From Gammaproteobacteria bacterium (GTDB taxonomy: Bacteria > Pseudomonadota > Gammaproteobacteria > Chromatiales > Chromatiaceae), in contig JAGRGQ010000001.1 in assembly GCA_020445405.1 (NCBI GenBank), forward strand, positions 1 to 64,000: DNA of 64,000 nt. Direction: 5' to 3'. The notes under the pieces are model-generated. The model had not been told where the DNA came from. It saw nothing but the letters and a program-made list of their open reading frames with translations, and did not search any database. Shown piece by piece: positions 1 to 64,000 of the stretch. Position 1 is the stretch's first letter. Every line of letters begins with the position of its first letter. A program made the translations under genes and the position numbers.

Positions 1-1
1 C

Positions 2-445
2 CTCGGCCGGCTCGCGCGCTACCTGCGCCAACTCGGGTTCGACACATTGTACCGCAACGACTACGAAGACGACCGTCTCGCGGCGATCTCGGCCCGGGAT
101 CACCGCATCCTGTTGACGCGCGACCGCGATCTGCTTAAACGGCGCATCGTCGACCACGGTTATTGCGTGCGCAGTCACGATCCGCGCAGGCAGCTCGACG
201 AAGTGCTCGCGCGTTTCGATCTGTATGCCGACATCGAACCCTTCGGCCGCTGCACCCGCTGCAACGGCGAGGTCGTCGCGGTCGACAAGAGCGACATACT
301 CGACCGGCTCGAACCGAAAACCAGGAGCTTCTTCGACGAATTCTGGCAGTGCAGTTCGTGCGGGCAGATCTATTGGGAGGGGAGCCATTTCGACAAAATG
401 AAATCGTTGAGCGACGAACTCGAACCGCCGCACCGGGAGCGCTGA
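2..445 (+). CDS. Mut7-C RNase / zinc-ribbon domain protein (5' partial)
   Basis: The reading frame is open from the left edge, so the N-terminus lies outside the window. The visible part begins [20 protein letters not shown] and continues with [19 protein letters not shown], the pattern of the Mut7-C (COG1656) PIN-like RNase fold with its acidic residues. A C-terminal zinc ribbon follows, with two Cys pairs (CTRCNGE and [13 protein letters not shown]). In this family the PIN-like part is thought to be a metal-dependent nuclease and the ribbon a nucleic-acid binding element. Substrate is unknown. It is followed by a convergent HAD gene, so it ends its own transcription unit. Confidence 0.8.
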
Positions 446-572
446 AGGCAGGCGCCGTTTTCCCTTGCGACGCCGTTTTCACGGTGCTGTGCGGAAGTTG
501 TCCGATGTCAGGGGAGGGTGCGTCCCGGAGAAATCCTCCCGCCCGGGCCGGGAGTCCCGGCCAATCGGAGCG

Positions 573-1388
573 TCACCGCTTTTCCCGAACCGGGCGCGCG
601 TGTTGCCGCCACCACTGCGGCAGCGCCGCGAACGAGTCCAGAACCGCGGCGGGGTGAATATCCCGGGAGAGGTCTTCGGGTCTGAATTTGCCGGTCCTGA
701 CGAGCAGGCTGCGGATACCGAGTTTCTGAGCCCCGTCGATGTCTGCACGGATATCGTCGCCGATCATCAGCGTTTCCGATGCGCTGGCGCCGAGCTGTCC
801 CAGCGCGGCCTCGAAAAAAGGCGCAGCAGGTTTTCCCAGCACGACGGCCTGCTGACCGGTGGCATGTTCGAGCGCTGCCACGTAAGGCGCCGTGTCGAGG
901 CGCAAACCGTCTTCGGCGCGCCAGTATCGGGTCATGCCAAGTGCTATCAGCACCGGTTTCGGCTCCTGCATCAACCAGCGGAACGCCTGGTTCAGCGCGG
1001 CGAAAGTCCAGTGTTCACCGTAGTCGCCGATGACTACCGCAGCGACCGGCAGCGTTGTACTCAGATCTGCGATTTCGAGACCCTCGAATTCGATTCGCGT
1101 CGCGTCCGGCACGAACAGCGCCACGCGGCCTTTGACATGCGCGCGCAGCCAGCGGGCCGCCGCGACCGGCGGTGTCAATATTTGCCCGGCGTCCATCGGC
1201 ATCTTCAAACGGCCGAGTTTCTCGATTAATGCGGCGCGCGGCCGGGAGGTGGTGTTGGTAACGAACAGATGCGGGATCCTGTTCACGGCCAGCCAGTCAA
1301 GCGCTTCGCATGCACCGGGCAGCGCCTGCTCGCCCTGGTACAGGACGCCATCCATGTCAATCAGCAGTGCTCGCGCTTCTGGTGCCAT
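573..1388 (-). CDS. HAD superfamily subfamily IIA phosphatase (NagD/LHPP-like)
   Basis: A 271-residue cytoplasmic hydrolase. Motif I is DMDGVLYQG at residues 11-19, where the first Asp is the nucleophile and the second the acid/base. Motif II is FVTNTTSRPR, motif III Lys lies in VLGKPA, and motif IV is MIGDDIRADIDGA. Length and the large C2-type cap between motifs II and III fit subfamily IIA, especially the group including mammalian LHPP and bacterial NagD-like phosphatases. Substrates in this group range from nucleotide monophosphates to phosphohistidine or phospholysine, and the sequence does not decide between them. It stands alone between a convergent gene on the left and slipin on the right. 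Confidence 0.88.
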   Translation of the reverse strand: MAPEARALLIDMDGVLYQGEQALPGACEALDWLAVNRIPHLFVTNTTSRPRAALIEKLGRLKMPMDAGQILTPPVAAARWLRAHVKGRVALFVPDATRIEFEGLEIADLSTTLPVAAVVIGDYGEHWTFAALNQAFRWLMQEPKPVLIALGMTRYWRAEDGLRLDTAPYVAALEHATGQQAVVLGKPAAPFFEAALGQLGASASETLMIGDDIRADIDGAQKLGIRSLLVRTGKFRPEDLSRDIHPAAVLDSFAALPQWWRQHARPVREKR

Positions 1389-1494
1389 CGCCGCCCCGTC
1401 CCTATCGCCGGATATACGTCAAGTATAGCCCGCCACGCCGTGCTGCTCGCTGAACCGGCAATGCAGATCGTGCGGACAAACGCGTCCGCGGACG

Positions 1495-2256
1495 CTATTT
1501 GTCCTGTTGCATCCTGGACCCGAGCAACGGTTCCAGCAGATCCATCGGCAGCGGAAAGACCAGCGTGTGGCTCTTGTCACCGGCAACTTCGGTGAGCGTC
1601 TCAAGGTATCGCAGTTGAATCGCCTGGGGCTGTTGCGACAGTATCCTGGCCGCCTCCAGCAGCTTCTCGGCAGCCTGCTGTTCGCCTTCGGCATGGATGA
1701 TCTTGGCTCTTCTGGCACGTTCGGCTTCGGCCTGCCGCGCAATCGCGCGAATCATGCTCTCATCCAGATCCACGTGTTTGATCTCAACGTTCGAAACCTT
1801 GATGCCCCACGCATCGGTCTGCTGATCGAGAATGGCCCGTACATCTTTGTTCAGCCGATCGCGCTCGGCCAGCATCTCATCCAGTTCATGCTGGCCCAAC
1901 ACGGAGCGTAATGTGGTTTGCGACAGCTGACTGGTGGCCTTCATGAAATCCTCGACCTGAATGATCGCCCGCTCCGGATCGATCACCCGGAAGTAGACCA
2001 CCGCATTGACCTTGACCGAAACATTGTCCCGCGAGATCACATCCTGCGTCGGCACATCCAGCACGACGGTGCGGAGGTCCACCCGTACCATCTGCTGAAC
2101 GATCGGAATGATCACCACCAGGCCGGGACCTTTCACTTTCCAGAAACGGCCAAGCAGAAAGACCACCCCGCGCTGGTATTCGCGCAGAATCCTGAGCGCC
2201 GACGCCAGAAACAGAATGATCAGGAAAATCAGCACAGCATAGATCTGCAGCATCAT
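1495..2256 (-). CDS. Slipin / stomatin-like SPFH membrane protein
   Basis: About 253 residues. An N-terminal hydrophobic helix ([20 protein letters not shown]) is followed by the SPFH/band 7 domain ([20 protein letters not shown], then the conserved [19 protein letters not shown]) and a helical tail rich in Ala/Glu/Arg. SPFH proteins form oligomeric membrane microdomain scaffolds. I chose the ATG at 2256 because AGGGAGGA lies just upstream and the start overlaps the stop codon of nfeD, implying translational coupling. Longer upstream in-frame sequence lies inside nfeD and is discounted. The slipin-NfeD pair is a classic conserved operon in which the NfeD protease cleaves near the stomatin C-terminus. 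Confidence 0.92.
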
Positions 2257-3605
2257 GACGAATCCTCCCTTTTTCCCTTCGGGGTCACCCAAAGTGTCAA
2301 GCCGTCCCGCCGGGTGACGCGGACCGACTGGTTCCTGTGCAGCGGCTGGTCGGTGTGCGCGCTCCACACTTCACCATGAATCCTAATCTCCCCCCGGTCG
2401 TTGAAATCGTACAGCACCACTCCCTCGGCGCCGAGCAGCTCCTCCCTGCCGCTAACCACCGGCCGCTTCCTGGATTTCAACGCCATGCCGACCAGGATGA
2501 CCAGCAGAAAAGCGGTGGTTAACGCCAGCGTGAGTATCAGCGGCAGCGAGATGCCGTAGCCCGGTTGATCGGTGTCGATGAGAATCAGCGATCCGAACAC
2601 GAAGGCGGCCACGCCGCCGATACCCAGCGCGCCGAAGCTCGGCACGAATGCTTCCGCCACCATCAGTGCGAGACCGAACAGCAACAGCGCCATACCTGCA
2701 TAGTTGACCGGGAGAACATGGAAGGCATACAGCGCCAGGAGCAGTGCAATGGCACCGGCGGTTCCCGGCACGACGGCACCCGGATTGGCGAATTCGTAGA
2801 TCAGTCCGTATATCCCCAGCAGCATCAGAATATAGGCGACATTGGGATTGCTGATAATCGAGAGCAACCTGCTCTGCCAGTCCGGTTCGAGTTGCTCGAT
2901 GCTGAGATTTTGCGTATTCAGCGTTTTGCCGCCCATCGCCAGCTCTACTCTGCGGCCGTCGAGTTTCCGCTTCAACTCATCGATATCGCCGGCCAGAAGA
3001 TCGATGACATCCTGCTCAAGTGCCTCCCGCGCGGAGAGACTTGCCGCTTCGCGCACGGCCTGTTCCGCCCACGTGGCATTGCGGCCGCGCAGCCGGGCCA
3101 GGCCCCGTATATAGGCGGCCGCGTCATTGATCACCTTGCGCTCCTTCGCATCTGTGGAGTCCGTTTCTGTCGCCCCGGCATGCTCGCTATCCCGGCCTTT
3201 GGGCAACTCGATCAGATTGACCGGGGTGGCGGCGCCCAGGTTGGTTCCCGGCGCCATGACCGCGACATGGCTGGCATAGAGAATATAGGTGCCGGCGCTG
3301 GCGGCCCGGGCGCCTCCCGGTGCGACATATCCCACCACCGGCACGCGCGCGCTGATGATACGTTTGATGATCACCCGCATGGAGGTATCGAGTCCGCCCG
3401 GCGTATCCATGCGCAACACGACCAGTTCCGCCTGCTGTTGCTCCGCCCGGTCCATCGCACGATCGAAATAATCGGCCGTCGCCGGGCCAATGCCACCGGA
3501 GATATCCAGCAGGTAGCCCCTGTTTCCGTTCTCTCCGGCCGGCGCGGCAGCGGCCCCGTAGAGTAACAGCGCCGTCAGCGCCCATCGTTTTAACGGCCAT
3601 TTCAT
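2253..3605 (-). CDS. NfeD-type membrane-bound ClpP-class serine protease
   Basis: About 450 residues: signal peptide (residues 1-23), a periplasmic ClpP-like protease domain, four or five transmembrane helices (about residues 245-375), and a C-terminal OB-fold NfeD domain (about 390-445, ending in [13 protein letters not shown]). The Ser/Lys dyad is visible as Ser103 in ARAASAGTY and Lys157 in ERKVIND, matching archaeal 1510-N-type proteases. The full-length form suggests an active protease whose partner is the slipin encoded immediately downstream. An ATG at 3605 follows a GGAGGATCGGAG stretch. An in-frame GTG at 3623 is possible but sits inside that ribosome-binding region. Confidence 0.92.
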
Positions 3606-3842
3606 CTCTCCGATCCTCCGCACATCCTCTGATCTAAGTCTAGACGTTCAACACCGGTTCTGAATGCCCGGCCGGCTCCGATGCATGCTCCAATTTCCTT
3701 CCTGGAAAGCGCCACACGGCGGATACTCCTGATACGGGAATGGCGCCGGCGGCAACGCTGAAGAAGCCTGGAAAATTCCCGGGACTCGGTTACTATGATC
3801 TGCCCAATGACCTCTTTTTGAAACCGGGTGAACAATCGGAAC

Positions 3843-5225
3843 ATGTCGAAAACAAGAAGAAGCCTCAGCGATACAGCACGACAAATGATGAGCGGTGTGG
3901 TGCAGATTCATGTCGAAGGCAATATCGAAGAGGATATTCAGTCGGTGATGAATCCTGCGATCAGAATACCCGGTCTCTGGACAGGTTCAGGTTTTTTTGT
4001 CAAATACGACAAGCTCGAGGGCTATGTCGTCACCAATGCACACGTGGCAAGAAATGCCGAAAAAATCGAGATCAGCTCAATGCTCACGAGCGAAGAGAGA
4101 TTCAATGCGGAAGTGGTTGGACTGGTGAAAAAACTGGAACCCGATGTCGCGCTGCTCAAACTTGCCGACGGAGAACTGCAACGCTTTAAAAAGCTGGCGA
4201 TCAGGGATATCGAATATCTGGAACTCTGGGAGGGCACATCGCCGCCGCGCGGTGAGGAGATAAAAGCAATAGGTTATCCGATGGGAATGGTGGAGCCGAA
4301 CATTACCGGTGGTGAAATCACCAACTTCGTATCCGGTTCAGAGTATACGACGGAAAGATTCGTAACCAATGCAGCCATCAACCCGGGTAATTCGGGCGGA
4401 CCCAGCGTGAACCGGGACGGCAGGGTGGTGGGATTGAATACGGCCGTTGTCGTGGACGCTGAAAACATCGGCTTTATAACGCCGGCAGGTTTTGTGAAAA
4501 TCATCATTGCGAATCTGCTGCAGCGGAATGAACCGCACTTTGCCGGGATCGGGGGTAAAATACAGAAAAATGCCGCCAATTTTAATGCCTTGTTAAAACA
4601 GTCAGAGCCAAAAGGCGTGATCGTCTCCAGCGTGGAACCGGGTGGATTTCTCGCAGCGGCGGGTATTCGCAAGCGTGATGTCATTCTTTCCGTCAACGGG
4701 GTTGCATTCGATCGGCATGGCATCGTTATCGGCAAGGAGGGCTACTTCAGGCATAAAAACATTTACGATGTGATGAAACTGATCCCCATTGGCGAAGAGG
4801 TTGAGATCGTTTTTCTCCGCGATGGAAAGAGAGATACCGCAAAGGCCAGGGCAACGCGCAACCCCGAAAAAGGGGTTGTATCCAGACCGATCATCGATGA
4901 GAGAAAGTATCTTGAAGTGTTTGGCATGATTGTTCAGGAGTTGAGCTTCGATATCATTGAGGCGATGCATCAGATAGATGCCAATACTCAGCTTGAAATG
5001 CTGAAATCCATCGATCAGGAGAAGCCGTCCCTGGTTGTCACGCACATTCACCAGGGCGGCCAGGCGGATGAAATGGAGTGGTCCGTCGGCGAGCTGATCG
5101 CGACCGCGAACGACAGGGAAATTCATACCCTGGATGAACTGAAAGGGATGCTGGCCAAGTATAAATACGGCACGCTGCTGCTGGAGTGCAGAACTGGCAG
5201 GATCGGGTATTTTCATGTTGAGTAG
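3843..5225 (+). CDS. Deg/HtrA-type trypsin-like serine protease with two PDZ domains, no signal peptide
   Basis: About 460 residues. The trypsin-like domain shows a complete triad: His in VVTNAHVARN, Asp in EPDVALLKL, Ser in NPGNSGGPSV. Two PDZ-like regions follow, the first around GVIVSSVEPGGFLAAAG and the second near the C-terminus around VVTHIHQGGQADEMEWSVG. Unlike periplasmic DegP/DegS, the N-terminus (MSKTRRSLSDTARQMMSG) has no signal peptide or membrane anchor, so the enzyme is probably cytoplasmic, as in the plant Deg9/Deg2-like group. I chose the ATG at 3843; an in-frame GTG at 3828 is possible, and neither has a strong ribosome-binding site. Base composition is noticeably more AT-rich than in the flanking genes. 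It lies upstream of the PP2C gene, with 411 bp between. Confidence 0.85.
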   Translation: MSKTRRSLSDTARQMMSGVVQIHVEGNIEEDIQSVMNPAIRIPGLWTGSGFFVKYDKLEGYVVTNAHVARNAEKIEISSMLTSEERFNAEVVGLVKKLEPDVALLKLADGELQRFKKLAIRDIEYLELWEGTSPPRGEEIKAIGYPMGMVEPNITGGEITNFVSGSEYTTERFVTNAAINPGNSGGPSVNRDGRVVGLNTAVVVDAENIGFITPAGFVKIIIANLLQRNEPHFAGIGGKIQKNAANFNALLKQSEPKGVIVSSVEPGGFLAAAGIRKRDVILSVNGVAFDRHGIVIGKEGYFRHKNIYDVMKLIPIGEEVEIVFLRDGKRDTAKARATRNPEKGVVSRPIIDERKYLEVFGMIVQELSFDIIEAMHQIDANTQLEMLKSIDQEKPSLVVTHIHQGGQADEMEWSVGELIATANDREIHTLDELKGMLAKYKYGTLLLECRTGRIGYFHVE

Positions 5226-5636
5226 ATGCGTCCAGTGCCCACGCGGACAGTTCCGGGCGGGTGCGACAATCGATTCGGAGAACGGCACGGCCAGGAACGT
5301 TTCCGTTTGACCGTAGCATGGCGGGATGTCGGAGGGAAAAGTATACGCATCCTGGATTTCGTGCTTCTGCTCCGTGCCATGGATGGGTCGCCCGTTCCAG
5401 ACAAACGGTCCCAGACCGGCTCCCCGGTCCGAAAGACCTCCGGCTGCAGAATTACCCTTCCGGCGGTCGCTGCGGCTCTCGCCGGGAATATGTGCTATTT
5501 TTTACTGCAGGCGGGAGTGATACCTGCCGGATGATCGGAACACTTGAGCTGGAGCATCTCTGTTCTGCGTTCCCGCAAGCGATCTGCTCACGCAAATTGC
5601 GCGGCAGTGTTCCCCCAGATTACCGGGAATCCAGAG
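5226..5636. other. Intergenic region, no supported gene
   Basis: About 410 bases between the Deg protease and the PP2C phosphatase. The open frames here are short, lack ribosome-binding sites and show no recognisable protein. It probably holds the promoter of the phosphatase-kinase group. I could not pick a convincing -35/-10 pair. Confidence 0.5.
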
Positions 5637-6443
5637 ATGAGAGACGCCAGGGGCGTGGAGATTTGCAGCCTTTCCGATAAGGGGCAGGTGCGCCGGGAGA
5701 ATCAGGACAACACCCTTGTCGATCCGGCAAATGCGCTGTTCATCCTGGCCGACGGCGCCGGCGGCGGACTTGGCGGAGGAACGGCCAGTCGTCTGACCGT
5801 CGACACCATGGGCGGCCGGGTGCAATCGCTACTGCGCGGCAGCAGGCGTTACCGGATATGGGACAGGCAGCCCAGGGCGTCCCGGTTGACTGAAATCCTT
5901 TCCACTGCGGCGCAGGCTGCCAATAGCGTGGTTGTCTCCGCAGCGTCGACCTCTTCCGAATTGACCGGAATGGCGTCGACGGTGGTCGCCGGAGTGATCG
6001 ACGCGCAGCGGTGTATCGCGGTCACCGCCGGCGATTCGCGTATTTACCTCTTCCGCGGGGGCCGGCTGGCGCAGGTCTCCGAGGACCACAGCCTTGCCCG
6101 TCAGTTGATCGAGCGGGGCTTCATCTCAGAGGATGACAACAAGGCATCCAAATACCGGAATGTACTGACACGGGCTGTCGGCATGCAGGAGAACATAGAA
6201 CTCTCCACGCACGATATAGCGCTGGAGAGCGGCGACATCGTGCTGGCCTGTTCCGATGGCTTGACGAATATGGTACCCGATGCAGCCATTGCTGCGGTTC
6301 TGTCAAAGGCGATCCCGCTGGAAGAGCAGGCAAGCGAGTTGATCCAGTCGGCCAATGAGGCTGGCGGCCTTGACAACATTTCGGTCATACTGATTAGATA
6401 CCGCAGGCTTCCCACAATCCTTTCCCGGTTGCTGGGACAGTGA
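5637..6443 (+). CDS. PP2C-family Ser/Thr protein phosphatase (PppA/Stp-like)
   Basis: About 268 residues, soluble. All PP2C motifs are visible in order: GQVRRENQDN, LADGAGGGLGG, STVVAGV, AVTAGDSRIYLFR, LACSDGLTNMV and GGLDNISVILI. The metal-binding aspartates (NQD, ADG, SDG, LDN) are intact, so it should be an active Mn/Mg-dependent phosphatase. The frame is open further upstream, but the conserved N-terminus begins shortly after the ATG at 5637. It is followed 29 bp later by an FHA protein and then by a Ser/Thr kinase, the usual writer-eraser-reader arrangement. By position and family it corresponds to PppA, which reverses PpkA phosphorylation of Fha in type VI secretion regulation. Its target here is probably the FHA protein or the kinase. 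Confidence 0.93.
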   Translation: MRDARGVEICSLSDKGQVRRENQDNTLVDPANALFILADGAGGGLGGGTASRLTVDTMGGRVQSLLRGSRRYRIWDRQPRASRLTEILSTAAQAANSVVVSAASTSSELTGMASTVVAGVIDAQRCIAVTAGDSRIYLFRGGRLAQVSEDHSLARQLIERGFISEDDNKASKYRNVLTRAVGMQENIELSTHDIALESGDIVLACSDGLTNMVPDAAIAAVLSKAIPLEEQASELIQSANEAGGLDNISVILIRYRRLPTILSRLLGQ

Positions 6444-6472
6444 GTTGGGATTCCGCTGAGGAAACATAACCC

Positions 6473-6997
6473 ATGCCGAAACTACACCTGATGGAAAACA
6501 AGAAAACGGTCTCTACATTCGATCTTGCCGAAGGCGAGATAGTGGTGGGACGGGACGCGGCGTGTGAGATCCATCTGGATGACGACGCAATAAGCCGCCG
6601 GCACGTACGCATTTTCACGTTGCTGGGCGATGCTTTTCTGGAGGACCTGGGCAGCAGCAACGGAACCTATGTGAACGGGCATCTCACCAGGAAAAGCGTT
6701 CTGAACGATGGTGACGTGATCCAGATAGGTCAGCGGGAACTGCTGTTCTCCCAACCCCCGGAGTCGGAACCCTCCCGGCAGAACGCCGACAACATGGACG
6801 CGACCATGATCATTCCTCCGGGCAACTTCGGCCCCGAAACCGTCGCGGCGAAGGAGAAGAACCGCACCCGGGAGGGTATTTCACCGGTGGCCTATTCGGC
6901 GCACGAAAAGGCGCAACCGGAAAGCAGGAGCAGGGCGCCGGCCGGGAAGCAGCGTTCCGGTGGTTTCTGGGGCTGGCTGCGGCGTCTTTTCCAATGA
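6473..6997 (+). CDS. FHA-domain phosphothreonine-binding protein
   Basis: 174 residues. An N-terminal FHA domain (about residues 4-92) carries the signature residues: GRDAACEIHLDDDAISRRH with the phosphopeptide-contacting Arg and Ser, then EDLGSSNGTYVNG. The C-terminal half is low-complexity, ending in a basic, tryptophan-containing tail (GFWGWLRRLFQ) that could touch the membrane. Thr111, in MDATMIIPPG just after the FHA domain, looks like a kinase phosphosite and FHA ligand, giving the possibility of self-binding as in GarA-type switches. A GAGGA ribosome-binding site precedes the ATG. It lies between a PP2C phosphatase and a Ser/Thr kinase and is the likely shared substrate. Confidence 0.93.
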   Translation: MPKLHLMENKKTVSTFDLAEGEIVVGRDAACEIHLDDDAISRRHVRIFTLLGDAFLEDLGSSNGTYVNGHLTRKSVLNDGDVIQIGQRELLFSQPPESEPSRQNADNMDATMIIPPGNFGPETVAAKEKNRTREGISPVAYSAHEKAQPESRSRAPAGKQRSGGFWGWLRRLFQ

Positions 6998-7167
6998 CAG
7001 CGGCAGGGAAAACGAACAGCGGAGCCAGCGCTGCCGCTTATGCACCTGAAACAGGGTCGGGTGCCGGGTCAGGCAAGTTCTCCCTGACCGGTAAGCTCTC
7101 TCTGGCGGGGTAAATAAAGCCCGGCGGCAGGGGTCGGCCGACCGGTAATATTTGAAACAAGAGAAAT

Positions 7168-7803
7168 ATGGTGGAATCGCATACAGACATCACGCAGGAT
7201 TTCGTTCAGCGGAAGTACCTGGTCGACAACGGTCCGGCGGACATACTGCTGCATCTGGATCGACTCTCCCACTTTCTCAACAAACACGACCTGATCAAGC
7301 ACTTCAGTAAACCCGGGCAGATGGAGAAGGCATACTTCAGGGACGCGGATCCGCTAAACTCGGATTCCGCCTCCTGCGTTGTCGAGTATCCCAAGGCAAA
7401 GGTGGTGCGCAGAGCATCCATCCAGGTGATGCTCGATTCGCTGCTGCGCGAAGAGCATCTCTGTCCAATCCGGCTGGAACGAAGCGGCGCTGAATATGAA
7501 CTGCTTCTGGCACCGTTGTCGGAGGAGAATCTTGCGGTATTGGACCAGTTCTATGTCGCGTTTCGAGTCGACATCGCCAAGGCTTACCGTGTCCGGCGCA
7601 ATATATTGAACCTGCCTTTCAAGTCGGGCGATCTTCCCAGCTGTCTGGCCAAGATGTTTGTGGAGATGAATCTGGTATACGAGACCGGCATCGGCCGTGT
7701 GGATGGGATGAATGTGAGCGACGAGTCGTTCAATCCGGATGCGACCATCATCGGGCGCAGCGCTGAAGAGTTGATGCGGTTGTTCAAAAAAGAGAAAGAA
7801 TGA
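7168..7803 (+). CDS. Unknown 211-aa cytoplasmic protein of the phosphorylation operon
   Basis: I do not recognise a family. It is 211 residues with no signal peptide or membrane helix and mixed alpha/beta composition. It begins MVESHTDITQDFVQRKYLVD and ends in a charged tail (AEELMRLFKKEKE). Near the C-terminus, Thr193 sits in NPDATIIGRS, closely resembling the DAT motif of the neighbouring FHA protein (MDATMII) and the DTT motif in the kinase linker. Its position between the FHA gene and the kinase gene, on the same strand, argues for a role as kinase substrate or adaptor. The 170-bp gaps on both sides may carry regulatory sequence. The ribosome-binding site (AAGAGAAAT) is weak. Confidence 0.8.
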   Translation: MVESHTDITQDFVQRKYLVDNGPADILLHLDRLSHFLNKHDLIKHFSKPGQMEKAYFRDADPLNSDSASCVVEYPKAKVVRRASIQVMLDSLLREEHLCPIRLERSGAEYELLLAPLSEENLAVLDQFYVAFRVDIAKAYRVRRNILNLPFKSGDLPSCLAKMFVEMNLVYETGIGRVDGMNVSDESFNPDATIIGRSAEELMRLFKKEKE

Positions 7804-7890
7804 CAGAGAGCGCTTCGAGGAGCCGGTATGTACCGTTTGCGGCGTTTTGATTACATCTAGCATCACCCGGCGAAATCCGCACGATTTTCC

Positions 7891-7912
7891 GGGCGGGGGA
7901 TTGGTCCCGCCC
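7891..7912. other. GC-rich hairpin in the leader of the kinase gene
   Basis: A perfect 7-bp inverted repeat, GGGCGGG (7891-7897) and CCCGCCC (7906-7912), with an 8-nt loop. It lies about 57 bp before the kinase ATG. No T-tract follows, so it is not a standard intrinsic terminator. It may tune expression or mRNA stability between the 211-aa protein and the kinase. Confidence 0.4.
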
Positions 7913-7968
7913 GATTCAACCACCCGGCAATTCCGGATTCTTCCCGCAAACCCCACGCTGAACAAAAG

Positions 7969-10032
7969 ATGGAACCGGAAAAAACCAAAATAGGCAAATA
8001 CGAAATCCTGTCGGTGCTGGGGAAGGGGGCGATGGGAACGATATACAAAGGTATCGATCCCGTTATTCAGCGCCACGTCGCGATCAAGACAATCAGTTCA
8101 CATATTCCAAGCGCGGAGCAATCTGCGCTCAAAGAGCGTTTCATCCGGGAAGCGCAGGCGGCAGGGCGGCTGCAGCACATCAACATCGTAAGTATCTTCG
8201 AGTACGGAGAAGATGCGGACCAGGCCTTTATCGCGATGGAGTTTGTGGAGGGTGTAACCCTGACAGACAAGTTGCACGCCCGCGTTCAGTTCACGATCCC
8301 GGAAATCTGCAGCATCATGATAAAGGTGCTGAATGCGCTGGAATATGCCCACTCGATGGGCGTTGTGCACCGGGACATTAAGCCGGGTAACATCATATTG
8401 ACCGAAAGCGGTGAGGTAAAAGTCACCGATTTCGGTATCGCCCGGCTTGAGTCATCGACAATGACCCAGATCGGGACTGTTCTGGGAACACCGGGGTATA
8501 TGTCCCCCGAGCAGCTGGTGGGGGAGAATGTCGATAATCGTTCGGATATTTTTTCCGCCGGGGCGATGCTGTATGAGTTGCTGACAGGTGAAAAAGCCTA
8601 CAGCGGTACGACTTTTACATCGGTGATGTACAAAATACTGAATACCGATCCCATACCGCCGGCGAGTATCTGTCCTACAGTACCTGAAGCGTTCGATGAG
8701 ATCATCCGCAAAGCCCTGGAGAAAAAGCCAGAAAACCGCTATCAGAGCGCCGCTGCATTCGCGGCGGCGATCGCAGCTGTTGCGGAGGCCCGGTCCGGTG
8801 TCCGCGACGTAGACCATGCGGCAGCGACGTTGCATGACGTCCCCCGCGCCGCACCCACCCCCGCTGTTGCAAAGCCACAGCCTGCGCCTGAAGGAGACCG
8901 GACCCGATACCTTCAGGAGAGCGCAGATACAACCCGTATCATGCATCCGAAAACCAGCCGCGGTGGCAGGAGAGCTCTCTATACGGCTGCAGCGGTACTG
9001 ATTTCAGGTATCGCCGTCGTGGCGGGTTGGCCGCTGCTGCAGGAGATCATCGGACGGCGGCAGAGCCCGGTGGCGGTGCCGAAGCCCGCCCCGGGTGTGG
9101 TGGAGTCCGGCACGGCACAGCGCGATCCGGATGCGCGGGTTGCAGATACCACAACCGGATCCGTCCAGCGCGACACCGGCCAATCCACTGCCGGCCGTTA
9201 TACACCGGGGCAACAACTGAAAGAGTGCGATGCCTGTCCGGCGCTGGTGGTCATTCCTCCCGGCAGCTATATGCAGGGCTCACCTGAATCTGAGGCCGAT
9301 CGTCAGCCCAACGAGGGACCGCAGCACCTTACCCGCATCGACTATACACTGGCGGTGGGGAGATACGAGGTCACGCGCGGGGAGTACCGGCAGTTTGCAG
9401 CGGAGAGCGGTCATTCGTCCCAAGGCTGCAGTATCTACCAGGACAAATGGGTTGAAAGTGAGGATAGCGGCTGGCAGAACCCCGGCTATGAACAGACCGA
9501 CACACATCCGGCCACCTGCATCTCCTGGAATGATGCCACGGCTTATGTCAAGTGGCTCTCGGACAAGACACATCATCACTACCGACTATTGTCCTCGTCT
9601 GAGTGGGAATACATCGCCAAGGCGGGTTCCGCGGCAATCGGCCAATGGGGAGGCGATGCCGGTCAGGCATGCCAGTTCGCGAATATCGCGGATACATCCG
9701 CGGAGAAGCGATATAACGGCTGGACGGTGCATGGCTGCAATGACGGGTTTGTCTATACCGCGCCGGCCGGATCGTTCAAACCAAATGGCTTTTCAGTCTA
9801 CGATATGTTGGGCAATGTCTTCGAGTGGGTGGAGGATTGCTGGAAAGATGATTACCAAGGGGTGCCTGCCGATGGCGCGCCGTGGACCGCGGCCGGCTGC
9901 AGCGAGCGCGGTTTACGCGGCGGTTCCTGGTTCAGCATGCCAGCCTATGTACGGCCGGCATTTCGCAATCGCTTCACGCCTGAGCATCGCAGCAGCACCT
10001 TCGGTTTTCGGGTCGTCCGGCTACTGGATTGA
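7969..10032 (+). CDS. Membrane Ser/Thr protein kinase with C-terminal periplasmic FGE/SUMF1-like domain
   Basis: 687 residues. The kinase domain (about 10-270) is complete: glycine loop LGKGAMGTIYKG, VAIK Lys40, catalytic HRDIKPGN (Asp136), DFG 154-156, activation segment through GTPGYMSPEQ. A proline/alanine-rich linker contains Thr321/Thr322 in SADTTRIMHP. One transmembrane helix follows (about 335-353), and an FGE-sulfatase-like domain fills residues 420-687 (VVIPPGSYMQGSPESEADR through MLGNVFEWVEDCW and GLRGGSWFS). The two cysteines needed by genuine formylglycine-generating enzyme are replaced in the terminal segment (RGGSWFSMPAYVRPAFRNRF), so this domain is probably a non-catalytic sensor or protein-binding module. 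In Pseudomonas PpkA the corresponding periplasmic part is a VWA region and the FGE protein (TagR) is separate; here they are fused. Confidence 0.95.
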   Translation: MEPEKTKIGKYEILSVLGKGAMGTIYKGIDPVIQRHVAIKTISSHIPSAEQSALKERFIREAQAAGRLQHINIVSIFEYGEDADQAFIAMEFVEGVTLTDKLHARVQFTIPEICSIMIKVLNALEYAHSMGVVHRDIKPGNIILTESGEVKVTDFGIARLESSTMTQIGTVLGTPGYMSPEQLVGENVDNRSDIFSAGAMLYELLTGEKAYSGTTFTSVMYKILNTDPIPPASICPTVPEAFDEIIRKALEKKPENRYQSAAAFAAAIAAVAEARSGVRDVDHAAATLHDVPRAAPTPAVAKPQPAPEGDRTRYLQESADTTRIMHPKTSRGGRRALYTAAAVLISGIAVVAGWPLLQEIIGRRQSPVAVPKPAPGVVESGTAQRDPDARVADTTTGSVQRDTGQSTAGRYTPGQQLKECDACPALVVIPPGSYMQGSPESEADRQPNEGPQHLTRIDYTLAVGRYEVTRGEYRQFAAESGHSSQGCSIYQDKWVESEDSGWQNPGYEQTDTHPATCISWNDATAYVKWLSDKTHHHYRLLSSSEWEYIAKAGSAAIGQWGGDAGQACQFANIADTSAEKRYNGWTVHGCNDGFVYTAPAGSFKPNGFSVYDMLGNVFEWVEDCWKDDYQGVPADGAPWTAAGCSERGLRGGSWFSMPAYVRPAFRNRFTPEHRSSTFGFRVVRLLD

Positions 10033-10130
10033 TGCACTCTCCGGGCAGATTGTTTTTCCGGCATTTCCCCGTCCGGCCGGAACATGCCCGGGGGATTTGA
10101 TTAACGCAACAGATTAGGGAGGAGAGGATC

Positions 10131-10898
10131 ATGAGGGGTTTGAAATTGGCGGTTCTGCTGCCGTTGTCGGCGCTGCTCGCCGTTGGGTGTTCGGTCAAAG
10201 CTCCCACCATTGCGCATACCCATATAGGCCATGCCATAACCGGCTGGCGCACCACACCCGGTCAGCAGGGACTTCTGGTGGTCGCTGAAAACAAGGCGGT
10301 GGAGGCGCTGGAGCATGCACAGCGCGCCGCGCTGTATGGCAGTGACACCGATGCCGTCAAGGCCGAGGTTTCCAATGCGCTTATAGCCATAAATCCTCAG
10401 GGAACCGGCGCCAAATCGATTCAGGCCGAACCGCCCTTTGGACTGCAGCAGGCACTGGTAGGCGCCGTGGATCACATCACCTTCGCAGCGAATTCGGAGG
10501 ACGCCACGCAGAATGTCCGGGCCTTTGCGGAAGAGTTTGCCGCTAACAGCTCAGCGGTGGTTGAGCGCTGCAACCTGATTGAATTACTGGGTAAGGATAT
10601 TCAGGCCTCCTCCTCGGCGGAAGAGGTGGAAATACTGACTCGGGAGTTGTCGGCGCTGGCGGAGGCCAACCTGAACGGAATCGATGCTGACGGGGACGGC
10701 ATTACCGGCAACACACCCGAAGAACAGGGGGTTCGGCAGCTGCGTGCGGCACTCGATGCAGTGCTGGAACGGGAAGAGCCGCCCTATACCACGGTTAGCC
10801 AGTGGTATCTGTTCAATCTGATCAGATTGCCCACGGGCGAGTGGCGGTTCGAGGCTCCGCCCGCCGATACCGGCGGTGGCGGTGGCGGCGGATACTGA
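10131..10898 (+). CDS. Predicted lipoprotein with EF-hand-like calcium loop
   Basis: 255 residues. A lipoprotein signal peptide ends in LLAVGC with Cys20 as the lipidation site, and +2 Ser favours outer-membrane sorting in E. coli-type rules. The mature part is largely helical. Residues around NGIDADGDGITGNTPEEQG fit a DxDxDG calcium-binding loop. The C-terminus ends in a glycine run. A strong AGGGAGGAGAGG ribosome-binding site precedes the ATG, and the stop is directly followed by the next gene. No family is recognised. Its place just downstream of the membrane kinase suggests an outer-membrane partner of the kinase periplasmic domain, in the way TagQ is linked to TagR; this is an inference. 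Confidence 0.82.
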   Translation: MRGLKLAVLLPLSALLAVGCSVKAPTIAHTHIGHAITGWRTTPGQQGLLVVAENKAVEALEHAQRAALYGSDTDAVKAEVSNALIAINPQGTGAKSIQAEPPFGLQQALVGAVDHITFAANSEDATQNVRAFAEEFAANSSAVVERCNLIELLGKDIQASSSAEEVEILTRELSALAEANLNGIDADGDGITGNTPEEQGVRQLRAALDAVLEREEPPYTTVSQWYLFNLIRLPTGEWRFEAPPADTGGGGGGGY

Positions 10899-10907
10899 TT
10901 GACGGGC

Positions 10908-11975
10908 ATGCCGTCCATGCTGGAATCCTGCTTCACATTCAGGCGGATTGGCGCTGTCATACCGCTGCTGATCCTCAGCTTTTTTCATGCCACAGGCGCT
11001 GCTGCCGCAGCCTGCCTCGTTCCCGTGGCGCCAACGGATCTCTCCGCCTGCGAACAGGAATTGCAACAGAATCCGCGCGATATCCGGCTGCGCAGGGCGT
11101 TGACCGAGGCACTGATCGGGCTCGGAAAGCGCCGGGAGGCGATCAAGCTACTGGAAGCGGGACTGAAGCTCCACCCGGAAGATGAACAGATGCAGGAGAT
11201 GCTGAAACTTCAGCGAAGCTTTCTGGAAGAGAAGGCATGGGCGGAGAAGCAGCGCCTCAGTCGTGAAGAGAGTGTAACGGAAAAATCGGATCCCAGGATC
11301 AGGCTCAATGTCATCCGCTGCACGAAACTGAAAGGAGAAGCGGCACTGGAGGCCTGCGATGAGGGGTTGGCCGCACTCCCGGGGGATGTGGATCTCGTTC
11401 TGGGAAAAGCCGAAGCACTGCTGGATATGAATCGGATCGTTGAAGCCATCCTGTTGCTCAGAGAGGCCAGAGCGTCGCATGCTTCGAATACGCAGTTTGC
11501 GGAAATGGTGGGACGGGCGGAGGCGAAACGCAAACTCCTGTCCGGGCAGTGTTTCACGCGGCGCGGGGCAGAGGCGCTGAAAGCGTGCGATATCGCACTG
11601 CTGAAGGGTGCGGCTGACGAACTTCGGATTCAACGGCGGCGCGCCGACCTGCTGTTTGAACAAAACCGCGCCGCAGAAGCGTTGGCAGCGCACAAGGCGG
11701 CCAGAAGACTGAAATCCGCAAAAACCGGCGCCGATGATGGAGAGGTTGAAGAATCGGCGGTGCGGGAGAGGAGCGCGGAGGCTGCAGCGGCACCACCCAA
11801 GGTGGCCGTGGCGGAGCCAACGCCCGCAAAGCCCGCGGAAACGGTGTCCGAAGCCGAATCGCGCATCGATGGCGGGCAGGCGAAACGTGGCGCGAATGCG
11901 GCGGCGCCGTCACCGGTCACCGCACAGGTGACGCGTTACAGCAACGCACCATTGCGACCGGGAATTACCTACTAG
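10908..11975 (+). CDS. Exported TPR-like helical repeat protein
   Basis: About 355 residues. A signal peptide (IPLLILSFFHATGAAAA) precedes TPR-like helix pairs, for example IRLRRALTEALIGLGKRREA and VDLVLGKAEALLDMNRIVEA. Cysteine-containing repeats (ACEQELQQNP, ACDEGLAALP, ACDIALLKGA) each mark the start of a Sel1/TPR-like unit. The last 100 residues are low-complexity, Ala/Pro/Glu-rich. The ATG at 10908 or 10917 is more plausible than the TTG at 10899 that abuts the preceding stop. It is probably a periplasmic scaffold co-expressed with the lipoprotein. The TAG stop codon forms the edge of an inverted-repeat element that also occurs at 60992. Confidence 0.78.
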   Translation: MPSMLESCFTFRRIGAVIPLLILSFFHATGAAAAACLVPVAPTDLSACEQELQQNPRDIRLRRALTEALIGLGKRREAIKLLEAGLKLHPEDEQMQEMLKLQRSFLEEKAWAEKQRLSREESVTEKSDPRIRLNVIRCTKLKGEAALEACDEGLAALPGDVDLVLGKAEALLDMNRIVEAILLLREARASHASNTQFAEMVGRAEAKRKLLSGQCFTRRGAEALKACDIALLKGAADELRIQRRRADLLFEQNRAAEALAAHKAARRLKSAKTGADDGEVEESAVRERSAEAAAAPPKVAVAEPTPAKPAETVSEAESRIDGGQAKRGANAAAPSPVTAQVTRYSNAPLRPGITY

Positions 11976-12091
11976 GGCCTGTAAACACGATGCGAATACC
12001 CAGCGTTGGCACGCAAATGAGCCCGGTCGACCGAACGAGGTGCGCGGCAGGAAATGGCCTGCGTCGATGGGTATCCGCATCCAACAGGCCC
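11975..12091. repeat. 117-bp MITE-like element with terminal inverted repeats
   Basis: The left end GGGCCTGT-AAACACG-ATGCGAATACCCA (11975-12002) is matched by a near-reverse complement on the right, TGGGTATCCGCAT-CC-AACAGGCCC (12068-12091). The core is unrelated to any protein. The left end begins on the G of the TAG stop codon of the upstream gene, in the context CTAGGGCCTGT. The same CTAGGGCCTGT followed by AACAC and ATGCGGATACC is found at 60989-61017, again on a TAG stop. It sits between convergent genes, so as RNA it could fold into a long hairpin that may end transcription from either side. Confidence 0.7.
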
Positions 12092-12107
12092 CGGAGAAGA
12101 CCGCGGG

Positions 12108-15100
12108 TCAAGGGCAATCGCGGCTGAACGGAATTTGGGTGACGGGAATCGAATCCGCGCCCGGGCAGCCGGCCTGCTTCAGTTTCTGAATGATCTCCTG
12201 TTGCTCCGTGGCCAGACGGTAGAGCTGGCAGGCCAGCTCCTTCTGTCCGGCATATTGCCGTGCCAGAGATTGTGTCCGGTTACCGTTGCGCGTCAGCTCT
12301 TCCGTCAGATTACGGCACAAAGCGCCATCGGCATCCGCGCCGGTGCCGCGCTCGTCAACCGCCGCCCAGGTCCAGGCGGGCAGGTCCCCGTCATCCGGCC
12401 GGCTGGGCACTCTGCCGCCGCCACTCTCTCCCTTGTCGGCCGACCTGGACGACGCCGTTGCCTCTTCATCCCCGGCATCTTCCGGCGCCGGCACCGGAGC
12501 GGTCGTCTCCCGGACCGCCTGAACGACCGACCTGGCGTTTTCACCGGCGGCTTGCATTTTCGCCGGTGCGGCTGTCGTGTGATCACTCTCCCGATAGCAG
12601 CTGTTATTCGACCGACAGTCATTCACTGCCTCCTCCGGCGGCGATGGGGGATTTCTCCCCGCGGTTGCCGGCTCTGCCGTCTGCTCGGGCGCCGGTTCGG
12701 CGCACTGCTTCAGCGCGCTGTTCAGTTCGTCCAGCTTGGCTTTGGCCAGCACATGGGCGTGATTTGAAAGGCGCTGCTGCAGCGCCCGCATATCCTGCTC
12801 GCGACAGCTGCCGATCGCTGCATCCGCCTGCTGCAGAATCTGCCTTAGCTGCGAAATCCTGTTCTGCCCGGTGCTGATGGTCCGGTGCAGCTCCGGGCAG
12901 ACGCCGGGTGTGATCCCGTGCAGATTTTCCGCCGCTCTGTGCTGAAGATCGGCCGCCGCCGCCAGGTCTCCTGCAAGATACGCTTTTTCCGCCGCGTCAT
13001 TGTGATATCCGGCACTGCGCACTGCAGAGACCATGCCGTCGAGAGCGGCAATGGCCCTGCGTAAAGCACCGTGCTGTTGACCGGTCAGCGCCTGCGCCAA
13101 TGCCTCGGCCTTGTCCGCATCGCAGGCGTTGAGCGCATTGTCCACGCGGGCAAGCTGGTCGCGCAATCGGCCGATTCTTTCCCTCTGCCGGTCTACGCCG
13201 GCGGTCAGGTCCGGACAGCGTTGGAGATCGACTTTATCCAGCTGTGCCTCGGCCTGTTCCAGTTTGCCGGCAAGAAATGCCTGCCTGGAGCGATCCAGGG
13301 GTTCAGCCGCGGCAATCGCACTCTCCAGCGCGCCGGCGCTTGCGCGCAGAAGCTTGTGCGTCTGTCCGGCAAGTCGCCTCAGAAGCTCCAGAGCGGATTT
13401 TCGATCGCATGCGCGTACCACCCGATCGACACGCGTCAGAACAGTCCGCAATCGCCCGATCTTCGATAATCGCCGGGCGATATCGGCGCGGCGCATCTCG
13501 CACTGCGTCACACTGGCCTGCGAGAGAAGTTTCTCAGCCTCCGCCAGTTCCCCGTTGAGATAGGCCGATCCGGCAATGGAGAAGGCCCGGTCGGCTTCTA
13601 TTTCACGTCTCAGTTCCGCCAGCAGCCGGAGTGCTGTCGCAGGCGGATCTTCCAACGAGACCAGTTCCCCGACGGCGCTCTCCATAGCGGAAAAGTCGCA
13701 CCGCTCGAGCACACTTTTTGCCCGCTCAAACAGACCATCCAGCTCGACATGCGGCCTGTATGTCCAGTAGCGGACGGTAGCACCCGGCCTGACGCCGCTA
13801 TCTGCGGCCGGCTCCTGTCGCTCCACCTTCGCGGTGAGATCCTGTTGCGGCGCATCACTGCCCGGCAGGGAACTGCCGTTGAGCCCGATCTGTGCGAGCA
13901 GCGCTGCGACCTCGGCCTCCGCCATCCCCTGCAGATCGGGCATGCGCAGCTCCCGGACGTCGCTGTCGCCCGTTCCGCTCAGGGTTTTCGAACATGCCTC
14001 ACCCGACGCGACAAGTTGACGAATAGCGACCAGTTCAGATTCGGTTTTGGCGTACTCCGCCTGTGCCCGCTGGTAGGCTTCGCTGTCAAAATGCGGCAGT
14101 TCGAACCCGACATTATGCAGGTAATCGACGATTTCCGGCTGCAGTCTGCTCCAACCGTCAGACAGCGTCTGCACCTCTTTGCTCAGCAGAACCCGCTGCT
14201 CGCCGGAAACCGCCGTCTTCTGAATACCGCTATTGATTCGCTCGAACAGTGCCAGCTGCCCCTCAGAATTGCCGCGCTGCACCCTTACCCCGCCGGCACC
14301 TGCCGCGGCTTTCCCTTTCAGCGCCCCGGTGCTCGTTGCGACAAGTTCGGTGACGAACTCAAGGGTCTGCTGCGCTTCCCGTTTGACAGCGTCGAGTTCC
14401 GCGTCTAAATCCGCGATCAGGTCGATTTTCGATCGGGCCGACTCCAGCATCGTCTCCAGGTTCTGACGGCGTATTTCCAGGGTGGCGGGATTCAGCTCCT
14501 CCAGTTCCCGCAGGCTGTCGGCAAAGCGCTGATACCTGCGGAAGTCCGACTTGGCTTTCGCAAAAGCCGCTTCTGCTTCCAGCGCGGTGATATCCAGCGC
14601 GTCCCAGCTGCGGCTACATGCCGCGAGATAGTCGGGGATCTCCGCCTCGCTCAGGCCGGCGCTGCTGTCGAGGCAGGCACAGACCTCCTCTTTTCCCCGC
14701 GTCAACCTAACCCGGGCGCCGGCCAGCACTACCTGGACAATTGAGATACTCCCCCTCCATGATTCCGGCGCGGAGGACTGTTCAACGATCTTCCCGGCCT
14801 TCTGTCGCACTGCCTCGAGATCGCCGCTCTGCTGCAGGACCTGTCTGATGGAATCCGACCTTTCTGAAATCTCCTTCAGCAGTTTTTGCACTGCTGCAGC
14901 GGCCTCCGGATATTCCCGGCCAATCTCTTCCGCTCTTGCAGCGCGTGATTTTAACCGTTCCCGCTGTGCGTCGAGCTGCTGCGCCTCGTCCGGGTTGATA
15001 GCGGGACGCTCGAATTTGACCCGGTGGATGAGCGGAACCGTCTCTTCGGGCAGCCTGCTGCGGGGATGGTAAACCGCCGCCCTGACCCGTCCGGCGCCGG

Positions 15101-15275
15101 CGATTCTGAAAGATTGTCCGGGCATGTATTCTGCCGCCCGGACGAGGGAACAGCTATGACGATAAGGAAAATTGTCGTGGCAGGCTCGCACCGGTGCTGT
15201 CGGGAGCAACAGTGTCGCAAGTGCCGCCAGGGAGATCAGTCCGTAGCGTCTCCTTGTCGTTGTTCCTGCCTGCAC
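12108..15275 (-). CDS. Secreted PASTA-domain / cysteine-containing helical repeat protein
   Basis: About 1055 residues. I chose the GTG at 15275, preceded by CCGGAGAGCATAG; a TTG at 15320 is the longest option. A signal peptide (YGLISLAALATLLLPTAPVRA) precedes a region starting CHDNFPYRHSC. Next comes a long charged helical or coiled-coil stretch, then one PASTA domain (nt about 13750-13950; MPDLQGMAEAEVAALLAQIG to RPGATVRYWTY). After it are three units of about 105 residues, each with two conserved Cys (AYLNGELAEAEKLL, AFLAGKLEQAEAQL, AYLAGDLAAAADLQ), then a disordered Pro/Ala/Glu segment. PASTA domains are normally ligand-sensing parts of Ser/Thr kinases; here one is free in the periplasm. 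It is transcribed toward the kinase operon and away from the giant genes. Confidence 0.8.
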   Translation of the reverse strand: MQAGTTTRRRYGLISLAALATLLLPTAPVRACHDNFPYRHSCSLVRAAEYMPGQSFRIAGAGRVRAAVYHPRSRLPEETVPLIHRVKFERPAINPDEAQQLDAQRERLKSRAARAEEIGREYPEAAAAVQKLLKEISERSDSIRQVLQQSGDLEAVRQKAGKIVEQSSAPESWRGSISIVQVVLAGARVRLTRGKEEVCACLDSSAGLSEAEIPDYLAACSRSWDALDITALEAEAAFAKAKSDFRRYQRFADSLRELEELNPATLEIRRQNLETMLESARSKIDLIADLDAELDAVKREAQQTLEFVTELVATSTGALKGKAAAGAGGVRVQRGNSEGQLALFERINSGIQKTAVSGEQRVLLSKEVQTLSDGWSRLQPEIVDYLHNVGFELPHFDSEAYQRAQAEYAKTESELVAIRQLVASGEACSKTLSGTGDSDVRELRMPDLQGMAEAEVAALLAQIGLNGSSLPGSDAPQQDLTAKVERQEPAADSGVRPGATVRYWTYRPHVELDGLFERAKSVLERCDFSAMESAVGELVSLEDPPATALRLLAELRREIEADRAFSIAGSAYLNGELAEAEKLLSQASVTQCEMRRADIARRLSKIGRLRTVLTRVDRVVRACDRKSALELLRRLAGQTHKLLRASAGALESAIAAAEPLDRSRQAFLAGKLEQAEAQLDKVDLQRCPDLTAGVDRQRERIGRLRDQLARVDNALNACDADKAEALAQALTGQQHGALRRAIAALDGMVSAVRSAGYHNDAAEKAYLAGDLAAAADLQHRAAENLHGITPGVCPELHRTISTGQNRISQLRQILQQADAAIGSCREQDMRALQQRLSNHAHVLAKAKLDELNSALKQCAEPAPEQTAEPATAGRNPPSPPEEAVNDCRSNNSCYRESDHTTAAPAKMQAAGENARSVVQAVRETTAPVPAPEDAGDEEATASSRSADKGESGGGRVPSRPDDGDLPAWTWAAVDERGTGADADGALCRNLTEELTRNGNRTQSLARQYAGQKELACQLYRLATEQQEIIQKLKQAGCPGADSIPVTQIPFSRDCP

Positions 15276-15684
15276 CCTATGCTCTCCGGCCCGCTCGAGA
15301 TTGTGAGGGGTGTCGGGCAACGCACAAATGTGGCCGTTACCTCCCCTTTCTCCTGTAGTCAGGGATTCTTTCCTATACTAAGCCAAGTGGATGAATAATT
15401 CACAAATTCATTTGGACTTCATGAAGGGACGGTATTGCTGCCTGGAGCATCCAGAGGGGCGTATGCGATGGGTATGAACGGATACCGATTAAGCTAAGTC
15501 CGGTCCTGGTTTTCCCGGCGCCGGGCGGGATGCATTTTGATAAACCGGGGAGGGAGGCGCTTCCGGGGTGAATTTCGGGGAAGTTTTGACCTCGGTCAAA
15601 GCGATGGGATTATACCCGGGATAGCAGCGGCCTTCCCCTATACCCTATCAGGGCACAGCCCTCGGGCCTTCTGTCAGGCAAGCG
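15276..15684. other. Divergent intergenic region upstream of the giant-protein operon
   Basis: About 400 bases between the leftward PASTA gene and the rightward giant gene 1. It has AT-richer stretches (around 15380-15425) that could be the promoter of the PASTA gene or an UP-type element, and a clear sigma70-like site near the giant gene, listed separately. No small gene is supported. Confidence 0.5.
15586..15615 (+). promoter_or_regulatory. Candidate promoter and FNR-like palindrome for the giant-protein operon
   Basis: TTGACC (15586-15591) and TTATAC (15610-15615) form a sigma70-like pair with 18 bp spacing; ATTATA gives 17. The -35 lies within the perfect palindrome TTGAC-CTCG-GTCAA (15586-15599). 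This half-site pair resembles CRP/FNR-family boxes (TTGAT-N4-ATCAA) with one symmetrical change. A factor bound there would cover the -35 and probably repress. The start codon of giant gene 1 is 70 bp downstream. Confidence 0.5.
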
Positions 15685-18600
15685 GTGACAAATAAGAATA
15701 CAGTCAAAACCGCTGCGGTGGCGCATGGAGAGCGTTGTCCCGCCAACTTCGGGCAGCTGGAAACAGACTGCGCGTGGTCCCGTATCGGTCGCTCAATCCT
15801 GTTTTTGCTGCTGCTTGTCTGCGCCTGTAGCCAGGCGGCGGGATCCGCCGGCGGACTGCTGTTCGGTCAGGTTTTCGAGGATCGGAACGGGCTGGCGCTA
15901 GCGGATGCGAAGGTCGAATTGTGGCACGGCAAGCGCTCTTCGTCCCCCCCGGCGGTTACCGCGCGGAGCGACGATTCAGGCAGATTTCAGATTTCCGTCA
16001 CGCCCGGTCCGACAACCCTTCGCATCTCCGCCCAGGGATACAGCGAAGCATTCCGCACGCTGCTGTTTCCGGTCGGTAAGGCAAAACGGGTTGCGGATAT
16101 CCGGCTCAGCAGGCGTACGCCAATCCCGCCGTTCGATTTTCGCATCGGCACGCGCCACCAGCTGCAGCCGGGCGAGGCTGAACTGCAGGTCCCGCCGGGC
16201 GCTTTCGGCGAACCGGTCGAGCTGTTCGTGACCGGGCTGACGCCGCAGGCCGTGGTCGCACCGCTGCCGCCGGGATGGCGTCCGCGCTGGACTTTTGAGG
16301 TGCAGGCAGACTCGCGCGCGCTCACTGCGCCGTTGCTGGTGCAGATGCGGCAGCCGCCCGAAAGCGGAACGCTGCTGGCCTCATTCGATATGGCTGCACA
16401 GCAGTGGCGGCGGCTGGAGCAGGGCAAGCCGACGGGCGCCGACGGCAGTACGCTGTTTCCGCTGCCCGGGCTGGGCACCGTTGCGCTGCTCACGGCGGAC
16501 CCGGCACCCTTTGCACCCGCCATGCCGGAAGCCGGCAGCGTACTGCAGGGGGTGGAGGCCGCGGCAGTGCCGCCCTCCCTTGAGGCCGGTTTTACACCGC
16601 TGCCGGAAGCGCTGTTCCTGCGCGAGTCCGGCACGGTGGCGGTGCGGGTGACGCTGAATGCGGCAGACCGGCTCCCCAGCGGCACCCTCATCGGTGTCGA
16701 GCTGCGCGAATCCTACCATTTTCACGATGGGTCGGTGCTGTTGCCGGAGCCCCGCCTGTATGACCACCGTCTGTACCGCAGCGCGGGTCAGTTGTCGGGT
16801 GAGTTCATGGTTGCGCCAGATGCGATTGGACTGCCGGTGTCGCAGCTGAGCGACGGCGGCATCACGCTGCATGCACGCCATCCCGATGTGCTGAATGGAA
16901 CGGTGCTGCTGGACAGCGCGGGAGGGCGGCTCTCCGCCGGTCTGTCCGCACTGGGGATAACCGTACCCGAAGGCGCTCTCGAGCACGCTCTGCCGGCGCG
17001 CATGTGGCTTACTCCGGAGCCGCCGGAATTGTCCGCGCTGACCTACGGGGTGATTGGCGGTTTCGTGCTCGATCTGGCGGGGGAGCATCTGCACAAACCG
17101 GCCAGCCTCGATCTCTCCGCACCGCTGCAGTTGCCGAAAGGGAAAGAGCTGCTGTTGTTCAGGACGGTTCAGGCGCTGCAGCGAAGCTACTATCAACTGG
17201 TCGCCATGCCGCTGTCGCCGGAGCGGGAAAAGGCATGGGGACTCCCGGGAATAACCGAAGGCGGGCAGTACCACCTGCTGCGCATCGACAGCCCGGTCGG
17301 GTTTGCGCGCATTGGCCTGAGCGGTGCGGCAATCCGCGGTGGCGGCGTATTGGTAAACGCACTGAACACCCGTCTCGCCGGGGTTGCGGATGCTGCCGCA
17401 GGCGGGGTCGTCATGCCTCTGCCATTGGGCGATCATCGGCTGGCGGCGCGCCAGCCGGACACCGGGCTGCGCGGTGAATCCCCGCTGCGGGTGCGCGCGG
17501 AGGCGCAACTCCAGTCCGTCGATATCGCGCTCAAACAGCATCCATTGGCGGTAGTGAAGCTATCTCCCGCAGAGGGTGAGAAGCAGGTCGGAACCGGCGC
17601 CGCAATCGCGATTGATCTCTCCGAGCGGCTGGATGCCGCCAGCGTCGATTCCGCGTCGGTAAGACTGTACCGGGGTGACGAACGGGTTGACGGCAGCGTT
17701 GAACTGCAGTCGGACGGGCAGTCGCTGCTGTTTCGCCCTGCCAGGCTCCTCAGCGAGAACAGTCTGCACCGGATTGAGATAGCCGCCGGATTGAGAGACC
17801 GGTTTGGCAATCCGCTGGCGGGCAACCAGCCGGACGGCCGCTACAGCAGCCGCTTTACCACCCGGGACAACACGCCGCCCGAACCGCCTGAAGCCGGAAA
17901 GATCATTGCCGGGACCCCGGATGAGAAAGGGATCGCGGTGATCTCCGGAACGCAGGGCAGCGTCGAAGCGGGCGTGCTGGTTACGGTTCGAAACCGGACG
18001 ACCGGAGTACTGGCCAGCACCCAGGCCGGCGAGGACGGCGGTTTCTCGCTGGCGATTGCGGCAGGATTGATCGACAACCTGGAGCTGGTGCTGCTGGACG
18101 AAGGCGGCAATGAACGGATTCTGGATATCGGCCGTGTCACGCCACCGCCCGGCACCGCGGTGCTGAACGCAACCGGGGGGGAGATTCAGGGCGAGAAGGG
18201 GACGGTTGCGGTGATTCCCAAAGGTCTGGTGGGGCCAGATACCATCGTCAGGGCGGAGCCACTGGATACGCGCGGTATGGTCAACCCCTTCTCCCGGGAA
18301 CTGCCGGGCTTTATCGCCGGTGCGATGAAGTTCGATGTCAGCGGTTTCGAGGTCGCGGATCTGCTGGAGCTGGAGCTCTCCATCGACGGCTATCCCAATT
18401 TTACCACCCGCGATCGCGTGCCGTTGTTCCGTATCGAGCGCGAACTCAGGCTGCCCGACGAACTGAAACCTGGCAGCCGGCTGACGCTGCGGCTGAAGGC
18501 GCTGGATCAGGCGCGCCAGCGGGCCGAAATCAGTGCCGAGATCGAAATTGTGGAGAAGGTGACGGATGCGGGCAGCCGGATCGAGCAATTCGACGGCGCG

Positions 18601-21600
18601 CCGAGTCTGCAGATGGTGCTGCCGCAGCAGGCAAGCCCGGGGCAAACCATCAAAGTCTCCGCCCGGGGAGATCCGCCCAATATCAAATTCCGATTTCCGG
18701 CCAGCCCGATACTCACCGGCGAGGAGCAGTTTCTGCTGTTCGCGGTGCGCGAGGTCAACGGCAAGCCGTTCTGGGATCTGGCGGATCGTGCCGAGTTGAA
18801 GACGCTGGAGGACGGTTCGCGCGTAATCCAGACCACCTCGCCACCTTACCGGGGCATACGCAAGGATACCAGCCAGCTGGTAATGGCCGTGTTTGCGTCC
18901 AGTTCGCTGGCGTTCGTCCAGGCGGTGAACGGGATAACCGGAGGCGCTCACCAGGTCACTCAGCGCATCCATCAGGGTGTCACCGATCTGGATGGGGCCC
19001 GCGGGGTCGGTGGAGACACCGCCAACGCCGTGGCCGACAGCCTGAAGGGTTTCGAAGGTCTGCACGCGCTGGGTACCAGCCTGCAGAGCCTTACCTCCTG
19101 GCCGGACAGAAATCCGCACGAATTTTCCGTCATTCCCGTGCGCGCGGGTATGCCCACCACGATCAGCGTGATCCGGGAGGATACCAACACCCGGATGTAT
19201 GCAATGGATGTGCCGGCGATGCCGCCGGGGAGTTTTTCGGAAGTGCTGGTACTGGGCGAGGACGACAACGACCTCCAGGTGACCGGCGTCACCTCGCCGG
19301 CGAATCACGCGGTGCCGCTGGACGCGACGCTGGCGCTGAGCTTCTCCCACCTGATCGAACCCGGATCGGTCAATGAGAACTCGCTGCGGATTCTGGACGC
19401 GAAGGGCAATTCGATCCCGGCCAGAAGGGATACCAATCTGAACCGGGACGAGAGTGCCTATATAGCCACCATCACGCCGGAACACCCGCTCGACGCCAAT
19501 GCCGTTTACACGCTGGTCGCCACCGGAGCGATCAAGCGGGCGGGCCAGGATCTGCAGCAGGGCGAGGGGTTGAAGGAGGATTTCAAGTTCCGCTTCACCA
19601 CCGGCGGCGGTCTGGAACTGGCTGGCAAGGCCGAGTTGCCATGGGCCAAGAGTTTTGACGTTGCGGACGATCTGCTGCTGGTCTCCCAGCGCGAAGCGAG
19701 TCAGGGCGTCAACAGCTTCGTGACCGTCGATGCCGCCAACGCGGGCAAGCCGCGGGTACTGAAAACAACGCCGCTGAGTCTTGACAGATACGGTCCCATC
19801 TGGTCGGTGAGACTGATGCCGGACGTGGATTTTGTGGGGCGCAGGGAGCAGCCGGTGAAGGGGGATCTGGCGCTGGTATCGGCGGGCAATTCGGGTACAT
19901 TCAGCAGTATTCAGATCTACGATGTCAGCAACCCCGCGACGCCCGGCTTCCGCTCCAACAACCTGGTTTCGCTGCCGCTCGATGTGGTGCAGGAGAGCGC
20001 CAGGCTGCTGGTGCTGCCGACACTCTCCAACAGCATGCAGACGGGCAGCCTGGCGCTGACCGATCCCAACGCGGCGGCCCGCTCCGCCCGCGGCTTTATC
20101 GGCGGTATGGCGCTGGACTGGGAGGTCCGGGACGCCTTTACCGCGAATATCGACGGCATTCCCAAGACCACCGCCTATCCTTGGAAGGTGGTAACCGACA
20201 ATCACAGTACCCTCTATTTCATCAATGTCGGCATCGGCCTGATGACCATCGACCTGACCAAGGCGATTCCCCAGGGGTCGCCGGTAACCCGCGGGGAGCG
20301 TTTCGGGCCCTCCTACATACCGCGCGACAAGGCCGGTGCTATCGTGGTCAGGGACGACGGCAAGCTGCAGATCAGGAGCAGCCAGTTCAGCATCACCCGC
20401 CCGAGCCATATGGAGAGGGTCGGGGAGCGGGTCGACGTGGTCGGAACCATCAGCGACAACAGCATTGCCGAAATACGCATCAACGGATTCCGGGCGGATA
20501 TATCGGCACCGGCCGGTGGCCGGGCGTTGACCTTCGAAGTGAAGGATCTGCCGCTGAAGGAGGGGGTCAACGAGCTGCGCGCCACCGCTTTTGCCGGCAA
20601 CGGAAGCGAACTCGACAGCATCACCCAATGGGTGCTTCGGGACTACTCGGAAAATCCGCTGGCGGGACCCGGCAGCGTCACGCTCGGCCTGCCGCCCTTA
20701 TCGGTGGTGAAAAGCGCGGCGATCGCGGTGGGCGCCGGGGTGAAAAACGCCGGGCAGTTCGATGAGCTGTGGATCAACGGCCGGATTGTCGCCCATTGCG
20801 GCAGCACCGCAAAACAGATGCGGCGCACACAGAGGGACCGCACGGCCAGCGCCGGCAGCGTGTGCGAGGGCAGTGCCGAGATCGCGCTGCACCCCGGCGT
20901 CAATTCGGTGGTTGCGACCGCGATCAATCTGGACGAAGAGTTCCCCGAACCCTACAGCGCCGCCGACCTCTGGGTCGAGGAGGGGTTGGTGCTGGCGGTA
21001 AAGGACGATCTGGATATCTTCGACAGCTCTGGGCTGGTCCGCATCAGACACCTGCCCATAGGCACCGACGAACAACCGGGAAAGGCGGTACGCGTGTCGG
21101 TGGCCAGAGGCGTGACGGTCGATCTGGACGACGACGGTAAAAGCGGACAGCAGGAGAACGAGGACGGCGACGAGATCACACTGTTCGACGAATCCAGGAA
21201 TCTGGCGCTGCTCGGCGAGGTGGCGGGCAAGCGTCTCACCTTCGTCGATATCACTGAGCCGCACAAGGCGAAAGTGCTGGGACGTATGCCGAGCGAACAT
21301 GCGATCTACAGCGCCGCCGCCGTTCCCGATGAAGGCATTGCCTACGTGGCCGCGGACGGCGCGCTGTTGACGGTCGATCTGACCCGGGCGCACCATGACG
21401 GCCTGCTGGATCTGAACGGTGATGGCAGCGACGATCGCATACTCAACAGCCTGCCGATCAAGGGCGGGGGCGCGCAGGATGTCCGGGTGAATGCCGAAAA
21501 GGGCCTGGTCTACGTGCTGCAGCGCGACCTCGGGGTGCTCATATTTCGCCGTTCCAGCGCCTGCAGCCGAGACTACGGCGTCGATATCACCCAGATTCCG

Positions 21601-24600
21601 GAGCGGCGGGAAGTACGCTTCGCCACCCAGGATCTGGAACGCACCCGTCTGCTGAAAGGATTGCTGGAGGGGATGAAATCCGCTCAGTGCGCCGGCCAGG
21701 GTTTCGAACTGAACAAGAATGCCGCGCTGCTCTCACAGGGGAGCAGCGCCTGTATCTGGGCCGACGATGCACAGTGCTCCACCGCCTACCAGCCCGGTCT
21801 GAGCGACTATGACTTCGAGTTCATCGTGCCCTATCAGCGCATCACCGAAGCCAAGGCCTGCGCCATTGCGATGGAGGATGCGATCCATGATCAGCCGGGT
21901 CTGGAGAGCGCCGATGTGAGCGTGTTCCCGGTCAGGGACATCGCACTGGAGACCGCCTACCGCGACGTGCAGCCGGTTACCGGAGACAGCTGCGGCGGTG
22001 GCGACGATATCTACGGCGACCTCTGTCTGGGACGCAACGGCAACATCCTCAAATGGATCCTGGAAGGCGAGTGGGTGCAAAGCGAAGATGAGATTTATAA
22101 CAACCACTACGATCTCGACCAGGTGCTGGAGAGGCTGAAGCAGCCGCTTCACCCGCCGATCGGCGACGACACGGACAGATACAGCGAACGGGTCGATCCC
22201 AGAAGCGGCAAGCGTGTTGCGATACTCAAAGCCGGTGCGGAGAGCGAGCCCACCCACGTGCCGCGCCTCGAAGGCCGGGAGTGGGCCTGCCTGGAGGATT
22301 TCGCCCTCAACCAGTCCGCAGCACGCATCCGCATAAAAGGGGTGGGACTGGGGGATGTGCCGGTGCAGTCGCCGGTCTATTCGAAAAAGCTGCACAAGGT
22401 GGCCAAGGCCGGTATGCGCACGCTGTATGGACTGCTGCTCAGTTCGCCGACGGGGAACAGGCATATGCTGGACAGCTCACGCGCCGAGTATCAGGGCGAG
22501 AAGGGGTGCCTGACCCGGGTCGACAAGCCGGAACAGGCGGATAAAATCGAGCAGTTCGGTTTCAAGCGCTGCGAGAGCTTCACCGAATATATCGCCTCCC
22601 GCGCGCTGCTCAGCGTCAAGTTGAAGCTGACGGACCAGGAGGGCAGGCCGCTGTTGACCGAGCAGCAGGCGCTGCTGGGTTACCGCATGTTCCGCCACAA
22701 GGCGGACGTGGGACCGCAGATCGACAACGAGGAAGCGGCCAATCAGTTCATTATCGATGTACTGAAGTTTATCGATGAGGTCTCCGCTCACGAGGGCGTT
22801 AAGGATGCGTACAAGCGTACCGTGGACGGCTTCAGCGACGGCAGCGAGCGCAAGCGGAGGCTGCAGCTCTGCAACGAGCAGTACCTGCCGCGGTATAAGC
22901 CGGAACTGGGTGCCGGCGATCTCAGACTGAAGGTGCCGGCCAGGCTGTACAACAGCAGCTACGTCACCGGCCGTTCGGTCAACCTTGCCCTATATCATAA
23001 TGACCTGGAGCAGGCGCGGGTGAGCTGCGACCTGCAGCCCGGCGAGAGCCACTTTCTCGACAAGAAGGGCAAGCTGCCGAAAAACTGCATCGATCTCGAT
23101 CTGCGGCTGCAGCAAGTGCTGGATCCGGACGAGGAGAAGGCGCTGAAAAAGCAGCCGCTGTTCGAGATAGAACCGAAACTGACCGGTATCCACCGGGTTC
23201 AGTTTGTCGCGGATCCGGAGGAGCGCTACTCCGAATACGACAAGGGCAACAACTACGACGGCTTCTACTACTACCTGATCGGCAGCAACAGCAGCGCGAC
23301 TCCCCCGCAAACGACGGCAGTCAGGCCGCCTCCGCCCAAGGCGCTGCCCGATCCACCGGCGTCCGCGGCCTGCCTGATCGGGCAGCGCGCGCCGCCCAGC
23401 CCGCGCCTGCAGCTGATTGCGCTGGCCGACAAGCAGTACGAGACCGCCGTGGCGCCCGGCGGTGACGTGGCACTCAGCTGGATCGTGCGCAACACCGGCA
23501 ATGAAGATATCACGGATATCGCCGTTCAGGACTCCAGAGTCGGCAGGATAAGTTTTCCGGATCTTGCAGCCGGTCAGGACGCGACCCTCGACAGACAGCT
23601 AAAGATAGAGAAAACGCGGGACAGGCCCATCATCGGCATCTCCACGGTGCGCGGCAGCGACCAGGAGAAAAACTCGGTGGGACCGGTCTCCTCGGTGGTC
23701 AAGATCAATGTCGTGGCGCCTCCCCGCGGAAATCCCGTCGTCAGGATCTACTCTCCGCCAAAACAGAAACCCCCTTTCGAAACCCAGGCGGACTCGATGC
23801 CGGTGTGGGGCTATGTGGAGAGTGACGAACCGCTTGACTGGGTCAGGGTCAATGACAAGCCGGTCAAAGTGCAGCAGGACGAGCCTGGTCTCTATCGGTT
23901 CGAAACCGAAACCAGCGACAAGTATGTTCCGGTTGCGAAAGAGAAGATAACCGCAATAGAGGTGGTTGCCCGGACCCGGGGTGAAAGTGAGGGCAGCGAC
24001 CGGGTCGAAGTGGCATGGAAAGGGCCGGACAAGAAGCAACCGGGTCAGTCGGATACGCGCCTGCGGGTGATCAAACGGGTTAGAACCCAGGGCCTGGAGG
24101 GGTGGCACGAGCGGGTCAGGGCCAAACCCGGGGATCAGCTCGAATACCGTATTCTGATTGTCAACGACGGGCCCTCGGATCTGAGGCAGGTGACCGTCAG
24201 CGACCTGGATCTGATACAGCCATATATCGAAAACGACCGGGCGGTAAAGGATGCGGCCGGCAATCCCCTCTTTGTGCTGGAGCTGCCGCCGATGGCGCCG
24301 TTCGATCTGGCTGCCGGTGACGACACGCAGAGAGACCTGGTGTTTAAGTTGCCGGATGACGTGGGCGGCGGCCGGATCGCCAACCGTTTTTACGCCGCCG
24401 GCATCGATTCGGCAGACCTGCCGGTGGCGGGTAGCGATCAGGCGGAGGTACTGATCGATGCGCCGGCGGTCAAGGACGATCCCAAAGGGGGGCTGGCGCT
24501 GGATCCCGGTATCGTGTTGCTGCGCAAACCTTCCGGTGACGACAAAAAGCCGACCAGACCGGAGCACATCAGCGTGCAGCTCAAAGTGGCCCGCGTCGCC

Positions 24601-27600
24601 GACGGCGAAGATGTCACCGATTCCACCAAGACGCGATTCGAGGTCGCGGACCAGATTCTCAATCCATTGGCCGGCAGGGGCGGAAAAACCAATCCGCTGG
24701 TCAAGGTGCTGTGGGATAAGCTGAAAGGTTTTCTGAGCAAGAAAATCCAGCAGAAGCTGGACGAGAAAACCAAGGATAAGACCGGCGGCAAGGTCAGTTT
24801 CAAGGTGCCCGCCATGGCGCAACTGGAGTTTGCTGCGGACGGAAAGATGACCGCAAAGAGCGAAGGGATCAACATGATCCGGGCGGTCCATCAGGCGCCC
24901 GACGGTAGCGAAATATACTCGAACTATGCACTGGTGATCGTCGGCATCGGCTACGTGGAGAGCATCGACATTCAGCCGCGTTCATTCGCTTCGTTCGGTC
25001 CCCAGGCGGTGCAGTACCTGACCAATCTGCTGGCGCAGAAAATCAAGGGTGACGACGATTACAATCTGCTGGAACTCAATATTCCGATGTTTCTGGTCGC
25101 GCCGCAGAAGGAGGCCTGGGGCTGGAGCGACTATCTGACCAAGTGGGGACCCTATCTGGCCAACTGGCTGGGCAGCACCGGCTTCGCCGAGCTGACCTCG
25201 GTCAAACTGGATTTCCTGGGCGGCGCCATCAGCGGTGTCGATATCCTGGAAGCGGCGCGTTATCTGTTGAAGTTGATTCCACCGGTGACGGTTGTGGTGC
25301 CCACGCCGGTCGGTCCGGTCCCGGTGGCGGTGCCGGTAGGCTGGTTCCTGGCGCAACTGGTGGGCCCTACAGCCTCCCAGATGGTCGACTTCAAAGCCGA
25401 GGGCGGTGCGGTATCGGTCCGCTCCAGCTTCCCCAAGGGCTTTGTCAGCGCGCAAGCACCGGGACTGGGACGCGTAACCGGAACGCTGGATTTCAGCGCA
25501 TCCGGATTCGGCCTGGCCAAAGACGATTTTCTGGTCTTTGTCGGACCGGAACTTCTCTCAACCGAACTGCGCCCGGTGAACGCGGCGGACTATCCGCGGC
25601 TGCCCAAAGGTTCACGCGAGGCGGAAATCATTGTAGCCGGACAACGCAAGGGAACCACCACGCTGGAACTGGAGCTGTGGGAAAAATCGAGCGGGAAGGA
25701 GAGAAAGGTAAACAGCACCAGCCTGAGCGTGGAAGTGGTTGACCCGCCGGCCAATCCAGCCGACGCCCTGCCTCCGATTCTGGTTGAACCGGCAAACAAC
25801 AAGAAGGTGCTCGTTCCCCAGGGCGGACCGCGCAGGTTGCGGGTGAAGCTGCTGGAGACGGCGGCAGGCAGCGACCAAGAGATCCATGTGACGGAAGGAA
25901 ACCGGCAGATCCTGGCTTGGGCGCGGGCAAGCGAAATGAAGATAACGCAAGGTGACAAGGGCAGGGTTCTCAGCTTCGCGCGCATCGGCCAACAGGAGAG
26001 GATAACGGCACCCGGCAAAGTGAAACCCGAAGAAAAACCCATCGGTATCGGCCTGCCCAACAACGCGGATCTGGTCAACTACGTCGGCGGAGGCCGCATG
26101 GATGCCTATCTTGCGTCGCTGCTGCCGGAATTGTCGCCGGAAACGATAAGCAAATACCGCGAGAAGGCGGTGCAGGCGGTGGTGCCGGGCTGCCCCTATG
26201 CGGGTGATATACCGTTGACCCTGTTGGCGGATACGCCAAGTGAGGGACTCGGCAACGTCTCGCTGGATGTAAAAATCAGTTTCACCGCGGGCAAGGACGA
26301 CAAAGGCGCCGCCGAGTGCCAGCTGGTGTTGAAGAGCTATGCGCTCGGCTTTCCGGCACCCAATTTCTTCAATACTTACAAGTTCGATGCAACGCAGGGC
26401 AGTCATCTGCTGAGTGATCAGGGGGCACCCGATGCCACGGTTGCGCAGTTCGTGGACGAGAGGAACTTTTTGGAAAGGCTTGCGGATTACGCTTCATGGT
26501 TTTCAGTTATCAAAATAAAGCCATCCGATTTTTACCATGGACTCGAATTTGAAAAGGAGATCGCCGCGGCAAAACCTGGCAGGGTACATGCGGGAGTCGA
26601 GACCGGTGCGGCTATCTTTGGCGACGACCGCGCGGACAGCTACGCACCCTATGAAGGGATGGGCGGGCTGACGGTGCAGGTGGTGAAGTCGGACGAAGCC
26701 GGCAAACAACCGCCGCAATGCGAGGATCAGCTGTTGTGGACGCTGCTCGATCGACCTCTGGATATCCGGCTGCAGGGCGCTTCGCGTTCACGCGACGAAG
26801 CGGACGGCATGGCCAGACTTGATGTGAAAATCGTCGGCAAACCGGGCAGAGGCGAGCTTTCCGGCGGTACACGAAAAGACCGCGGTTCGTTCGAGTACAG
26901 GTATACCGCAACGCGCAGCGGTCTCGACAACTTCCTCTACAAAGTGGTGGAGGGCAAGCTGGAGAGCAGGCAGTGCAAGGTCAACGTGCTGGTGATCAAG
27001 CTGCCGGAAATCGGGCTGCCGGGCATCGATTTCGAGTTGCCGCCGCCGTTCTGCCTGCCCACCTACGTCAAAACAGAAAAGAACCAACCGGTGGACGTTA
27101 CCCTGCTTGGTTTTACGCTGCGTTCGAAAATTCCGGGTCTGCCGTTTGCGGAACTCACCTTTGACGAGTTCAAGCCGGAGGGGGCCGTGCTGAAAGGACT
27201 GCTCGACTATTTCGGCTATGACCAGGAGCAGCCGCTCCCGTTCAAGGGCAGCGTCAAGGGATTCCCCAGGAAGTCGAAGATCGGAATCACGTCGGTCCGC
27301 TATGTCCCCGACAAGGACAGCTTCGGACTGGATATGTTTTTCTACAAGGTCGACGACGGCACCAGGGAGAGCCGCTACTGTCCGGTCGTGGTCGATGTGT
27401 TCGACACACCGGTGGACAGGAAACCCGAGGCGATCAACAAGTCTCACGACTGCAGCGCGCAGAACGGACCGGTCAAATCCCTGTTCGGCGGCATCGATCC
27501 GGAGGGGGCCAAACTGGATATAGAGGTGGCGCCCGCTGGTCAACCCGGTCATGGAAAGATTATCGAGATGGGACCGCTGCTGCACTCGCACAAGCATACC

Positions 27601-29586
27601 CGTCGCCAGTTCACCTATCTGCCGGACGAAGGCTTCAGCGGGCGGGACAACGTCATCTATCTGGTCACGGATCCAAGCAGAAACCGGGATGCGGGATACA
27701 TAAGCTTTAACATTAATAAACCACCAGTTTGTACTGAAATTATTGATAAAATTGCAATCGATGAAGATGAGACCAGGGTGCTGCCCATCTTTATGGACGA
27801 CGCGGATAACTGCGGCGACCGGCTGCAGCCCAAACTGCAGCGTTCGCCCACCAAGGGCGTTGTGACCGCGCTGGACAGGGACTCCATCTCCTACCGGTCG
27901 TTCAAGAATGTCACCGCGGGCGTGGACAGTTTCTCCTACGTCGCCTACGACGGACTCAATCGCTCAGAACCCTGCGCGGTTACGGTGACCATCCAGCCCA
28001 ACGAAAAGCCGAAGGCGATCGGACGATCGCTGGTGGTACAGAAAAACTCGGGTCACAGCGATCCGCGCAACAGCATTACGCTGGCCGGGGATGACGATCC
28101 GCAGCAGCAGCTCACGTTCAGCTTTCCGGGGACCAGCAACCAGCGCGGAAGCGTGCATGCGGCGCAGCGGCTGTCGGCGCATGCGATGCTGGTCACCTAT
28201 GCGCCCAGACGCGACTACGCCGGATTGGACGGGTTCAGGTTCCTCGCTGACGACGGCAAGAAGCGGTCGACACCGGCCACGATCAATATCCGGGTCAACG
28301 CGCCGCCGCTCGCCAGGCCCGATTTTGCCACCACCGACGAGGATGTGCCGGTGGTGATAGATGTACTGGCGAATGACGCAGATCCGGATGGCAAGCAGGT
28401 CAGGCTGGATCGCTTCGATGCCACCGCCTACGCCGCCGATTCGACCGCGGTGGCGGATATCATCCGTGCGGGTAACGCGCTGAAAGTGTCCCCGCGTCCC
28501 GGATACTTCGGCGAGTTCCAGTTCAAATATCAGATCAAAGACAGCGACGACGCCGAGGCTGAGCAGCCGGGCATCGTCACGGTGACCGTGGTCCACGTCA
28601 ACCATCCGCCGCAGGCGAAGGACGACGCGGCAGACACCCGCGAGGATGAACCGGTTCGGATCGACGTGATGGCCAACGACAGCGATCCCGACAAGGACGA
28701 TGAACTCTACATAGACCGGGTGACGCAGGCCGGGCACGGCCGGGTCGTCAACGAGAGCGGCAAGGTGCTCTATATACCCGAGGCGAACTGGTCGGGAGCG
28801 GATAGCTTTGGCTACACTATCCGCGACCAGGATGGCGAGGAGGCGGGCGCCCAGGTCAGCGTGACCGTGACACCGGTCAACGATCCGCCTTTCATTCCCG
28901 ATCAGAAATATTTCCTCTGGTGCTGCAGGCAGGCCGCGTTGAAGGTGCTGAAAGACGCCGCCGATCCGGACAGTGCGATCAATCCGAAAAGTCTGAGCAT
29001 CACCAGCGCGCCGCATAAGGGCAGCGCGGCGGTCAGGCCGGAGCAGGGGGATATCACCTATAAACCGGATCCCGTCTATCGCGGCAGGACGGCGTTGGAG
29101 GTAACCGTCAGCGACGTCGGGGGGGCCGTCTCCAAACCCGCGAAAATCACGCTGACCATCGGCTCGGTCGCCGGACTGATCAACGAGATCGTACCGTCGG
29201 AGTCGCGCATCGAATTGTACAATGCGCAGGCGGAGTCGCTCGATATCAAGGGTTGGACCATCGCCGGCTATACCATCGGCAGCCAACCCGGGCGGGAGTC
29301 GTACAGCCGCCTGCCCAAAGAGAGCGGCGTGGATCCCTCCACCCGCTTTCCCAGCGGTGCCCACCTGGTGCTGACGCTGCCGGGGGCAGATCTGCGCTTC
29401 GGCCGGATAGAACTGCGTGACGCGGGCGGCCGGCTGCGCGAGGCGCTGGCACCGGATGACACCTGCTACGAAGAGACCGGATCGGGCCGGCGCTCACTGG
29501 CAAGGCGCTGGGACGGCTTCGGCGCGAACAACGCCTGCCTCGAATTCCACTGGGTGAAAAAACCTACCCTGGGAGGGGCGAACTGA
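15685..29586 (+). CDS. Giant exported multidomain protein 1 (4633 aa): carboxypeptidase-regulatory-like, Big_5, CARDB, DUF11, cadherin-like repeats, C-terminal lamin-tail-like domain
   Basis: A signal-peptide-like helix (about residues 37-55) is preceded by a long N-region. Then, in order: a carboxypeptidase-regulatory-like domain (about 58-130); Big_5-type Ig domains (about 630-730 and 1197-1310); beta-propeller-like segments with LVIVD-style IYDVSNPATPGF; a proline-rich linker (nt about 23290-23370); a CARDB domain (nt 23400-23690); a DUF11-like domain (nt 24050-24450); and seven or eight cadherin-like/VCBS-type repeats (nt 26730-29150) with motifs such as DEDVPVVIDVLANDADPDG. The last 140 residues resemble a lamin-tail domain (LINEIVPSESRIELYN ... 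SLDIKGWTI). There is no autotransporter barrel or obvious sortase-type anchor. It is probably a periplasmic or cell-surface structural protein or adhesin. The GTG start is uncertain. The stop overlaps the start of giant gene 2. Confidence 0.88.
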   Translation: MTNKNTVKTAAVAHGERCPANFGQLETDCAWSRIGRSILFLLLLVCACSQAAGSAGGLLFGQVFEDRNGLALADAKVELWHGKRSSSPPAVTARSDDSGRFQISVTPGPTTLRISAQGYSEAFRTLLFPVGKAKRVADIRLSRRTPIPPFDFRIGTRHQLQPGEAELQVPPGAFGEPVELFVTGLTPQAVVAPLPPGWRPRWTFEVQADSRALTAPLLVQMRQPPESGTLLASFDMAAQQWRRLEQGKPTGADGSTLFPLPGLGTVALLTADPAPFAPAMPEAGSVLQGVEAAAVPPSLEAGFTPLPEALFLRESGTVAVRVTLNAADRLPSGTLIGVELRESYHFHDGSVLLPEPRLYDHRLYRSAGQLSGEFMVAPDAIGLPVSQLSDGGITLHARHPDVLNGTVLLDSAGGRLSAGLSALGITVPEGALEHALPARMWLTPEPPELSALTYGVIGGFVLDLAGEHLHKPASLDLSAPLQLPKGKELLLFRTVQALQRSYYQLVAMPLSPEREKAWGLPGITEGGQYHLLRIDSPVGFARIGLSGAAIRGGGVLVNALNTRLAGVADAAAGGVVMPLPLGDHRLAARQPDTGLRGESPLRVRAEAQLQSVDIALKQHPLAVVKLSPAEGEKQVGTGAAIAIDLSERLDAASVDSASVRLYRGDERVDGSVELQSDGQSLLFRPARLLSENSLHRIEIAAGLRDRFGNPLAGNQPDGRYSSRFTTRDNTPPEPPEAGKIIAGTPDEKGIAVISGTQGSVEAGVLVTVRNRTTGVLASTQAGEDGGFSLAIAAGLIDNLELVLLDEGGNERILDIGRVTPPPGTAVLNATGGEIQGEKGTVAVIPKGLVGPDTIVRAEPLDTRGMVNPFSRELPGFIAGAMKFDVSGFEVADLLELELSIDGYPNFTTRDRVPLFRIERELRLPDELKPGSRLTLRLKALDQARQRAEISAEIEIVEKVTDAGSRIEQFDGAPSLQMVLPQQASPGQTIKVSARGDPPNIKFRFPASPILTGEEQFLLFAVREVNGKPFWDLADRAELKTLEDGSRVIQTTSPPYRGIRKDTSQLVMAVFASSSLAFVQAVNGITGGAHQVTQRIHQGVTDLDGARGVGGDTANAVADSLKGFEGLHALGTSLQSLTSWPDRNPHEFSVIPVRAGMPTTISVIREDTNTRMYAMDVPAMPPGSFSEVLVLGEDDNDLQVTGVTSPANHAVPLDATLALSFSHLIEPGSVNENSLRILDAKGNSIPARRDTNLNRDESAYIATITPEHPLDANAVYTLVATGAIKRAGQDLQQGEGLKEDFKFRFTTGGGLELAGKAELPWAKSFDVADDLLLVSQREASQGVNSFVTVDAANAGKPRVLKTTPLSLDRYGPIWSVRLMPDVDFVGRREQPVKGDLALVSAGNSGTFSSIQIYDVSNPATPGFRSNNLVSLPLDVVQESARLLVLPTLSNSMQTGSLALTDPNAAARSARGFIGGMALDWEVRDAFTANIDGIPKTTAYPWKVVTDNHSTLYFINVGIGLMTIDLTKAIPQGSPVTRGERFGPSYIPRDKAGAIVVRDDGKLQIRSSQFSITRPSHMERVGERVDVVGTISDNSIAEIRINGFRADISAPAGGRALTFEVKDLPLKEGVNELRATAFAGNGSELDSITQWVLRDYSENPLAGPGSVTLGLPPLSVVKSAAIAVGAGVKNAGQFDELWINGRIVAHCGSTAKQMRRTQRDRTASAGSVCEGSAEIALHPGVNSVVATAINLDEEFPEPYSAADLWVEEGLVLAVKDDLDIFDSSGLVRIRHLPIGTDEQPGKAVRVSVARGVTVDLDDDGKSGQQENEDGDEITLFDESRNLALLGEVAGKRLTFVDITEPHKAKVLGRMPSEHAIYSAAAVPDEGIAYVAADGALLTVDLTRAHHDGLLDLNGDGSDDRILNSLPIKGGGAQDVRVNAEKGLVYVLQRDLGVLIFRRSSACSRDYGVDITQIPERREVRFATQDLERTRLLKGLLEGMKSAQCAGQGFELNKNAALLSQGSSACIWADDAQCSTAYQPGLSDYDFEFIVPYQRITEAKACAIAMEDAIHDQPGLESADVSVFPVRDIALETAYRDVQPVTGDSCGGGDDIYGDLCLGRNGNILKWILEGEWVQSEDEIYNNHYDLDQVLERLKQPLHPPIGDDTDRYSERVDPRSGKRVAILKAGAESEPTHVPRLEGREWACLEDFALNQSAARIRIKGVGLGDVPVQSPVYSKKLHKVAKAGMRTLYGLLLSSPTGNRHMLDSSRAEYQGEKGCLTRVDKPEQADKIEQFGFKRCESFTEYIASRALLSVKLKLTDQEGRPLLTEQQALLGYRMFRHKADVGPQIDNEEAANQFIIDVLKFIDEVSAHEGVKDAYKRTVDGFSDGSERKRRLQLCNEQYLPRYKPELGAGDLRLKVPARLYNSSYVTGRSVNLALYHNDLEQARVSCDLQPGESHFLDKKGKLPKNCIDLDLRLQQVLDPDEEKALKKQPLFEIEPKLTGIHRVQFVADPEERYSEYDKGNNYDGFYYYLIGSNSSATPPQTTAVRPPPPKALPDPPASAACLIGQRAPPSPRLQLIALADKQYETAVAPGGDVALSWIVRNTGNEDITDIAVQDSRVGRISFPDLAAGQDATLDRQLKIEKTRDRPIIGISTVRGSDQEKNSVGPVSSVVKINVVAPPRGNPVVRIYSPPKQKPPFETQADSMPVWGYVESDEPLDWVRVNDKPVKVQQDEPGLYRFETETSDKYVPVAKEKITAIEVVARTRGESEGSDRVEVAWKGPDKKQPGQSDTRLRVIKRVRTQGLEGWHERVRAKPGDQLEYRILIVNDGPSDLRQVTVSDLDLIQPYIENDRAVKDAAGNPLFVLELPPMAPFDLAAGDDTQRDLVFKLPDDVGGGRIANRFYAAGIDSADLPVAGSDQAEVLIDAPAVKDDPKGGLALDPGIVLLRKPSGDDKKPTRPEHISVQLKVARVADGEDVTDSTKTRFEVADQILNPLAGRGGKTNPLVKVLWDKLKGFLSKKIQQKLDEKTKDKTGGKVSFKVPAMAQLEFAADGKMTAKSEGINMIRAVHQAPDGSEIYSNYALVIVGIGYVESIDIQPRSFASFGPQAVQYLTNLLAQKIKGDDDYNLLELNIPMFLVAPQKEAWGWSDYLTKWGPYLANWLGSTGFAELTSVKLDFLGGAISGVDILEAARYLLKLIPPVTVVVPTPVGPVPVAVPVGWFLAQLVGPTASQMVDFKAEGGAVSVRSSFPKGFVSAQAPGLGRVTGTLDFSASGFGLAKDDFLVFVGPELLSTELRPVNAADYPRLPKGSREAEIIVAGQRKGTTTLELELWEKSSGKERKVNSTSLSVEVVDPPANPADALPPILVEPANNKKVLVPQGGPRRLRVKLLETAAGSDQEIHVTEGNRQILAWARASEMKITQGDKGRVLSFARIGQQERITAPGKVKPEEKPIGIGLPNNADLVNYVGGGRMDAYLASLLPELSPETISKYREKAVQAVVPGCPYAGDIPLTLLADTPSEGLGNVSLDVKISFTAGKDDKGAAECQLVLKSYALGFPAPNFFNTYKFDATQGSHLLSDQGAPDATVAQFVDERNFLERLADYASWFSVIKIKPSDFYHGLEFEKEIAAAKPGRVHAGVETGAAIFGDDRADSYAPYEGMGGLTVQVVKSDEAGKQPPQCEDQLLWTLLDRPLDIRLQGASRSRDEADGMARLDVKIVGKPGRGELSGGTRKDRGSFEYRYTATRSGLDNFLYKVVEGKLESRQCKVNVLVIKLPEIGLPGIDFELPPPFCLPTYVKTEKNQPVDVTLLGFTLRSKIPGLPFAELTFDEFKPEGAVLKGLLDYFGYDQEQPLPFKGSVKGFPRKSKIGITSVRYVPDKDSFGLDMFFYKVDDGTRESRYCPVVVDVFDTPVDRKPEAINKSHDCSAQNGPVKSLFGGIDPEGAKLDIEVAPAGQPGHGKIIEMGPLLHSHKHTRRQFTYLPDEGFSGRDNVIYLVTDPSRNRDAGYISFNINKPPVCTEIIDKIAIDEDETRVLPIFMDDADNCGDRLQPKLQRSPTKGVVTALDRDSISYRSFKNVTAGVDSFSYVAYDGLNRSEPCAVTVTIQPNEKPKAIGRSLVVQKNSGHSDPRNSITLAGDDDPQQQLTFSFPGTSNQRGSVHAAQRLSAHAMLVTYAPRRDYAGLDGFRFLADDGKKRSTPATINIRVNAPPLARPDFATTDEDVPVVIDVLANDADPDGKQVRLDRFDATAYAADSTAVADIIRAGNALKVSPRPGYFGEFQFKYQIKDSDDAEAEQPGIVTVTVVHVNHPPQAKDDAADTREDEPVRIDVMANDSDPDKDDELYIDRVTQAGHGRVVNESGKVLYIPEANWSGADSFGYTIRDQDGEEAGAQVSVTVTPVNDPPFIPDQKYFLWCCRQAALKVLKDAADPDSAINPKSLSITSAPHKGSAAVRPEQGDITYKPDPVYRGRTALEVTVSDVGGAVSKPAKITLTIGSVAGLINEIVPSESRIELYNAQAESLDIKGWTIAGYTIGSQPGRESYSRLPKESGVDPSTRFPSGAHLVLTLPGADLRFGRIELRDAGGRLREALAPDDTCYEETGSGRRSLARRWDGFGANNACLEFHWVKKPTLGGAN

Positions 29587-32500
29587 TGCGCCTGCCCCGC
29601 CGCCTTCCCCTGGTCTTGCCAAAACGGCGCATGAAGCGGTTTTGCACCATGATTCTGGTGGGGTTGCTGGGGGCGGCGACCGTCGCGGATGCGGTACTGC
29701 AGCCAACCGCTATCCAAGCCGGTGCGGGCAGTTTCGGCTCAATCCGCATCCCGGTCTACGGTATGCAGCTGGAGCTGGATACGCGGCCGGATCTGGACGG
29801 GCTGCAGACGGGCATGACCGCGGTCAAGGATTTCCCGTCCGGGGTGATGACGGTGGTGGGACAGCCCGGCCTCGCTGTGCAGCCGGCGCTTCCCGCGGGC
29901 GCGGTGGTCAAGGCCGAAATCAGCGGGCCGGCGTACGGCGAGGAGTTGCATACCATCGAGGGGCCGCCGAACGGCCTGCTGGAGCTGCCCAATTTACAGG
30001 TCCCGGGCGATTACGTACTGCGCAACGTGCGTCTGGAAGACAGTCGCGGCAACATCATCCTGCGGCGCGCTCCGGGCAGAGAGCGCATTCGCATCAAAGT
30101 CATCAAAAAGCTGCTGGTAACCCAGGTCACCAGCCGTGCGCTGACGCTGGATGAGATCCAACAGAAGGGGATCGTAATCGATGAAAAGAACTTCAGCGCA
30201 GTCAACTTCACCGTCGGCCTGACCCTGGGGAGCGAGAAGGTGGAGATCGATATGCCCATCGCGATTCCCACCCCGCAGGCCGAGTTGACGCAGCTGCGTC
30301 CACCCGACCTGACCCGGCTGCCGTCGGTGCAGCAGGCGTTTGACCGGATCAATATCCCGAACTTCTCGCTCAGTGGATTTCAGATGCGGGTTCCCCCGGA
30401 CCTGGAGGAGGGCAAGGGGATCGAACTGCCGCCGATCAACGGGGTGATCGTGATACCCGGTAACATCGGATTCCTGAACCAGTTCTTCAGCGTGATACTG
30501 CAGGCGACCAACGTGGCTCCGGACGGATCGGAGCTGATTCTGCGCGAAGCCCGGGCAACTATCGCGCTGCCTTTGGGCAGAGACGGTATCAAAGCCAGCG
30601 GCGACGACCCGCTGCGGGTGGCGCAGACCCGCGATCACGGCATACAGGAGAGTCTGCCGCTGCTGGACGCGGACGGAGAGGCGAGCATCGCGCCGCAGGC
30701 GACCAACCAGGCCGAGTTCCTGGTGGAGGGGTTGAGCGAGGGAACGCACCGGGTCGACTTCGACATCAGCGGGGATCTCTATATCCCGCAGCTGGGGAAA
30801 ACGCTGCCGATGACGGGCGAGGCGGGCGGGTTGGTGCAGGTGCGCAATCCCACCTTCAGTATCACGCTGGCGCATCCGGACGTGGTTCGCGAGGGAGAAG
30901 CCTACTCGATCTTCGCTACGGTCACCAACACCTCCTCCACGCCGGCGAATCTGTTTCAGCTGGGTCTGAATACGCGCAGCATGTCCGGCGCCCGCCTCGA
31001 CGACGACGAGCAGGATCTGAAAAAGCTCGACTCTCTCGGACCGGGACAGGCGGAGAGTTTTGAGTTCAAACTGGTGGCGATGACCACCGGAGAGGTGACC
31101 GGCACCGTACTGCTTGCCGACGAGGGGATCAACGGCAGTTTCATCCTGACCACCGGCGTGGGCGATACCGGTATTCCGCTCTCTCCGGACACGCTGGTGC
31201 TGCCGAAGGAGGCGCGCTATCTGCCCGATCGGCCGGATCTGCTGTTTCAGGCGGTGCGGCTGCTGGGGCAGGCATACAGCGTCGCCACCGCGCCGGCGGG
31301 CACGCTGCCGCCCGAAATTCCGCGCATGCGCAAGAGCTTCGTGTTCGATCAGGCGGTGGGACTCGCCCGGGCCGGTCTGCGCACCCGCTTCGGTCAGACC
31401 GCGTTGGGCGCTGCCCGCGATATCGCGATGGACTACCTGGGCGGCGATATGCAGCGTCTGGATGCGCTCTATCCCGACGACGAAGCCGCGCGGGAACAGC
31501 GCCGGGCCGATCTGATCGCGTTCGATACGCTGCGCCGGCTGGCGGATGCCGGGCACGACTTCTCGCGGGTGATGGGAGAGATGCTGGCGGCGCAGATGAC
31601 CGATCCGCACCAGCTCGACCGGCTGCAGCAGGAGTGGGCCGATGTCTACGCCTCGCGCCCGGCACATCTCTCGTTCGGTGTATCCAGCCGGGGCCCGCCG
31701 CCGGAGCTGCGTATCACAGACGCTTCGGGAAAGGCGCTGGGCCGTCTGCGCCCGGCCGATCCGGTCCGGCGCGAGTTGCCTTACGCGGGGCGGCTGCCGC
31801 TGTTTGCGCAGCAGGATCAATCCGCCGCCATGCTGCTGTTGACCGCGCCGGAATCGGACAGCTACGAGATGGCGTTCGGCAGCGACCCGACCAAGGCGCT
31901 GCGTGTCAGCCTGATTCTGCCCACCGCCGGGGGCATGGAGCAGATCCTGTTTCCGGAGACCGAGTTGGAAACCGCTGGCAGGGGCGTCGTCCGCTGGCGG
32001 CGCGACGGCGAAATCGAGCCCCGTCTGGAGCTGGATATGGACGGGGATGGCCGGCCGGAGCTGACGCTGGAGCCGGAGGTCCGCTCAGCCATTGCCGACC
32101 GCGGACCGAAACTGCTGGGCGTCAAGCAGTGGTCGAAGGGGGCGCGGCCCAGCATCAAGCCCGATTTTGAACACGGCGATCCGCTGGGCCGCATGCTGGG
32201 TCTGCTCTATGACGAGCCGGTGGAGGCCGGGAGCGCGACCGATCCGGCGCGCTACCTGATTCCGGAAAACCACGTGACCCAGATAGCGATGCAGCCCGAC
32301 CGCCGTCTGCTGTTCATGGTGCTGGAGAAACCTGTCGGTCCCTTCGTCGCGCGCGAACTGACGGTCAGCGGTGTCGCCGATCTCAACGGGAATCGGCTGG
32401 AGGATGGCGTCAGGATTATCGCGCCCGACCCGGCGCGCGGCATCGGCGGGCGCTTCCGGGGTCAGGTGGTGCACGCGGACGGCAGGCCGGTCCCCTATGC

Positions 32501-35500
32501 CAGCGTCAAGTACATTCAACCCATCGAGAAGCAGGCGCTGCTGAGCGGCGGCTGCATGGGCTCTTCGGAGGTCCGCGATGCGGTCATCACCAGCTATGAT
32601 GCGGACCGCGAGGGTCGCTTCAGCATCGACTACGTGCTGCAGGCGGACTTCCCTCCGGATTGCCCGGACAACGTGGATATCTGGCTGAACGAGCACAGCC
32701 CGCCGGGCACCCAGAACTTCAAGCTGGAAGCCACCGACCCGGAGACCGGCGAAATAGGCAAGCTGTCCACCCGGATCCATTTCGACGGACAGAGCATGGG
32801 CCTGAAAGTGGTCATCCGCGGCTATGGAACGATCAAGGGCAGGGCGGTGGACGAGGAGGGTAATCCGGTACGCGGCGGCGATCCCGGAACAAGCGAAGCA
32901 CTCTGGATCCGGGCGCGCAACATCAGCACGGGCGAGTGGTTCAGCAGCTGGGTCGACGGCGACGGAAACTACTCGTTTCCAAGGGAGTTCACCGCGGCTG
33001 ACGCCAAGGTCACCGAGGTCCCGCGGATGCCCACCGGCAACGTGATTCTGCAGCTTGTCCGGCCCGGCGACGGCTACACCGCGGTGACCACGACCAACGT
33101 GCCGGGCGGGGGATCCACGGTGACCCAGGATCTGATGATGATCCCGCCGAACCGCTATGGCAAGGTGAGCGGACGGGTGATGGAGGCCGACGGGGTGACC
33201 GGCGCGGCCAACGTGCGGGTGCAGATAGCCGGCGAGGTGCTCACCGGCATCGATCTCTACAGCCGTGCTTACGGACAGTCCGTGGTCGGCTCGACCCATA
33301 CCGACAGGGAGGGCCATTTCAGCTTCGACAGCATACCCACCGGTCCCATCGACGTGCGCGCCTTCCGCCAGGCCAGCTACGAGCAGGCGCGCGTCGAATC
33401 GCATCTACAGGAGGGCGACGAAGCAACGCTGGTGCTGATTTTTCCCGGGACCGGTGGCACCGTGCGCGGTCTGGTGCGGGATGCCTTCAGCCAACCGGTG
33501 CCGGGGGCCACCGTGGCCGGTGGGCCCACGCTGACCGAAGCCGACGAGAACGGATTTTTCGAGATCAGGGGACTGCCGCTGGGTGAGTACACGATCTACG
33601 CCCAGTCCAAAAGTTCGCCGGCGCTGGGCCAGGTGAAGGTGCAGACGCTGGGCCCGAAGGATGTGCAGGAGGTGGTCATTACGCTGCAGCCGCTGGGTTC
33701 GGTGGGCGGTACGGTCTATCAGGCCGACGGCACCACACCGGTCAGATCACAGACCGTACAGCTGTGGGCGGAACCCAACAAGGGAGTGCTGGCGGAAACC
33801 ATCAGCGACGACCGCGGCGTTTTTCGCTTTGACGACTATCCGCTGGGCAACTATTCGGTACGCGCGGTCAGCAGGGACCACGGCGACGGCGGTATGACCT
33901 ATACCACACTGCGCTATGCCGGCGACCGGCGCGACGCGGATATCGTCTTCCGCGGGATGGGGGAGATCCGGGGACGGGTGATACAGCCCAACGGTACGCC
34001 GGTGCTGTCCGACGTGATCGTCACCGGCAAGGTGTGGCGCATCTTCAGCAGCGGAGAGGGGGAGAAAGGAGACCTGTTCCTGCAGTTCGTGCGCTCGGTC
34101 CAGTCGCAGGTTGACGAAGCCACTGCGGGGCAGATCGAGGGTGCGCTGCAGTCCGCGGGACTGTCTCAGCCACCCAGCGACTTTTTCATGCTGGTGGATG
34201 AGTCGCGCCTCATTGCGAGCGATGCCAGGGGTCCCAACGGCGAGCTTACCGGAGAGTTCCGTTTCAGCAACGGCCTGGCCGGCTCGTACAAGGTTGCCGC
34301 GTTCGGTCCGTTTCTGGCGCCTGCCGAGAAGCAGGTGGAGATACCCCGCACCCGGGAACCCGGGCGCCGCCGCGTCGACGCCGGCGACGTAGTGCTGGAG
34401 CCTGCCACCGGCAAGGTGCGCGGCACGGTTTATATGCCCGACGGCAAAACGCCGGTGGGTGCCGACGTCACGGTGCGCATCCGTTCACTCGACAGCTCCG
34501 GCAGCGTGATGACCGCCACCGGCGGCGTCAGGCAGCCGGTGCTGCCGGAGTACAGCGTTACCACCGACAACAACGGCCGCTTCTACTTTCCACTGGTGTT
34601 GCGCGGGCGTTTCACGCTGAACGCCGACACCGGCACTCCCGAGAGGGGCCTGAATGCGAAATCCGCCGGGCAGATTCAAACCGCAAGATTCGCCGACGAT
34701 GAGGGCAGGCGGCTGTTGAATGTGCGCCTGCATGGCAGCGCCAACGGCGTGGTGCCTGCTGGAGAGACGCTGGAGACGGAGATCCGTCTGCTGGACGCGG
34801 TCGGTATCCGGCTCAAAGTGGTGGAGAACGACGGCAGCACGCCGGTTCCTTTTGCCAGGGTGACGCTGCGCACGGCGTCCACGCTGGATGCGGACGAAGA
34901 GGCCTCCATGGCGCGGGTATATACCGATAAGCAGGGCGTGGTGGAGCTGTTTCCGGTTATCGAGGGGCGCTACTCCATCAGCGCCGCACAGCCGCTTTCA
35001 CCGGCCCGCGGCCGCAGCGAGGGCGTCGTCGAACGGGAAACGGGCAGGCACCAGCCGCTGCTCTCCACGCTGACCCTGGGCGCGGTTACCAGCGCAGCCG
35101 GAGAAGTGGTGAAGGCCAGCGTGTTCGGCAGCGTGACGGGACGCGTGTTGCAGGCGGATGGCAGTGCGCAGACCAATCCGGTGCAGGTAACGGTCAAGGT
35201 GGCCGGTGCGAGCCTGCTGGCATCCACCGACGACGGCGGCCGCTTCAGCCTGACCGATGTACCAGGCGGGACGTTGCAGATCGAGGCGTTCGAACCCTTC
35301 ACGGCGCGCAGGGGGCTGGCGGTGGCGCGAATCGACCGGCAGGATCAGACCGCGGATGTCACGCTGCGGCTGATCGGTCTGGGTACCGTCGGCGGTACGG
35401 TGCTGAGCAGCGACGGCAAACTCAGGATGTCGGGCCTGGATGTGATCCTCTACCCGGAGGGCCGTTTTTCCGATCGCCTGATCAGCCGCAGCGACAGACA

Positions 35501-38500
35501 GGGCATTTACGAACTGCCTGGCGTGCCGGAGGGGCATTACCGGATCGAGGTCAAGGACTATGAGAACGGATTGAAAGGGCGGGCTGAGGGCGATATCGGC
35601 AGCGACGGTGAGCGCCGCACAACCGACGTGCTGCTGGAGCCGAGCGGGCGGATCAGCGGACGGATCTTCGCCGCCGGCGTCGAATTGAACGACCGGGGTG
35701 AGCCGCAGAGCACAGACGCTGCGCCGGTGGCCGGCGCCAGTGTGCTGCTGCGCGGGCCAAATTCAAATCAGACACTGCAGACCGATGCTGAGGGGAGGTT
35801 TGCATCTACGCCCTTCCTGCCATTGGGCAAATACCATCTCAGGGTGACGCCGCAGCAGGGCAATGACGGCGCCGAGGCGGAAACGCTGCTGGCGTACAAC
35901 GGCGAACGCAAAGAGATCAATCTGGCGCTCTCGGGCGAGGGCGAAGTAAAGGGTGTGGTGCTGGATTCCGGCGGTGAGAAGCCGGTCAAGGCGGCGCGCG
36001 TCCAGCTGCGCAGCAGGAGTCCCTTCAGCCCCGGCGAACTGACCCGGTTCAGTGATCAGCACGGTAAATTTCTGTTTGACCGGGTGCCGGTCGGCGACTT
36101 CGAGATCGGGATCAGGACCACTATCGCAGAGAGCGAGCTGGGCGCACGCGTTCAGGGACGCCTGCAACGGCATGGCGAGTCCGTCGCCTTTGTCGATACG
36201 ACCGAGGGTCCGGCCGGAGCCATCCGCCTGCAGCCGGCCGGCAGCATCGGTGGCCGCGTGTTGCACGATGACGGCAGGACTCCCGCCGCCGGTGCCGTGG
36301 CGGAGCTGCGCGGGAATCGCATCCGCCTGGGCCGGGAGTGCGACGCCGACGGCAGATTCAGTTTCGACGCGCTGCCCCTCGGGGATTACCGTCTGACCGT
36401 ACTGGACAGTCTGAGCAACGGGGTGGCGTCACGCCATCCGGGCCTGACGCGGAACGGAGAGTCGATTGAATTCGAAACGATCGTGCTGGACAGCAAAGCG
36501 CCCGAGGTGGTCTCCACGGAACCGCGGGCAAACAGCACCGCGGTCGACGGCGGCGCGCCGATCCATATCCGTTTCAGCGAAGCGCTGGATGCGGAGTCGG
36601 TTACGCCGGACAATCTGCAGGTGCGCGTGGACGGCGATCGGATCGCCGGCAGTCTCAGCGTCGACAGGGATCTGCAGGGCATCACTTTCACGCCCTCCCG
36701 CCCGGTCCCGGACCTGAAGCAGGTGCGCGTGCTGGTCAAGGGTGACAGCATCGGCTTCGAGGGACAGCTGACCGGCCGCGGCATATTGGACAGTGCCGGC
36801 GTGGGGCTGCCGGAGGATCTGTTGTTCGTCTACACCACGCGCGACGCGACACCGCCGGCGCTGGTGAAGCGATCCCCCGAGCCGGATGCCAACGGAGTCG
36901 GCCTGGACCAGGTGGTGCGGTTGGAGTTCTCCGAGGCGATACAGGCGGAGACCCTGCAGACGTTCAGGCTGATGCAGAACGATAAACCCGTTCCCGGCAG
37001 GTTGGATATGCCGGCGCAGTTTGCGGGGCGGCTGCTGGTGTTCACGCCGGGCAGACGGCTCCAACCGAACGCCGGTTTCGAGGTCACGGTGGCGGCGCCG
37101 GTCAAAGACATGGCCGGCAACGCACTGCCTGAAGGGGGCATCAACTACCGTTTCAATACGCTGGACACCAGGCCGCCGAAGATCATAGACATCGCGCTCG
37201 CCGCCGGCGACAAACCGATCGAAGGCAAACGGGTCAAGGTCGCGGCAAAACTGGAACAGGCGCCCGATATTCGGCTGGTGGAGTTTTATCTTGCCGGCCG
37301 ATTGGCGGGCAGCGCCAGCGAGCCGCCGTGGTCGGCGGAGATTTATCTGGATCCGAAGCTGGGGCCCGAACTTGTGGTAGAGGCGGTGGCGATAGATCAG
37401 TCGGACAACCGCAGCGCGCGTCAGCGGTTGCCGCTGCGCCTGATCAGTAACACGCCGCCGGCGGTGCGCATAGTCGCGCCGGCCGGCACCCAGGTCAGCG
37501 CCGGACAGGTGATAGCGCTGCAGGTCGCCGCCAGCGATGATGTGGGTCTGACGCAGATTGCCTTTACCGCCAACGGCGGCGCACTTGCCGGCGGCAGGCG
37601 GGAGTTGCCCCCATCCGCCGGCGCTCAGGCCGCGTTCAGTTTCAGGATACCGGCGGATTTCCCCATCGGTTCGCAGATCGAACTGCAGGCGCTGGCGACC
37701 GATACCCAGGGGCTGGTGGCCGGGTCCGCCGTGGTCAAACTGGACGTGCTCGGCAAGCTGCCTCCGGAGGTGATCATCGCCGCGCCGGCCAACGGGGAGT
37801 CGGTCGATCCGGGCGCGGAGCTGACTGTGACCGTGCGCGCGGAAGACGCCACCGGGATAACCGAACTCAGTCTTGGCGGTTCCGGTCTGATCAATTTCAA
37901 CCAGGTGCAGGAGATCGCGCCCGCAACCTCCGCGGCGGAGAGGATCTTCCGGGTCAGGATTCCGGAAGATGCGCCGGCAACTGCCCGGCTGACACTGTCG
38001 GCGCGCGCCCTGGACAGTCGCAAAAACGCCGGCAACCGCACCATCGTTCTGGCTGTCAACGATCGCATCGCACCGGTCGCCTGGCTGCGCAAGCACTGGG
38101 GCGATAAGATCCGGGTCGAGCCGGGACACAAGGCGCAGTTTCAGGTCGAAGCCAGGGATGAGATCGGTGTGGTCCGTTACGAAATCATGCTGGGGGAGCA
38201 ATCCCTGTTTGCGGCCGAGGTGCCCCCGGAAACGCATATCGATCAGTATCCGAAAGTGATGATTCCGCCGGATCTGCCGTTGAACAGCGAGCTGAAGCTG
38301 AGCGTGCGGGTCTGGGACAAGGCCGGAAACGCAGGCGTTTCCGATATCCTGCTGCAGACCACCGGCGATATGACACAGCCGGTGGTACAGGTGGCATCCC
38401 CGCACAGCAAGCAGAAGCCGATCAAGGCCGGCGAGACGTTGGTTTATACGCTCAGCGCGGAGGATGCCTATGGACTGGCCAATCTCTCTTACTCGATTTC

Positions 38501-40982
38501 CGGGCCGGTCAAGGAGAGTCAGGAGATCAAGGTGCCTGACGCCGCCAAGCTGTTCGAAAAGCGGATTGAAATCCCGATCCCGGAAGAGGCGAAGGTCGGC
38601 GGCCAGATTCTGCTGACCTGTTACGCGACCGACCAGGCAGGAAACCGCCATGGCGTCAACCACTATGTGACGGTGCTGGATGAGATCGCTCCGGAGCTTG
38701 CCGGGAGCGATCCGGCGGACGGCACGGAAAACGCAGTGCCCGATGCCCGCCTGACGATTCGATTTTCAGAGTATCTGGATACCCGCAGCGTCAATGCCGA
38801 ATCGCTGCTCGTGACCGGCCCGGCCGGTCCCGTGGAGGGCCGTTTCAGCTTCGGCTATTACCGGCCGGATATCGTCTACTTCCAGCCCGCTGAAGCGCTG
38901 AAAAGGGGGGAAAAATATCAGGTCCGGGTCACCCGGAAAATAACCGATCCGACCGGAAACCAGCTGAAGGAGGCGCGCATCTTTCAGTTCAGGACCGATG
39001 CCGAGCCCCCGCTGCTGGTGGAGCAGTATCCCGCGGAAAACGCGGACGGCGTTCCGGTCAATCCGGTGATTCGTCTGGTTTTCAGTGAACAGCTGAAGAG
39101 GGAGACCACGAGCGGCGGTGCGGTGCGGCTGCTGGACGAGGCGGGCGCGGAGGTTCCGGCCGAGCTTCGCCTCGGTGACAAGGACAAGGTCATCGAGCTG
39201 CATCCGAAGACGGTGCTGAAACTGGCAAGCCGCTATCGGATCGCGCTCTCCGGTTCGATTGCCGATCTGGCCGGCAACACCATACTGTTGCAGGACGGCA
39301 GTCGCTTTGAGTCGCGCATGTTGCGGTTTACCACCGGCTCCATCGTTTTTATCACACCTGCCGATGGCGCCACGCTGCGTGAGAACGAGCGGGTCCCGAT
39401 AAAAATATCCGGCGAGGGCATGGCCATTGCCGATGTTGTCTATGAGATCAACGGCCAGCGCATGACGCCGGTGCCGGGACCCGATTTCAGCATGATCTAT
39501 CCGCTGCCTCCGATCGATCAGGCACAGAGTCTTTCAGTGTTGGCGATTGCCAGGGATGAGCAGAAGCGGGAGATAGCGCGCCACAGTGTCACCGTGCCGA
39601 TAGTGGCCGCGCTGCGGCGCGATCCCGCGCTTCTCGGTTTGACCCCCGGCAGTCGGGGAATGCTCAGACTGACGCTTCCGCGAATCTCCCGACAGCCGGT
39701 CAGGATCAATCTGTCGTCCGGGCAGGCGGAAATTGCGCGGCTGCCGGCGTCCAGCGTCACCATTCCCGCCGGGACGAAAGCCGCCGAAGTGGCCGTCGAA
39801 GGCGTCAAGGCCGGCAGCACCTGGATTCAGGGTAAATCGGAGCTGGGGGATATTTTCAGCGCTGTTTACGTCAGTGAACCGGTGGCCGGCAGGGAGCTGC
39901 TGGTGAACTCGTCCGCGGCGGCGCTCTCCGTCTCTCCAGCAGCCGACAGACTGCCGGAAAAGGGCGTGATTCATGCCGGCACCGCAATATCCCGGAGAGT
40001 GCCCGGACATCTGAAGACGCTGCATATACCCCACCTTGGCAGCCATCTGGTAACGCTTCCGCTGGCCGTTTCGGACGCCACCGGGGCAGCCACGTTTACG
40101 CTGCGCAGCGGCAACGAAAAGCTATTGTCGGTGCCCGCCAGCGTACAGCGAAAGGCTGGCGCAGCAGGCCTCTCCATCGCCTTCGAGGCGCTGGCCCAGG
40201 GCGCCACATGGGTGCAGATGAGCGCCGGTGGGGAGAGCTATTTTCTGCCGGTGCAGGTGCAGACCGGCGATGGCACCGGCAAAACCGGTGTGGAATCGAT
40301 CTATGCGGGTCTATCCGTCAGTCCATCAGGCTATTCCGGTCGGCTGCATCTTTCACAGCTGGGCCGGCGCAATCTGTCGATTCAGCTGGCGGCGGAACCC
40401 GCCGCGGCCGACCTGGCACTGCAGGTCGAGAGCAGCGACGCCTCCATCGTCGCTGTCGACCCGCAAGCCAGCATCCCGACGGGAGCGCGCAACGCGCTGA
40501 TCGGGCTGCGCGCGCTGGCACCGGGCGAGGCGGTTGTGAAAATCAAGGCCGGGGATCGGGTGACGCGGCTTCGGGTCAGCGCGGTGGAGTTGCCCGCAGC
40601 GTACAGCGGCGGCAGTGCCAGCCGGCCGACGGGTATCACCATTCTGCAGGCTGGTGGCGGAGGTACGGTTTACATGCTGCCCGGGACACGCCAGACCTGG
40701 CCGGTCAGGGTGCCGGGTGTGGCTAGTGGAACGGAGAGAACCGTGACGATCAGAAGCCGCAATCCCCGGGTTGCGGTGGCGGAGAATCCGACCGCAAAAC
40801 TTCCCGCCGGCGGAAACGAGTTCGATCTGGCGCTGTTGACCAAAGCCGGCGCAAGCGGCGATGCGGTGCTGGATCTGCAGATCGGGGGGCGCCGGGAGAC
40901 CGTCCGGGTGATAATCGTCGACGCGGTGCCAAAGGCGCGCCCGAGTCTGATTTCGCGGGCGGTCGGCGTAGAACTTAAATGA
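29586..40982 (+). CDS. Giant exported multidomain protein 2 (3798 aa): 13 carboxypeptidase-regulatory-like repeats, Big_5/Ig-like domains, C-terminal repeat block
   Basis: The ATG overlaps the TGA of giant gene 1 (TGATG), so the two are translationally coupled. A signal peptide (FCTMILVGLLGAATVADA) is followed by a beta-rich N-region, a CARDB-like domain (nt 30860-31170), a helical insert (nt 31200-31670) and a Big_5 domain. Thirteen carboxypeptidase-regulatory-like repeats follow (nt about 32440-36480), each starting with a G-x-V-x-G-x-V-x3-DG pattern such as GSVGGTVYQADGTTPV. Then come Big_5 pairs (nt 36490-37170 and 38690-39350) flanking about five Ig-like domains with charged loops, and four C-terminal repeats of about 100-120 residues (nt 39600-40970). 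The carboxypeptidase-like prealbumin folds are typical of stalk-forming surface proteins. No membrane anchor is visible at the C-terminus. Confidence 0.9.
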   Translation: MRLPRRLPLVLPKRRMKRFCTMILVGLLGAATVADAVLQPTAIQAGAGSFGSIRIPVYGMQLELDTRPDLDGLQTGMTAVKDFPSGVMTVVGQPGLAVQPALPAGAVVKAEISGPAYGEELHTIEGPPNGLLELPNLQVPGDYVLRNVRLEDSRGNIILRRAPGRERIRIKVIKKLLVTQVTSRALTLDEIQQKGIVIDEKNFSAVNFTVGLTLGSEKVEIDMPIAIPTPQAELTQLRPPDLTRLPSVQQAFDRINIPNFSLSGFQMRVPPDLEEGKGIELPPINGVIVIPGNIGFLNQFFSVILQATNVAPDGSELILREARATIALPLGRDGIKASGDDPLRVAQTRDHGIQESLPLLDADGEASIAPQATNQAEFLVEGLSEGTHRVDFDISGDLYIPQLGKTLPMTGEAGGLVQVRNPTFSITLAHPDVVREGEAYSIFATVTNTSSTPANLFQLGLNTRSMSGARLDDDEQDLKKLDSLGPGQAESFEFKLVAMTTGEVTGTVLLADEGINGSFILTTGVGDTGIPLSPDTLVLPKEARYLPDRPDLLFQAVRLLGQAYSVATAPAGTLPPEIPRMRKSFVFDQAVGLARAGLRTRFGQTALGAARDIAMDYLGGDMQRLDALYPDDEAAREQRRADLIAFDTLRRLADAGHDFSRVMGEMLAAQMTDPHQLDRLQQEWADVYASRPAHLSFGVSSRGPPPELRITDASGKALGRLRPADPVRRELPYAGRLPLFAQQDQSAAMLLLTAPESDSYEMAFGSDPTKALRVSLILPTAGGMEQILFPETELETAGRGVVRWRRDGEIEPRLELDMDGDGRPELTLEPEVRSAIADRGPKLLGVKQWSKGARPSIKPDFEHGDPLGRMLGLLYDEPVEAGSATDPARYLIPENHVTQIAMQPDRRLLFMVLEKPVGPFVARELTVSGVADLNGNRLEDGVRIIAPDPARGIGGRFRGQVVHADGRPVPYASVKYIQPIEKQALLSGGCMGSSEVRDAVITSYDADREGRFSIDYVLQADFPPDCPDNVDIWLNEHSPPGTQNFKLEATDPETGEIGKLSTRIHFDGQSMGLKVVIRGYGTIKGRAVDEEGNPVRGGDPGTSEALWIRARNISTGEWFSSWVDGDGNYSFPREFTAADAKVTEVPRMPTGNVILQLVRPGDGYTAVTTTNVPGGGSTVTQDLMMIPPNRYGKVSGRVMEADGVTGAANVRVQIAGEVLTGIDLYSRAYGQSVVGSTHTDREGHFSFDSIPTGPIDVRAFRQASYEQARVESHLQEGDEATLVLIFPGTGGTVRGLVRDAFSQPVPGATVAGGPTLTEADENGFFEIRGLPLGEYTIYAQSKSSPALGQVKVQTLGPKDVQEVVITLQPLGSVGGTVYQADGTTPVRSQTVQLWAEPNKGVLAETISDDRGVFRFDDYPLGNYSVRAVSRDHGDGGMTYTTLRYAGDRRDADIVFRGMGEIRGRVIQPNGTPVLSDVIVTGKVWRIFSSGEGEKGDLFLQFVRSVQSQVDEATAGQIEGALQSAGLSQPPSDFFMLVDESRLIASDARGPNGELTGEFRFSNGLAGSYKVAAFGPFLAPAEKQVEIPRTREPGRRRVDAGDVVLEPATGKVRGTVYMPDGKTPVGADVTVRIRSLDSSGSVMTATGGVRQPVLPEYSVTTDNNGRFYFPLVLRGRFTLNADTGTPERGLNAKSAGQIQTARFADDEGRRLLNVRLHGSANGVVPAGETLETEIRLLDAVGIRLKVVENDGSTPVPFARVTLRTASTLDADEEASMARVYTDKQGVVELFPVIEGRYSISAAQPLSPARGRSEGVVERETGRHQPLLSTLTLGAVTSAAGEVVKASVFGSVTGRVLQADGSAQTNPVQVTVKVAGASLLASTDDGGRFSLTDVPGGTLQIEAFEPFTARRGLAVARIDRQDQTADVTLRLIGLGTVGGTVLSSDGKLRMSGLDVILYPEGRFSDRLISRSDRQGIYELPGVPEGHYRIEVKDYENGLKGRAEGDIGSDGERRTTDVLLEPSGRISGRIFAAGVELNDRGEPQSTDAAPVAGASVLLRGPNSNQTLQTDAEGRFASTPFLPLGKYHLRVTPQQGNDGAEAETLLAYNGERKEINLALSGEGEVKGVVLDSGGEKPVKAARVQLRSRSPFSPGELTRFSDQHGKFLFDRVPVGDFEIGIRTTIAESELGARVQGRLQRHGESVAFVDTTEGPAGAIRLQPAGSIGGRVLHDDGRTPAAGAVAELRGNRIRLGRECDADGRFSFDALPLGDYRLTVLDSLSNGVASRHPGLTRNGESIEFETIVLDSKAPEVVSTEPRANSTAVDGGAPIHIRFSEALDAESVTPDNLQVRVDGDRIAGSLSVDRDLQGITFTPSRPVPDLKQVRVLVKGDSIGFEGQLTGRGILDSAGVGLPEDLLFVYTTRDATPPALVKRSPEPDANGVGLDQVVRLEFSEAIQAETLQTFRLMQNDKPVPGRLDMPAQFAGRLLVFTPGRRLQPNAGFEVTVAAPVKDMAGNALPEGGINYRFNTLDTRPPKIIDIALAAGDKPIEGKRVKVAAKLEQAPDIRLVEFYLAGRLAGSASEPPWSAEIYLDPKLGPELVVEAVAIDQSDNRSARQRLPLRLISNTPPAVRIVAPAGTQVSAGQVIALQVAASDDVGLTQIAFTANGGALAGGRRELPPSAGAQAAFSFRIPADFPIGSQIELQALATDTQGLVAGSAVVKLDVLGKLPPEVIIAAPANGESVDPGAELTVTVRAEDATGITELSLGGSGLINFNQVQEIAPATSAAERIFRVRIPEDAPATARLTLSARALDSRKNAGNRTIVLAVNDRIAPVAWLRKHWGDKIRVEPGHKAQFQVEARDEIGVVRYEIMLGEQSLFAAEVPPETHIDQYPKVMIPPDLPLNSELKLSVRVWDKAGNAGVSDILLQTTGDMTQPVVQVASPHSKQKPIKAGETLVYTLSAEDAYGLANLSYSISGPVKESQEIKVPDAAKLFEKRIEIPIPEEAKVGGQILLTCYATDQAGNRHGVNHYVTVLDEIAPELAGSDPADGTENAVPDARLTIRFSEYLDTRSVNAESLLVTGPAGPVEGRFSFGYYRPDIVYFQPAEALKRGEKYQVRVTRKITDPTGNQLKEARIFQFRTDAEPPLLVEQYPAENADGVPVNPVIRLVFSEQLKRETTSGGAVRLLDEAGAEVPAELRLGDKDKVIELHPKTVLKLASRYRIALSGSIADLAGNTILLQDGSRFESRMLRFTTGSIVFITPADGATLRENERVPIKISGEGMAIADVVYEINGQRMTPVPGPDFSMIYPLPPIDQAQSLSVLAIARDEQKREIARHSVTVPIVAALRRDPALLGLTPGSRGMLRLTLPRISRQPVRINLSSGQAEIARLPASSVTIPAGTKAAEVAVEGVKAGSTWIQGKSELGDIFSAVYVSEPVAGRELLVNSSAAALSVSPAADRLPEKGVIHAGTAISRRVPGHLKTLHIPHLGSHLVTLPLAVSDATGAATFTLRSGNEKLLSVPASVQRKAGAAGLSIAFEALAQGATWVQMSAGGESYFLPVQVQTGDGTGKTGVESIYAGLSVSPSGYSGRLHLSQLGRRNLSIQLAAEPAAADLALQVESSDASIVAVDPQASIPTGARNALIGLRALAPGEAVVKIKAGDRVTRLRVSAVELPAAYSGGSASRPTGITILQAGGGGTVYMLPGTRQTWPVRVPGVASGTERTVTIRSRNPRVAVAENPTAKLPAGGNEFDLALLTKAGASGDAVLDLQIGGRRETVRVIIVDAVPKARPSLISRAVGVELK

Positions 40983-41045
40983 CAGGTTTGCGAAGCGAGT
41001 GGTTTTTTGCGCAATGACCAGAACAACCGGCAGGAGGGAAGGCAG

Positions 41046-42371
41046 ATGAGAGGTGTAGGCATGCGATTCGAAACAGCGGGGCGTGCGGTTCTGTTCTCGC
41101 TCCTGATCATGGCGTGGATCGTCTCCGGCCGGGCAAGCGGCGAGGAACCCGACCTGTGCGGCTGCAGGGGTCACCCGCAGAGTCTGGGTGATTTCGATCC
41201 TGCCAGCCAGAAGAGCTGGCCGCCGGGTTCGGTCATGAACGATGCCAACTACGTGCTGACCATTCCGCTGCCCCCCGATGGTGTGCTGATATTCGACAAC
41301 TTTAACGCCAAACCATGGGGTAAGCGCAGCGATTATCAGATCCGGTTCAAGAAAAACGCCGGAAACACACCGGTCACGCTGCTGGTTGCCGGGGCTATCA
41401 CCATCGGCCCGCATGTCACGCTCTATCTGGGCGGAGCGGACGGCGGCCATGGGAATGTTCATGTCAACGGACGTGGCGGGGAGCCTGGTCCTGGTGGTTT
41501 TCGCGGCGGCGACGGTGCCTACTTCGACGTCAACGGCGCCAACGACGGCGGAGAGGGGCAGGGTCCGGGCGGCGGCGCCGCAGGCACCGGCAAAGAGGGC
41601 GCCATGACCGAAGGTCAGCCGGGCAAGTTCGCCGGGTCGACCGATCTGCGGCCGTTGATCGGCGGATCAGGCGGCGGTGGTGGCGCCTCCTCGCGCAGTG
41701 GAAACTGCGCCGCCAGCGGTGGCGGTGGTGGCGGCGGTGCAATTTTACTGGCGGCGAATGGCACCATCACGCTGGATGGCGGGATCAATGCCGATGGCGG
41801 CCGCCGCGGACCCTATATCTCTGACGGAAAATGTGCCACTTACGGGGCTTATGGCAGCGGCGGCGCGATCAGGCTTATCGCCCGGTCCGTGACTGGAAAG
41901 GGGGGCATGAGCGCGCGCGGGGACCGCGGTAACCATCGCCAGGCTTCTCCTGGCATAATCCGCATTGAGTCACTGCATGACGACCAGCTGCGGCCGGACT
42001 GGACGGCGCCGCCGGCCATGCGCAGCAATGTGATCGGCCCGGTGGTCAATCCGGTGCGTTCGGAGGTGGCGATCACCGCCATCGCCGGCCAGGCGGTGCC
42101 GGAGACGCTGCAGGGGATCAACGGAGATGTGGATCTGATCGTAAATGCGCCGGGGGTGGTCAAGGTGCAGGTCAGAACCCGGGGTGTTCCGGCGGGCACT
42201 ACCGTGGAAGTGGCGATGAAGCCCAAAGTAGGGGGAGCGGCGTTGCGGGATCGGGTGGAACTCAACGCTTCCGGCTGCAACCCGAAAGGCGAGTGCACCG
42301 CGTTTATCTCGTTCGAGCTTGCCAGCGGAACCTATTTCGCAGAAGCGCGGGCGACCTTTCAGACGCCCTGA
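41046..42371 (+). CDS. Secreted glycine-rich protein with beta-helix-like repeats
   Basis: About 441 residues. A signal peptide (FSLLIMAWIVSGRASG) is followed by EEPDLCGCRGHP, a beta-rich segment, and a strongly glycine-rich core (nt 41400-41900) with motifs such as GAITIGPHVTLYLGGADGG, GSGGGGGASSRSG and GAILLAANGTITLDGGINAD. These alternating Gly-rich loops and short strands are seen in large surface proteins and suggest a beta-helix or cell-wall-like repeat. The C-terminal 110 residues form a separate beta-domain with no recognised family. The ATG at 41046 has a clear GGAGGGAAGG ribosome-binding site, and the gene starts 63 bp after giant gene 2, so it is in the same operon. It may be a surface partner of the giant proteins. 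Confidence 0.85.
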   Translation: MRGVGMRFETAGRAVLFSLLIMAWIVSGRASGEEPDLCGCRGHPQSLGDFDPASQKSWPPGSVMNDANYVLTIPLPPDGVLIFDNFNAKPWGKRSDYQIRFKKNAGNTPVTLLVAGAITIGPHVTLYLGGADGGHGNVHVNGRGGEPGPGGFRGGDGAYFDVNGANDGGEGQGPGGGAAGTGKEGAMTEGQPGKFAGSTDLRPLIGGSGGGGGASSRSGNCAASGGGGGGGAILLAANGTITLDGGINADGGRRGPYISDGKCATYGAYGSGGAIRLIARSVTGKGGMSARGDRGNHRQASPGIIRIESLHDDQLRPDWTAPPAMRSNVIGPVVNPVRSEVAITAIAGQAVPETLQGINGDVDLIVNAPGVVKVQVRTRGVPAGTTVEVAMKPKVGGAALRDRVELNASGCNPKGECTAFISFELASGTYFAEARATFQTP

Positions 42372-42404
42372 CGCGGCCGGGACGGGAAGACCGAGGAGGA
42401 GACA

Positions 42405-44582
42405 GTGGCCAGAAACGAAGTTCAGTACCGCATGCGTTGCCGGACGCCTGCAGCCATTTTCGCAGCCGTGGCGTGCCTGGTGTTGACTTTTTCGCAACCA
42501 GCCGCGTCGCTGGCCGACGACGCGATGACTGCCCGCTACAATCCGGAAGCGGAGACCGCCGGAGCGGGGGAGATCGCCGCTCAAGCTGCGCTGCCGACCG
42601 CTCGCGGCATAAGCTGCGACGGGACGAGTGTCTGCCGCGAGGCGGCCACCGGACTGCCGTTTCAGGTATTGCCCAGGTCTTTCTCGCATGTTTACAGGAG
42701 CAAGTCCCCGAACGAAGCTGATATCGCCGTGGCCAATATTCGACCGTTTGCGCCCCTTTATGTATTCGGGTTGGCCGCGCTGCAGCCGCCGGACTCCGCC
42801 GCGGAAGCGGGGGGCTGGTACCTGGTGGCGGAGCGCGAGACGGGACCCGCGCTGGGCTGGATGCAGGCCGTGGATCTGCTCGAGTGGCGTCAGGCGCTGG
42901 TGGTTGCCTATACCCACCCGGGTGTCTTTGGGGAGGGTCGGCAGCGGGTGCTGATGTTCAGGCAGAAATCCGCTCTGCTGGCGCTGCTGCAGTCCGACGA
43001 CCCCGCCGCGCAGGCGATTAGCCTGTACCGCAGACTGGCGGGCGGCGAGGTGCCGCCGGAACTGATCAGCAAAGAACCGGAGCGGTTTGTCGATATCAGC
43101 CGGGATTTTTATCTGCTGCCTATCGTCGATTATGAGCAGATCGACTGGGAGGGCGATGAAGTGCGGGTACTGCAGCTGGCTTCCGCACTGCCCGGTAAAA
43201 GAGGCGCTGACAGACTGGACGATCCCACCTATCGGCAGGCGGCGATGAAGAAACCGGAGCAGGTGATGGAGACGGCGGTACGCGGTCTGAATATCGATCT
43301 GGTATTCGTGATGGATATGACGCGCAGTATGCAGCCCTACATCGATAAGACCCGGGAGGCGATCAGGGCGATAGCCAATCGTGCCTCGGAAGCGGGTCTG
43401 GAAGAGCGCATCCGCTATGGTCTTGTCGGTTTCAGGGACGACGTCGCGCTGACGCCGGAGCTGGAGTTCACCAGCAGGAATTTCACACCGGAGCTGCTCG
43501 CTATCGATGCATTCGAAAACCTGCTGCATACCGGAATTCGCGCCTCCGAGAAGAGCAGCGTCGGATACGCCGAAGAGGTTTTTGCCGGCGTTGACACCGC
43601 GCTGGGCAGCAACTGGAGACCCGCATCGCTGCGTTTTATCGTGCTGGTCGGCGACGCCAGTTCTCATCCTGTCGGACACGCCCAGAATACCACCGGCAAG
43701 GACGCGGCTACGCTGCAGCTGGAGGCGGATGACGCCCAGGTCCATATCATGGCGCTGCATCTCGTGAACCCCGCTCACCCCGAGGATCATGAACCGGCTC
43801 AACGGCAATACGCCACACTCTCCCATATCCGCGGAAGCCAGAACGAAGCTGCGCTGGTATCGCTGAGCACCGAGGATACCGGAGGTTTTCAGGCGGCGGT
43901 GGAGGAGATAGGCGGCAGCATCACCGGGATCGTGCAGCGGGCGCAGCGGGGGCAACTCGAGGATTTCTCCGACTTGGGGCCGGCGCCGGATTCCCCGGCG
44001 CCGCTGCCGGAAGACCCCGCGGGACAGGCGGGCAAAGCCGTTCGCGCGGTGATCAACGCGGCCATGATGGAGTATCTGGGACGGGACGTGGACGCACCCA
44101 AGGATATTCTGGCCTGGACCCTCGATCGCGATCTGACCAATCCGTCCATTGTCAGCCTCGACGTCCGAGTGCTGTTGAACCGGCGCCAGTTGAACGATCT
44201 CATTCTGGCGCTCGACCGGGTCATCCAGGCGATGGACAGGGCCAGCATCAGTAACAAGCAGTTTTTTACCGCGCTGCAGGAGGTGGCGGGACAGACCATG
44301 AAGGATCCTGATGCGCTGACGCCCAACCTGAAACTGTCCCAGACCGGTTTGTTGCCGGCCTACATCGGCGCGCTGCCCTACCGCAGTGAAATTCTGCATC
44401 TTACCGAAGCGATGTTCGCATCGATGACAGCGGAGCTGCGATCCGATCTGGATTCCAGACTGCGTGCCAAACTGCAATCCTATCGGGATATCAGCAGCGA
44501 CGTGGACGGGTGGAAGTCGCTCTATCCCGGCAGTGCCGAGCTGGACAAGGTTTATCCGTTGCGACTCGATTATCTTCCATGA
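42405..44582 (+). CDS. Periplasmic VWA protein 1, similar to the C-terminal part of PpkA
   Basis: 725 residues. The GTG start follows GAGGAGGAGACA. After a signal peptide (CLVLTFSQPAASLADD) comes an SH3-like beta domain (about 70-180; CDGTSVCREAATG, PRSFSHVYRSKS, GWYLVA, LGWMQAVDLLEWRQ). A VWA domain (about 296-500) has the MIDAS sequence DMTRS at Asp304 (Thr in place of the first Ser), GFRDD and VLVGDASSHP. A conserved helical tail ends VYPLRLDYLP. This SH3-VWA-tail architecture is, as I recall it, that of the periplasmic half of PpkA-type T6SS kinases, but here no kinase domain is attached. It probably binds a metal-dependent protein partner, plausibly the giant proteins or the FGE-like proteins. 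The paralogue lies 31 bp downstream. Confidence 0.88.
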   Translation: MARNEVQYRMRCRTPAAIFAAVACLVLTFSQPAASLADDAMTARYNPEAETAGAGEIAAQAALPTARGISCDGTSVCREAATGLPFQVLPRSFSHVYRSKSPNEADIAVANIRPFAPLYVFGLAALQPPDSAAEAGGWYLVAERETGPALGWMQAVDLLEWRQALVVAYTHPGVFGEGRQRVLMFRQKSALLALLQSDDPAAQAISLYRRLAGGEVPPELISKEPERFVDISRDFYLLPIVDYEQIDWEGDEVRVLQLASALPGKRGADRLDDPTYRQAAMKKPEQVMETAVRGLNIDLVFVMDMTRSMQPYIDKTREAIRAIANRASEAGLEERIRYGLVGFRDDVALTPELEFTSRNFTPELLAIDAFENLLHTGIRASEKSSVGYAEEVFAGVDTALGSNWRPASLRFIVLVGDASSHPVGHAQNTTGKDAATLQLEADDAQVHIMALHLVNPAHPEDHEPAQRQYATLSHIRGSQNEAALVSLSTEDTGGFQAAVEEIGGSITGIVQRAQRGQLEDFSDLGPAPDSPAPLPEDPAGQAGKAVRAVINAAMMEYLGRDVDAPKDILAWTLDRDLTNPSIVSLDVRVLLNRRQLNDLILALDRVIQAMDRASISNKQFFTALQEVAGQTMKDPDALTPNLKLSQTGLLPAYIGALPYRSEILHLTEAMFASMTAELRSDLDSRLRAKLQSYRDISSDVDGWKSLYPGSAELDKVYPLRLDYLP

Positions 44583-44613
44583 TCCGGTCGCTGCCGAAAA
44601 AGAGGAGCCTGAA

Positions 44614-47232
44614 ATGAAAACGATCAAACTGACGAATCGCAGCATAGGCGCTCTGCTGGCCATGATACTGTGCGTGGCCAGTCCGCTGCTCCCGGCGCAG
44701 CAGCCCGGGAGCGACCTGGTGGCGGCAGGGGAGCCGGAGAGCCAGGTGGCGCCGGCGGTAAATCCCGAGGCGGACCAGCTGCCGGCAGACGCCGATGGCA
44801 CACGCCAGGACAACAATCCCGAGGCGGATGACGCGGCGCTGCAGAGCACTCAGGGGCCCGGGCCGGCCGGGGAGGTTGAGGCGACGGGTTCGATGACAGA
44901 ATCAATGCAGCCCGGCGGCAGTCTGAATCCGGAAGCCGAAGATGCGGCGCTGCAGAGCACTCAGGGGCCCGGGCCGGCCGGGGAGGTTGAGGCGACGGAT
45001 TCGACGACCGAATCAATGCAATCCGGCAGCAGTCTGAATCCGGATGCCGCTGCCGCGGCGGGCACCGTCGAAGAGGCACCCGAGAGCGAACAGCGGGCCG
45101 GCGAATCGTCGGCAGCCGACACAGCCGCATATCCGACCGAAGAATCCCAGCCCGAGGGGCTGGTGCAGAAAGACGGAGAGGGATCGGCTGCAGAGGAGAA
45201 TGTTGCCGCCGGGCCAGGGATTCCACTGCAACGCAAGCTGACCATGAAGCGGGAGATCTCACTGGTCGTCTCCTGCGATGGCGCGGGAGTCTGCCGCGAG
45301 CGCGAGACCGGGCAGCCGCTGCGGGTGCTGCCGAAATCATTCTCTCACGTATACAGGAGCAAGGACGCGAGCAGCGACAACATCGCGGTGGAGAACGTCG
45401 CAGCCTACAAAGCGTTGTACGTGTTCGCCCGCGATGAGCTGGATCTGAGCAACCCGGCGCAACCCGGCGGCTGGTATCAGGTGGGTTACAGCCTGGACGG
45501 CGAGCCGATCGGCTGGATGCAGGCGCGCGACGTTCTGGAGTGGAAGCAGGCCCTGATCATCTCTTACCGGCACCGCGGGCTGGACGATATGCGGCGCGAT
45601 CCGGTATTGATGTTCCGCAGCCTGGATGCGCTGCGCGAAGTGGTGGAATCGCCGGTGCGCGATGGCATGGCGACGCTGTTGTACCAGAAAATCGAAAAGG
45701 GCGATATACCGCCGTCACTGGCGAGCAAGGAGCCGGAGCGTTACGTCGACATCGATCAGAAGTTCTATCTGCTGCCGATACTGGACTTCGAAGTGACGGA
45801 AATCGACGGCGACGAGGTGCGTTATCTGCAGCTGGCCGCTGCCGTTCCCAGAAAACGGGGCGCCGACGTTCTGCAGGACAGCGCCTATCGCGAGGCCTCG
45901 GAGATCAAACCGGAGATGTCGCAGGAACAGGCCGGGGCGCTGAAGATGGACATCGTGTTCGTGATGGACATGTCCCGCAGTATGCAACCCTATATCGATA
46001 GCACCCGCGATGCGATCAAGGAGCTGGTCAGCAGTATGGCCGGCGATGAAATGAGAGAGCGTGTGCGCTTCGGTCTGGTGGGCTACCGCGACGATACGCG
46101 CAAGATTCCCGCACTTGAGTTCACCAGCAAAAACCTGACTCCGGAACTGGTGGACGTGGAGCGCTTCATCCAGTTGCTGGAGCAGGAGGCAAAAGCCACG
46201 CTGGTCGGCAGCATCGATTATGCGGAGGAGGTTTATGCCGGTATGGATACCGGGCTGGGTTCGGCCTGGCGGGACGACGCAATGCGGTTTCTGTTTCTGA
46301 TCGGTGATGCCAGCGCCCACGAGGAGGATCACGAACAGAGCACCACGGGTAAAAACGCAGCCGTTCTCAATCTGGCCGCACGCCAGGCCGGGGTGCGCAT
46401 TCTGGCGCTGCATCTGCTGGATCCGCGCATGACCTCGGACCATGCGATCGCCAGCCGGCAGTACGCCAGTCTCTCCCGGATCGAGGGCGCGGATCAATCT
46501 GCGTTGGTGGAGATCTCCACCGAGGACCGGGCGGCTTTCACATCGGCGGTCAGAGAGAGTGCGGGCGTGATCTACAAGACCCTCGACAAGGCACGGCAGG
46601 GAACCCTCAAAGCGCCGGACAAAGCGCAGCCCGGTACCGAGGTCACGCCGGTTGCCGCGGTTGATTCCGGCAGACAGGCCGAGAAGACCATGGAGAAGCT
46701 GATGGATTCGGCGCTGATCGAGTATCTGGGGAAGGAGGCGGATCCGCCCAAGGATATCGTCGTCTGGGCGCTGGACCGGGATATCGGCAATCCGATTCTG
46801 AACGCGATGGATGTGCGGGTGCTGTTGAGTAAAAACCAGCTGAGCGATCTGATCAGAAGCATCGAACAGGTAACCAAGGCGCTGGCCCGCGCAGAGTACA
46901 GCCATCAACAGTTCTTCGAGGCATTGCAGAGCGTAGCCGGCCAGACCCTGAAACAGCCGGATGCGATCGAAAAGGCCGACAAACTCGCTCAGACCGGACT
47001 GTTGCCGGGTTTTATCCGCAGTCTGCCCTATCGCAGCGAAGTGCTCTCCCTGTCGGACGAGATGTACGCGGCCATGACCGCGGAGCAGCGCAGCGCGCTG
47101 GAGAGCAACCTGCGGGCAAAGCTGCGCCAGTATCAGGATATCAACGAGCAGGTGGATGGCTGGGTCTCTCTCAACGAGGAGGATCCGGACGGTGCCAAGG
47201 TCTACCCTTTGTACCTGGACTATCTGCCTTGA
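44614..47232 (+). CDS. Periplasmic VWA protein 2, paralogue of VWA protein 1 with repeat-containing N-extension
   Basis: About 872 residues. The ATG follows AGAGGAG. A signal peptide (LLAMILCVASPLLPAQ) leads into an extra 170-residue acidic, disordered stretch containing a 37-residue tandem duplication. The rest matches the preceding gene throughout: SH3-like domain (about 219-330; PKSFSHVYRSKD, GWYQVGYSLDGEPIGWMQA), VWA domain (about 441-650) with canonical MIDAS DMSRS at Asp452, GYRDDTRKIP and LIGDASAHEEDHE, then a tail ending VYPLYLDYLP. The pair clearly arose by duplication. The canonical MIDAS here, against DMTRS in the copy, may mean different partner affinities. It ends the giant-protein operon. 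Confidence 0.88.
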   Translation: MKTIKLTNRSIGALLAMILCVASPLLPAQQPGSDLVAAGEPESQVAPAVNPEADQLPADADGTRQDNNPEADDAALQSTQGPGPAGEVEATGSMTESMQPGGSLNPEAEDAALQSTQGPGPAGEVEATDSTTESMQSGSSLNPDAAAAAGTVEEAPESEQRAGESSAADTAAYPTEESQPEGLVQKDGEGSAAEENVAAGPGIPLQRKLTMKREISLVVSCDGAGVCRERETGQPLRVLPKSFSHVYRSKDASSDNIAVENVAAYKALYVFARDELDLSNPAQPGGWYQVGYSLDGEPIGWMQARDVLEWKQALIISYRHRGLDDMRRDPVLMFRSLDALREVVESPVRDGMATLLYQKIEKGDIPPSLASKEPERYVDIDQKFYLLPILDFEVTEIDGDEVRYLQLAAAVPRKRGADVLQDSAYREASEIKPEMSQEQAGALKMDIVFVMDMSRSMQPYIDSTRDAIKELVSSMAGDEMRERVRFGLVGYRDDTRKIPALEFTSKNLTPELVDVERFIQLLEQEAKATLVGSIDYAEEVYAGMDTGLGSAWRDDAMRFLFLIGDASAHEEDHEQSTTGKNAAVLNLAARQAGVRILALHLLDPRMTSDHAIASRQYASLSRIEGADQSALVEISTEDRAAFTSAVRESAGVIYKTLDKARQGTLKAPDKAQPGTEVTPVAAVDSGRQAEKTMEKLMDSALIEYLGKEADPPKDIVVWALDRDIGNPILNAMDVRVLLSKNQLSDLIRSIEQVTKALARAEYSHQQFFEALQSVAGQTLKQPDAIEKADKLAQTGLLPGFIRSLPYRSEVLSLSDEMYAAMTAEQRSALESNLRAKLRQYQDINEQVDGWVSLNEEDPDGAKVYPLYLDYLP
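44833..45054 (+). repeat. Two in-frame 111-bp tandem repeats inside VWA protein 2
   Basis: Units at 44833-44943 and 44944-45054 encode two near-identical 37-residue segments beginning AALQSTQGPGPAGEVEAT. Several differences between the units fall outside a perfectly conserved core. Together with a preceding partial unit (NPEADQLPADADG) they form a stretchable disordered linker between the signal peptide and the SH3-like domain. Confidence 0.85.
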
Positions 47233-47321
47233 TGCATCGCGCCGCCTCGCTGCATCCGGAAAACGGCTCGCTCACCTGCTCAACGAGGGTGTCGCAAAAG
47301 GCTTTATCCCTTTTCCCCCGA

Positions 47322-47655
47322 GAGGGAGTCGCAAAGGATCTGTCCCTTCTCCCTTCGAGGGAGAAGGTCAGGATGAGGGTGATTAATATCAGAGGCTTAT
47401 CTATAGATACCCTCACCCCAGCCCTCTCCCTCACGGGGAGAGGGGGTTTTACGACACCCTTACCCGAGGGAGAGGAAGTTAATCGCAGGAGGGAGTCGCA
47501 AAGGATCTGTCCCTTCTCCCTTCAAGGGAGAAGGTCAGGATGAGGGTGATTAATATCAGAGGCTTATCTGTAGATACCCTCACCCCGGCCCTCTCCCTTA
47601 CGGGGAGAGGGGGATTTACGACACCCTCCAGGGGTGCGGGGATTACGGTCGCAGA
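47322..47655. repeat. 167-bp tandem repeat with paired hairpins between VWA2 and the ABC operon
   Basis: Two copies (47322-47488 and 47489-about 47655), each starting GAGGGAGTCGCAAAGGATCTG. Each contains two hairpins, CCTTCTCCCTTC/GAGGGAGAAGG and CCCTCTCCC-TCACG-GGGAGAGGG. A degenerate partial copy lies just upstream (from about 47287). The motif CCCTCACCCCAGCCCTCTCCC-type repeat is common between genes in many proteobacteria. No gene is supported in 47233-47831. The hairpins may protect the mRNA end of the giant operon or weaken transcription into the ABC operon. Confidence 0.85.
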
Positions 47656-47831
47656 CAGCTTAAGGGCTTTGATGCATAACACCTCTCTGGTAATCAACCG
47701 CGGCCGCGACCGTGGCGCTGCCGGTGCTGCATCAACGGGCCGCAACAAAGCCGGGAGCCAAAATCCCCGGCTTTCCCGGGGGCTGCCGGAAGTGTTGAGA
47801 TAGGTGCGGGTTACTTCCAGGGAAAGTTCCG

Positions 47832-48626
47832 ATGGCGCAAACAGATGCAAACTTCGCTACCGCGGGTAGCGCAACTCCAGACGATCCCTTGATAGAGATC
47901 CGTAATCTGGTAAAGGTCAGGCGGCAGGGGGGCGTTGAGTTCGAACTGGCGGTCCCCGAGTTTATGCTGCCGGGCGGCAGCTTCGTTGCGCTGGTCGGCG
48001 AGAGCGGCTGTGGCAAGAGCACCCTGCTCGATCTGCTTGCGCTGGTGCTGCAGCCCACCAGCTGCGAGCGCTTCCTGTTCCGGAACAGCGGCGGTGAAAC
48101 AGGGTCGTCGGCAGACGATGTGCTGGCGCTGTGGCGCTCAGGCGACGAGAAGGCGCTGGCCGGTTTGCGCCGAAGCCGACTCGGTTATGTACTGCAGAGC
48201 GGGGGACTGCTGCCGTTTTTGACGGCGCGTCAGAATCTGCGGCTGCCATTGAATATCAACGCCGAACGGAATGGGTACGCCCGGGTGGAGCAGCTGGCGG
48301 AAAAAATGGGTATTGCCGGACTTTTGAGCAAGAAGCCGCGGTTTCTTTCCGGCGGGCAGCGGCAGCGCGTGGCGATTCTGCGCGCGATGGTGCACCGGCC
48401 TGCATTGATACTGGCGGATGAACCCACCGCGGCGGTGGACCGGGCGCGGGCGCGCGTCATCGTCGACGATTTCAGGCGGCTCGCGGTCGCGGGCGGGAGC
48501 AGCGTGATCATGGTGACGCACGATCCACAGCTGGTGGAGCGGGTGGCCGATGCAACCTGGACCTTCAATGTCCAGCAAGCCAGCGACAGATTGACCCGTT
48601 CAGTCTGCGTAGCGGGCAGCCGATGA
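47832..48626 (+). CDS. ABC transporter ATP-binding protein (LolD/TagT-like)
   Basis: 264 residues. All ABC motifs are present: Walker A GESGCGKST, Q-loop VLQSGGLLPFL, signature LSGGQRQRVAILRAM, Walker B LILADEPTAAVD, H-loop MVTHD. Length and sequence fit the LolD/MacB/FtsE group that works with FtsX-type permeases. The stop overlaps the start of the permease gene, so they form one transporter. In the Pseudomonas H1-T6SS, TagT is such an ATPase, encoded with TagS, TagR and TagQ and acting upstream of kinase PpkA. The identical gene set here supports the same assignment. An alternative role is lipoprotein release or mechanotransmission unrelated to phosphorylation. Confidence 0.93.
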   Translation: MAQTDANFATAGSATPDDPLIEIRNLVKVRRQGGVEFELAVPEFMLPGGSFVALVGESGCGKSTLLDLLALVLQPTSCERFLFRNSGGETGSSADDVLALWRSGDEKALAGLRRSRLGYVLQSGGLLPFLTARQNLRLPLNINAERNGYARVEQLAEKMGIAGLLSKKPRFLSGGQRQRVAILRAMVHRPALILADEPTAAVDRARARVIVDDFRRLAVAGGSSVIMVTHDPQLVERVADATWTFNVQQASDRLTRSVCVAGSR

Positions 48627-50461
48627 GCGGAAAAGGGGGCAAGCCGCCGGCTATTGTTTTCCGCCTCGCGCTGGCGGATCTGCGCCACGAATGGATATTG
48701 AGCGCCTGTCTGATGCTGGCCATCGCTGCGGTGATCGCCCCGCTGCTGCTGCTGATGGGTCTGAAGCATGGCACCATCACCACACTGCGACACGAACTGA
48801 TCCAGGATCCGCAGTTTCGCGAAATCAGGCCGGCCAAGACACGCGAGTATGCATCAGACTGGCTGGAACGGCAGGCCGCTTCGGAGCAGGTTGAGTTTAT
48901 TATCCCCACGATACTCGCCGCCTCCTCCATCATCAGCGTGGTGAAGCCCGGCTCGCGGCGCAGCCTGATCTACGATCTGGTGCCGACCCGCAACGGCGAT
49001 CCGTTGCTGCTGGAGAACGGTGGCGTCGTTCCGGAGGAGGGAGAGTGCGTGCTCACCGATGCGGGTGCGAAAGAGCTGGGGGTCGGTACCGGTGACAACA
49101 TCTCGGTGCGCGCAACGCGTATCCGCGGCGGCCGCAGGGAAACGGCACCGGCCGAGCTGCGGGTGGCGGCGGTGCTCAATCCCCGCGCCAGTGCGCTGAA
49201 CCGGCTTTACGCACCGTTGGATTTCGTACTCGATGTCGAGTCGTACAAAGAGGGGCTGGCCGTTCCCGCCCGCAGCTGGCCGGGCGGCACGCTGCGCCCG
49301 TATCCCAGTTACGACGGTATGCTGGTGCTGCTGCCGGAAGCGCTGCGACCGGTCCAGGAGACGGGTCTGATCATCAATACCGGATTGACCGGGATCGAAC
49401 GTGCGGACGCGGACAGGTTTCTGCAAAGGACGGGTCTGGCGCTGCCGCCGGGGCTCACGTTGTATGATCTGACCACGTCCCAGTCGGCGGTTCAACTCTC
49501 CAGCTACCACGCGATCAGGGACAAGCTGCGCGGCAAAGGCGCACTGGTGATCCCCTATGTACGTGACCTGAGGCTGCAATTGGCAACCGGCGATAGCCTG
49601 CCGCTAACCGGTCTCTCCCTCGGTGCCGACCAGCTGCAAAGCCTGGGCATGGAATCGCTGCCCTGGGGTGCGCTGCAGGCGTCGCCGTCGGCCGAGAGTC
49701 TGCGCCAGATAGTGGTCAGCGGCCGGAACCAGCATGAACGGCTTCCGGTCGAGTACCCCGATGGTGCCGCCGGAGCGCTCGCTTTTCCACTGCGGGTGAG
49801 CGGGCATACCGACGCGAAGCTCTCCATCATACCGGCGGAACTGGCGGGTATACTGCGCACCGCCAGACAGCGAAAAGTGACCTTCAGTGCGGATCAGGGG
49901 GACTTTCTGCTGCAACGCGCGGGCTTCCGGGGATTTCGCATGTATACGCGCAGCATCGACGACGTGCCGCCGATGGTGGATGCGCTCAAAGCGGACGGTA
50001 TCGATGTGATCGCACAGATCGAGGCAATCGAGCGGGTGCGCGTGCTCGATCGCGGATTGAGCCGGATTTTCTGGCTGGTGGCCTTGGTGGGTATCAGCGG
50101 CGGCATCGCAGCATTGATCGCCAGCCTGTATGCAGCGGTCGAACGGAAACAGCACGAACTGAGCGTGCTGCGGCTGATCGGTCTTTCGCGCAACCAGGTG
50201 TTTATGTTTCCGGTCTATCAGGGGGCTGCACTGGCCGTATTGAGCCTGTTGCTGGCAATGGCTGCCTACTTCAGTCTGGCCGCGGTCATCAACTTTGTCT
50301 TTTCGGCCGACCTGGACATGGGTGAAAAGATCTGCAATCTGCCCTGGCACTACCTGTCGGCGTCCGTTATCGCGACCGCCACGGTCGCGGTGCTGAGCTC
50401 GCTGCTCGCTGCCTGGCACACCACTTCCATCGACCCCGGCGAGGCGCTGCGCTATGAGTGA
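48623..50461 (+). CDS. FtsX/LolC-like ABC permease (TagS-like)
   Basis: 612 residues. One N-terminal transmembrane helix (about 25-50; ILSACLMLAIAAVIAPLLLL) is followed by a large periplasmic domain (about 50-470) and three C-terminal helices (about 480-600) with the conserved cytoplasmic loop VERKQHELSVLRLIGLSRNQ that contacts the ATPase. This four-helix type VII layout is that of MacB, LolC/E and TagS. It overlaps both neighbours by 4 and 8 bp, so ATPase, permease and FGE-like protein are translated together. Type VII transporters transmit force to periplasmic partners rather than moving solutes across the membrane. Here the partner is likely the adjacent FGE-like protein and lipoprotein. 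Confidence 0.9.
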   Translation: MSGKGGKPPAIVFRLALADLRHEWILSACLMLAIAAVIAPLLLLMGLKHGTITTLRHELIQDPQFREIRPAKTREYASDWLERQAASEQVEFIIPTILAASSIISVVKPGSRRSLIYDLVPTRNGDPLLLENGGVVPEEGECVLTDAGAKELGVGTGDNISVRATRIRGGRRETAPAELRVAAVLNPRASALNRLYAPLDFVLDVESYKEGLAVPARSWPGGTLRPYPSYDGMLVLLPEALRPVQETGLIINTGLTGIERADADRFLQRTGLALPPGLTLYDLTTSQSAVQLSSYHAIRDKLRGKGALVIPYVRDLRLQLATGDSLPLTGLSLGADQLQSLGMESLPWGALQASPSAESLRQIVVSGRNQHERLPVEYPDGAAGALAFPLRVSGHTDAKLSIIPAELAGILRTARQRKVTFSADQGDFLLQRAGFRGFRMYTRSIDDVPPMVDALKADGIDVIAQIEAIERVRVLDRGLSRIFWLVALVGISGGIAALIASLYAAVERKQHELSVLRLIGLSRNQVFMFPVYQGAALAVLSLLLAMAAYFSLAAVINFVFSADLDMGEKICNLPWHYLSASVIATATVAVLSSLLAAWHTTSIDPGEALRYE

Positions 50462-52112
50462 TTTGCGTAAGACACTCACGCTCCTTCTCCTGTTCTGGGG
50501 TGCGGCGGCTGCAGCTATGCCGCCCGCGGCGACGCCAAACAATCCCAAACCCGCAGAGGGGGATCTGGTGCTGCCGATGCCAAACGGCGCGGAGATGGTA
50601 TTCCGCATGGTACAGGTTCCAGGCGAGAACTTCTGGGGTGACAGCGAACGGCTGATTCAGGTGGGTGACGGCGAAGGCGGCATATTCGAGGGACTCCAGC
50701 GGCTGCAGGTCAGCGGCTCCTTCCCGCAGCGGTCGGGAAACGGGAGAGCCTATTATCTGGGCAAGTACGAGGTTACCAAGTCGCAATTCGTTGCGGTGAT
50801 GGGACTGGAACGGCTGCTGGAGGCTACCGGCGACAGCAACGATAAACGCCGCCTGCCAACCCTCTCCGGAAAAAAACTGCAGCAGGCGCTGGGCTACCCG
50901 CTGGTGTTCGTTCCCTGGCGGGAGATGCGCGAATTCTTCCATCGCTACAATCTGTGGTTGTTCGATCCCTCCCATCCGGAACGTCTGGATAATTTACCCA
51001 GAGCCGGGGATTCACCCGGATTTCTGAGGCTGCCGACGGAACTGGAGTGGGAGTACGCCGCGCGCGGCGGACTCAGTGCGTTGAATGACGAGAGTTTTAC
51101 CCAGTCGCAGCCTTTTCCCGCCAACAAGATAACCGGTTATGCCTGGCATCTGGAGAATGCCAAACACAAAGTGCGCCCGATCGGTTTGCGCAACCCCAAT
51201 CAACTGGGTTTGTACGATATGCTGGGTAATGCCCAGGAGATATGCGAAGGCCCGTTCAGACCCGAGTGGTGGCAGGGACAGCCGGGCGGGCTGGTCGCCC
51301 GCGGTGGCAGCGTCGGAACCCCGGCGCGGGAGCTGCGATCCTCGCGCCGGGAAGAGGTGGAAATTTACCGCTGGGTGGCGGACGACAACCGGATGCAGGA
51401 GTGGCGCTCATACAATACCGGTATGCGCCTGGCGATAGGGGCCAACGTGGTGCGCAGTACCGAGAACCGGCAGCGACTGGAACAGGAGTATCAGGGCTAT
51501 CGTCAGAGCGTGCGCGCGACGATGCCGGTAGGCAGGACGCTGGACAATCAGGTGGCGCAGGCGTCAGACCAGCTTACCACCGCGCACGCGCGCATCGATC
51601 AGATAGTCGGACAGAATGTACATCTGAAATCCGAACTGTCGCGTATTCAACAGGATATAGACAAGGCTCAGGAGCGCCTCGATCATGCCATGCGCGAATC
51701 GGCGCGCAGCACCGCGCGGGATCTGCTGCGCCAGGCGACCAGCCTGGGCAGAGATGTATTCAAGCTGGAGAGTTTTCAGCAGCGGCTTGCGGACGTGGAG
51801 AAACTCTCTTCCCTCTCCACCCGCTATCAGGATCTGGCAGCGAAGATCAAATCTGAGATGGAAAAAAGGCGGGAATATATGAACGAGATATTCACACGCT
51901 ATCTGCAGGAGCTGCAGAAACTGGGCGAGTTCAGCACGGGTCACGCTGAGCAGGCATTGAAATCGCTGGCTGAAAGCCGTCTCACCCGGCGTTCCGAAAA
52001 GGCTTTGGAGGTGATCCGACGGCAGTTGCAGGCCTACCGTGAACTGCGACGCAGTGATGCGGATGTCTGGCGTGAAGAGTTCCACCAGACGTTCAGGAAT
52101 CTGGCGGACTGA
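50454..52112 (+). CDS. Exported FGE/SUMF1-like protein with coiled-coil tail (TagR-like)
   Basis: 552 residues. A signal peptide (TLLLLFWGAAAAA) is followed by an FGE-sulfatase fold (about 35-330): GKYEVTKSQFVAVMG, RLPTELEWEYAARGG, GLYDMLGNAQEICEGP, VARGGSVGTPARELR and NTGMRLAIG. The terminal strands lack the paired active-site cysteines of true formylglycine-generating enzyme, so it is probably non-enzymatic, as TagR is thought to be. An extra coiled coil (about 345-550) with long Glu/Arg/Gln heptads is not part of TagR as I know it and may bridge to the two coiled-coil lipoprotein-like products downstream. It overlaps the permease gene by 8 bp. Confidence 0.9.
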   Translation: MSDLRKTLTLLLLFWGAAAAAMPPAATPNNPKPAEGDLVLPMPNGAEMVFRMVQVPGENFWGDSERLIQVGDGEGGIFEGLQRLQVSGSFPQRSGNGRAYYLGKYEVTKSQFVAVMGLERLLEATGDSNDKRRLPTLSGKKLQQALGYPLVFVPWREMREFFHRYNLWLFDPSHPERLDNLPRAGDSPGFLRLPTELEWEYAARGGLSALNDESFTQSQPFPANKITGYAWHLENAKHKVRPIGLRNPNQLGLYDMLGNAQEICEGPFRPEWWQGQPGGLVARGGSVGTPARELRSSRREEVEIYRWVADDNRMQEWRSYNTGMRLAIGANVVRSTENRQRLEQEYQGYRQSVRATMPVGRTLDNQVAQASDQLTTAHARIDQIVGQNVHLKSELSRIQQDIDKAQERLDHAMRESARSTARDLLRQATSLGRDVFKLESFQQRLADVEKLSSLSTRYQDLAAKIKSEMEKRREYMNEIFTRYLQELQKLGEFSTGHAEQALKSLAESRLTRRSEKALEVIRRQLQAYRELRRSDADVWREEFHQTFRNLAD

Positions 52113-52165
52113 GGGTATTGACAGGGGCGCGGTATGAAACCAGTTCTCGACACGGGAGCATCGAA

Positions 52166-52882
52166 ATGACATTGAAATTGGATAAATCTGTACAGGTGGT
52201 TTTGGTGGCCGCAGTATTGACCACCGGTTGCCAGAGCAATCCCATCCAAACCGACGACCCGGCCGGCGCGCAACCAGCGTCCGGTCAGGCCGATTCATCG
52301 GATGCGACGCGCACCCGCACCGAGGGTGCGTTCATGGGTGCACTGGTCGGCGGCCTGCTGGGCTACGCAGTGGGCGATAAAAATCGCGGTAAGGGAGCAT
52401 TGATAGGCGCCGCAGTGGGTGCAGGCGTCGGCTATATCGTCGGCAATGAGATTGCCAAACGCAAACAGCAATATGCCACGGAGGAGGATTTTCTCGATTC
52501 GGAGATCGCCACGGCGAGGGAGTTCAACCAGACCGCGACCGCCTACAATACGCAACTACGGGATGAGATAGTCGATCTGGATAACAGCTCCCGACTGGTT
52601 GAGTCGCGCTACCGTGCCGGTCTGGCGTCGAAGTCGGAGGTGGAGGCGGAACGGCAGACGCTGAAAACCCAGATAGCGGATTCGGAGAAGCTCTACCAGG
52701 ATCTGAAAAAGGAGTACGACATCAAGGTCGCGGTCGCGAACGAGCGGCGCCAGCAGAAAGGCGGCGGAGACGAATATGTCCGCCAGCTCGATCAGGAGAT
52801 CGCTTCGCTCAAGCAGAACATGGATGAGTTGCAGGCGCAGTCCGTGCAACTGGCGCAGATCGACGAGCGTCTGACGATTTGA
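52166..52882 (+). CDS. Glycine-zipper lipoprotein with coiled-coil tail (TagQ position)
   Basis: About 238 residues. The ATG at 52166 follows GGGAGCATCGA; a longer upstream frame is ignored. Lipobox VLTTGC gives Cys22 with +2 Gln, suited to the outer membrane. A glycine-zipper hairpin follows (GAFMGALVGGLLGYAVGD, then GALIGAAVGAGVGYIVGN), which normally inserts in or lines the outer membrane. The rest is a charged coiled coil ending in LAQIDERLTI. Position after the FGE-like gene matches that of TagQ, an outer-membrane lipoprotein required for TagR localisation. I have not confirmed sequence homology to TagQ. Confidence 0.85.
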   Translation: MTLKLDKSVQVVLVAAVLTTGCQSNPIQTDDPAGAQPASGQADSSDATRTRTEGAFMGALVGGLLGYAVGDKNRGKGALIGAAVGAGVGYIVGNEIAKRKQQYATEEDFLDSEIATAREFNQTATAYNTQLRDEIVDLDNSSRLVESRYRAGLASKSEVEAERQTLKTQIADSEKLYQDLKKEYDIKVAVANERRQQKGGGDEYVRQLDQEIASLKQNMDELQAQSVQLAQIDERLTI

Positions 52883-52965
52883 CGCGGCTGTAACGCGTAC
52901 TGCGTTGTCTCCGCAGCGCAGGACCCACGCTTTGGAGCAGATCGCAAATCCCCCGGGGATTGGGG

Positions 52966-53003
52966 TCCGAAATGCACCCGTGCTCCGTTGCGCCGCCTGC
53001 CCG
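52966..53003. repeat. Degenerate dispersed intergenic repeat, copy 1
   Basis: Starts TCCGAAATGC and ends GCCGCCTGCCCG. By eye about 30 of 38 positions match 61038-61075, and most differences are transitions. Both copies lie in short gaps downstream of a gene. They may be remnants of the same family as the CTAGGGCCTGT element, whose left end lies just before the second copy. Confidence 0.45.
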
Positions 53004-53054
53004 GAATGAAAAAATGTTTTCAGGCGGACGCCGATTGTTGAATGAGGTTTGAAA

Positions 53055-53576
53055 ATGAGAGAGTGCTTTATCGTGCGGCCGCTTTGCGCCGTCTTTGTTT
53101 CCGGTTTATTGAGCGTCTCCTGCGCGACCACCGACGACCCCCGCCAGGGCGGACTGATAAGCGGGATGCACAGCATTGGCACAGGCGCCTACGACAAGCG
53201 CATCGAGGAGCGGGAAGCGCGTCTGCAGCGGCTCAGGGAGATGCAGCAGGAGCTGAAATCGGAGCAGCAACAGCTGGAGGCGGACAGGAGTGAGCGACAG
53301 GCTCGCCTCGATGAGCTCGAAGGGAGACTGAAACGGCTGGATGCGGAGTCCCGGCAGTTGCTGACGGAGTTGCAAACCAATCGCGCGCACCTGGCCGAAA
53401 ACCGCAGCAGGCAGGCCAGACTCGAACAGGATCTCACCGCGCTGCGCAGCGCTATCGCCGATCTCGACCGGAAGCGCGATTCCGATACTTCGGTTGCCGC
53501 ACTGGAGAGCGAGCGCGACCGTCTGGAGGAGGAGTATCGCCTGCTGCTCGATCTCTATCTGGAACTTGGTAAATAG
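53055..53576 (+). CDS. Small exported coiled-coil protein, possible lipoprotein
   Basis: 173 residues. The ATG at 53055 has GAGG seven bases upstream. The N-terminal signal ends LLSVSCATTDDP. Cys23 could be lipidated, although Ser at -3 is unusual for a lipobox. From about residue 50 to the end it is a continuous coiled coil (KRIEEREARLQRLREMQQEL, then ELEGRLKRLDAESRQLL), ending in LLLDLYLELGK. It follows the glycine-zipper lipoprotein by 172 bp. The family is not recognised. A periplasmic rod pairing with the coiled coils of the two preceding proteins is plausible. Confidence 0.8.
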   Translation: MRECFIVRPLCAVFVSGLLSVSCATTDDPRQGGLISGMHSIGTGAYDKRIEEREARLQRLREMQQELKSEQQQLEADRSERQARLDELEGRLKRLDAESRQLLTELQTNRAHLAENRSRQARLEQDLTALRSAIADLDRKRDSDTSVAALESERDRLEEEYRLLLDLYLELGK

Positions 53577-53800
53577 TCCGTGCCACTGCACCGGCTGCGA
53601 TGCTGAGGGCCTGCAGCCGGATATCAGGGTTTCGGGAGCGGAGCAGCTGACCGTGTCGCAATTGATTGACGCGACCTTATGATCAGCCCTCCTTCCCGGC
53701 TGTTTTCACCGGCTGGCATACCCGGCCTGTTTCATGATGGCATTGCGCCTGACTGTGAACCGGCGTCACGCCATGGCAGACAGCCGACAGTCGGCACGCT

Positions 53801-55546
53801 TCAGCTGACGCGTTTCGTTACATAACGCCCGGGAGCGGGCTCAATCTGGGTAAATTCCCTGTTGCCCGGCGATTTGGGTGCATCCACTTCGCCGCCCCTG
53901 TGCTGCGCGAGCCACTCAGTCCAGTTCGGCCACCAGCTGCCGGGATGAGATTTCGCAGTCTGCAGCCAATGCTCCGCACCCTTGCCGCGTTCACCGTCGA
54001 TCCAGAAATTGCGCTTTTTTCTGACCGGTGGATTAATGACGCCTGCGATATGACCGCTTGCGCCAAGCACGAACTCCACCGGACCGGCAAACAGATCGAC
54101 GGTTTTGAAAGTGGCCGTCCAAGGGGCGATATGGTCCTCGATGGTCGATAGAAAATAACTTGGCGTCGTCACCTTGCTCAAGTCGACGGATTTGCCGCAC
54201 ATGGTCAGCGCACCCGGCTGTACCAGCTTGTTTTCCAGATACATGTTCTGTACATAGGCGATGTACATGCTGGCCGGCAGATTGGTTGGATCGCTGTTCC
54301 AGTAAAGAATGTCGAAGGGCGGTGGCGTCTTTCCCTTCAGATAGTTGTTTACGACATAGGACCAGATCAGATCGTTCGCGCGCAGCATTGAAAAGACCAT
54401 CGCCAGGTCCTTGCCGTTCAGCATGCCGGTGTGTTCAAGCTGCGCCTCTTTCTGGGCCACCTGCGCCTCGTCCACGAATATGCCTATCTCTCCCGGCTCG
54501 CTGAAGTCAAGCAGCGAGGTGAAGAAGGTTGCCGATGCCACGGTCTCGTCCTTGCGCGCCTTCATGACCGCCAGCGCGCTGGCGAGCAGCGTTCCCCCGA
54601 CACACCAGGCCACCGTGTTTACCCGTTTGGAACCGGTAACCCTGCTGGCGATATCCAGCGCGGTAAACACACCCGATTCGAGATAGTCATCCCAGGTCAG
54701 GCTGCTGTGATCCTTGTCGGGATTCAACCAGGAGATGATGAATACCGTATTACCCTGATCCGCCGCGTATTTGACAAATGAGTTATCCGGCTGCAAGTCA
54801 AGTATATAAAACTTGTTGATGAATGGCGGGATGACCAGCAACGGACGCTCCGCAACTTTTTCCGTTGTGGCGTTGTACTGAATGAGCTGCATGATTTCGT
54901 TTTCATAGATCACCGCGCCCGGTGTGGTGGCCAGGTTGGTGCCGAGTTTGAAGGCCGCTTCGTCCGTCATGCTGATACGGCCTTTCTCCATGTCCTCCAT
55001 CAGGTTCTGCAGTCCGTCCACGAGACTCTGGCCTTTGGTGTCCATCGCGTGTTGAATCACCGCGGGATTGGTCATCGCGAAATTACTGGGTGACATCGCA
55101 TCGGCAAAGAATCGGGTATAGAATTTGAGTTTCTCTTTATTCTCCTTATCCAGATGGGTGGCATCGGCCAGTCCGTTCAACATATTGGACGCGAGCAGAT
55201 AGGATTGTTTGATGTAGTCGAAGACCGGATTTTCTCTCCACTCTTTGTCCGCAAAGCGCCGGTCACCCGGTGCCGGAGAAACGACCGGTGCGGCAGGTTC
55301 CGAACCCGGTTGAGTGAACATCTTCAGCCACAGGCTCATCTGGTCACGTTGATAGCGGGCCATGGTATCGATCCAGTCCTGCGGATGTTGAAATGTCTGG
55401 ATCGTCAGGTCGCTCCAGGCACGAATAAACTCTTTCGACATCTCCTGAACAACCGAAGCGGGCTGACCTTCGATTAAATCGTCGAGCCGTTCGAAGTAAG
55501 CACTGAATATTTCCTGGGGATTCTTGAACAACTCTTTGCCTGCCAT
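53801..55546 (-). CDS. phaC: Class I poly(3-hydroxyalkanoate) synthase
   Basis: About 581 residues. It polymerises hydroxyacyl-CoA into PHA at the surface of storage granules. The catalytic Cys315 lies in the lipase-like box AWCVGGTLLA, Asp471 in TIEDHIAPW and His499 in GASGHIAGV. The N-terminal domain (about 1-200) and the length mark class I (single-subunit, short-chain monomers) rather than class III PhaC/PhaE. The C-terminal end has the typical SHPGSWWPNW. The ATG at 55546 follows CCGGAGG, while the frame open to 55618 lacks a site. phaA and phaB are not adjacent. The gene is divergent from the aldo/keto reductase and shares a 570-bp spacer with it. Confidence 0.96.
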   Translation of the reverse strand: MAGKELFKNPQEIFSAYFERLDDLIEGQPASVVQEMSKEFIRAWSDLTIQTFQHPQDWIDTMARYQRDQMSLWLKMFTQPGSEPAAPVVSPAPGDRRFADKEWRENPVFDYIKQSYLLASNMLNGLADATHLDKENKEKLKFYTRFFADAMSPSNFAMTNPAVIQHAMDTKGQSLVDGLQNLMEDMEKGRISMTDEAAFKLGTNLATTPGAVIYENEIMQLIQYNATTEKVAERPLLVIPPFINKFYILDLQPDNSFVKYAADQGNTVFIISWLNPDKDHSSLTWDDYLESGVFTALDIASRVTGSKRVNTVAWCVGGTLLASALAVMKARKDETVASATFFTSLLDFSEPGEIGIFVDEAQVAQKEAQLEHTGMLNGKDLAMVFSMLRANDLIWSYVVNNYLKGKTPPPFDILYWNSDPTNLPASMYIAYVQNMYLENKLVQPGALTMCGKSVDLSKVTTPSYFLSTIEDHIAPWTATFKTVDLFAGPVEFVLGASGHIAGVINPPVRKKRNFWIDGERGKGAEHWLQTAKSHPGSWWPNWTEWLAQHRGGEVDAPKSPGNREFTQIEPAPGRYVTKRVS

Positions 55547-56117
55547 AATGCCTCCGGAAAATTGTATGTTGGCCCGCCGGTGCTGCGTTAACCGGTTACG
55601 AAGTGGGAACCGATTCAACCTGCGTCACTGCAAGGAATATTGTGAAACGCCAGGTTGAATCATGGGTCCCCGAAGTATACGGATCTATTGTGCTGCCTGT
55701 CACTGTAAGCGGGTAAAATTGAAGGAGAGCGGAAATCAGTTTTGGCTCCCTGCGATGGCGGGCGCCTCCCGACATGGCATGTTTCCGCACAGCATGGGGA
55801 GGATGCCCGCCGTTGGATGAAAACATAACGCACAATCCGCGCGCGTGAATTCAGCTTGATCAGGGTCGACAGCCGCGAACGGGATGGTACCGTCTCTTTC
55901 CGGAAAGTGCGCGCTTGCGTCCCGGAAATGTGCTGTGGCATGGTAACTGACCGGAACCTGTCTCATGCTTCCCCACAGCCGCGACCGTGGCAGTTGCGGT
56001 TCATGGCGCAAAACGGTTCGCGGAGAATTGGCAGACAGGTTCTGTAGTCCCGGCATGTGCGGCGCTGGATAAGACGATGCGCCGGCAGCGGAAAATGTCA
56101 ACTGGCGGGAGACTACC
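55547..56117. other. Divergent spacer between phaC and aldo/keto reductase with a strong inverted repeat
   Basis: No convincing gene. Main feature: GGCGGGCGCCTCCC (55757-55770) pairs with GGGAGGATGCCCGCC (55797-55811), a nearly perfect 14-bp stem with inner CATGGCATG/CAGCATG similarity. No T-tract follows. As the flanking genes diverge, it is unlikely to be a terminator and could be an operator or a REP-like repeat. A 14-mer GCCGCGACCGTGGC near 55980 also appears near 47707. Confidence 0.5.
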
Positions 56118-57170
56118 ATGGAGTACATCAATCTTGGACGCAGTGACCTGAGGGTGTCGAATATCTGTCTGGGCAGCATGACCTGGGGCATGCAGAACAG
56201 CCAGGCGGAGGCGGATAGACAGCTCGATTATGCTGTGGCGAAAGGTATAAATTTTGTGGATACGGCGGAAATGTACGCGATCCCGCCCACCGCAGAAACC
56301 TACGGCACGACCGAAACCATTATCGGAAACTGGTTTGCACGCAATGCCGGCAAACGCAAAACCATCGTGCTGGCGTCCAAAATAGCCGGCAACGGACTGC
56401 AGTGGATCCGCGGCGGCGCGGACATTACCGGCGCAGCGGTTGTCAGCGCAGTGGACGCCTCGCTGAAACGCCTGCAAACCGATTACATCGATCTGTACCA
56501 GTTGCACTGGCCCAACAGAAGTTCGCCGCACTTCGCCAAGCACTGGCCCGGCCGGCTAACCTTTACCGGCGTGGATGCCGACCGCCAGAGCGAGCAGATG
56601 CTGGACATTCTGAACGGGCTGGCGACCTGCATGAAGGCGGGCAAGATCCGTTATTGTGGCTTATCGGACGAAACACCCTGGGGTATCAATGAATATCTGC
56701 GCTTAAGTGAAAATCACGATCTGCCGAGAATGGTCTCCCTGCAAAATGAATTCAATCTGTTGCATGCCAAGGACTGGCCTTACGTGATAGAGAACTGCGT
56801 CATGAGCAAAGTGGCCTATCTTGCCTGGTCACCACTGGCGGGAGGCGCGTTAACCGGTAAATACATGCACGGCGCGCTGCCCGCGGGCACGCGCTGGTCG
56901 ATGACTCAACGAAACGGGTTGTTTCGCGATAAAGCCCTGTCGCACGCAGCCATTGCCGCCTATAAAGGGGTGGCGGACATGCACAATATAAGCCTGGCCA
57001 CGCTCGCGCTCGCCTGGTGCAGTCAAATGGATGGTATTGCCTCGACCATAATAGGCGCCACCAGCATGGCGCAGCTGGAAGAGGATATTGCGGCTTTCGC
57101 CATCACGCTGGATGCGGAGATCCTGAGCGAGATTCTGGCAGTCTTTAAACGCTATCCGGCGCCGTTTTAA
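56118..57170 (+). CDS. Aldo/keto reductase (Tas-like)
   Basis: 350 residues, a TIM-barrel NADPH-dependent oxidoreductase. Visible are the N-terminal GRSDLRVSNICLGSMTWG, catalytic Asp and Tyr in GINFVDTAEMYAIPP, Lys in IVLASKI, and IDLYQLHWPNRS with the expected His. The C-terminal cofactor region reads IIGATSMAQLEEDIAA. Sequence and length are closest to the E. coli Tas subgroup (AKR). Substrate unknown. GGCGGGAGA precedes the ATG. Isolated gene, divergent from phaC. Confidence 0.93.
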   Translation: MEYINLGRSDLRVSNICLGSMTWGMQNSQAEADRQLDYAVAKGINFVDTAEMYAIPPTAETYGTTETIIGNWFARNAGKRKTIVLASKIAGNGLQWIRGGADITGAAVVSAVDASLKRLQTDYIDLYQLHWPNRSSPHFAKHWPGRLTFTGVDADRQSEQMLDILNGLATCMKAGKIRYCGLSDETPWGINEYLRLSENHDLPRMVSLQNEFNLLHAKDWPYVIENCVMSKVAYLAWSPLAGGALTGKYMHGALPAGTRWSMTQRNGLFRDKALSHAAIAAYKGVADMHNISLATLALAWCSQMDGIASTIIGATSMAQLEEDIAAFAITLDAEILSEILAVFKRYPAPF

Positions 57171-57363
57171 GCGGCAGATTTCCGTGAAAGGCGGCGCTTG
57201 CCCAATCGAAAACGGAACTGAGCGGCACACTTCGCCAAGCGCTCAAAGATAACGTTGTTTCGCCTGATCCGCGCAAAGGGGTCCGGTTATCAAAATACGC
57301 ACCCTATGACAGGGCACACGCTGAATTACGCGGTTCCCGCAATGTGCCGTGGTGGTTTCGTGC

Positions 57364-57699
57364 CTACTCCGGGATTTTTTCCGGTGCTGGCTGCGTCTGC
57401 TGAGCGCCGTATCCCGGCATACCATAACCATAGGGGCCATAGCCATACCCCCCCCAGCCCGGACCGTAGCCCCAGCCCGGACCGTAGCCCCAGCCCGGAC
57501 CACCGTAGCGGTAGCCATAAGGGCGGTCGTAGTAATAGTAGTCGTCATCGTAGTAACGGCGGTCGTTGTTTCCGCTGAACCACCTCGAAGGGTTGAACAT
57601 ATTCATCATGTTCGTAGCGCCGGCATTCTCAACGTAGGCCAGATTGGCGCATCCCAGCGTCGCCAGGACACTATAGAAAACAATTGCATTTCTGTTCAC
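57364..57699 (-). CDS. Gly/Tyr-rich exported protein, sulfur-globule-protein-like
   Basis: 111 residues with a GTG start after AGAGGTGATC. A signal-like helix (IVFYSVLATLGCANLAYVENAGA) is followed by MNMFNPSRWFSGNN, a YYDDDYYYYDRPYGYRYGG stretch and three GPGWGY(G) hexapeptides. This composition is like sulfur globule envelope proteins of purple sulfur bacteria and relatives, which are secreted Gly/Tyr-rich proteins. The DNA of the hexapeptides is an 18-bp repeat (57453-57505). The sequence shows no other family. Assignment as a sulfur-globule protein rests on composition only; glycine-rich outer-membrane or biofilm proteins look similar. Confidence 0.72.
   Translation of the reverse strand: MNRNAIVFYSVLATLGCANLAYVENAGATNMMNMFNPSRWFSGNNDRRYYDDDYYYYDRPYGYRYGGPGWGYGPGWGYGPGWGGYGYGPYGYGMPGYGAQQTQPAPEKIPE
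57453..57505. repeat. 18-bp tandem repeat encoding GPGWGY units
   Basis: CCCAGCCCGGACCGTAGC occurs at 57453-57470 and 57471-57488, then a shortened third copy. The two full copies are identical at nucleotide level, indicating recent slippage, so the number of hexapeptides may vary between strains. Confidence 0.85.
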
Positions 57700-57868
57700 G
57701 GCCAGATCACCTCTTTTTCAATTATCAACAAAAAAAACATTTACACCCCCTGGCCCTTTGTCACCGGCAACAAAGTTGGTAGAGAGCTGACGATTGTTGC
57801 TTTTTTTTCTATCATTGAACGACTCAACAGGTCAATTCAACCCCGTTCCCGATCCACAGGCAAAGCAC

Positions 57869-58549
57869 CTACTGCTGGTAACAGTACAGATGAGAGGAGG
57901 TGCCTTTCGTGCCGACGTACGAGACAAGGCAGGCATAACCATTGGCCATGTCCAGAATTTTACGCACCACCAGATCGCCTTCCTTCAAATAACTGGCCTG
58001 ATAGAGACCACCCTTGCCGTCGACCTTCGAATCGTAGCATTTCACCGCTGGTGAGGTTCCTTCGGTATCGACGTAGGCGATCAGACAGGCTTTCAGGTTA
58101 CCCGCATCCATGATTCTGCGCATATCCAAATCGCCCTCGCGCAGATGTCCCGCTTCCACCATGTGGTCCTTGGAGTGTTGTTTGTTGGCATAACAATCCA
58201 CTGCCGGGGAGGTGCCTGGCGTACCGACGTAGGCAACAATGCACGACATGTTGTTCTTGGTGTCATCCAGTTTACGGATAACGATCCGGTCGGCCTTCAA
58301 ATGCCCCACCTGAACCAGACTGGCGCCAAATCCTGCGGCGGTGGGGTAGCAATTGATGACGGGACTGGTACCGCTGGTTTTGATATAGAAAGCCAGGCAG
58401 GTTCTGTTGCTTCCAAGATCGGTTATGTTTCTGACGATAAGGTCATGCTCGCTCATTTTGCCGGTCTGAACCAGCAGTGTGTTCTCAAATTCGCCCGCAT
58501 GGGAAACGAGAGGCATGCAGAACGCCAACAGTGCCAACACTCTTTTCAC
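57869..58549 (-). CDS. Exported protein of four 46-50-residue cysteine-paired repeats
   Basis: 226 residues with a GTG start after GGAGGGAATAGC. A signal peptide (VLALLAFCMPLVSHA) is followed by four repeats that fill the mature protein. Each has the layout V-x-x-G-x-L-x-x-x-D-(L/I)-x-x-R-x-(I/L) ... (T/S/A)-C-(L/I)-(A/V)-(Y/F)-x-x-T-x-GTS ... CY. For example CLAFYIKTSGTSPVINCY, CIVAYVGTPGTSPAVDCY, CLIAYVDTEGTSPAVKCY, CLVSYVGTKGTSSHLYCY. Two Cys per repeat are probably disulfide-bonded within the repeat. It may be a periplasmic or secreted beta-propeller or four-lobed binding protein. I do not recognise the family. Confidence 0.8.
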   Translation of the reverse strand: MKRVLALLAFCMPLVSHAGEFENTLLVQTGKMSEHDLIVRNITDLGSNRTCLAFYIKTSGTSPVINCYPTAAGFGASLVQVGHLKADRIVIRKLDDTKNNMSCIVAYVGTPGTSPAVDCYANKQHSKDHMVEAGHLREGDLDMRRIMDAGNLKACLIAYVDTEGTSPAVKCYDSKVDGKGGLYQASYLKEGDLVVRKILDMANGYACLVSYVGTKGTSSHLYCYQQ

Positions 58550-58689
58550 GCTATTCCCTCCGACTGACCTGCTATTCTACTCAATTGCCACTACCCGAAA
58601 TATAACAATGGTCTAAAATTCCACCCTGCGCAAGTAAGGTTGTTCTGCCAGGAACGGAAATCATCGCCAACAGGCGACCGGCGACTCGA

Positions 58690-59241
58690 TCATCCGGTCT
58701 GGCTGCCGGCATCCAGTTGCGCGTTAACCCGGTTTTCCAGGGAAATCAGTTTGTCCAGGGTCGCGGCATGCCGCTGAGAGAGCTGTTCCAGCTTCTCGCC
58801 GGCACTGTTTTCCATCTCGCTGAACTTGCGTAACGTCGCAGCGTGGCGGTCTGAAAGCTGTTGCAGCTGATCTTTTATCGCATGTTCCATCTCACCCAGC
58901 TGACGCACTCCCGCCGCATGGCGTTCCGACAGTTGCTGCAGCTTCTCGTCGGTACTCTTTTCCCGCTCGTTGAACATGCGCAAAGCCGAAGCGTGGCGGT
59001 CCGAAAGCTGATGCAGCTGATCCTGTATCAAATGTTCCATCTCACTGAGCCTGCGGACACCGGACGCATGCCGCTCCGAAAGCTGCTCAAGCTTCTCAGC
59101 GGTACTCTTTTCCAGCTTGGTCAGGCTGCGAAGGGCTGCTGCATGTCGTTCAGAGAGCTGCTCCAACTGCTCTTCAATCTTCTCCATATCCAGTGCAGAC
59201 GACTTGACTTTTTTTGCTGGTTTCCCAGATTTCTTGCCCAT
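58690..59241 (-). CDS. Basic-headed coiled-coil protein with six 25-residue repeats
   Basis: 183 residues. A lysine-rich head (MGKKSGKPAKKVKSSALD) is followed by six 25-residue repeats based on EKLEQLSERHAxGxRxLxEME, all strongly conserved, then a short tail. Repeats are imperfect at DNA level. No signal peptide. A 25-residue period equals 7+7+11 and gives a nearly straight coiled coil. Histidine at a fixed position in each repeat (ERH or DRH) is striking. The ribosome-binding site is AGGGGGG. It lies in the phaC neighbourhood; PHA granule-associated proteins (phasins, PhaF/PhaM type) are also coiled-coil with Lys-rich parts, but this link is speculative. Confidence 0.75.
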   Translation of the reverse strand: MGKKSGKPAKKVKSSALDMEKIEEQLEQLSERHAAALRSLTKLEKSTAEKLEQLSERHASGVRRLSEMEHLIQDQLHQLSDRHASALRMFNEREKSTDEKLQQLSERHAAGVRQLGEMEHAIKDQLQQLSDRHAATLRKFSEMENSAGEKLEQLSQRHAATLDKLISLENRVNAQLDAGSQTG

Positions 59242-59837
59242 ATACCCCCCTGTTGTGTTGTCCGGTTGAAAATCAACGGATCTACGTATTGTTTCACTCT
59301 ATAGCACTTCCCATACATCGATTACGGTCATTCTCGCTATCTCGAAACCCTGCTGTCAATTCCGGCATGCTGCGACGCCCCCGGAATCGCGCTCTGCTGT
59401 GTCGTGCCGCCGCTTTATCCACGGATCATGAATTTCATGCGGATTGCAAAACCCGGGCCTGCACTCACGCTCGGGGATGGTCTTTGTCCGGTTCATGGAC
59501 GAGCCGAACGCGGTTGCAGGGAGTGATTCCGGATGGAAAGTGTTCCGGTACGCTGTTGGTCTGAAAAGTTTAACGCATCACGCAGTCAATCGTGACGCTG
59601 GATCCGGCCGCTTTGTCGAGATGGAAAGGTTTACGAAATGGATGGATAAGCGGAATCTATCAGAAGAAGGGCTACACCGTTGGAAGGGATCCGCTGCGGC
59701 AACGGTTTGTTACCGGTTGTTACAATATACAAAACACCCCCGGCACCATGGTTGATCGCTGACCCGGACATGGCAGTTAATCCGTTGCCGGTACAGGACA
59801 TCGGCCCGGCTGGACTTGTTTCGGGGATAAATCCAGA
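59242..59837. other. Intergenic region, no supported gene
   Basis: About 600 bases between divergent genes. Frames on both strands are short or antisense to the radical SAM start and carry no recognisable family. It is AT-richer than the genes, especially near 59700-59735 (TTGTTACAATATACAAAACA), a plausible promoter-like patch for the radical SAM gene. Confidence 0.45.
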
Positions 59838-60992
59838 ATGAAAAGTGTGAACGAGTGCAACAGCTTTGAATTGGGTCCAATCCGTCCTCCGAGCGAAGCC
59901 GGCAGTCTGATTCTGCGGGTTACCAGAAACTGCCCGTGGAACCGCTGCAAATTCTGCGGCCTTTACAAGGGGGAGAAATTCAGCCTGCGACCCGTGGCGG
60001 ATGTCATTAAAGATATTGACAGCATAAAGCACTATGCCGGCATGATTCTGGAGGCTGTCGCCAGCAGGGATGGCAGCGGCATACAGCAGATTGCGGCGCA
60101 CCTATCCGCTGATGACAGGGGTTGTACGTTGGCGTTGCAAGCGGCAGTCAACTGGATAAGCGGGGGAATGGAATCGGTGTTCCTGCAGGATGCGAACACG
60201 ATGATCGTAAAGCCCGACGATCTGGTGAAAATATTGACTCATCTCAGGAATACCTTTCCGGGCATTCGGAGAGTTACCTCCTATGCCCGTTCCAGCACGC
60301 TTGTCAGGATCAAAGACAGCGATATGCGGCGTATTTTCGATGCGGGCCTCAATCGGATTCATGTCGGTATGGAGTCCGGTTCGGACCGCGTATTGAAACT
60401 GGTCGACAAGGGGATAGACAAGGCGGGGCATATAATCGCCGGGCGGAAAGTGAAGCGCGCGGGCATGGAACTCTCATTGTACTACATGCCGGGGCTGGGC
60501 GGAGAGGGGTTCTCCCGGGAGAATGCGCTGGAAACGGCGGATGCCGTGAATCAGATAGACCCGGAGTTCATTCGCATAAGAACGCTGGCCATTCCGGTGG
60601 AAACCGGTCTGCACGAAGAAGTCCGGGCGGGCCGCTTCAAACCGCTCGGCGATCGCAAGGCGGCAGAAGAGTTACTGCTTTTTATCGAGCATCTCGAGGG
60701 TATACACAGCAGCGTAAAGAGCGACCATGTGCTAAACCTGCTGCAGGAGGTAGAGGGACGCCTGCCCGATGGAAAGACGGCGATGGCAGAACCCCTCAGA
60801 AGGTTTCTGGCGATGCACGAAAATGATCAGCTGATCTTTATCGTGGGCAGAAGAACGGGGATTTTCTCGAAGCTGGGGGAGGTCGCCGATCCGTATCTGC
60901 GATCGCATGCCGAAAAAGCGATGCTTGCGTACAAAGTGACAGCTGACAATGTGGATGACTTTACCGCAGAAATGACGCGGCGGTTTATCTAG
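59838..60992 (+). CDS. Radical SAM protein with CX4CX2C cluster motif
   Basis: 384 residues. The N-terminal radical SAM barrel has the [4Fe-4S]-binding cysteines as Cys32-x4-Cys37-x2-Cys40 in NCPWNRCKFCGLYKGEKF, one residue longer than the canonical CX3CX2C. Other SAM-binding features include GMESGSDRVLKLVDKG and YYMPGLGGEGF. It resembles a family of uncharacterised radical SAM proteins with TRNCPWN(R/K)C. No B12-binding domain. Substrate unknown. The TAG stop codon is the first base of the dispersed CTAGGGCCTGT element. Confidence 0.88.
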   Translation: MKSVNECNSFELGPIRPPSEAGSLILRVTRNCPWNRCKFCGLYKGEKFSLRPVADVIKDIDSIKHYAGMILEAVASRDGSGIQQIAAHLSADDRGCTLALQAAVNWISGGMESVFLQDANTMIVKPDDLVKILTHLRNTFPGIRRVTSYARSSTLVRIKDSDMRRIFDAGLNRIHVGMESGSDRVLKLVDKGIDKAGHIIAGRKVKRAGMELSLYYMPGLGGEGFSRENALETADAVNQIDPEFIRIRTLAIPVETGLHEEVRAGRFKPLGDRKAAEELLLFIEHLEGIHSSVKSDHVLNLLQEVEGRLPDGKTAMAEPLRRFLAMHENDQLIFIVGRRTGIFSKLGEVADPYLRSHAEKAMLAYKVTADNVDDFTAEMTRRFI

Positions 60993-61018
60993 GGCCTGTT
61001 AACACTATGCGGATACCC
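60992..61018 (+). repeat. Solo end of the CTAGGGCCTGT element
   Basis: GGGCCTGTTAACACTATGCGGATACCC begins on the G of a TAG stop codon, like the left end at 11975. A right-hand inverted copy was not found in the following 230 bp. The degenerate repeat at 61038-61075 follows directly. The gap to the antiporter (60993-61228) holds no gene. Confidence 0.6.
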
Positions 61019-61037
61019 CGGTCCCCAGGAGATTGCC

Positions 61038-61075
61038 TCCGAAATGCGTCCCTGCCGTGTTGTGCCGCTTGCCCG
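61038..61075. repeat. Degenerate dispersed intergenic repeat, copy 2
   Basis: Partner of 52966-53003: TCCGAAATGC is identical and the next 28 positions match at about 20 by eye. Both copies have the same orientation. Confidence 0.45.
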
Positions 61076-61228
61076 TTCACTCTGTCTTGTGCGCGCAGCG
61101 CGCCCTGCAGGCACCCGGTTCGGGCAGCAACGCGGTCCGCGGGGGAGTATGAGACAGTTTCCAGACTTTGATTAAGGCAGCCGCGTCAGAGAGAATGCGC
61201 GGCATAGCTGGCCAACCCCGGAACAACC

Positions 61229-62434
61229 ATGGAAGCCCACACATTTCTGCTGCAGTTACTCGCCATTCTGGTCAGCGCACGGATACTGGCTGAAGCTGCG
61301 ACTTCGCTGGGTGCACCAAGCGTTATCGGCGAGCTTGTCGCAGGCATCGTTATCGGTCCGAGTCTGCTTGGCTGGGTGGAAACCAACGATATCATTCTTC
61401 TGCTTGCCGAGATCGGCGTCATCATGCTGCTTTTCGAGGTCGGCCTCGAGACCGATCTGGGCAAACTGCTCGATGCCGGCGGTAAAGCGGTCACGGTGGC
61501 AATCGGTGGATTTATTGCACCCATGATCGCCGGTTTTGGAGCGGCGTATTATCTGTTTGATCTCTCCCTGATAGCGTCGCTGTTTATCGGCGGAACGCTG
61601 ACGGCAACCAGTATCGGCATCACCGTTCGTACACTGGCAGGCGTTCATCGCCAGACGAGCGTGGAGGGGCAGATCACACTCGGAGCCGCCGTTCTCGACG
61701 ATGTTCTCGGGGTTGTACTGCTGGCACTGCTTTATGAGTTCTCCATCACCGGTGAGATCAACTTGATCAATGCGTCGAAGGTGCTTGCTTATGTAACCGT
61801 TTTCTTCCTGCTCGCCCCGATACTTGCCAAGTTGATTTCCCAGTTTATCGGACATATTGATCAGCGCGTGGAAAATCCGGGATTGATTCCTGTTACCATT
61901 GTCTCCCTGGTGATCTTCTTTGCATGGCTGGCGCATTGGTTCGGCGCGCCGAAACTGCTGGGTGGATTTGCCGCCGGGCTGGCGCTCTCCCGGCGCTTCT
62001 TCCTCCCCTTTGGCATAGCGATTCGCACGAACACGGCGTTCTCCCACAAGATAGAGAATCAGATGAAGCCGATTGTGCAACTGTTCGCGCCGATCTTTTT
62101 CGTAACCGTCGGTTTGTCTCTGGATCTGAGGGCAATCGACTGGAGTTCGGGATTTTTCTGGTTGCTCTCCCTCACCCTGGTGATCGTCGCTATCTGTACC
62201 AAGTTCACCGGTGCGATGCTGATTTCAGAGCCTTTTCCACGCCGTTTTGTAATCGGAATGGCGATGGTGCCCCGTGGCGAGGTCGGTCTTATCTTCGCTG
62301 GCCTTGGCGCTGCCGCCGGCATTTTTGCCAGCAACGTTTATACAGCACTGATTATGGTTATCACCTACACTACACTGCTTTCCCCTTTCTGGATAAAGCT
62401 GTACTACCGGAAATTCGGCAAGTATTTCGTCTGA
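61229..62434 (+). CDS. Cation:proton antiporter, KefB/CPA2 family
   Basis: 401 residues, about twelve transmembrane helices and no cytosolic regulatory (TrkA-N) domain. Conserved features include APSVIGELVAGIVIGPSLLG near the N-terminus, LLFEVGLETDL, GGTLTATSIGITVRTL and ILAEAATSLG. The central GAAVLDDVLGVVLLALL contains the paired-Asp signature expected for the CPA2 ion-binding site. Probable K+ or Na+/H+ exchange in the inner membrane. No strong ribosome-binding site precedes the ATG. The AKR/radical SAM genes upstream show no obvious functional link. Confidence 0.93.
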   Translation: MEAHTFLLQLLAILVSARILAEAATSLGAPSVIGELVAGIVIGPSLLGWVETNDIILLLAEIGVIMLLFEVGLETDLGKLLDAGGKAVTVAIGGFIAPMIAGFGAAYYLFDLSLIASLFIGGTLTATSIGITVRTLAGVHRQTSVEGQITLGAAVLDDVLGVVLLALLYEFSITGEINLINASKVLAYVTVFFLLAPILAKLISQFIGHIDQRVENPGLIPVTIVSLVIFFAWLAHWFGAPKLLGGFAAGLALSRRFFLPFGIAIRTNTAFSHKIENQMKPIVQLFAPIFFVTVGLSLDLRAIDWSSGFFWLLSLTLVIVAICTKFTGAMLISEPFPRRFVIGMAMVPRGEVGLIFAGLGAAAGIFASNVYTALIMVITYTTLLSPFWIKLYYRKFGKYFV

Positions 62435-62498
62435 CGGGGATGTCAGCCGCTTCGGTATCGCTCCATTCGACAGTGCGGAGATGCAAGGAGATGATTGA

Positions 62499-63599
62499 AT
62501 GAAACAGTTCCTGATCGCCAGCAGCCAGGCTGCGGACGTAACGGCAATGGTGGCGGAGTGCCTGGAGCAGATCGGTCCGGTTCCCGGGGAGTTCAATCTT
62601 GGATTTCTCTATGCCAGCGATCATCTGACGGACCGACTGCAGACGGTTCTTGATCTGCTGGCGGAGAAAGTGTCCGGTCTGCATTGGGTCGGCACGGTGG
62701 GGATGGGCATCTGCACCGGCGCCCGGGAGATCTATGACCAGCCGGCGCTGACGCTGATGTTGGGCGATTTTCCGGTGAACAGCTTTCGCCTGCTGAGCGG
62801 GTTCCAGGGCAACCTGGAACAGGCGGGCATTTCGGGAGATTTCAGTTTCGCACTGGTCCACGCCGATCCTTCCAATTCCCGGACAGTGGAGTGGTTGGAG
62901 CGATTGGCGCGTGAGCCCGGTTTGAGTTTTATCAATGGCGGCCTCACCTCTTCCCACGGCGCCAATCCACAGATCGCGGACGGACTGGCTGGTGCGGGTG
63001 TCTCCGGTGTCGTTTTCGACAGCAGCGTTCAGGTAATCACCGATCACACCCAGGGCTGCATGCCTATCGGCGGCAAACACCGGATAACCGAGGCCAGGAA
63101 AAACATCGCCATTACACTGGATTATGAACCGGCGCTGGAAGTGCTGAAACGGGACGTTGGGGAGGTGTTGAGTAAAGATTTGACCAGACTGGGTGGGTAT
63201 ATTTTCGCAGCTATTCCGATTCAGGGATCGGATACCGGGGATTATCTGGTGCGTAATCTGATCGGAATCGACCCGGAGCAGAATCTGGTGGCGGTAGGTG
63301 ATCTGTTGGAAACGAGGCAGCAGCTGATGTTTTGTCGCCGCGACGGCAACAGCGCGCAGGAAGATATGAAACGAATGCTTGAGCGCTTGCGCAGGAGAGT
63401 GGCTGACCGGACCATTCGCGGGGGAATCTATATCTCCTGTCTTGGCCGGGGGCGATATCAGTTTGGGGAAAACTCTGAAGAGTTGAAACTGATTCGGCAG
63501 CAGCTCGGTAATTTCCCGCTGGTCGGCTATTTTGCCAACGGCGAAATCTACAACGGTCGTCTCTACGGGTATACCGGGGTACTCTCTCTGTTTCTATAG
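62499..63599 (+). CDS. FIST N/C domain signal-transduction protein
   Basis: 366 residues. The N-terminal FIST domain begins MKQFLIASSQAADVTAMVAE and continues LGFLYASDHLTDRLQTVLDLL and GLHWVGTVGMGICTG. The C-terminal FIST_C domain (about 220-366) ends VGYFANGEIYNGRLYGYTGV. FIST proteins are proposed small-ligand sensors, often linked to kinases or diguanylate cyclases; here it stands alone 64 bp behind the antiporter with its own AAGGAG ribosome-binding site. Ligand unknown. Confidence 0.93.
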   Translation: MKQFLIASSQAADVTAMVAECLEQIGPVPGEFNLGFLYASDHLTDRLQTVLDLLAEKVSGLHWVGTVGMGICTGAREIYDQPALTLMLGDFPVNSFRLLSGFQGNLEQAGISGDFSFALVHADPSNSRTVEWLERLAREPGLSFINGGLTSSHGANPQIADGLAGAGVSGVVFDSSVQVITDHTQGCMPIGGKHRITEARKNIAITLDYEPALEVLKRDVGEVLSKDLTRLGGYIFAAIPIQGSDTGDYLVRNLIGIDPEQNLVAVGDLLETRQQLMFCRRDGNSAQEDMKRMLERLRRRVADRTIRGGIYISCLGRGRYQFGENSEELKLIRQQLGNFPLVGYFANGEIYNGRLYGYTGVLSLFL

Positions 63600-63646
63600 G
63601 CGTTTGCCAGCCCGACAGATGCCGCGCCACTCCGGCCGCGCTTCCC

Positions 63647-64000
63647 TCAGGTACCGCAAAAGGTCTGTCTTACCAGTTGGTCGGGGCGGGGCGGGGCGGC
63701 GTAATACGCGTCGCGCTGGTGGTGGTCGTAAGGTTGTGCCAGTCGATCGACGAGATCGTGGAACGGTGCGAAATCCTGCCGTATGACCGCCGCCTCGATC
63801 GCTGCCTGAACCAGGTGGTTGCGCGCGATGCAGGCCGGATTGACCGAGAGCATCTCTGCCCGACGCGTGGCACTGTCGCCGGAGTCCGCGGCGAGCCGTT
63901 GGCGCCATCGGCTCAGCCAGGGCGTGAATGCCTGCGGCAGTTCGAACAGGCCGGCCAGGCCCGATGCGGTTTCCCGATCTGCGTCCGCCAGTTCCGACAA
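63647..64000 (-). CDS. selO: SelO family protein adenylyltransferase, C-terminal part
   Basis: The frame runs off the right edge, so only the last 117 residues are seen. They match the SelO (YdiU/UPF0061) C-terminus: WRQRLAADS, MLSVNPACIARNHLVQAAIE, FAPFHDLVDRLAQPYD, and the terminal TFCGT. SelO is a pseudokinase-fold AMPylator of redox proteins, and its C-terminal Cys is thought to take part in redox control. The conserved CGT end is intact. Confidence 0.88.
   Translation of the reverse strand: MSELADADRETASGLAGLFELPQAFTPWLSRWRQRLAADSGDSATRRAEMLSVNPACIARNHLVQAAIEAAVIRQDFAPFHDLVDRLAQPYDHHQRDAYYAAPPRPDQLVRQTFCGT

Follow-up and report, generated by a model that had tools for sequence, protein, structure and literature searches.

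A region of about 48 kb within the analyzed window (the whole stretch of 64,000 nucleotides, from a relative of the purple sulfur bacteria) encodes homologs of the components of the P. aeruginosa H1-T6SS threonine phosphorylation pathway together with two giant exported proteins. Judged by its gene content and by that of related loci, the region is a composite of three modules, a kinase unit, a giant unit and a VWA-Tag unit, and it probably encodes a trans-envelope threonine phosphorylation sensor of the PpkA/TagQRST type, acting outside any T6SS.

Domain profiles and homology searches recovered the named genes nearly as the first-pass annotation had described them, all on the plus strand, and the PP2C phosphatase, FHA protein, membrane kinase, two SH3-VWA proteins, LolD-like ATPase, FtsX-like permease, FGE-like protein and lipoproteins that it listed were all present (Table 1). 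The plus-strand run is broken by a minus-strand gene encoding an exported coiled-coil protein, which was absent from the earlier description. The gap of 599 nt between VWA2 and tagT contains both copies of the REP/MITE-like element, and phaC, on the minus strand, is the next gene after lipoCC.

Table 1. Features of the 48-kb region, with positions in the window.
Feature	Position	Strand	Evidence and remarks
PP2C-type phosphatase (PppA/Stp1-like)	5637..6443	+	Pfam PP2C_2 1.8e-12; NCBIfam Stp1 6e-65
FHA-domain protein, 174 aa	6473..6997	+	FHA profile 1.7e-19
orf7168, no known family	7168..7803	+	only sub-threshold Pfam match
Ser/Thr kinase with FGE-like ectodomain	7969..10032	+	Pkinase 5e-55, TM, FGE-sulfatase 2e-55
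Predicted lipoprotein (LAVGC), C-terminus GGGGGGY	10131..10898	+	conserved in kinase unit
Exported TPR protein	10899..11975	+	conserved in kinase unit
Exported coiled-coil protein, PASTA-like stretch	12108..15320	-	signal-peptide-like start
GIANT1, 4633 aa	15685..29586	+	Sec-type N-terminus; CarboxypepD_reg, Big_5, Big_9/cadherin-like domains
GIANT2, 3798 aa	29586..40982	+	Sec-type N-terminus; 8 CarboxypepD_reg and 4 Big_5 stretches
Exported Gly-rich protein, 454 aa	41007..42371	+	43-45% identical homolog in G134/G135
VWA1, periplasmic SH3-like/VWA protein	42405..44582	+	PpkA ectodomain homology; DMTRS metal-site motif
VWA2, SH3-like/VWA protein	44614..47232	+	start reassigned to ATG 44614; DMSRS motif; Pro/Glu-rich N-terminal region; 50% identical to VWA1
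REP/MITE-like palindromic element, two 139-nt direct copies (96%)	47322..47627	.	between VWA2 and tagT
TagT-like ABC ATPase (LolD/MacB class)	47832..48626	+	profile and TagT tree
TagS-like FtsX permease, long form	48623..50461	+	periplasmic part longer by about 200 residues (about 229-433)
TagR-like periplasmic FGE-fold protein, C-terminal coiled coil	50454..52112	+	profile; order shared with Pseudomonas
TagQ-like glycine-zipper outer-membrane-type lipoprotein (TTGC lipobox)	52118..52882	+	NCBIfam VI_TagQ 3.4e-5, below cut-off
lipoCC, coiled-coil lipoprotein (SVSC lipobox)	53049..53576	+	conserved cassette member

The window proteins were aligned directly to a reference PpkA from a Pseudomonas T6SS-linked locus (L126, 1062 aa). 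Residues 59–304 of this PpkA matched the window kinase (36%, E = 4e-46) and residues 460–1062 matched VWA2 (29%, E = 2e-71), with VWA1 and VWA2 each aligning to the PpkA ectodomain over its full length (E about 1e-70). The ppkA gene of L126 is followed by TagT-TagS-TagR(-TagQ), the same order as VWA-TagT-S-R-Q in the window, and the kinship with PpkA and TagQ-T assumed in the first-pass annotation was upheld; the TagQ identity by NCBIfam was weak. In the window, a distance of more than 30 kb separates the kinase gene from the genes for the VWA proteins. Among the surveyed loci, the kinase–VWA fusion was confined to T6SS-linked ones, and PpkA was fused in all of these in which a full-length VWA gene was called. 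Comparison with PDB sequences gave only FGE-fold matches for TagR, only LolC/FtsX matches for TagS and none for VWA2, and the structure model of TagS resembled LolCDE and MacB. A Pfam assignment of VWA2 to TssR_VWA (1e-6) was rejected as a generic VWA match because the match to the PpkA ectodomain was far stronger.

No matches to TssC (PF05943), TssK (PF05936) or SrfB (PF07520) were detected in the whole window genome (G000, 4.18 Mb, 98% complete), and no Hcp, VgrG, ClpV or TssM was found among the annotated genes of the window. The earlier remark that no T6SS was visible in the window thus held genome-wide for TssC and TssK.

The VWA-TagT-TagS(-TagR-TagQ) cassette was widespread, being present in the family Chromatiaceae, Beggiatoa, Ectothiorhodospira, Desulfobulbales and Verrucomicrobia, mostly in genomes without T6SS, and it was T6SS-adjacent solely in the sampled Pseudomonas-type loci. 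A long-form cassette extending from Sedimenticola to Verrucomicrobia was identified in this analysis; its TagS loci had no TssK nearby and 16 of the 23 genomes lacked TssK entirely. Because ORFs of the relatives were called greedily as the longest ORFs, the gene counts are lower bounds: among 58 surveyed long-form loci, TagR was found in at least 48, TagT and VWA in at least 44 each, TagQ in at least 37, an S41 protease in at least 30 and lipoCC in at least 27. The window contains the long TagS, TagT, TagR, TagQ, VWA and lipoCC of this set. The S41/PDZ protease was absent after lipoCC in the window and likewise undetected in G104, G096, G196 and G160; its lack in the window, given that it is typical of the long-form lineage, counts against the sensor view.

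In the TagT tree rooted with LolD, the T6SS-linked, Srf-linked and short forms made up one clade (97*) with the window outside it, and the TagS phylogeny agreed in placing the window outside the T6SS clade. On both topologies, the T6SS-linked form of Pseudomonas nests as a single branch within a broader family. With this nesting, and with most cassette relatives devoid of T6SS, the earlier proposal that a T6SS signaling kit had been recruited to the giant proteins was not sustained. Because the sensor was widespread without T6SS in the survey, TagTSRQ-VWA might be a general sensor of outer-membrane integrity across several phyla, a reading offered tentatively and held at somewhat short of an even chance. 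Its outputs would be exchangeable: T6SS in Pseudomonas, srfABC elsewhere and, in the long-form lineage, the S41 protease and giant secreted proteins. The kinase would be a secondary addition, joined to VWA in one chain in the T6SS branch and adjoining as a separate unit in the window, and the tit-for-tat response of Pseudomonas would be one late use.

A separate PP2C-FHA-kinase unit beside the Tag cassette was found in the window and in one relative, G104, in which PP2C-FHA-orf7168-kinase/FGE-lipo-TPR converges on lipoCC-TagQ-R-S-T-VWA (45–77% identity to the window) and the full kinase and Tag set stands without the giants. The PP2C orthologs of G104 and G047 were 59–66% identical to that of the window. 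The cassette often has no linked kinase (kinase genes were near 4 of 63 long-form records), so that the phospho-relay is possibly an accessory. The window kinase consists of a Pkinase domain, a juxtamembrane ADTTRIM sequence, one TM and a periplasmic FGE-like ectodomain. The FHA protein contains a DATMI motif (D109, T111), with DATxI kept in all three sequences including G104 and G047, and ends in GFWGWLRRLF, possibly a membrane-binding helix. The product of orf7168, a gene that 4 of 210 family genomes carry, in three of them with a kinase gene as neighbor, has a C-terminal PDATI (T193) kept in 4/4 homologs; the background frequency of DATxI is 0.029 per 1000 aa. The conserved DATxI motifs suggest phosphorylation of the FHA protein by the kinase, and the orf7168 protein is a candidate kinase substrate or FHA partner. 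Its AlphaFold model, built from four sequences, was unusable (mean pLDDT 41).

The GIANT1, GIANT2 and Gly-rich genes occur in identical order in G134/G135, where the surrounding stretch of about 40 kb is free of Tag and VWA genes. In the window they are followed directly by VWA1 and VWA2, with successive gaps of −1, 24, 33 and 31 nt. The giants were rejected as conserved cassette partners: neither they nor the Gly-rich and PASTA-like proteins had homologs among the cassette loci fetched for that comparison. Large secreted proteins do adjoin the cassette in Sedimenticola and several other lineages. Long-form TagS was no better enriched for neighboring ORFs of at least 1000 aa (19 of 59 records) than short-form TagS (15 of 37, mostly TssM, PpkA or SrfB), and protein size alone therefore proves nothing. 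Control of the giants by the Tag/kinase system is plausible from the gene arrangement; the client assignment rests on a single gene run, since giants occur without Tag genes and the kinase-plus-Tag set without giants.

The sequences support a layout with TagQ and lipoCC as outer-membrane-type lipoproteins, TagR in the periplasm, TagTS as an inner-membrane pair of the LolCDE/MacB class, the periplasmic VWA proteins corresponding to the PpkA ectodomain, and a separately encoded membrane kinase with its FGE ectodomain, together with PP2C and the FHA protein. The TagQRST/PpkA system of P. aeruginosa senses outer-membrane damage (PMC11881912). In the window system, an envelope disturbance would be sensed at the TagQ/TagR end, ATP hydrolysis by TagTS would rearrange TagR/VWA, and this rearrangement would switch the kinase via its FGE ectodomain. 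The kinase would phosphorylate the DATxI threonines T111 of the FHA protein and T193 of the orf7168 protein, as well as its own juxtamembrane segment; the FHA protein would assemble the phosphorylated proteins into a membrane-located output complex, with PP2C resetting the system. The output is not a T6SS, and the likeliest clients are the giant surface proteins, encoded in one run with both VWA genes; their assembly, anchoring or release may be controlled. The sensor family is older or wider than its use in T6SS.

The region could instead be a chance neighborhood of three independent modules stacked in a variable part of the genome, with the sensor signaling elsewhere and the giants being ordinary adhesin-like surface proteins. 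Each module was found alone (the kinase unit, without the other two, in G047, the giants in G134/G135 and the cassette in most others), the mid-region of GIANT1 was found in the window genome only and GIANT2 in six other family genomes, the GC content of the block exceeds that of the flanks, and G001 and G002 of the same genus lack the block. This explanation is nevertheless considered rather unlikely in view of the tight run from the giants to both VWA genes (gaps of at most 33 nt), the adjoining kinase and Tag units in two genomes and the large secreted proteins that neighbor the cassettes of Sedimenticola and further lineages. The regulators as the remnant of a once-present Pseudomonas-like T6SS that lost its structural genes is a highly improbable explanation, rejected by the TagT/TagS trees: certain relatives carry a T6SS elsewhere in the genome, but the window kinase and VWA are unfused, as opposed to the fused PpkA of T6SS-linked loci, and near-complete genomes without TssK (e.g., G158 and G159) hold intact long-form cassettes.

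Another view, considered unlikely, is that the Tag cassette serves chiefly as machinery for transport or processing, in which TagTS would move or extract envelope proteins in a LolCDE-like manner, TagR, the lipoproteins and the S41 protease would handle large secreted proteins, and kinase signaling would be secondary. It agrees with the resemblance of the TagS model to LolCDE and MacB, with the occurrence of TagTS-VWA mostly without a linked kinase and with the recurrence of the S41 protease and large exported proteins. However, likeness to LolCDE/MacB is common to mechanotransmission ABC proteins, which transport nothing across the membrane. The P. aeruginosa counterparts, moreover, lie upstream of PpkA and have a sensor role there (PMC6657622, PMC11881912), as in the sensor reading preferred here.

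TagQRST has been treated as a Pseudomonas-specific T6SS accessory, 'restricted to Pseudomonas' (PMC6082577). The presence of the cassette in many genera of several phyla, mostly without T6SS, contrasts with this view, and what TagQRST senses thereby becomes testable in T6SS-free systems. Cassettes with and without a kinase offer a natural experiment on the working of VWA and TagTS, and orf7168 encodes a conserved unnamed protein with a probable phospho-site, a candidate output.

The window shares with the P. aeruginosa H1-T6SS pathway (PppA-PpkA-TagT-TagS-TagR-TagQ, Fha1) homologous components, the order VWA-TagT-S-R-Q, the combination of kinase, PP2C and FHA, and the layout from outer-membrane lipoprotein through periplasm to inner-membrane kinase. 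It differs in having no T6SS, an unfused kinase and VWA, an FGE ectodomain on the kinase, two VWA copies, a TagS longer by about 200 periplasmic residues, a small FHA protein and a separate phylogenetic lineage. A precedent for the module outside T6SS is the srfABC-linked tagQRST/ppkA neighborhood of host-associated Deltaproteobacteria (PMC3608642), also found in G002, Enterobacter, Bordetella trematum and Oceanibaculum, where TPP-type VWA-TagT-S-R genes stand in T6SS-free genomes; that neighborhood has a short-form TagS and srfABC partners, whereas the window genome lacks SrfB and the partner genes in the window encode giant secreted proteins. The layout VWA-TagT-TagS(long)-TagR-TagQ-lipoCC, often with adjoining large secreted proteins, is shared with Sedimenticola, Ectothiorhodospira, Desulfopila, Halomonas cerina and Verrucomicrobia, in which an S41/PDZ protease is usually present and a linked kinase usually missing, in contrast to the kinase unit and missing S41 gene of the window. 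By profile, the kinase–phosphatase pair resembles Stk1/Stp1 of PASTA/Stk-Stp systems, and TagTS shares the LolCDE/MacB fold class with mechanotransmission ABC systems; unlike either, the window proteins fall below every NCBIfam equivalog cut-off and combine an FGE rather than a PASTA ectodomain with VWA, FGE and lipoprotein partners.

ORF listing, translations and Pfam/NCBIfam scans confirmed every component named in the first-pass annotation, which had proposed that the T6SS threonine phosphorylation kit (PpkA, PppA, Fha1 and TagQRST) was recruited to giant exported proteins in a genome region without a T6SS. The PpkA/Tag homology was tested against Pseudomonas loci retrieved through a scan with a TagS alignment. 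In one T6SS-linked locus (L126), the N-terminal half of the 1062-aa PpkA matched the window kinase (36%, E=4e-46) and its C-terminal 600 residues matched VWA2/VWA1 (29-30%, E about 1e-70). PpkA is followed there by TagT, TagS and TagR, ordered as in the window, TagQ comes next in loci L128 and L130, and the tagS-TssK distance in the Pseudomonas loci is about 10 kb. Signal-peptide-like N-termini and DxTxS/DxSxS motifs make it probable that VWA1 and VWA2 correspond to the PpkA ectodomain in the form of soluble periplasmic proteins. The lack of a T6SS was upheld: the genome to which the window belongs, 4.18 Mb in size and 98% complete, has neither TssC nor TssK, and SrfB was also not detected there. 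The earlier interpretation was half right, as its components, homology and T6SS absence stood, whereas the takeover of a T6SS kit for giant proteins did not.

Features of the window and proteases of related loci (strand as reported)
Sequence	Position	Strand	Feature
window	3828-5225		HtrA-like trypsin/PDZ protein, no obvious signal peptide; PP2C gene just downstream
window	5637-11975		kinase unit: PP2C, FHA, orf7168, kinase with FGE ectodomain, lipoprotein, TPR protein
window	12108-15320	-	1070-aa exported coiled-coil protein with PASTA-like stretch, between kinase unit and giants; homologue in none of the fetched loci
window	15685-29586		GIANT1
window	29586-40982		GIANT2
window	41007-42371		Gly-rich protein
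window	42405-44582		VWA1
window	44614-47232		VWA2
window	47322-47627		palindromic REP/MITE-like element, two direct 139-nt copies (96%), CCCTCACCCC...CCCTCTCCC; no further copy in window
window	47832-52882		TagT-S-R-Q
window	53049-53576		coiled-coil lipoprotein (lipoCC)
window	58690-59241	-	183-aa protein of repeated EQLSERHAAALR units
L073	14748-15854		S41/PDZ protease
L076	14708-15787		S41/PDZ protease
L101	9313-10494		S41/PDZ protease

A clear TagS relative (E<=1e-12) was present in 27 of the 92 relatives examined. TssC was absent from 17 of these; in the remaining 10 it was located on a different contig or no nearer than about 290 kb. Its presence in 10/27 TagS-positive versus 11/65 other genomes is a mild positive association with no linkage. 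Across the whole family, TagS occurred in 119 of 210 genomes. The window TagS is a long form, carrying an insertion of about 200 residues after the N-terminal periplasmic part and ahead of the last transmembrane helices, and the AlphaFold model of TagS (mean pLDDT 85) has a LolCDE/MacB-class fold. Long forms are carried by Parabeggiatoa, Thiomargarita, Ectothiorhodospira, Sedimenticola, Halomonas cerina, Azospirillum, Desulfopila, Desulfobulbus, Verrucomicrobia and others. Neighbours across 58 long-form loci were TagR (48), TagT (44), VWA (44), TagQ (37), an S41/PDZ protease (30) and lipoCC (27); the protease, of which the window has none, recurrently adjoins TagQ-lipoCC. TssK was absent from 16 of 23 long-form genomes and adjacent to the cassette in 0/23, and a second set lacked it in 11 of 17, including the window genome and the near-complete G158 and G159.

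A TagT tree, with LolD and a further ABC ATPase as the root, united the T6SS-linked, the Srf-linked and the short stand-alone forms in a single clade (97*). Within this clade the T6SS form was one branch (99*), and the window and long forms fell outside the clade; TagS trees agreed with insert columns kept or removed. Because the deep backbone was without resolution and sequences were sampled by similarity to the window, the only claim drawn is that the window cassette does not derive from the Pseudomonas T6SS branch.

The kinase is a module separate from the VWA-Tag cassette. Kinase-VWA fusion occurred only in T6SS-linked Pseudomonas-type loci (in all of those with full-length VWA called), and only 4 of 63 long-form records had a kinase inside the fetched stretch. 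In G104, a kinase unit of the same composition and order, 45-75% identical to that of the window, runs head-on into lipoCC-TagQ-TagR-TagS-TagT-VWA (TagR 77%) with no giants at the locus; the two halves are therefore partners in at least two genera. In G047 the kinase unit stands by itself, on a contig of 15.6 kb. A DATxI motif is found in FHA (3/3) and, as PDATI, in orf7168 (4/4), a looser form in the kinase juxtamembrane segments of the window, G104 and G047, and DATVI in that of two Pseudomonas PpkA proteins; the DATx[IVM] background rate is 0.029 per 1000 aa. We infer that these may be phospho-sites read by the FHA domain, with a precedent in Fha binding phospho-Thr of TssL following PpkA action (PMC3953482).

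The giants are a third module. In the window, GIANT1 to VWA2 form one run (gaps of -1, 24, 33 and 31 nt), and the 599-nt VWA2-TagT gap with its two REP-like repeats precedes TagT-S-R-Q. GIANT1-GIANT2-Gly-rich recurs, order kept, in G135 (single contig) and in G134, where it is part of a cluster of very large genes in both cases and the neighbouring DNA out to about 40 kb is free of Tag and VWA genes. Directly upstream of VWA, Sedimenticola has an exported 2105-aa CarboxypepD_reg/Big_7/CARDB protein whose sequence as a whole shows no detectable homology to the window giants. Counting cassette neighbours by protein size only did not separate long-form from short-form loci. The sensor-giants link is therefore only suggestive. 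The very large genes (about 2,050-4,612 aa each) lie in loci L195-L197 and L203-L206 (G135:C1, about 1.02-1.11 Mb) and L198-L200 and L208 (G134:C57), with FGE-domain genes nearby; several of the products have in common a C-terminal tail resembling SGGAESLPSNEASATPQ..RRR, which might be a sorting signal not recognised so far. The window block at 5500-53600, with a GC of 0.59-0.635 versus 0.53-0.576 in the right-hand flank, was absent from two same-genus genomes and may consist of variable or acquired DNA.

In P. aeruginosa, outer-membrane damage elicits the TagQRST/PpkA response (PMC11881912), with TagQ/TagR as essential upstream sensors (PMC6657622), and the same layout is expected by homology in the window. 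TagQ and lipoCC would be positioned at the outer membrane, TagR would bridge by means of its coiled coil, TagTS would be a mechanotransmission ABC, VWA1/2 a periplasmic relay, kinase-FGE the receiver, PP2C the reset, and FHA and orf7168 cytoplasmic readers; by gene arrangement, the giants would be the best output candidates.

TagQRST was described as restricted to Pseudomonas (Ostrowski et al. 2018, PMC6082577), and tagQRST/ppkA as adjoining srfABC in Deltaproteobacteria mostly without T6SS (Campbell et al. 2013, PMC3608642); the latter arrangement is seen in the same-genus G002 (srfB-srfC-VWA-TagT-TagS). What is new is not the theft of a T6SS kit for giant proteins but a sensor family that is broad and mostly free of T6SS, with the window as a fully equipped variant in which the kinase is split off.
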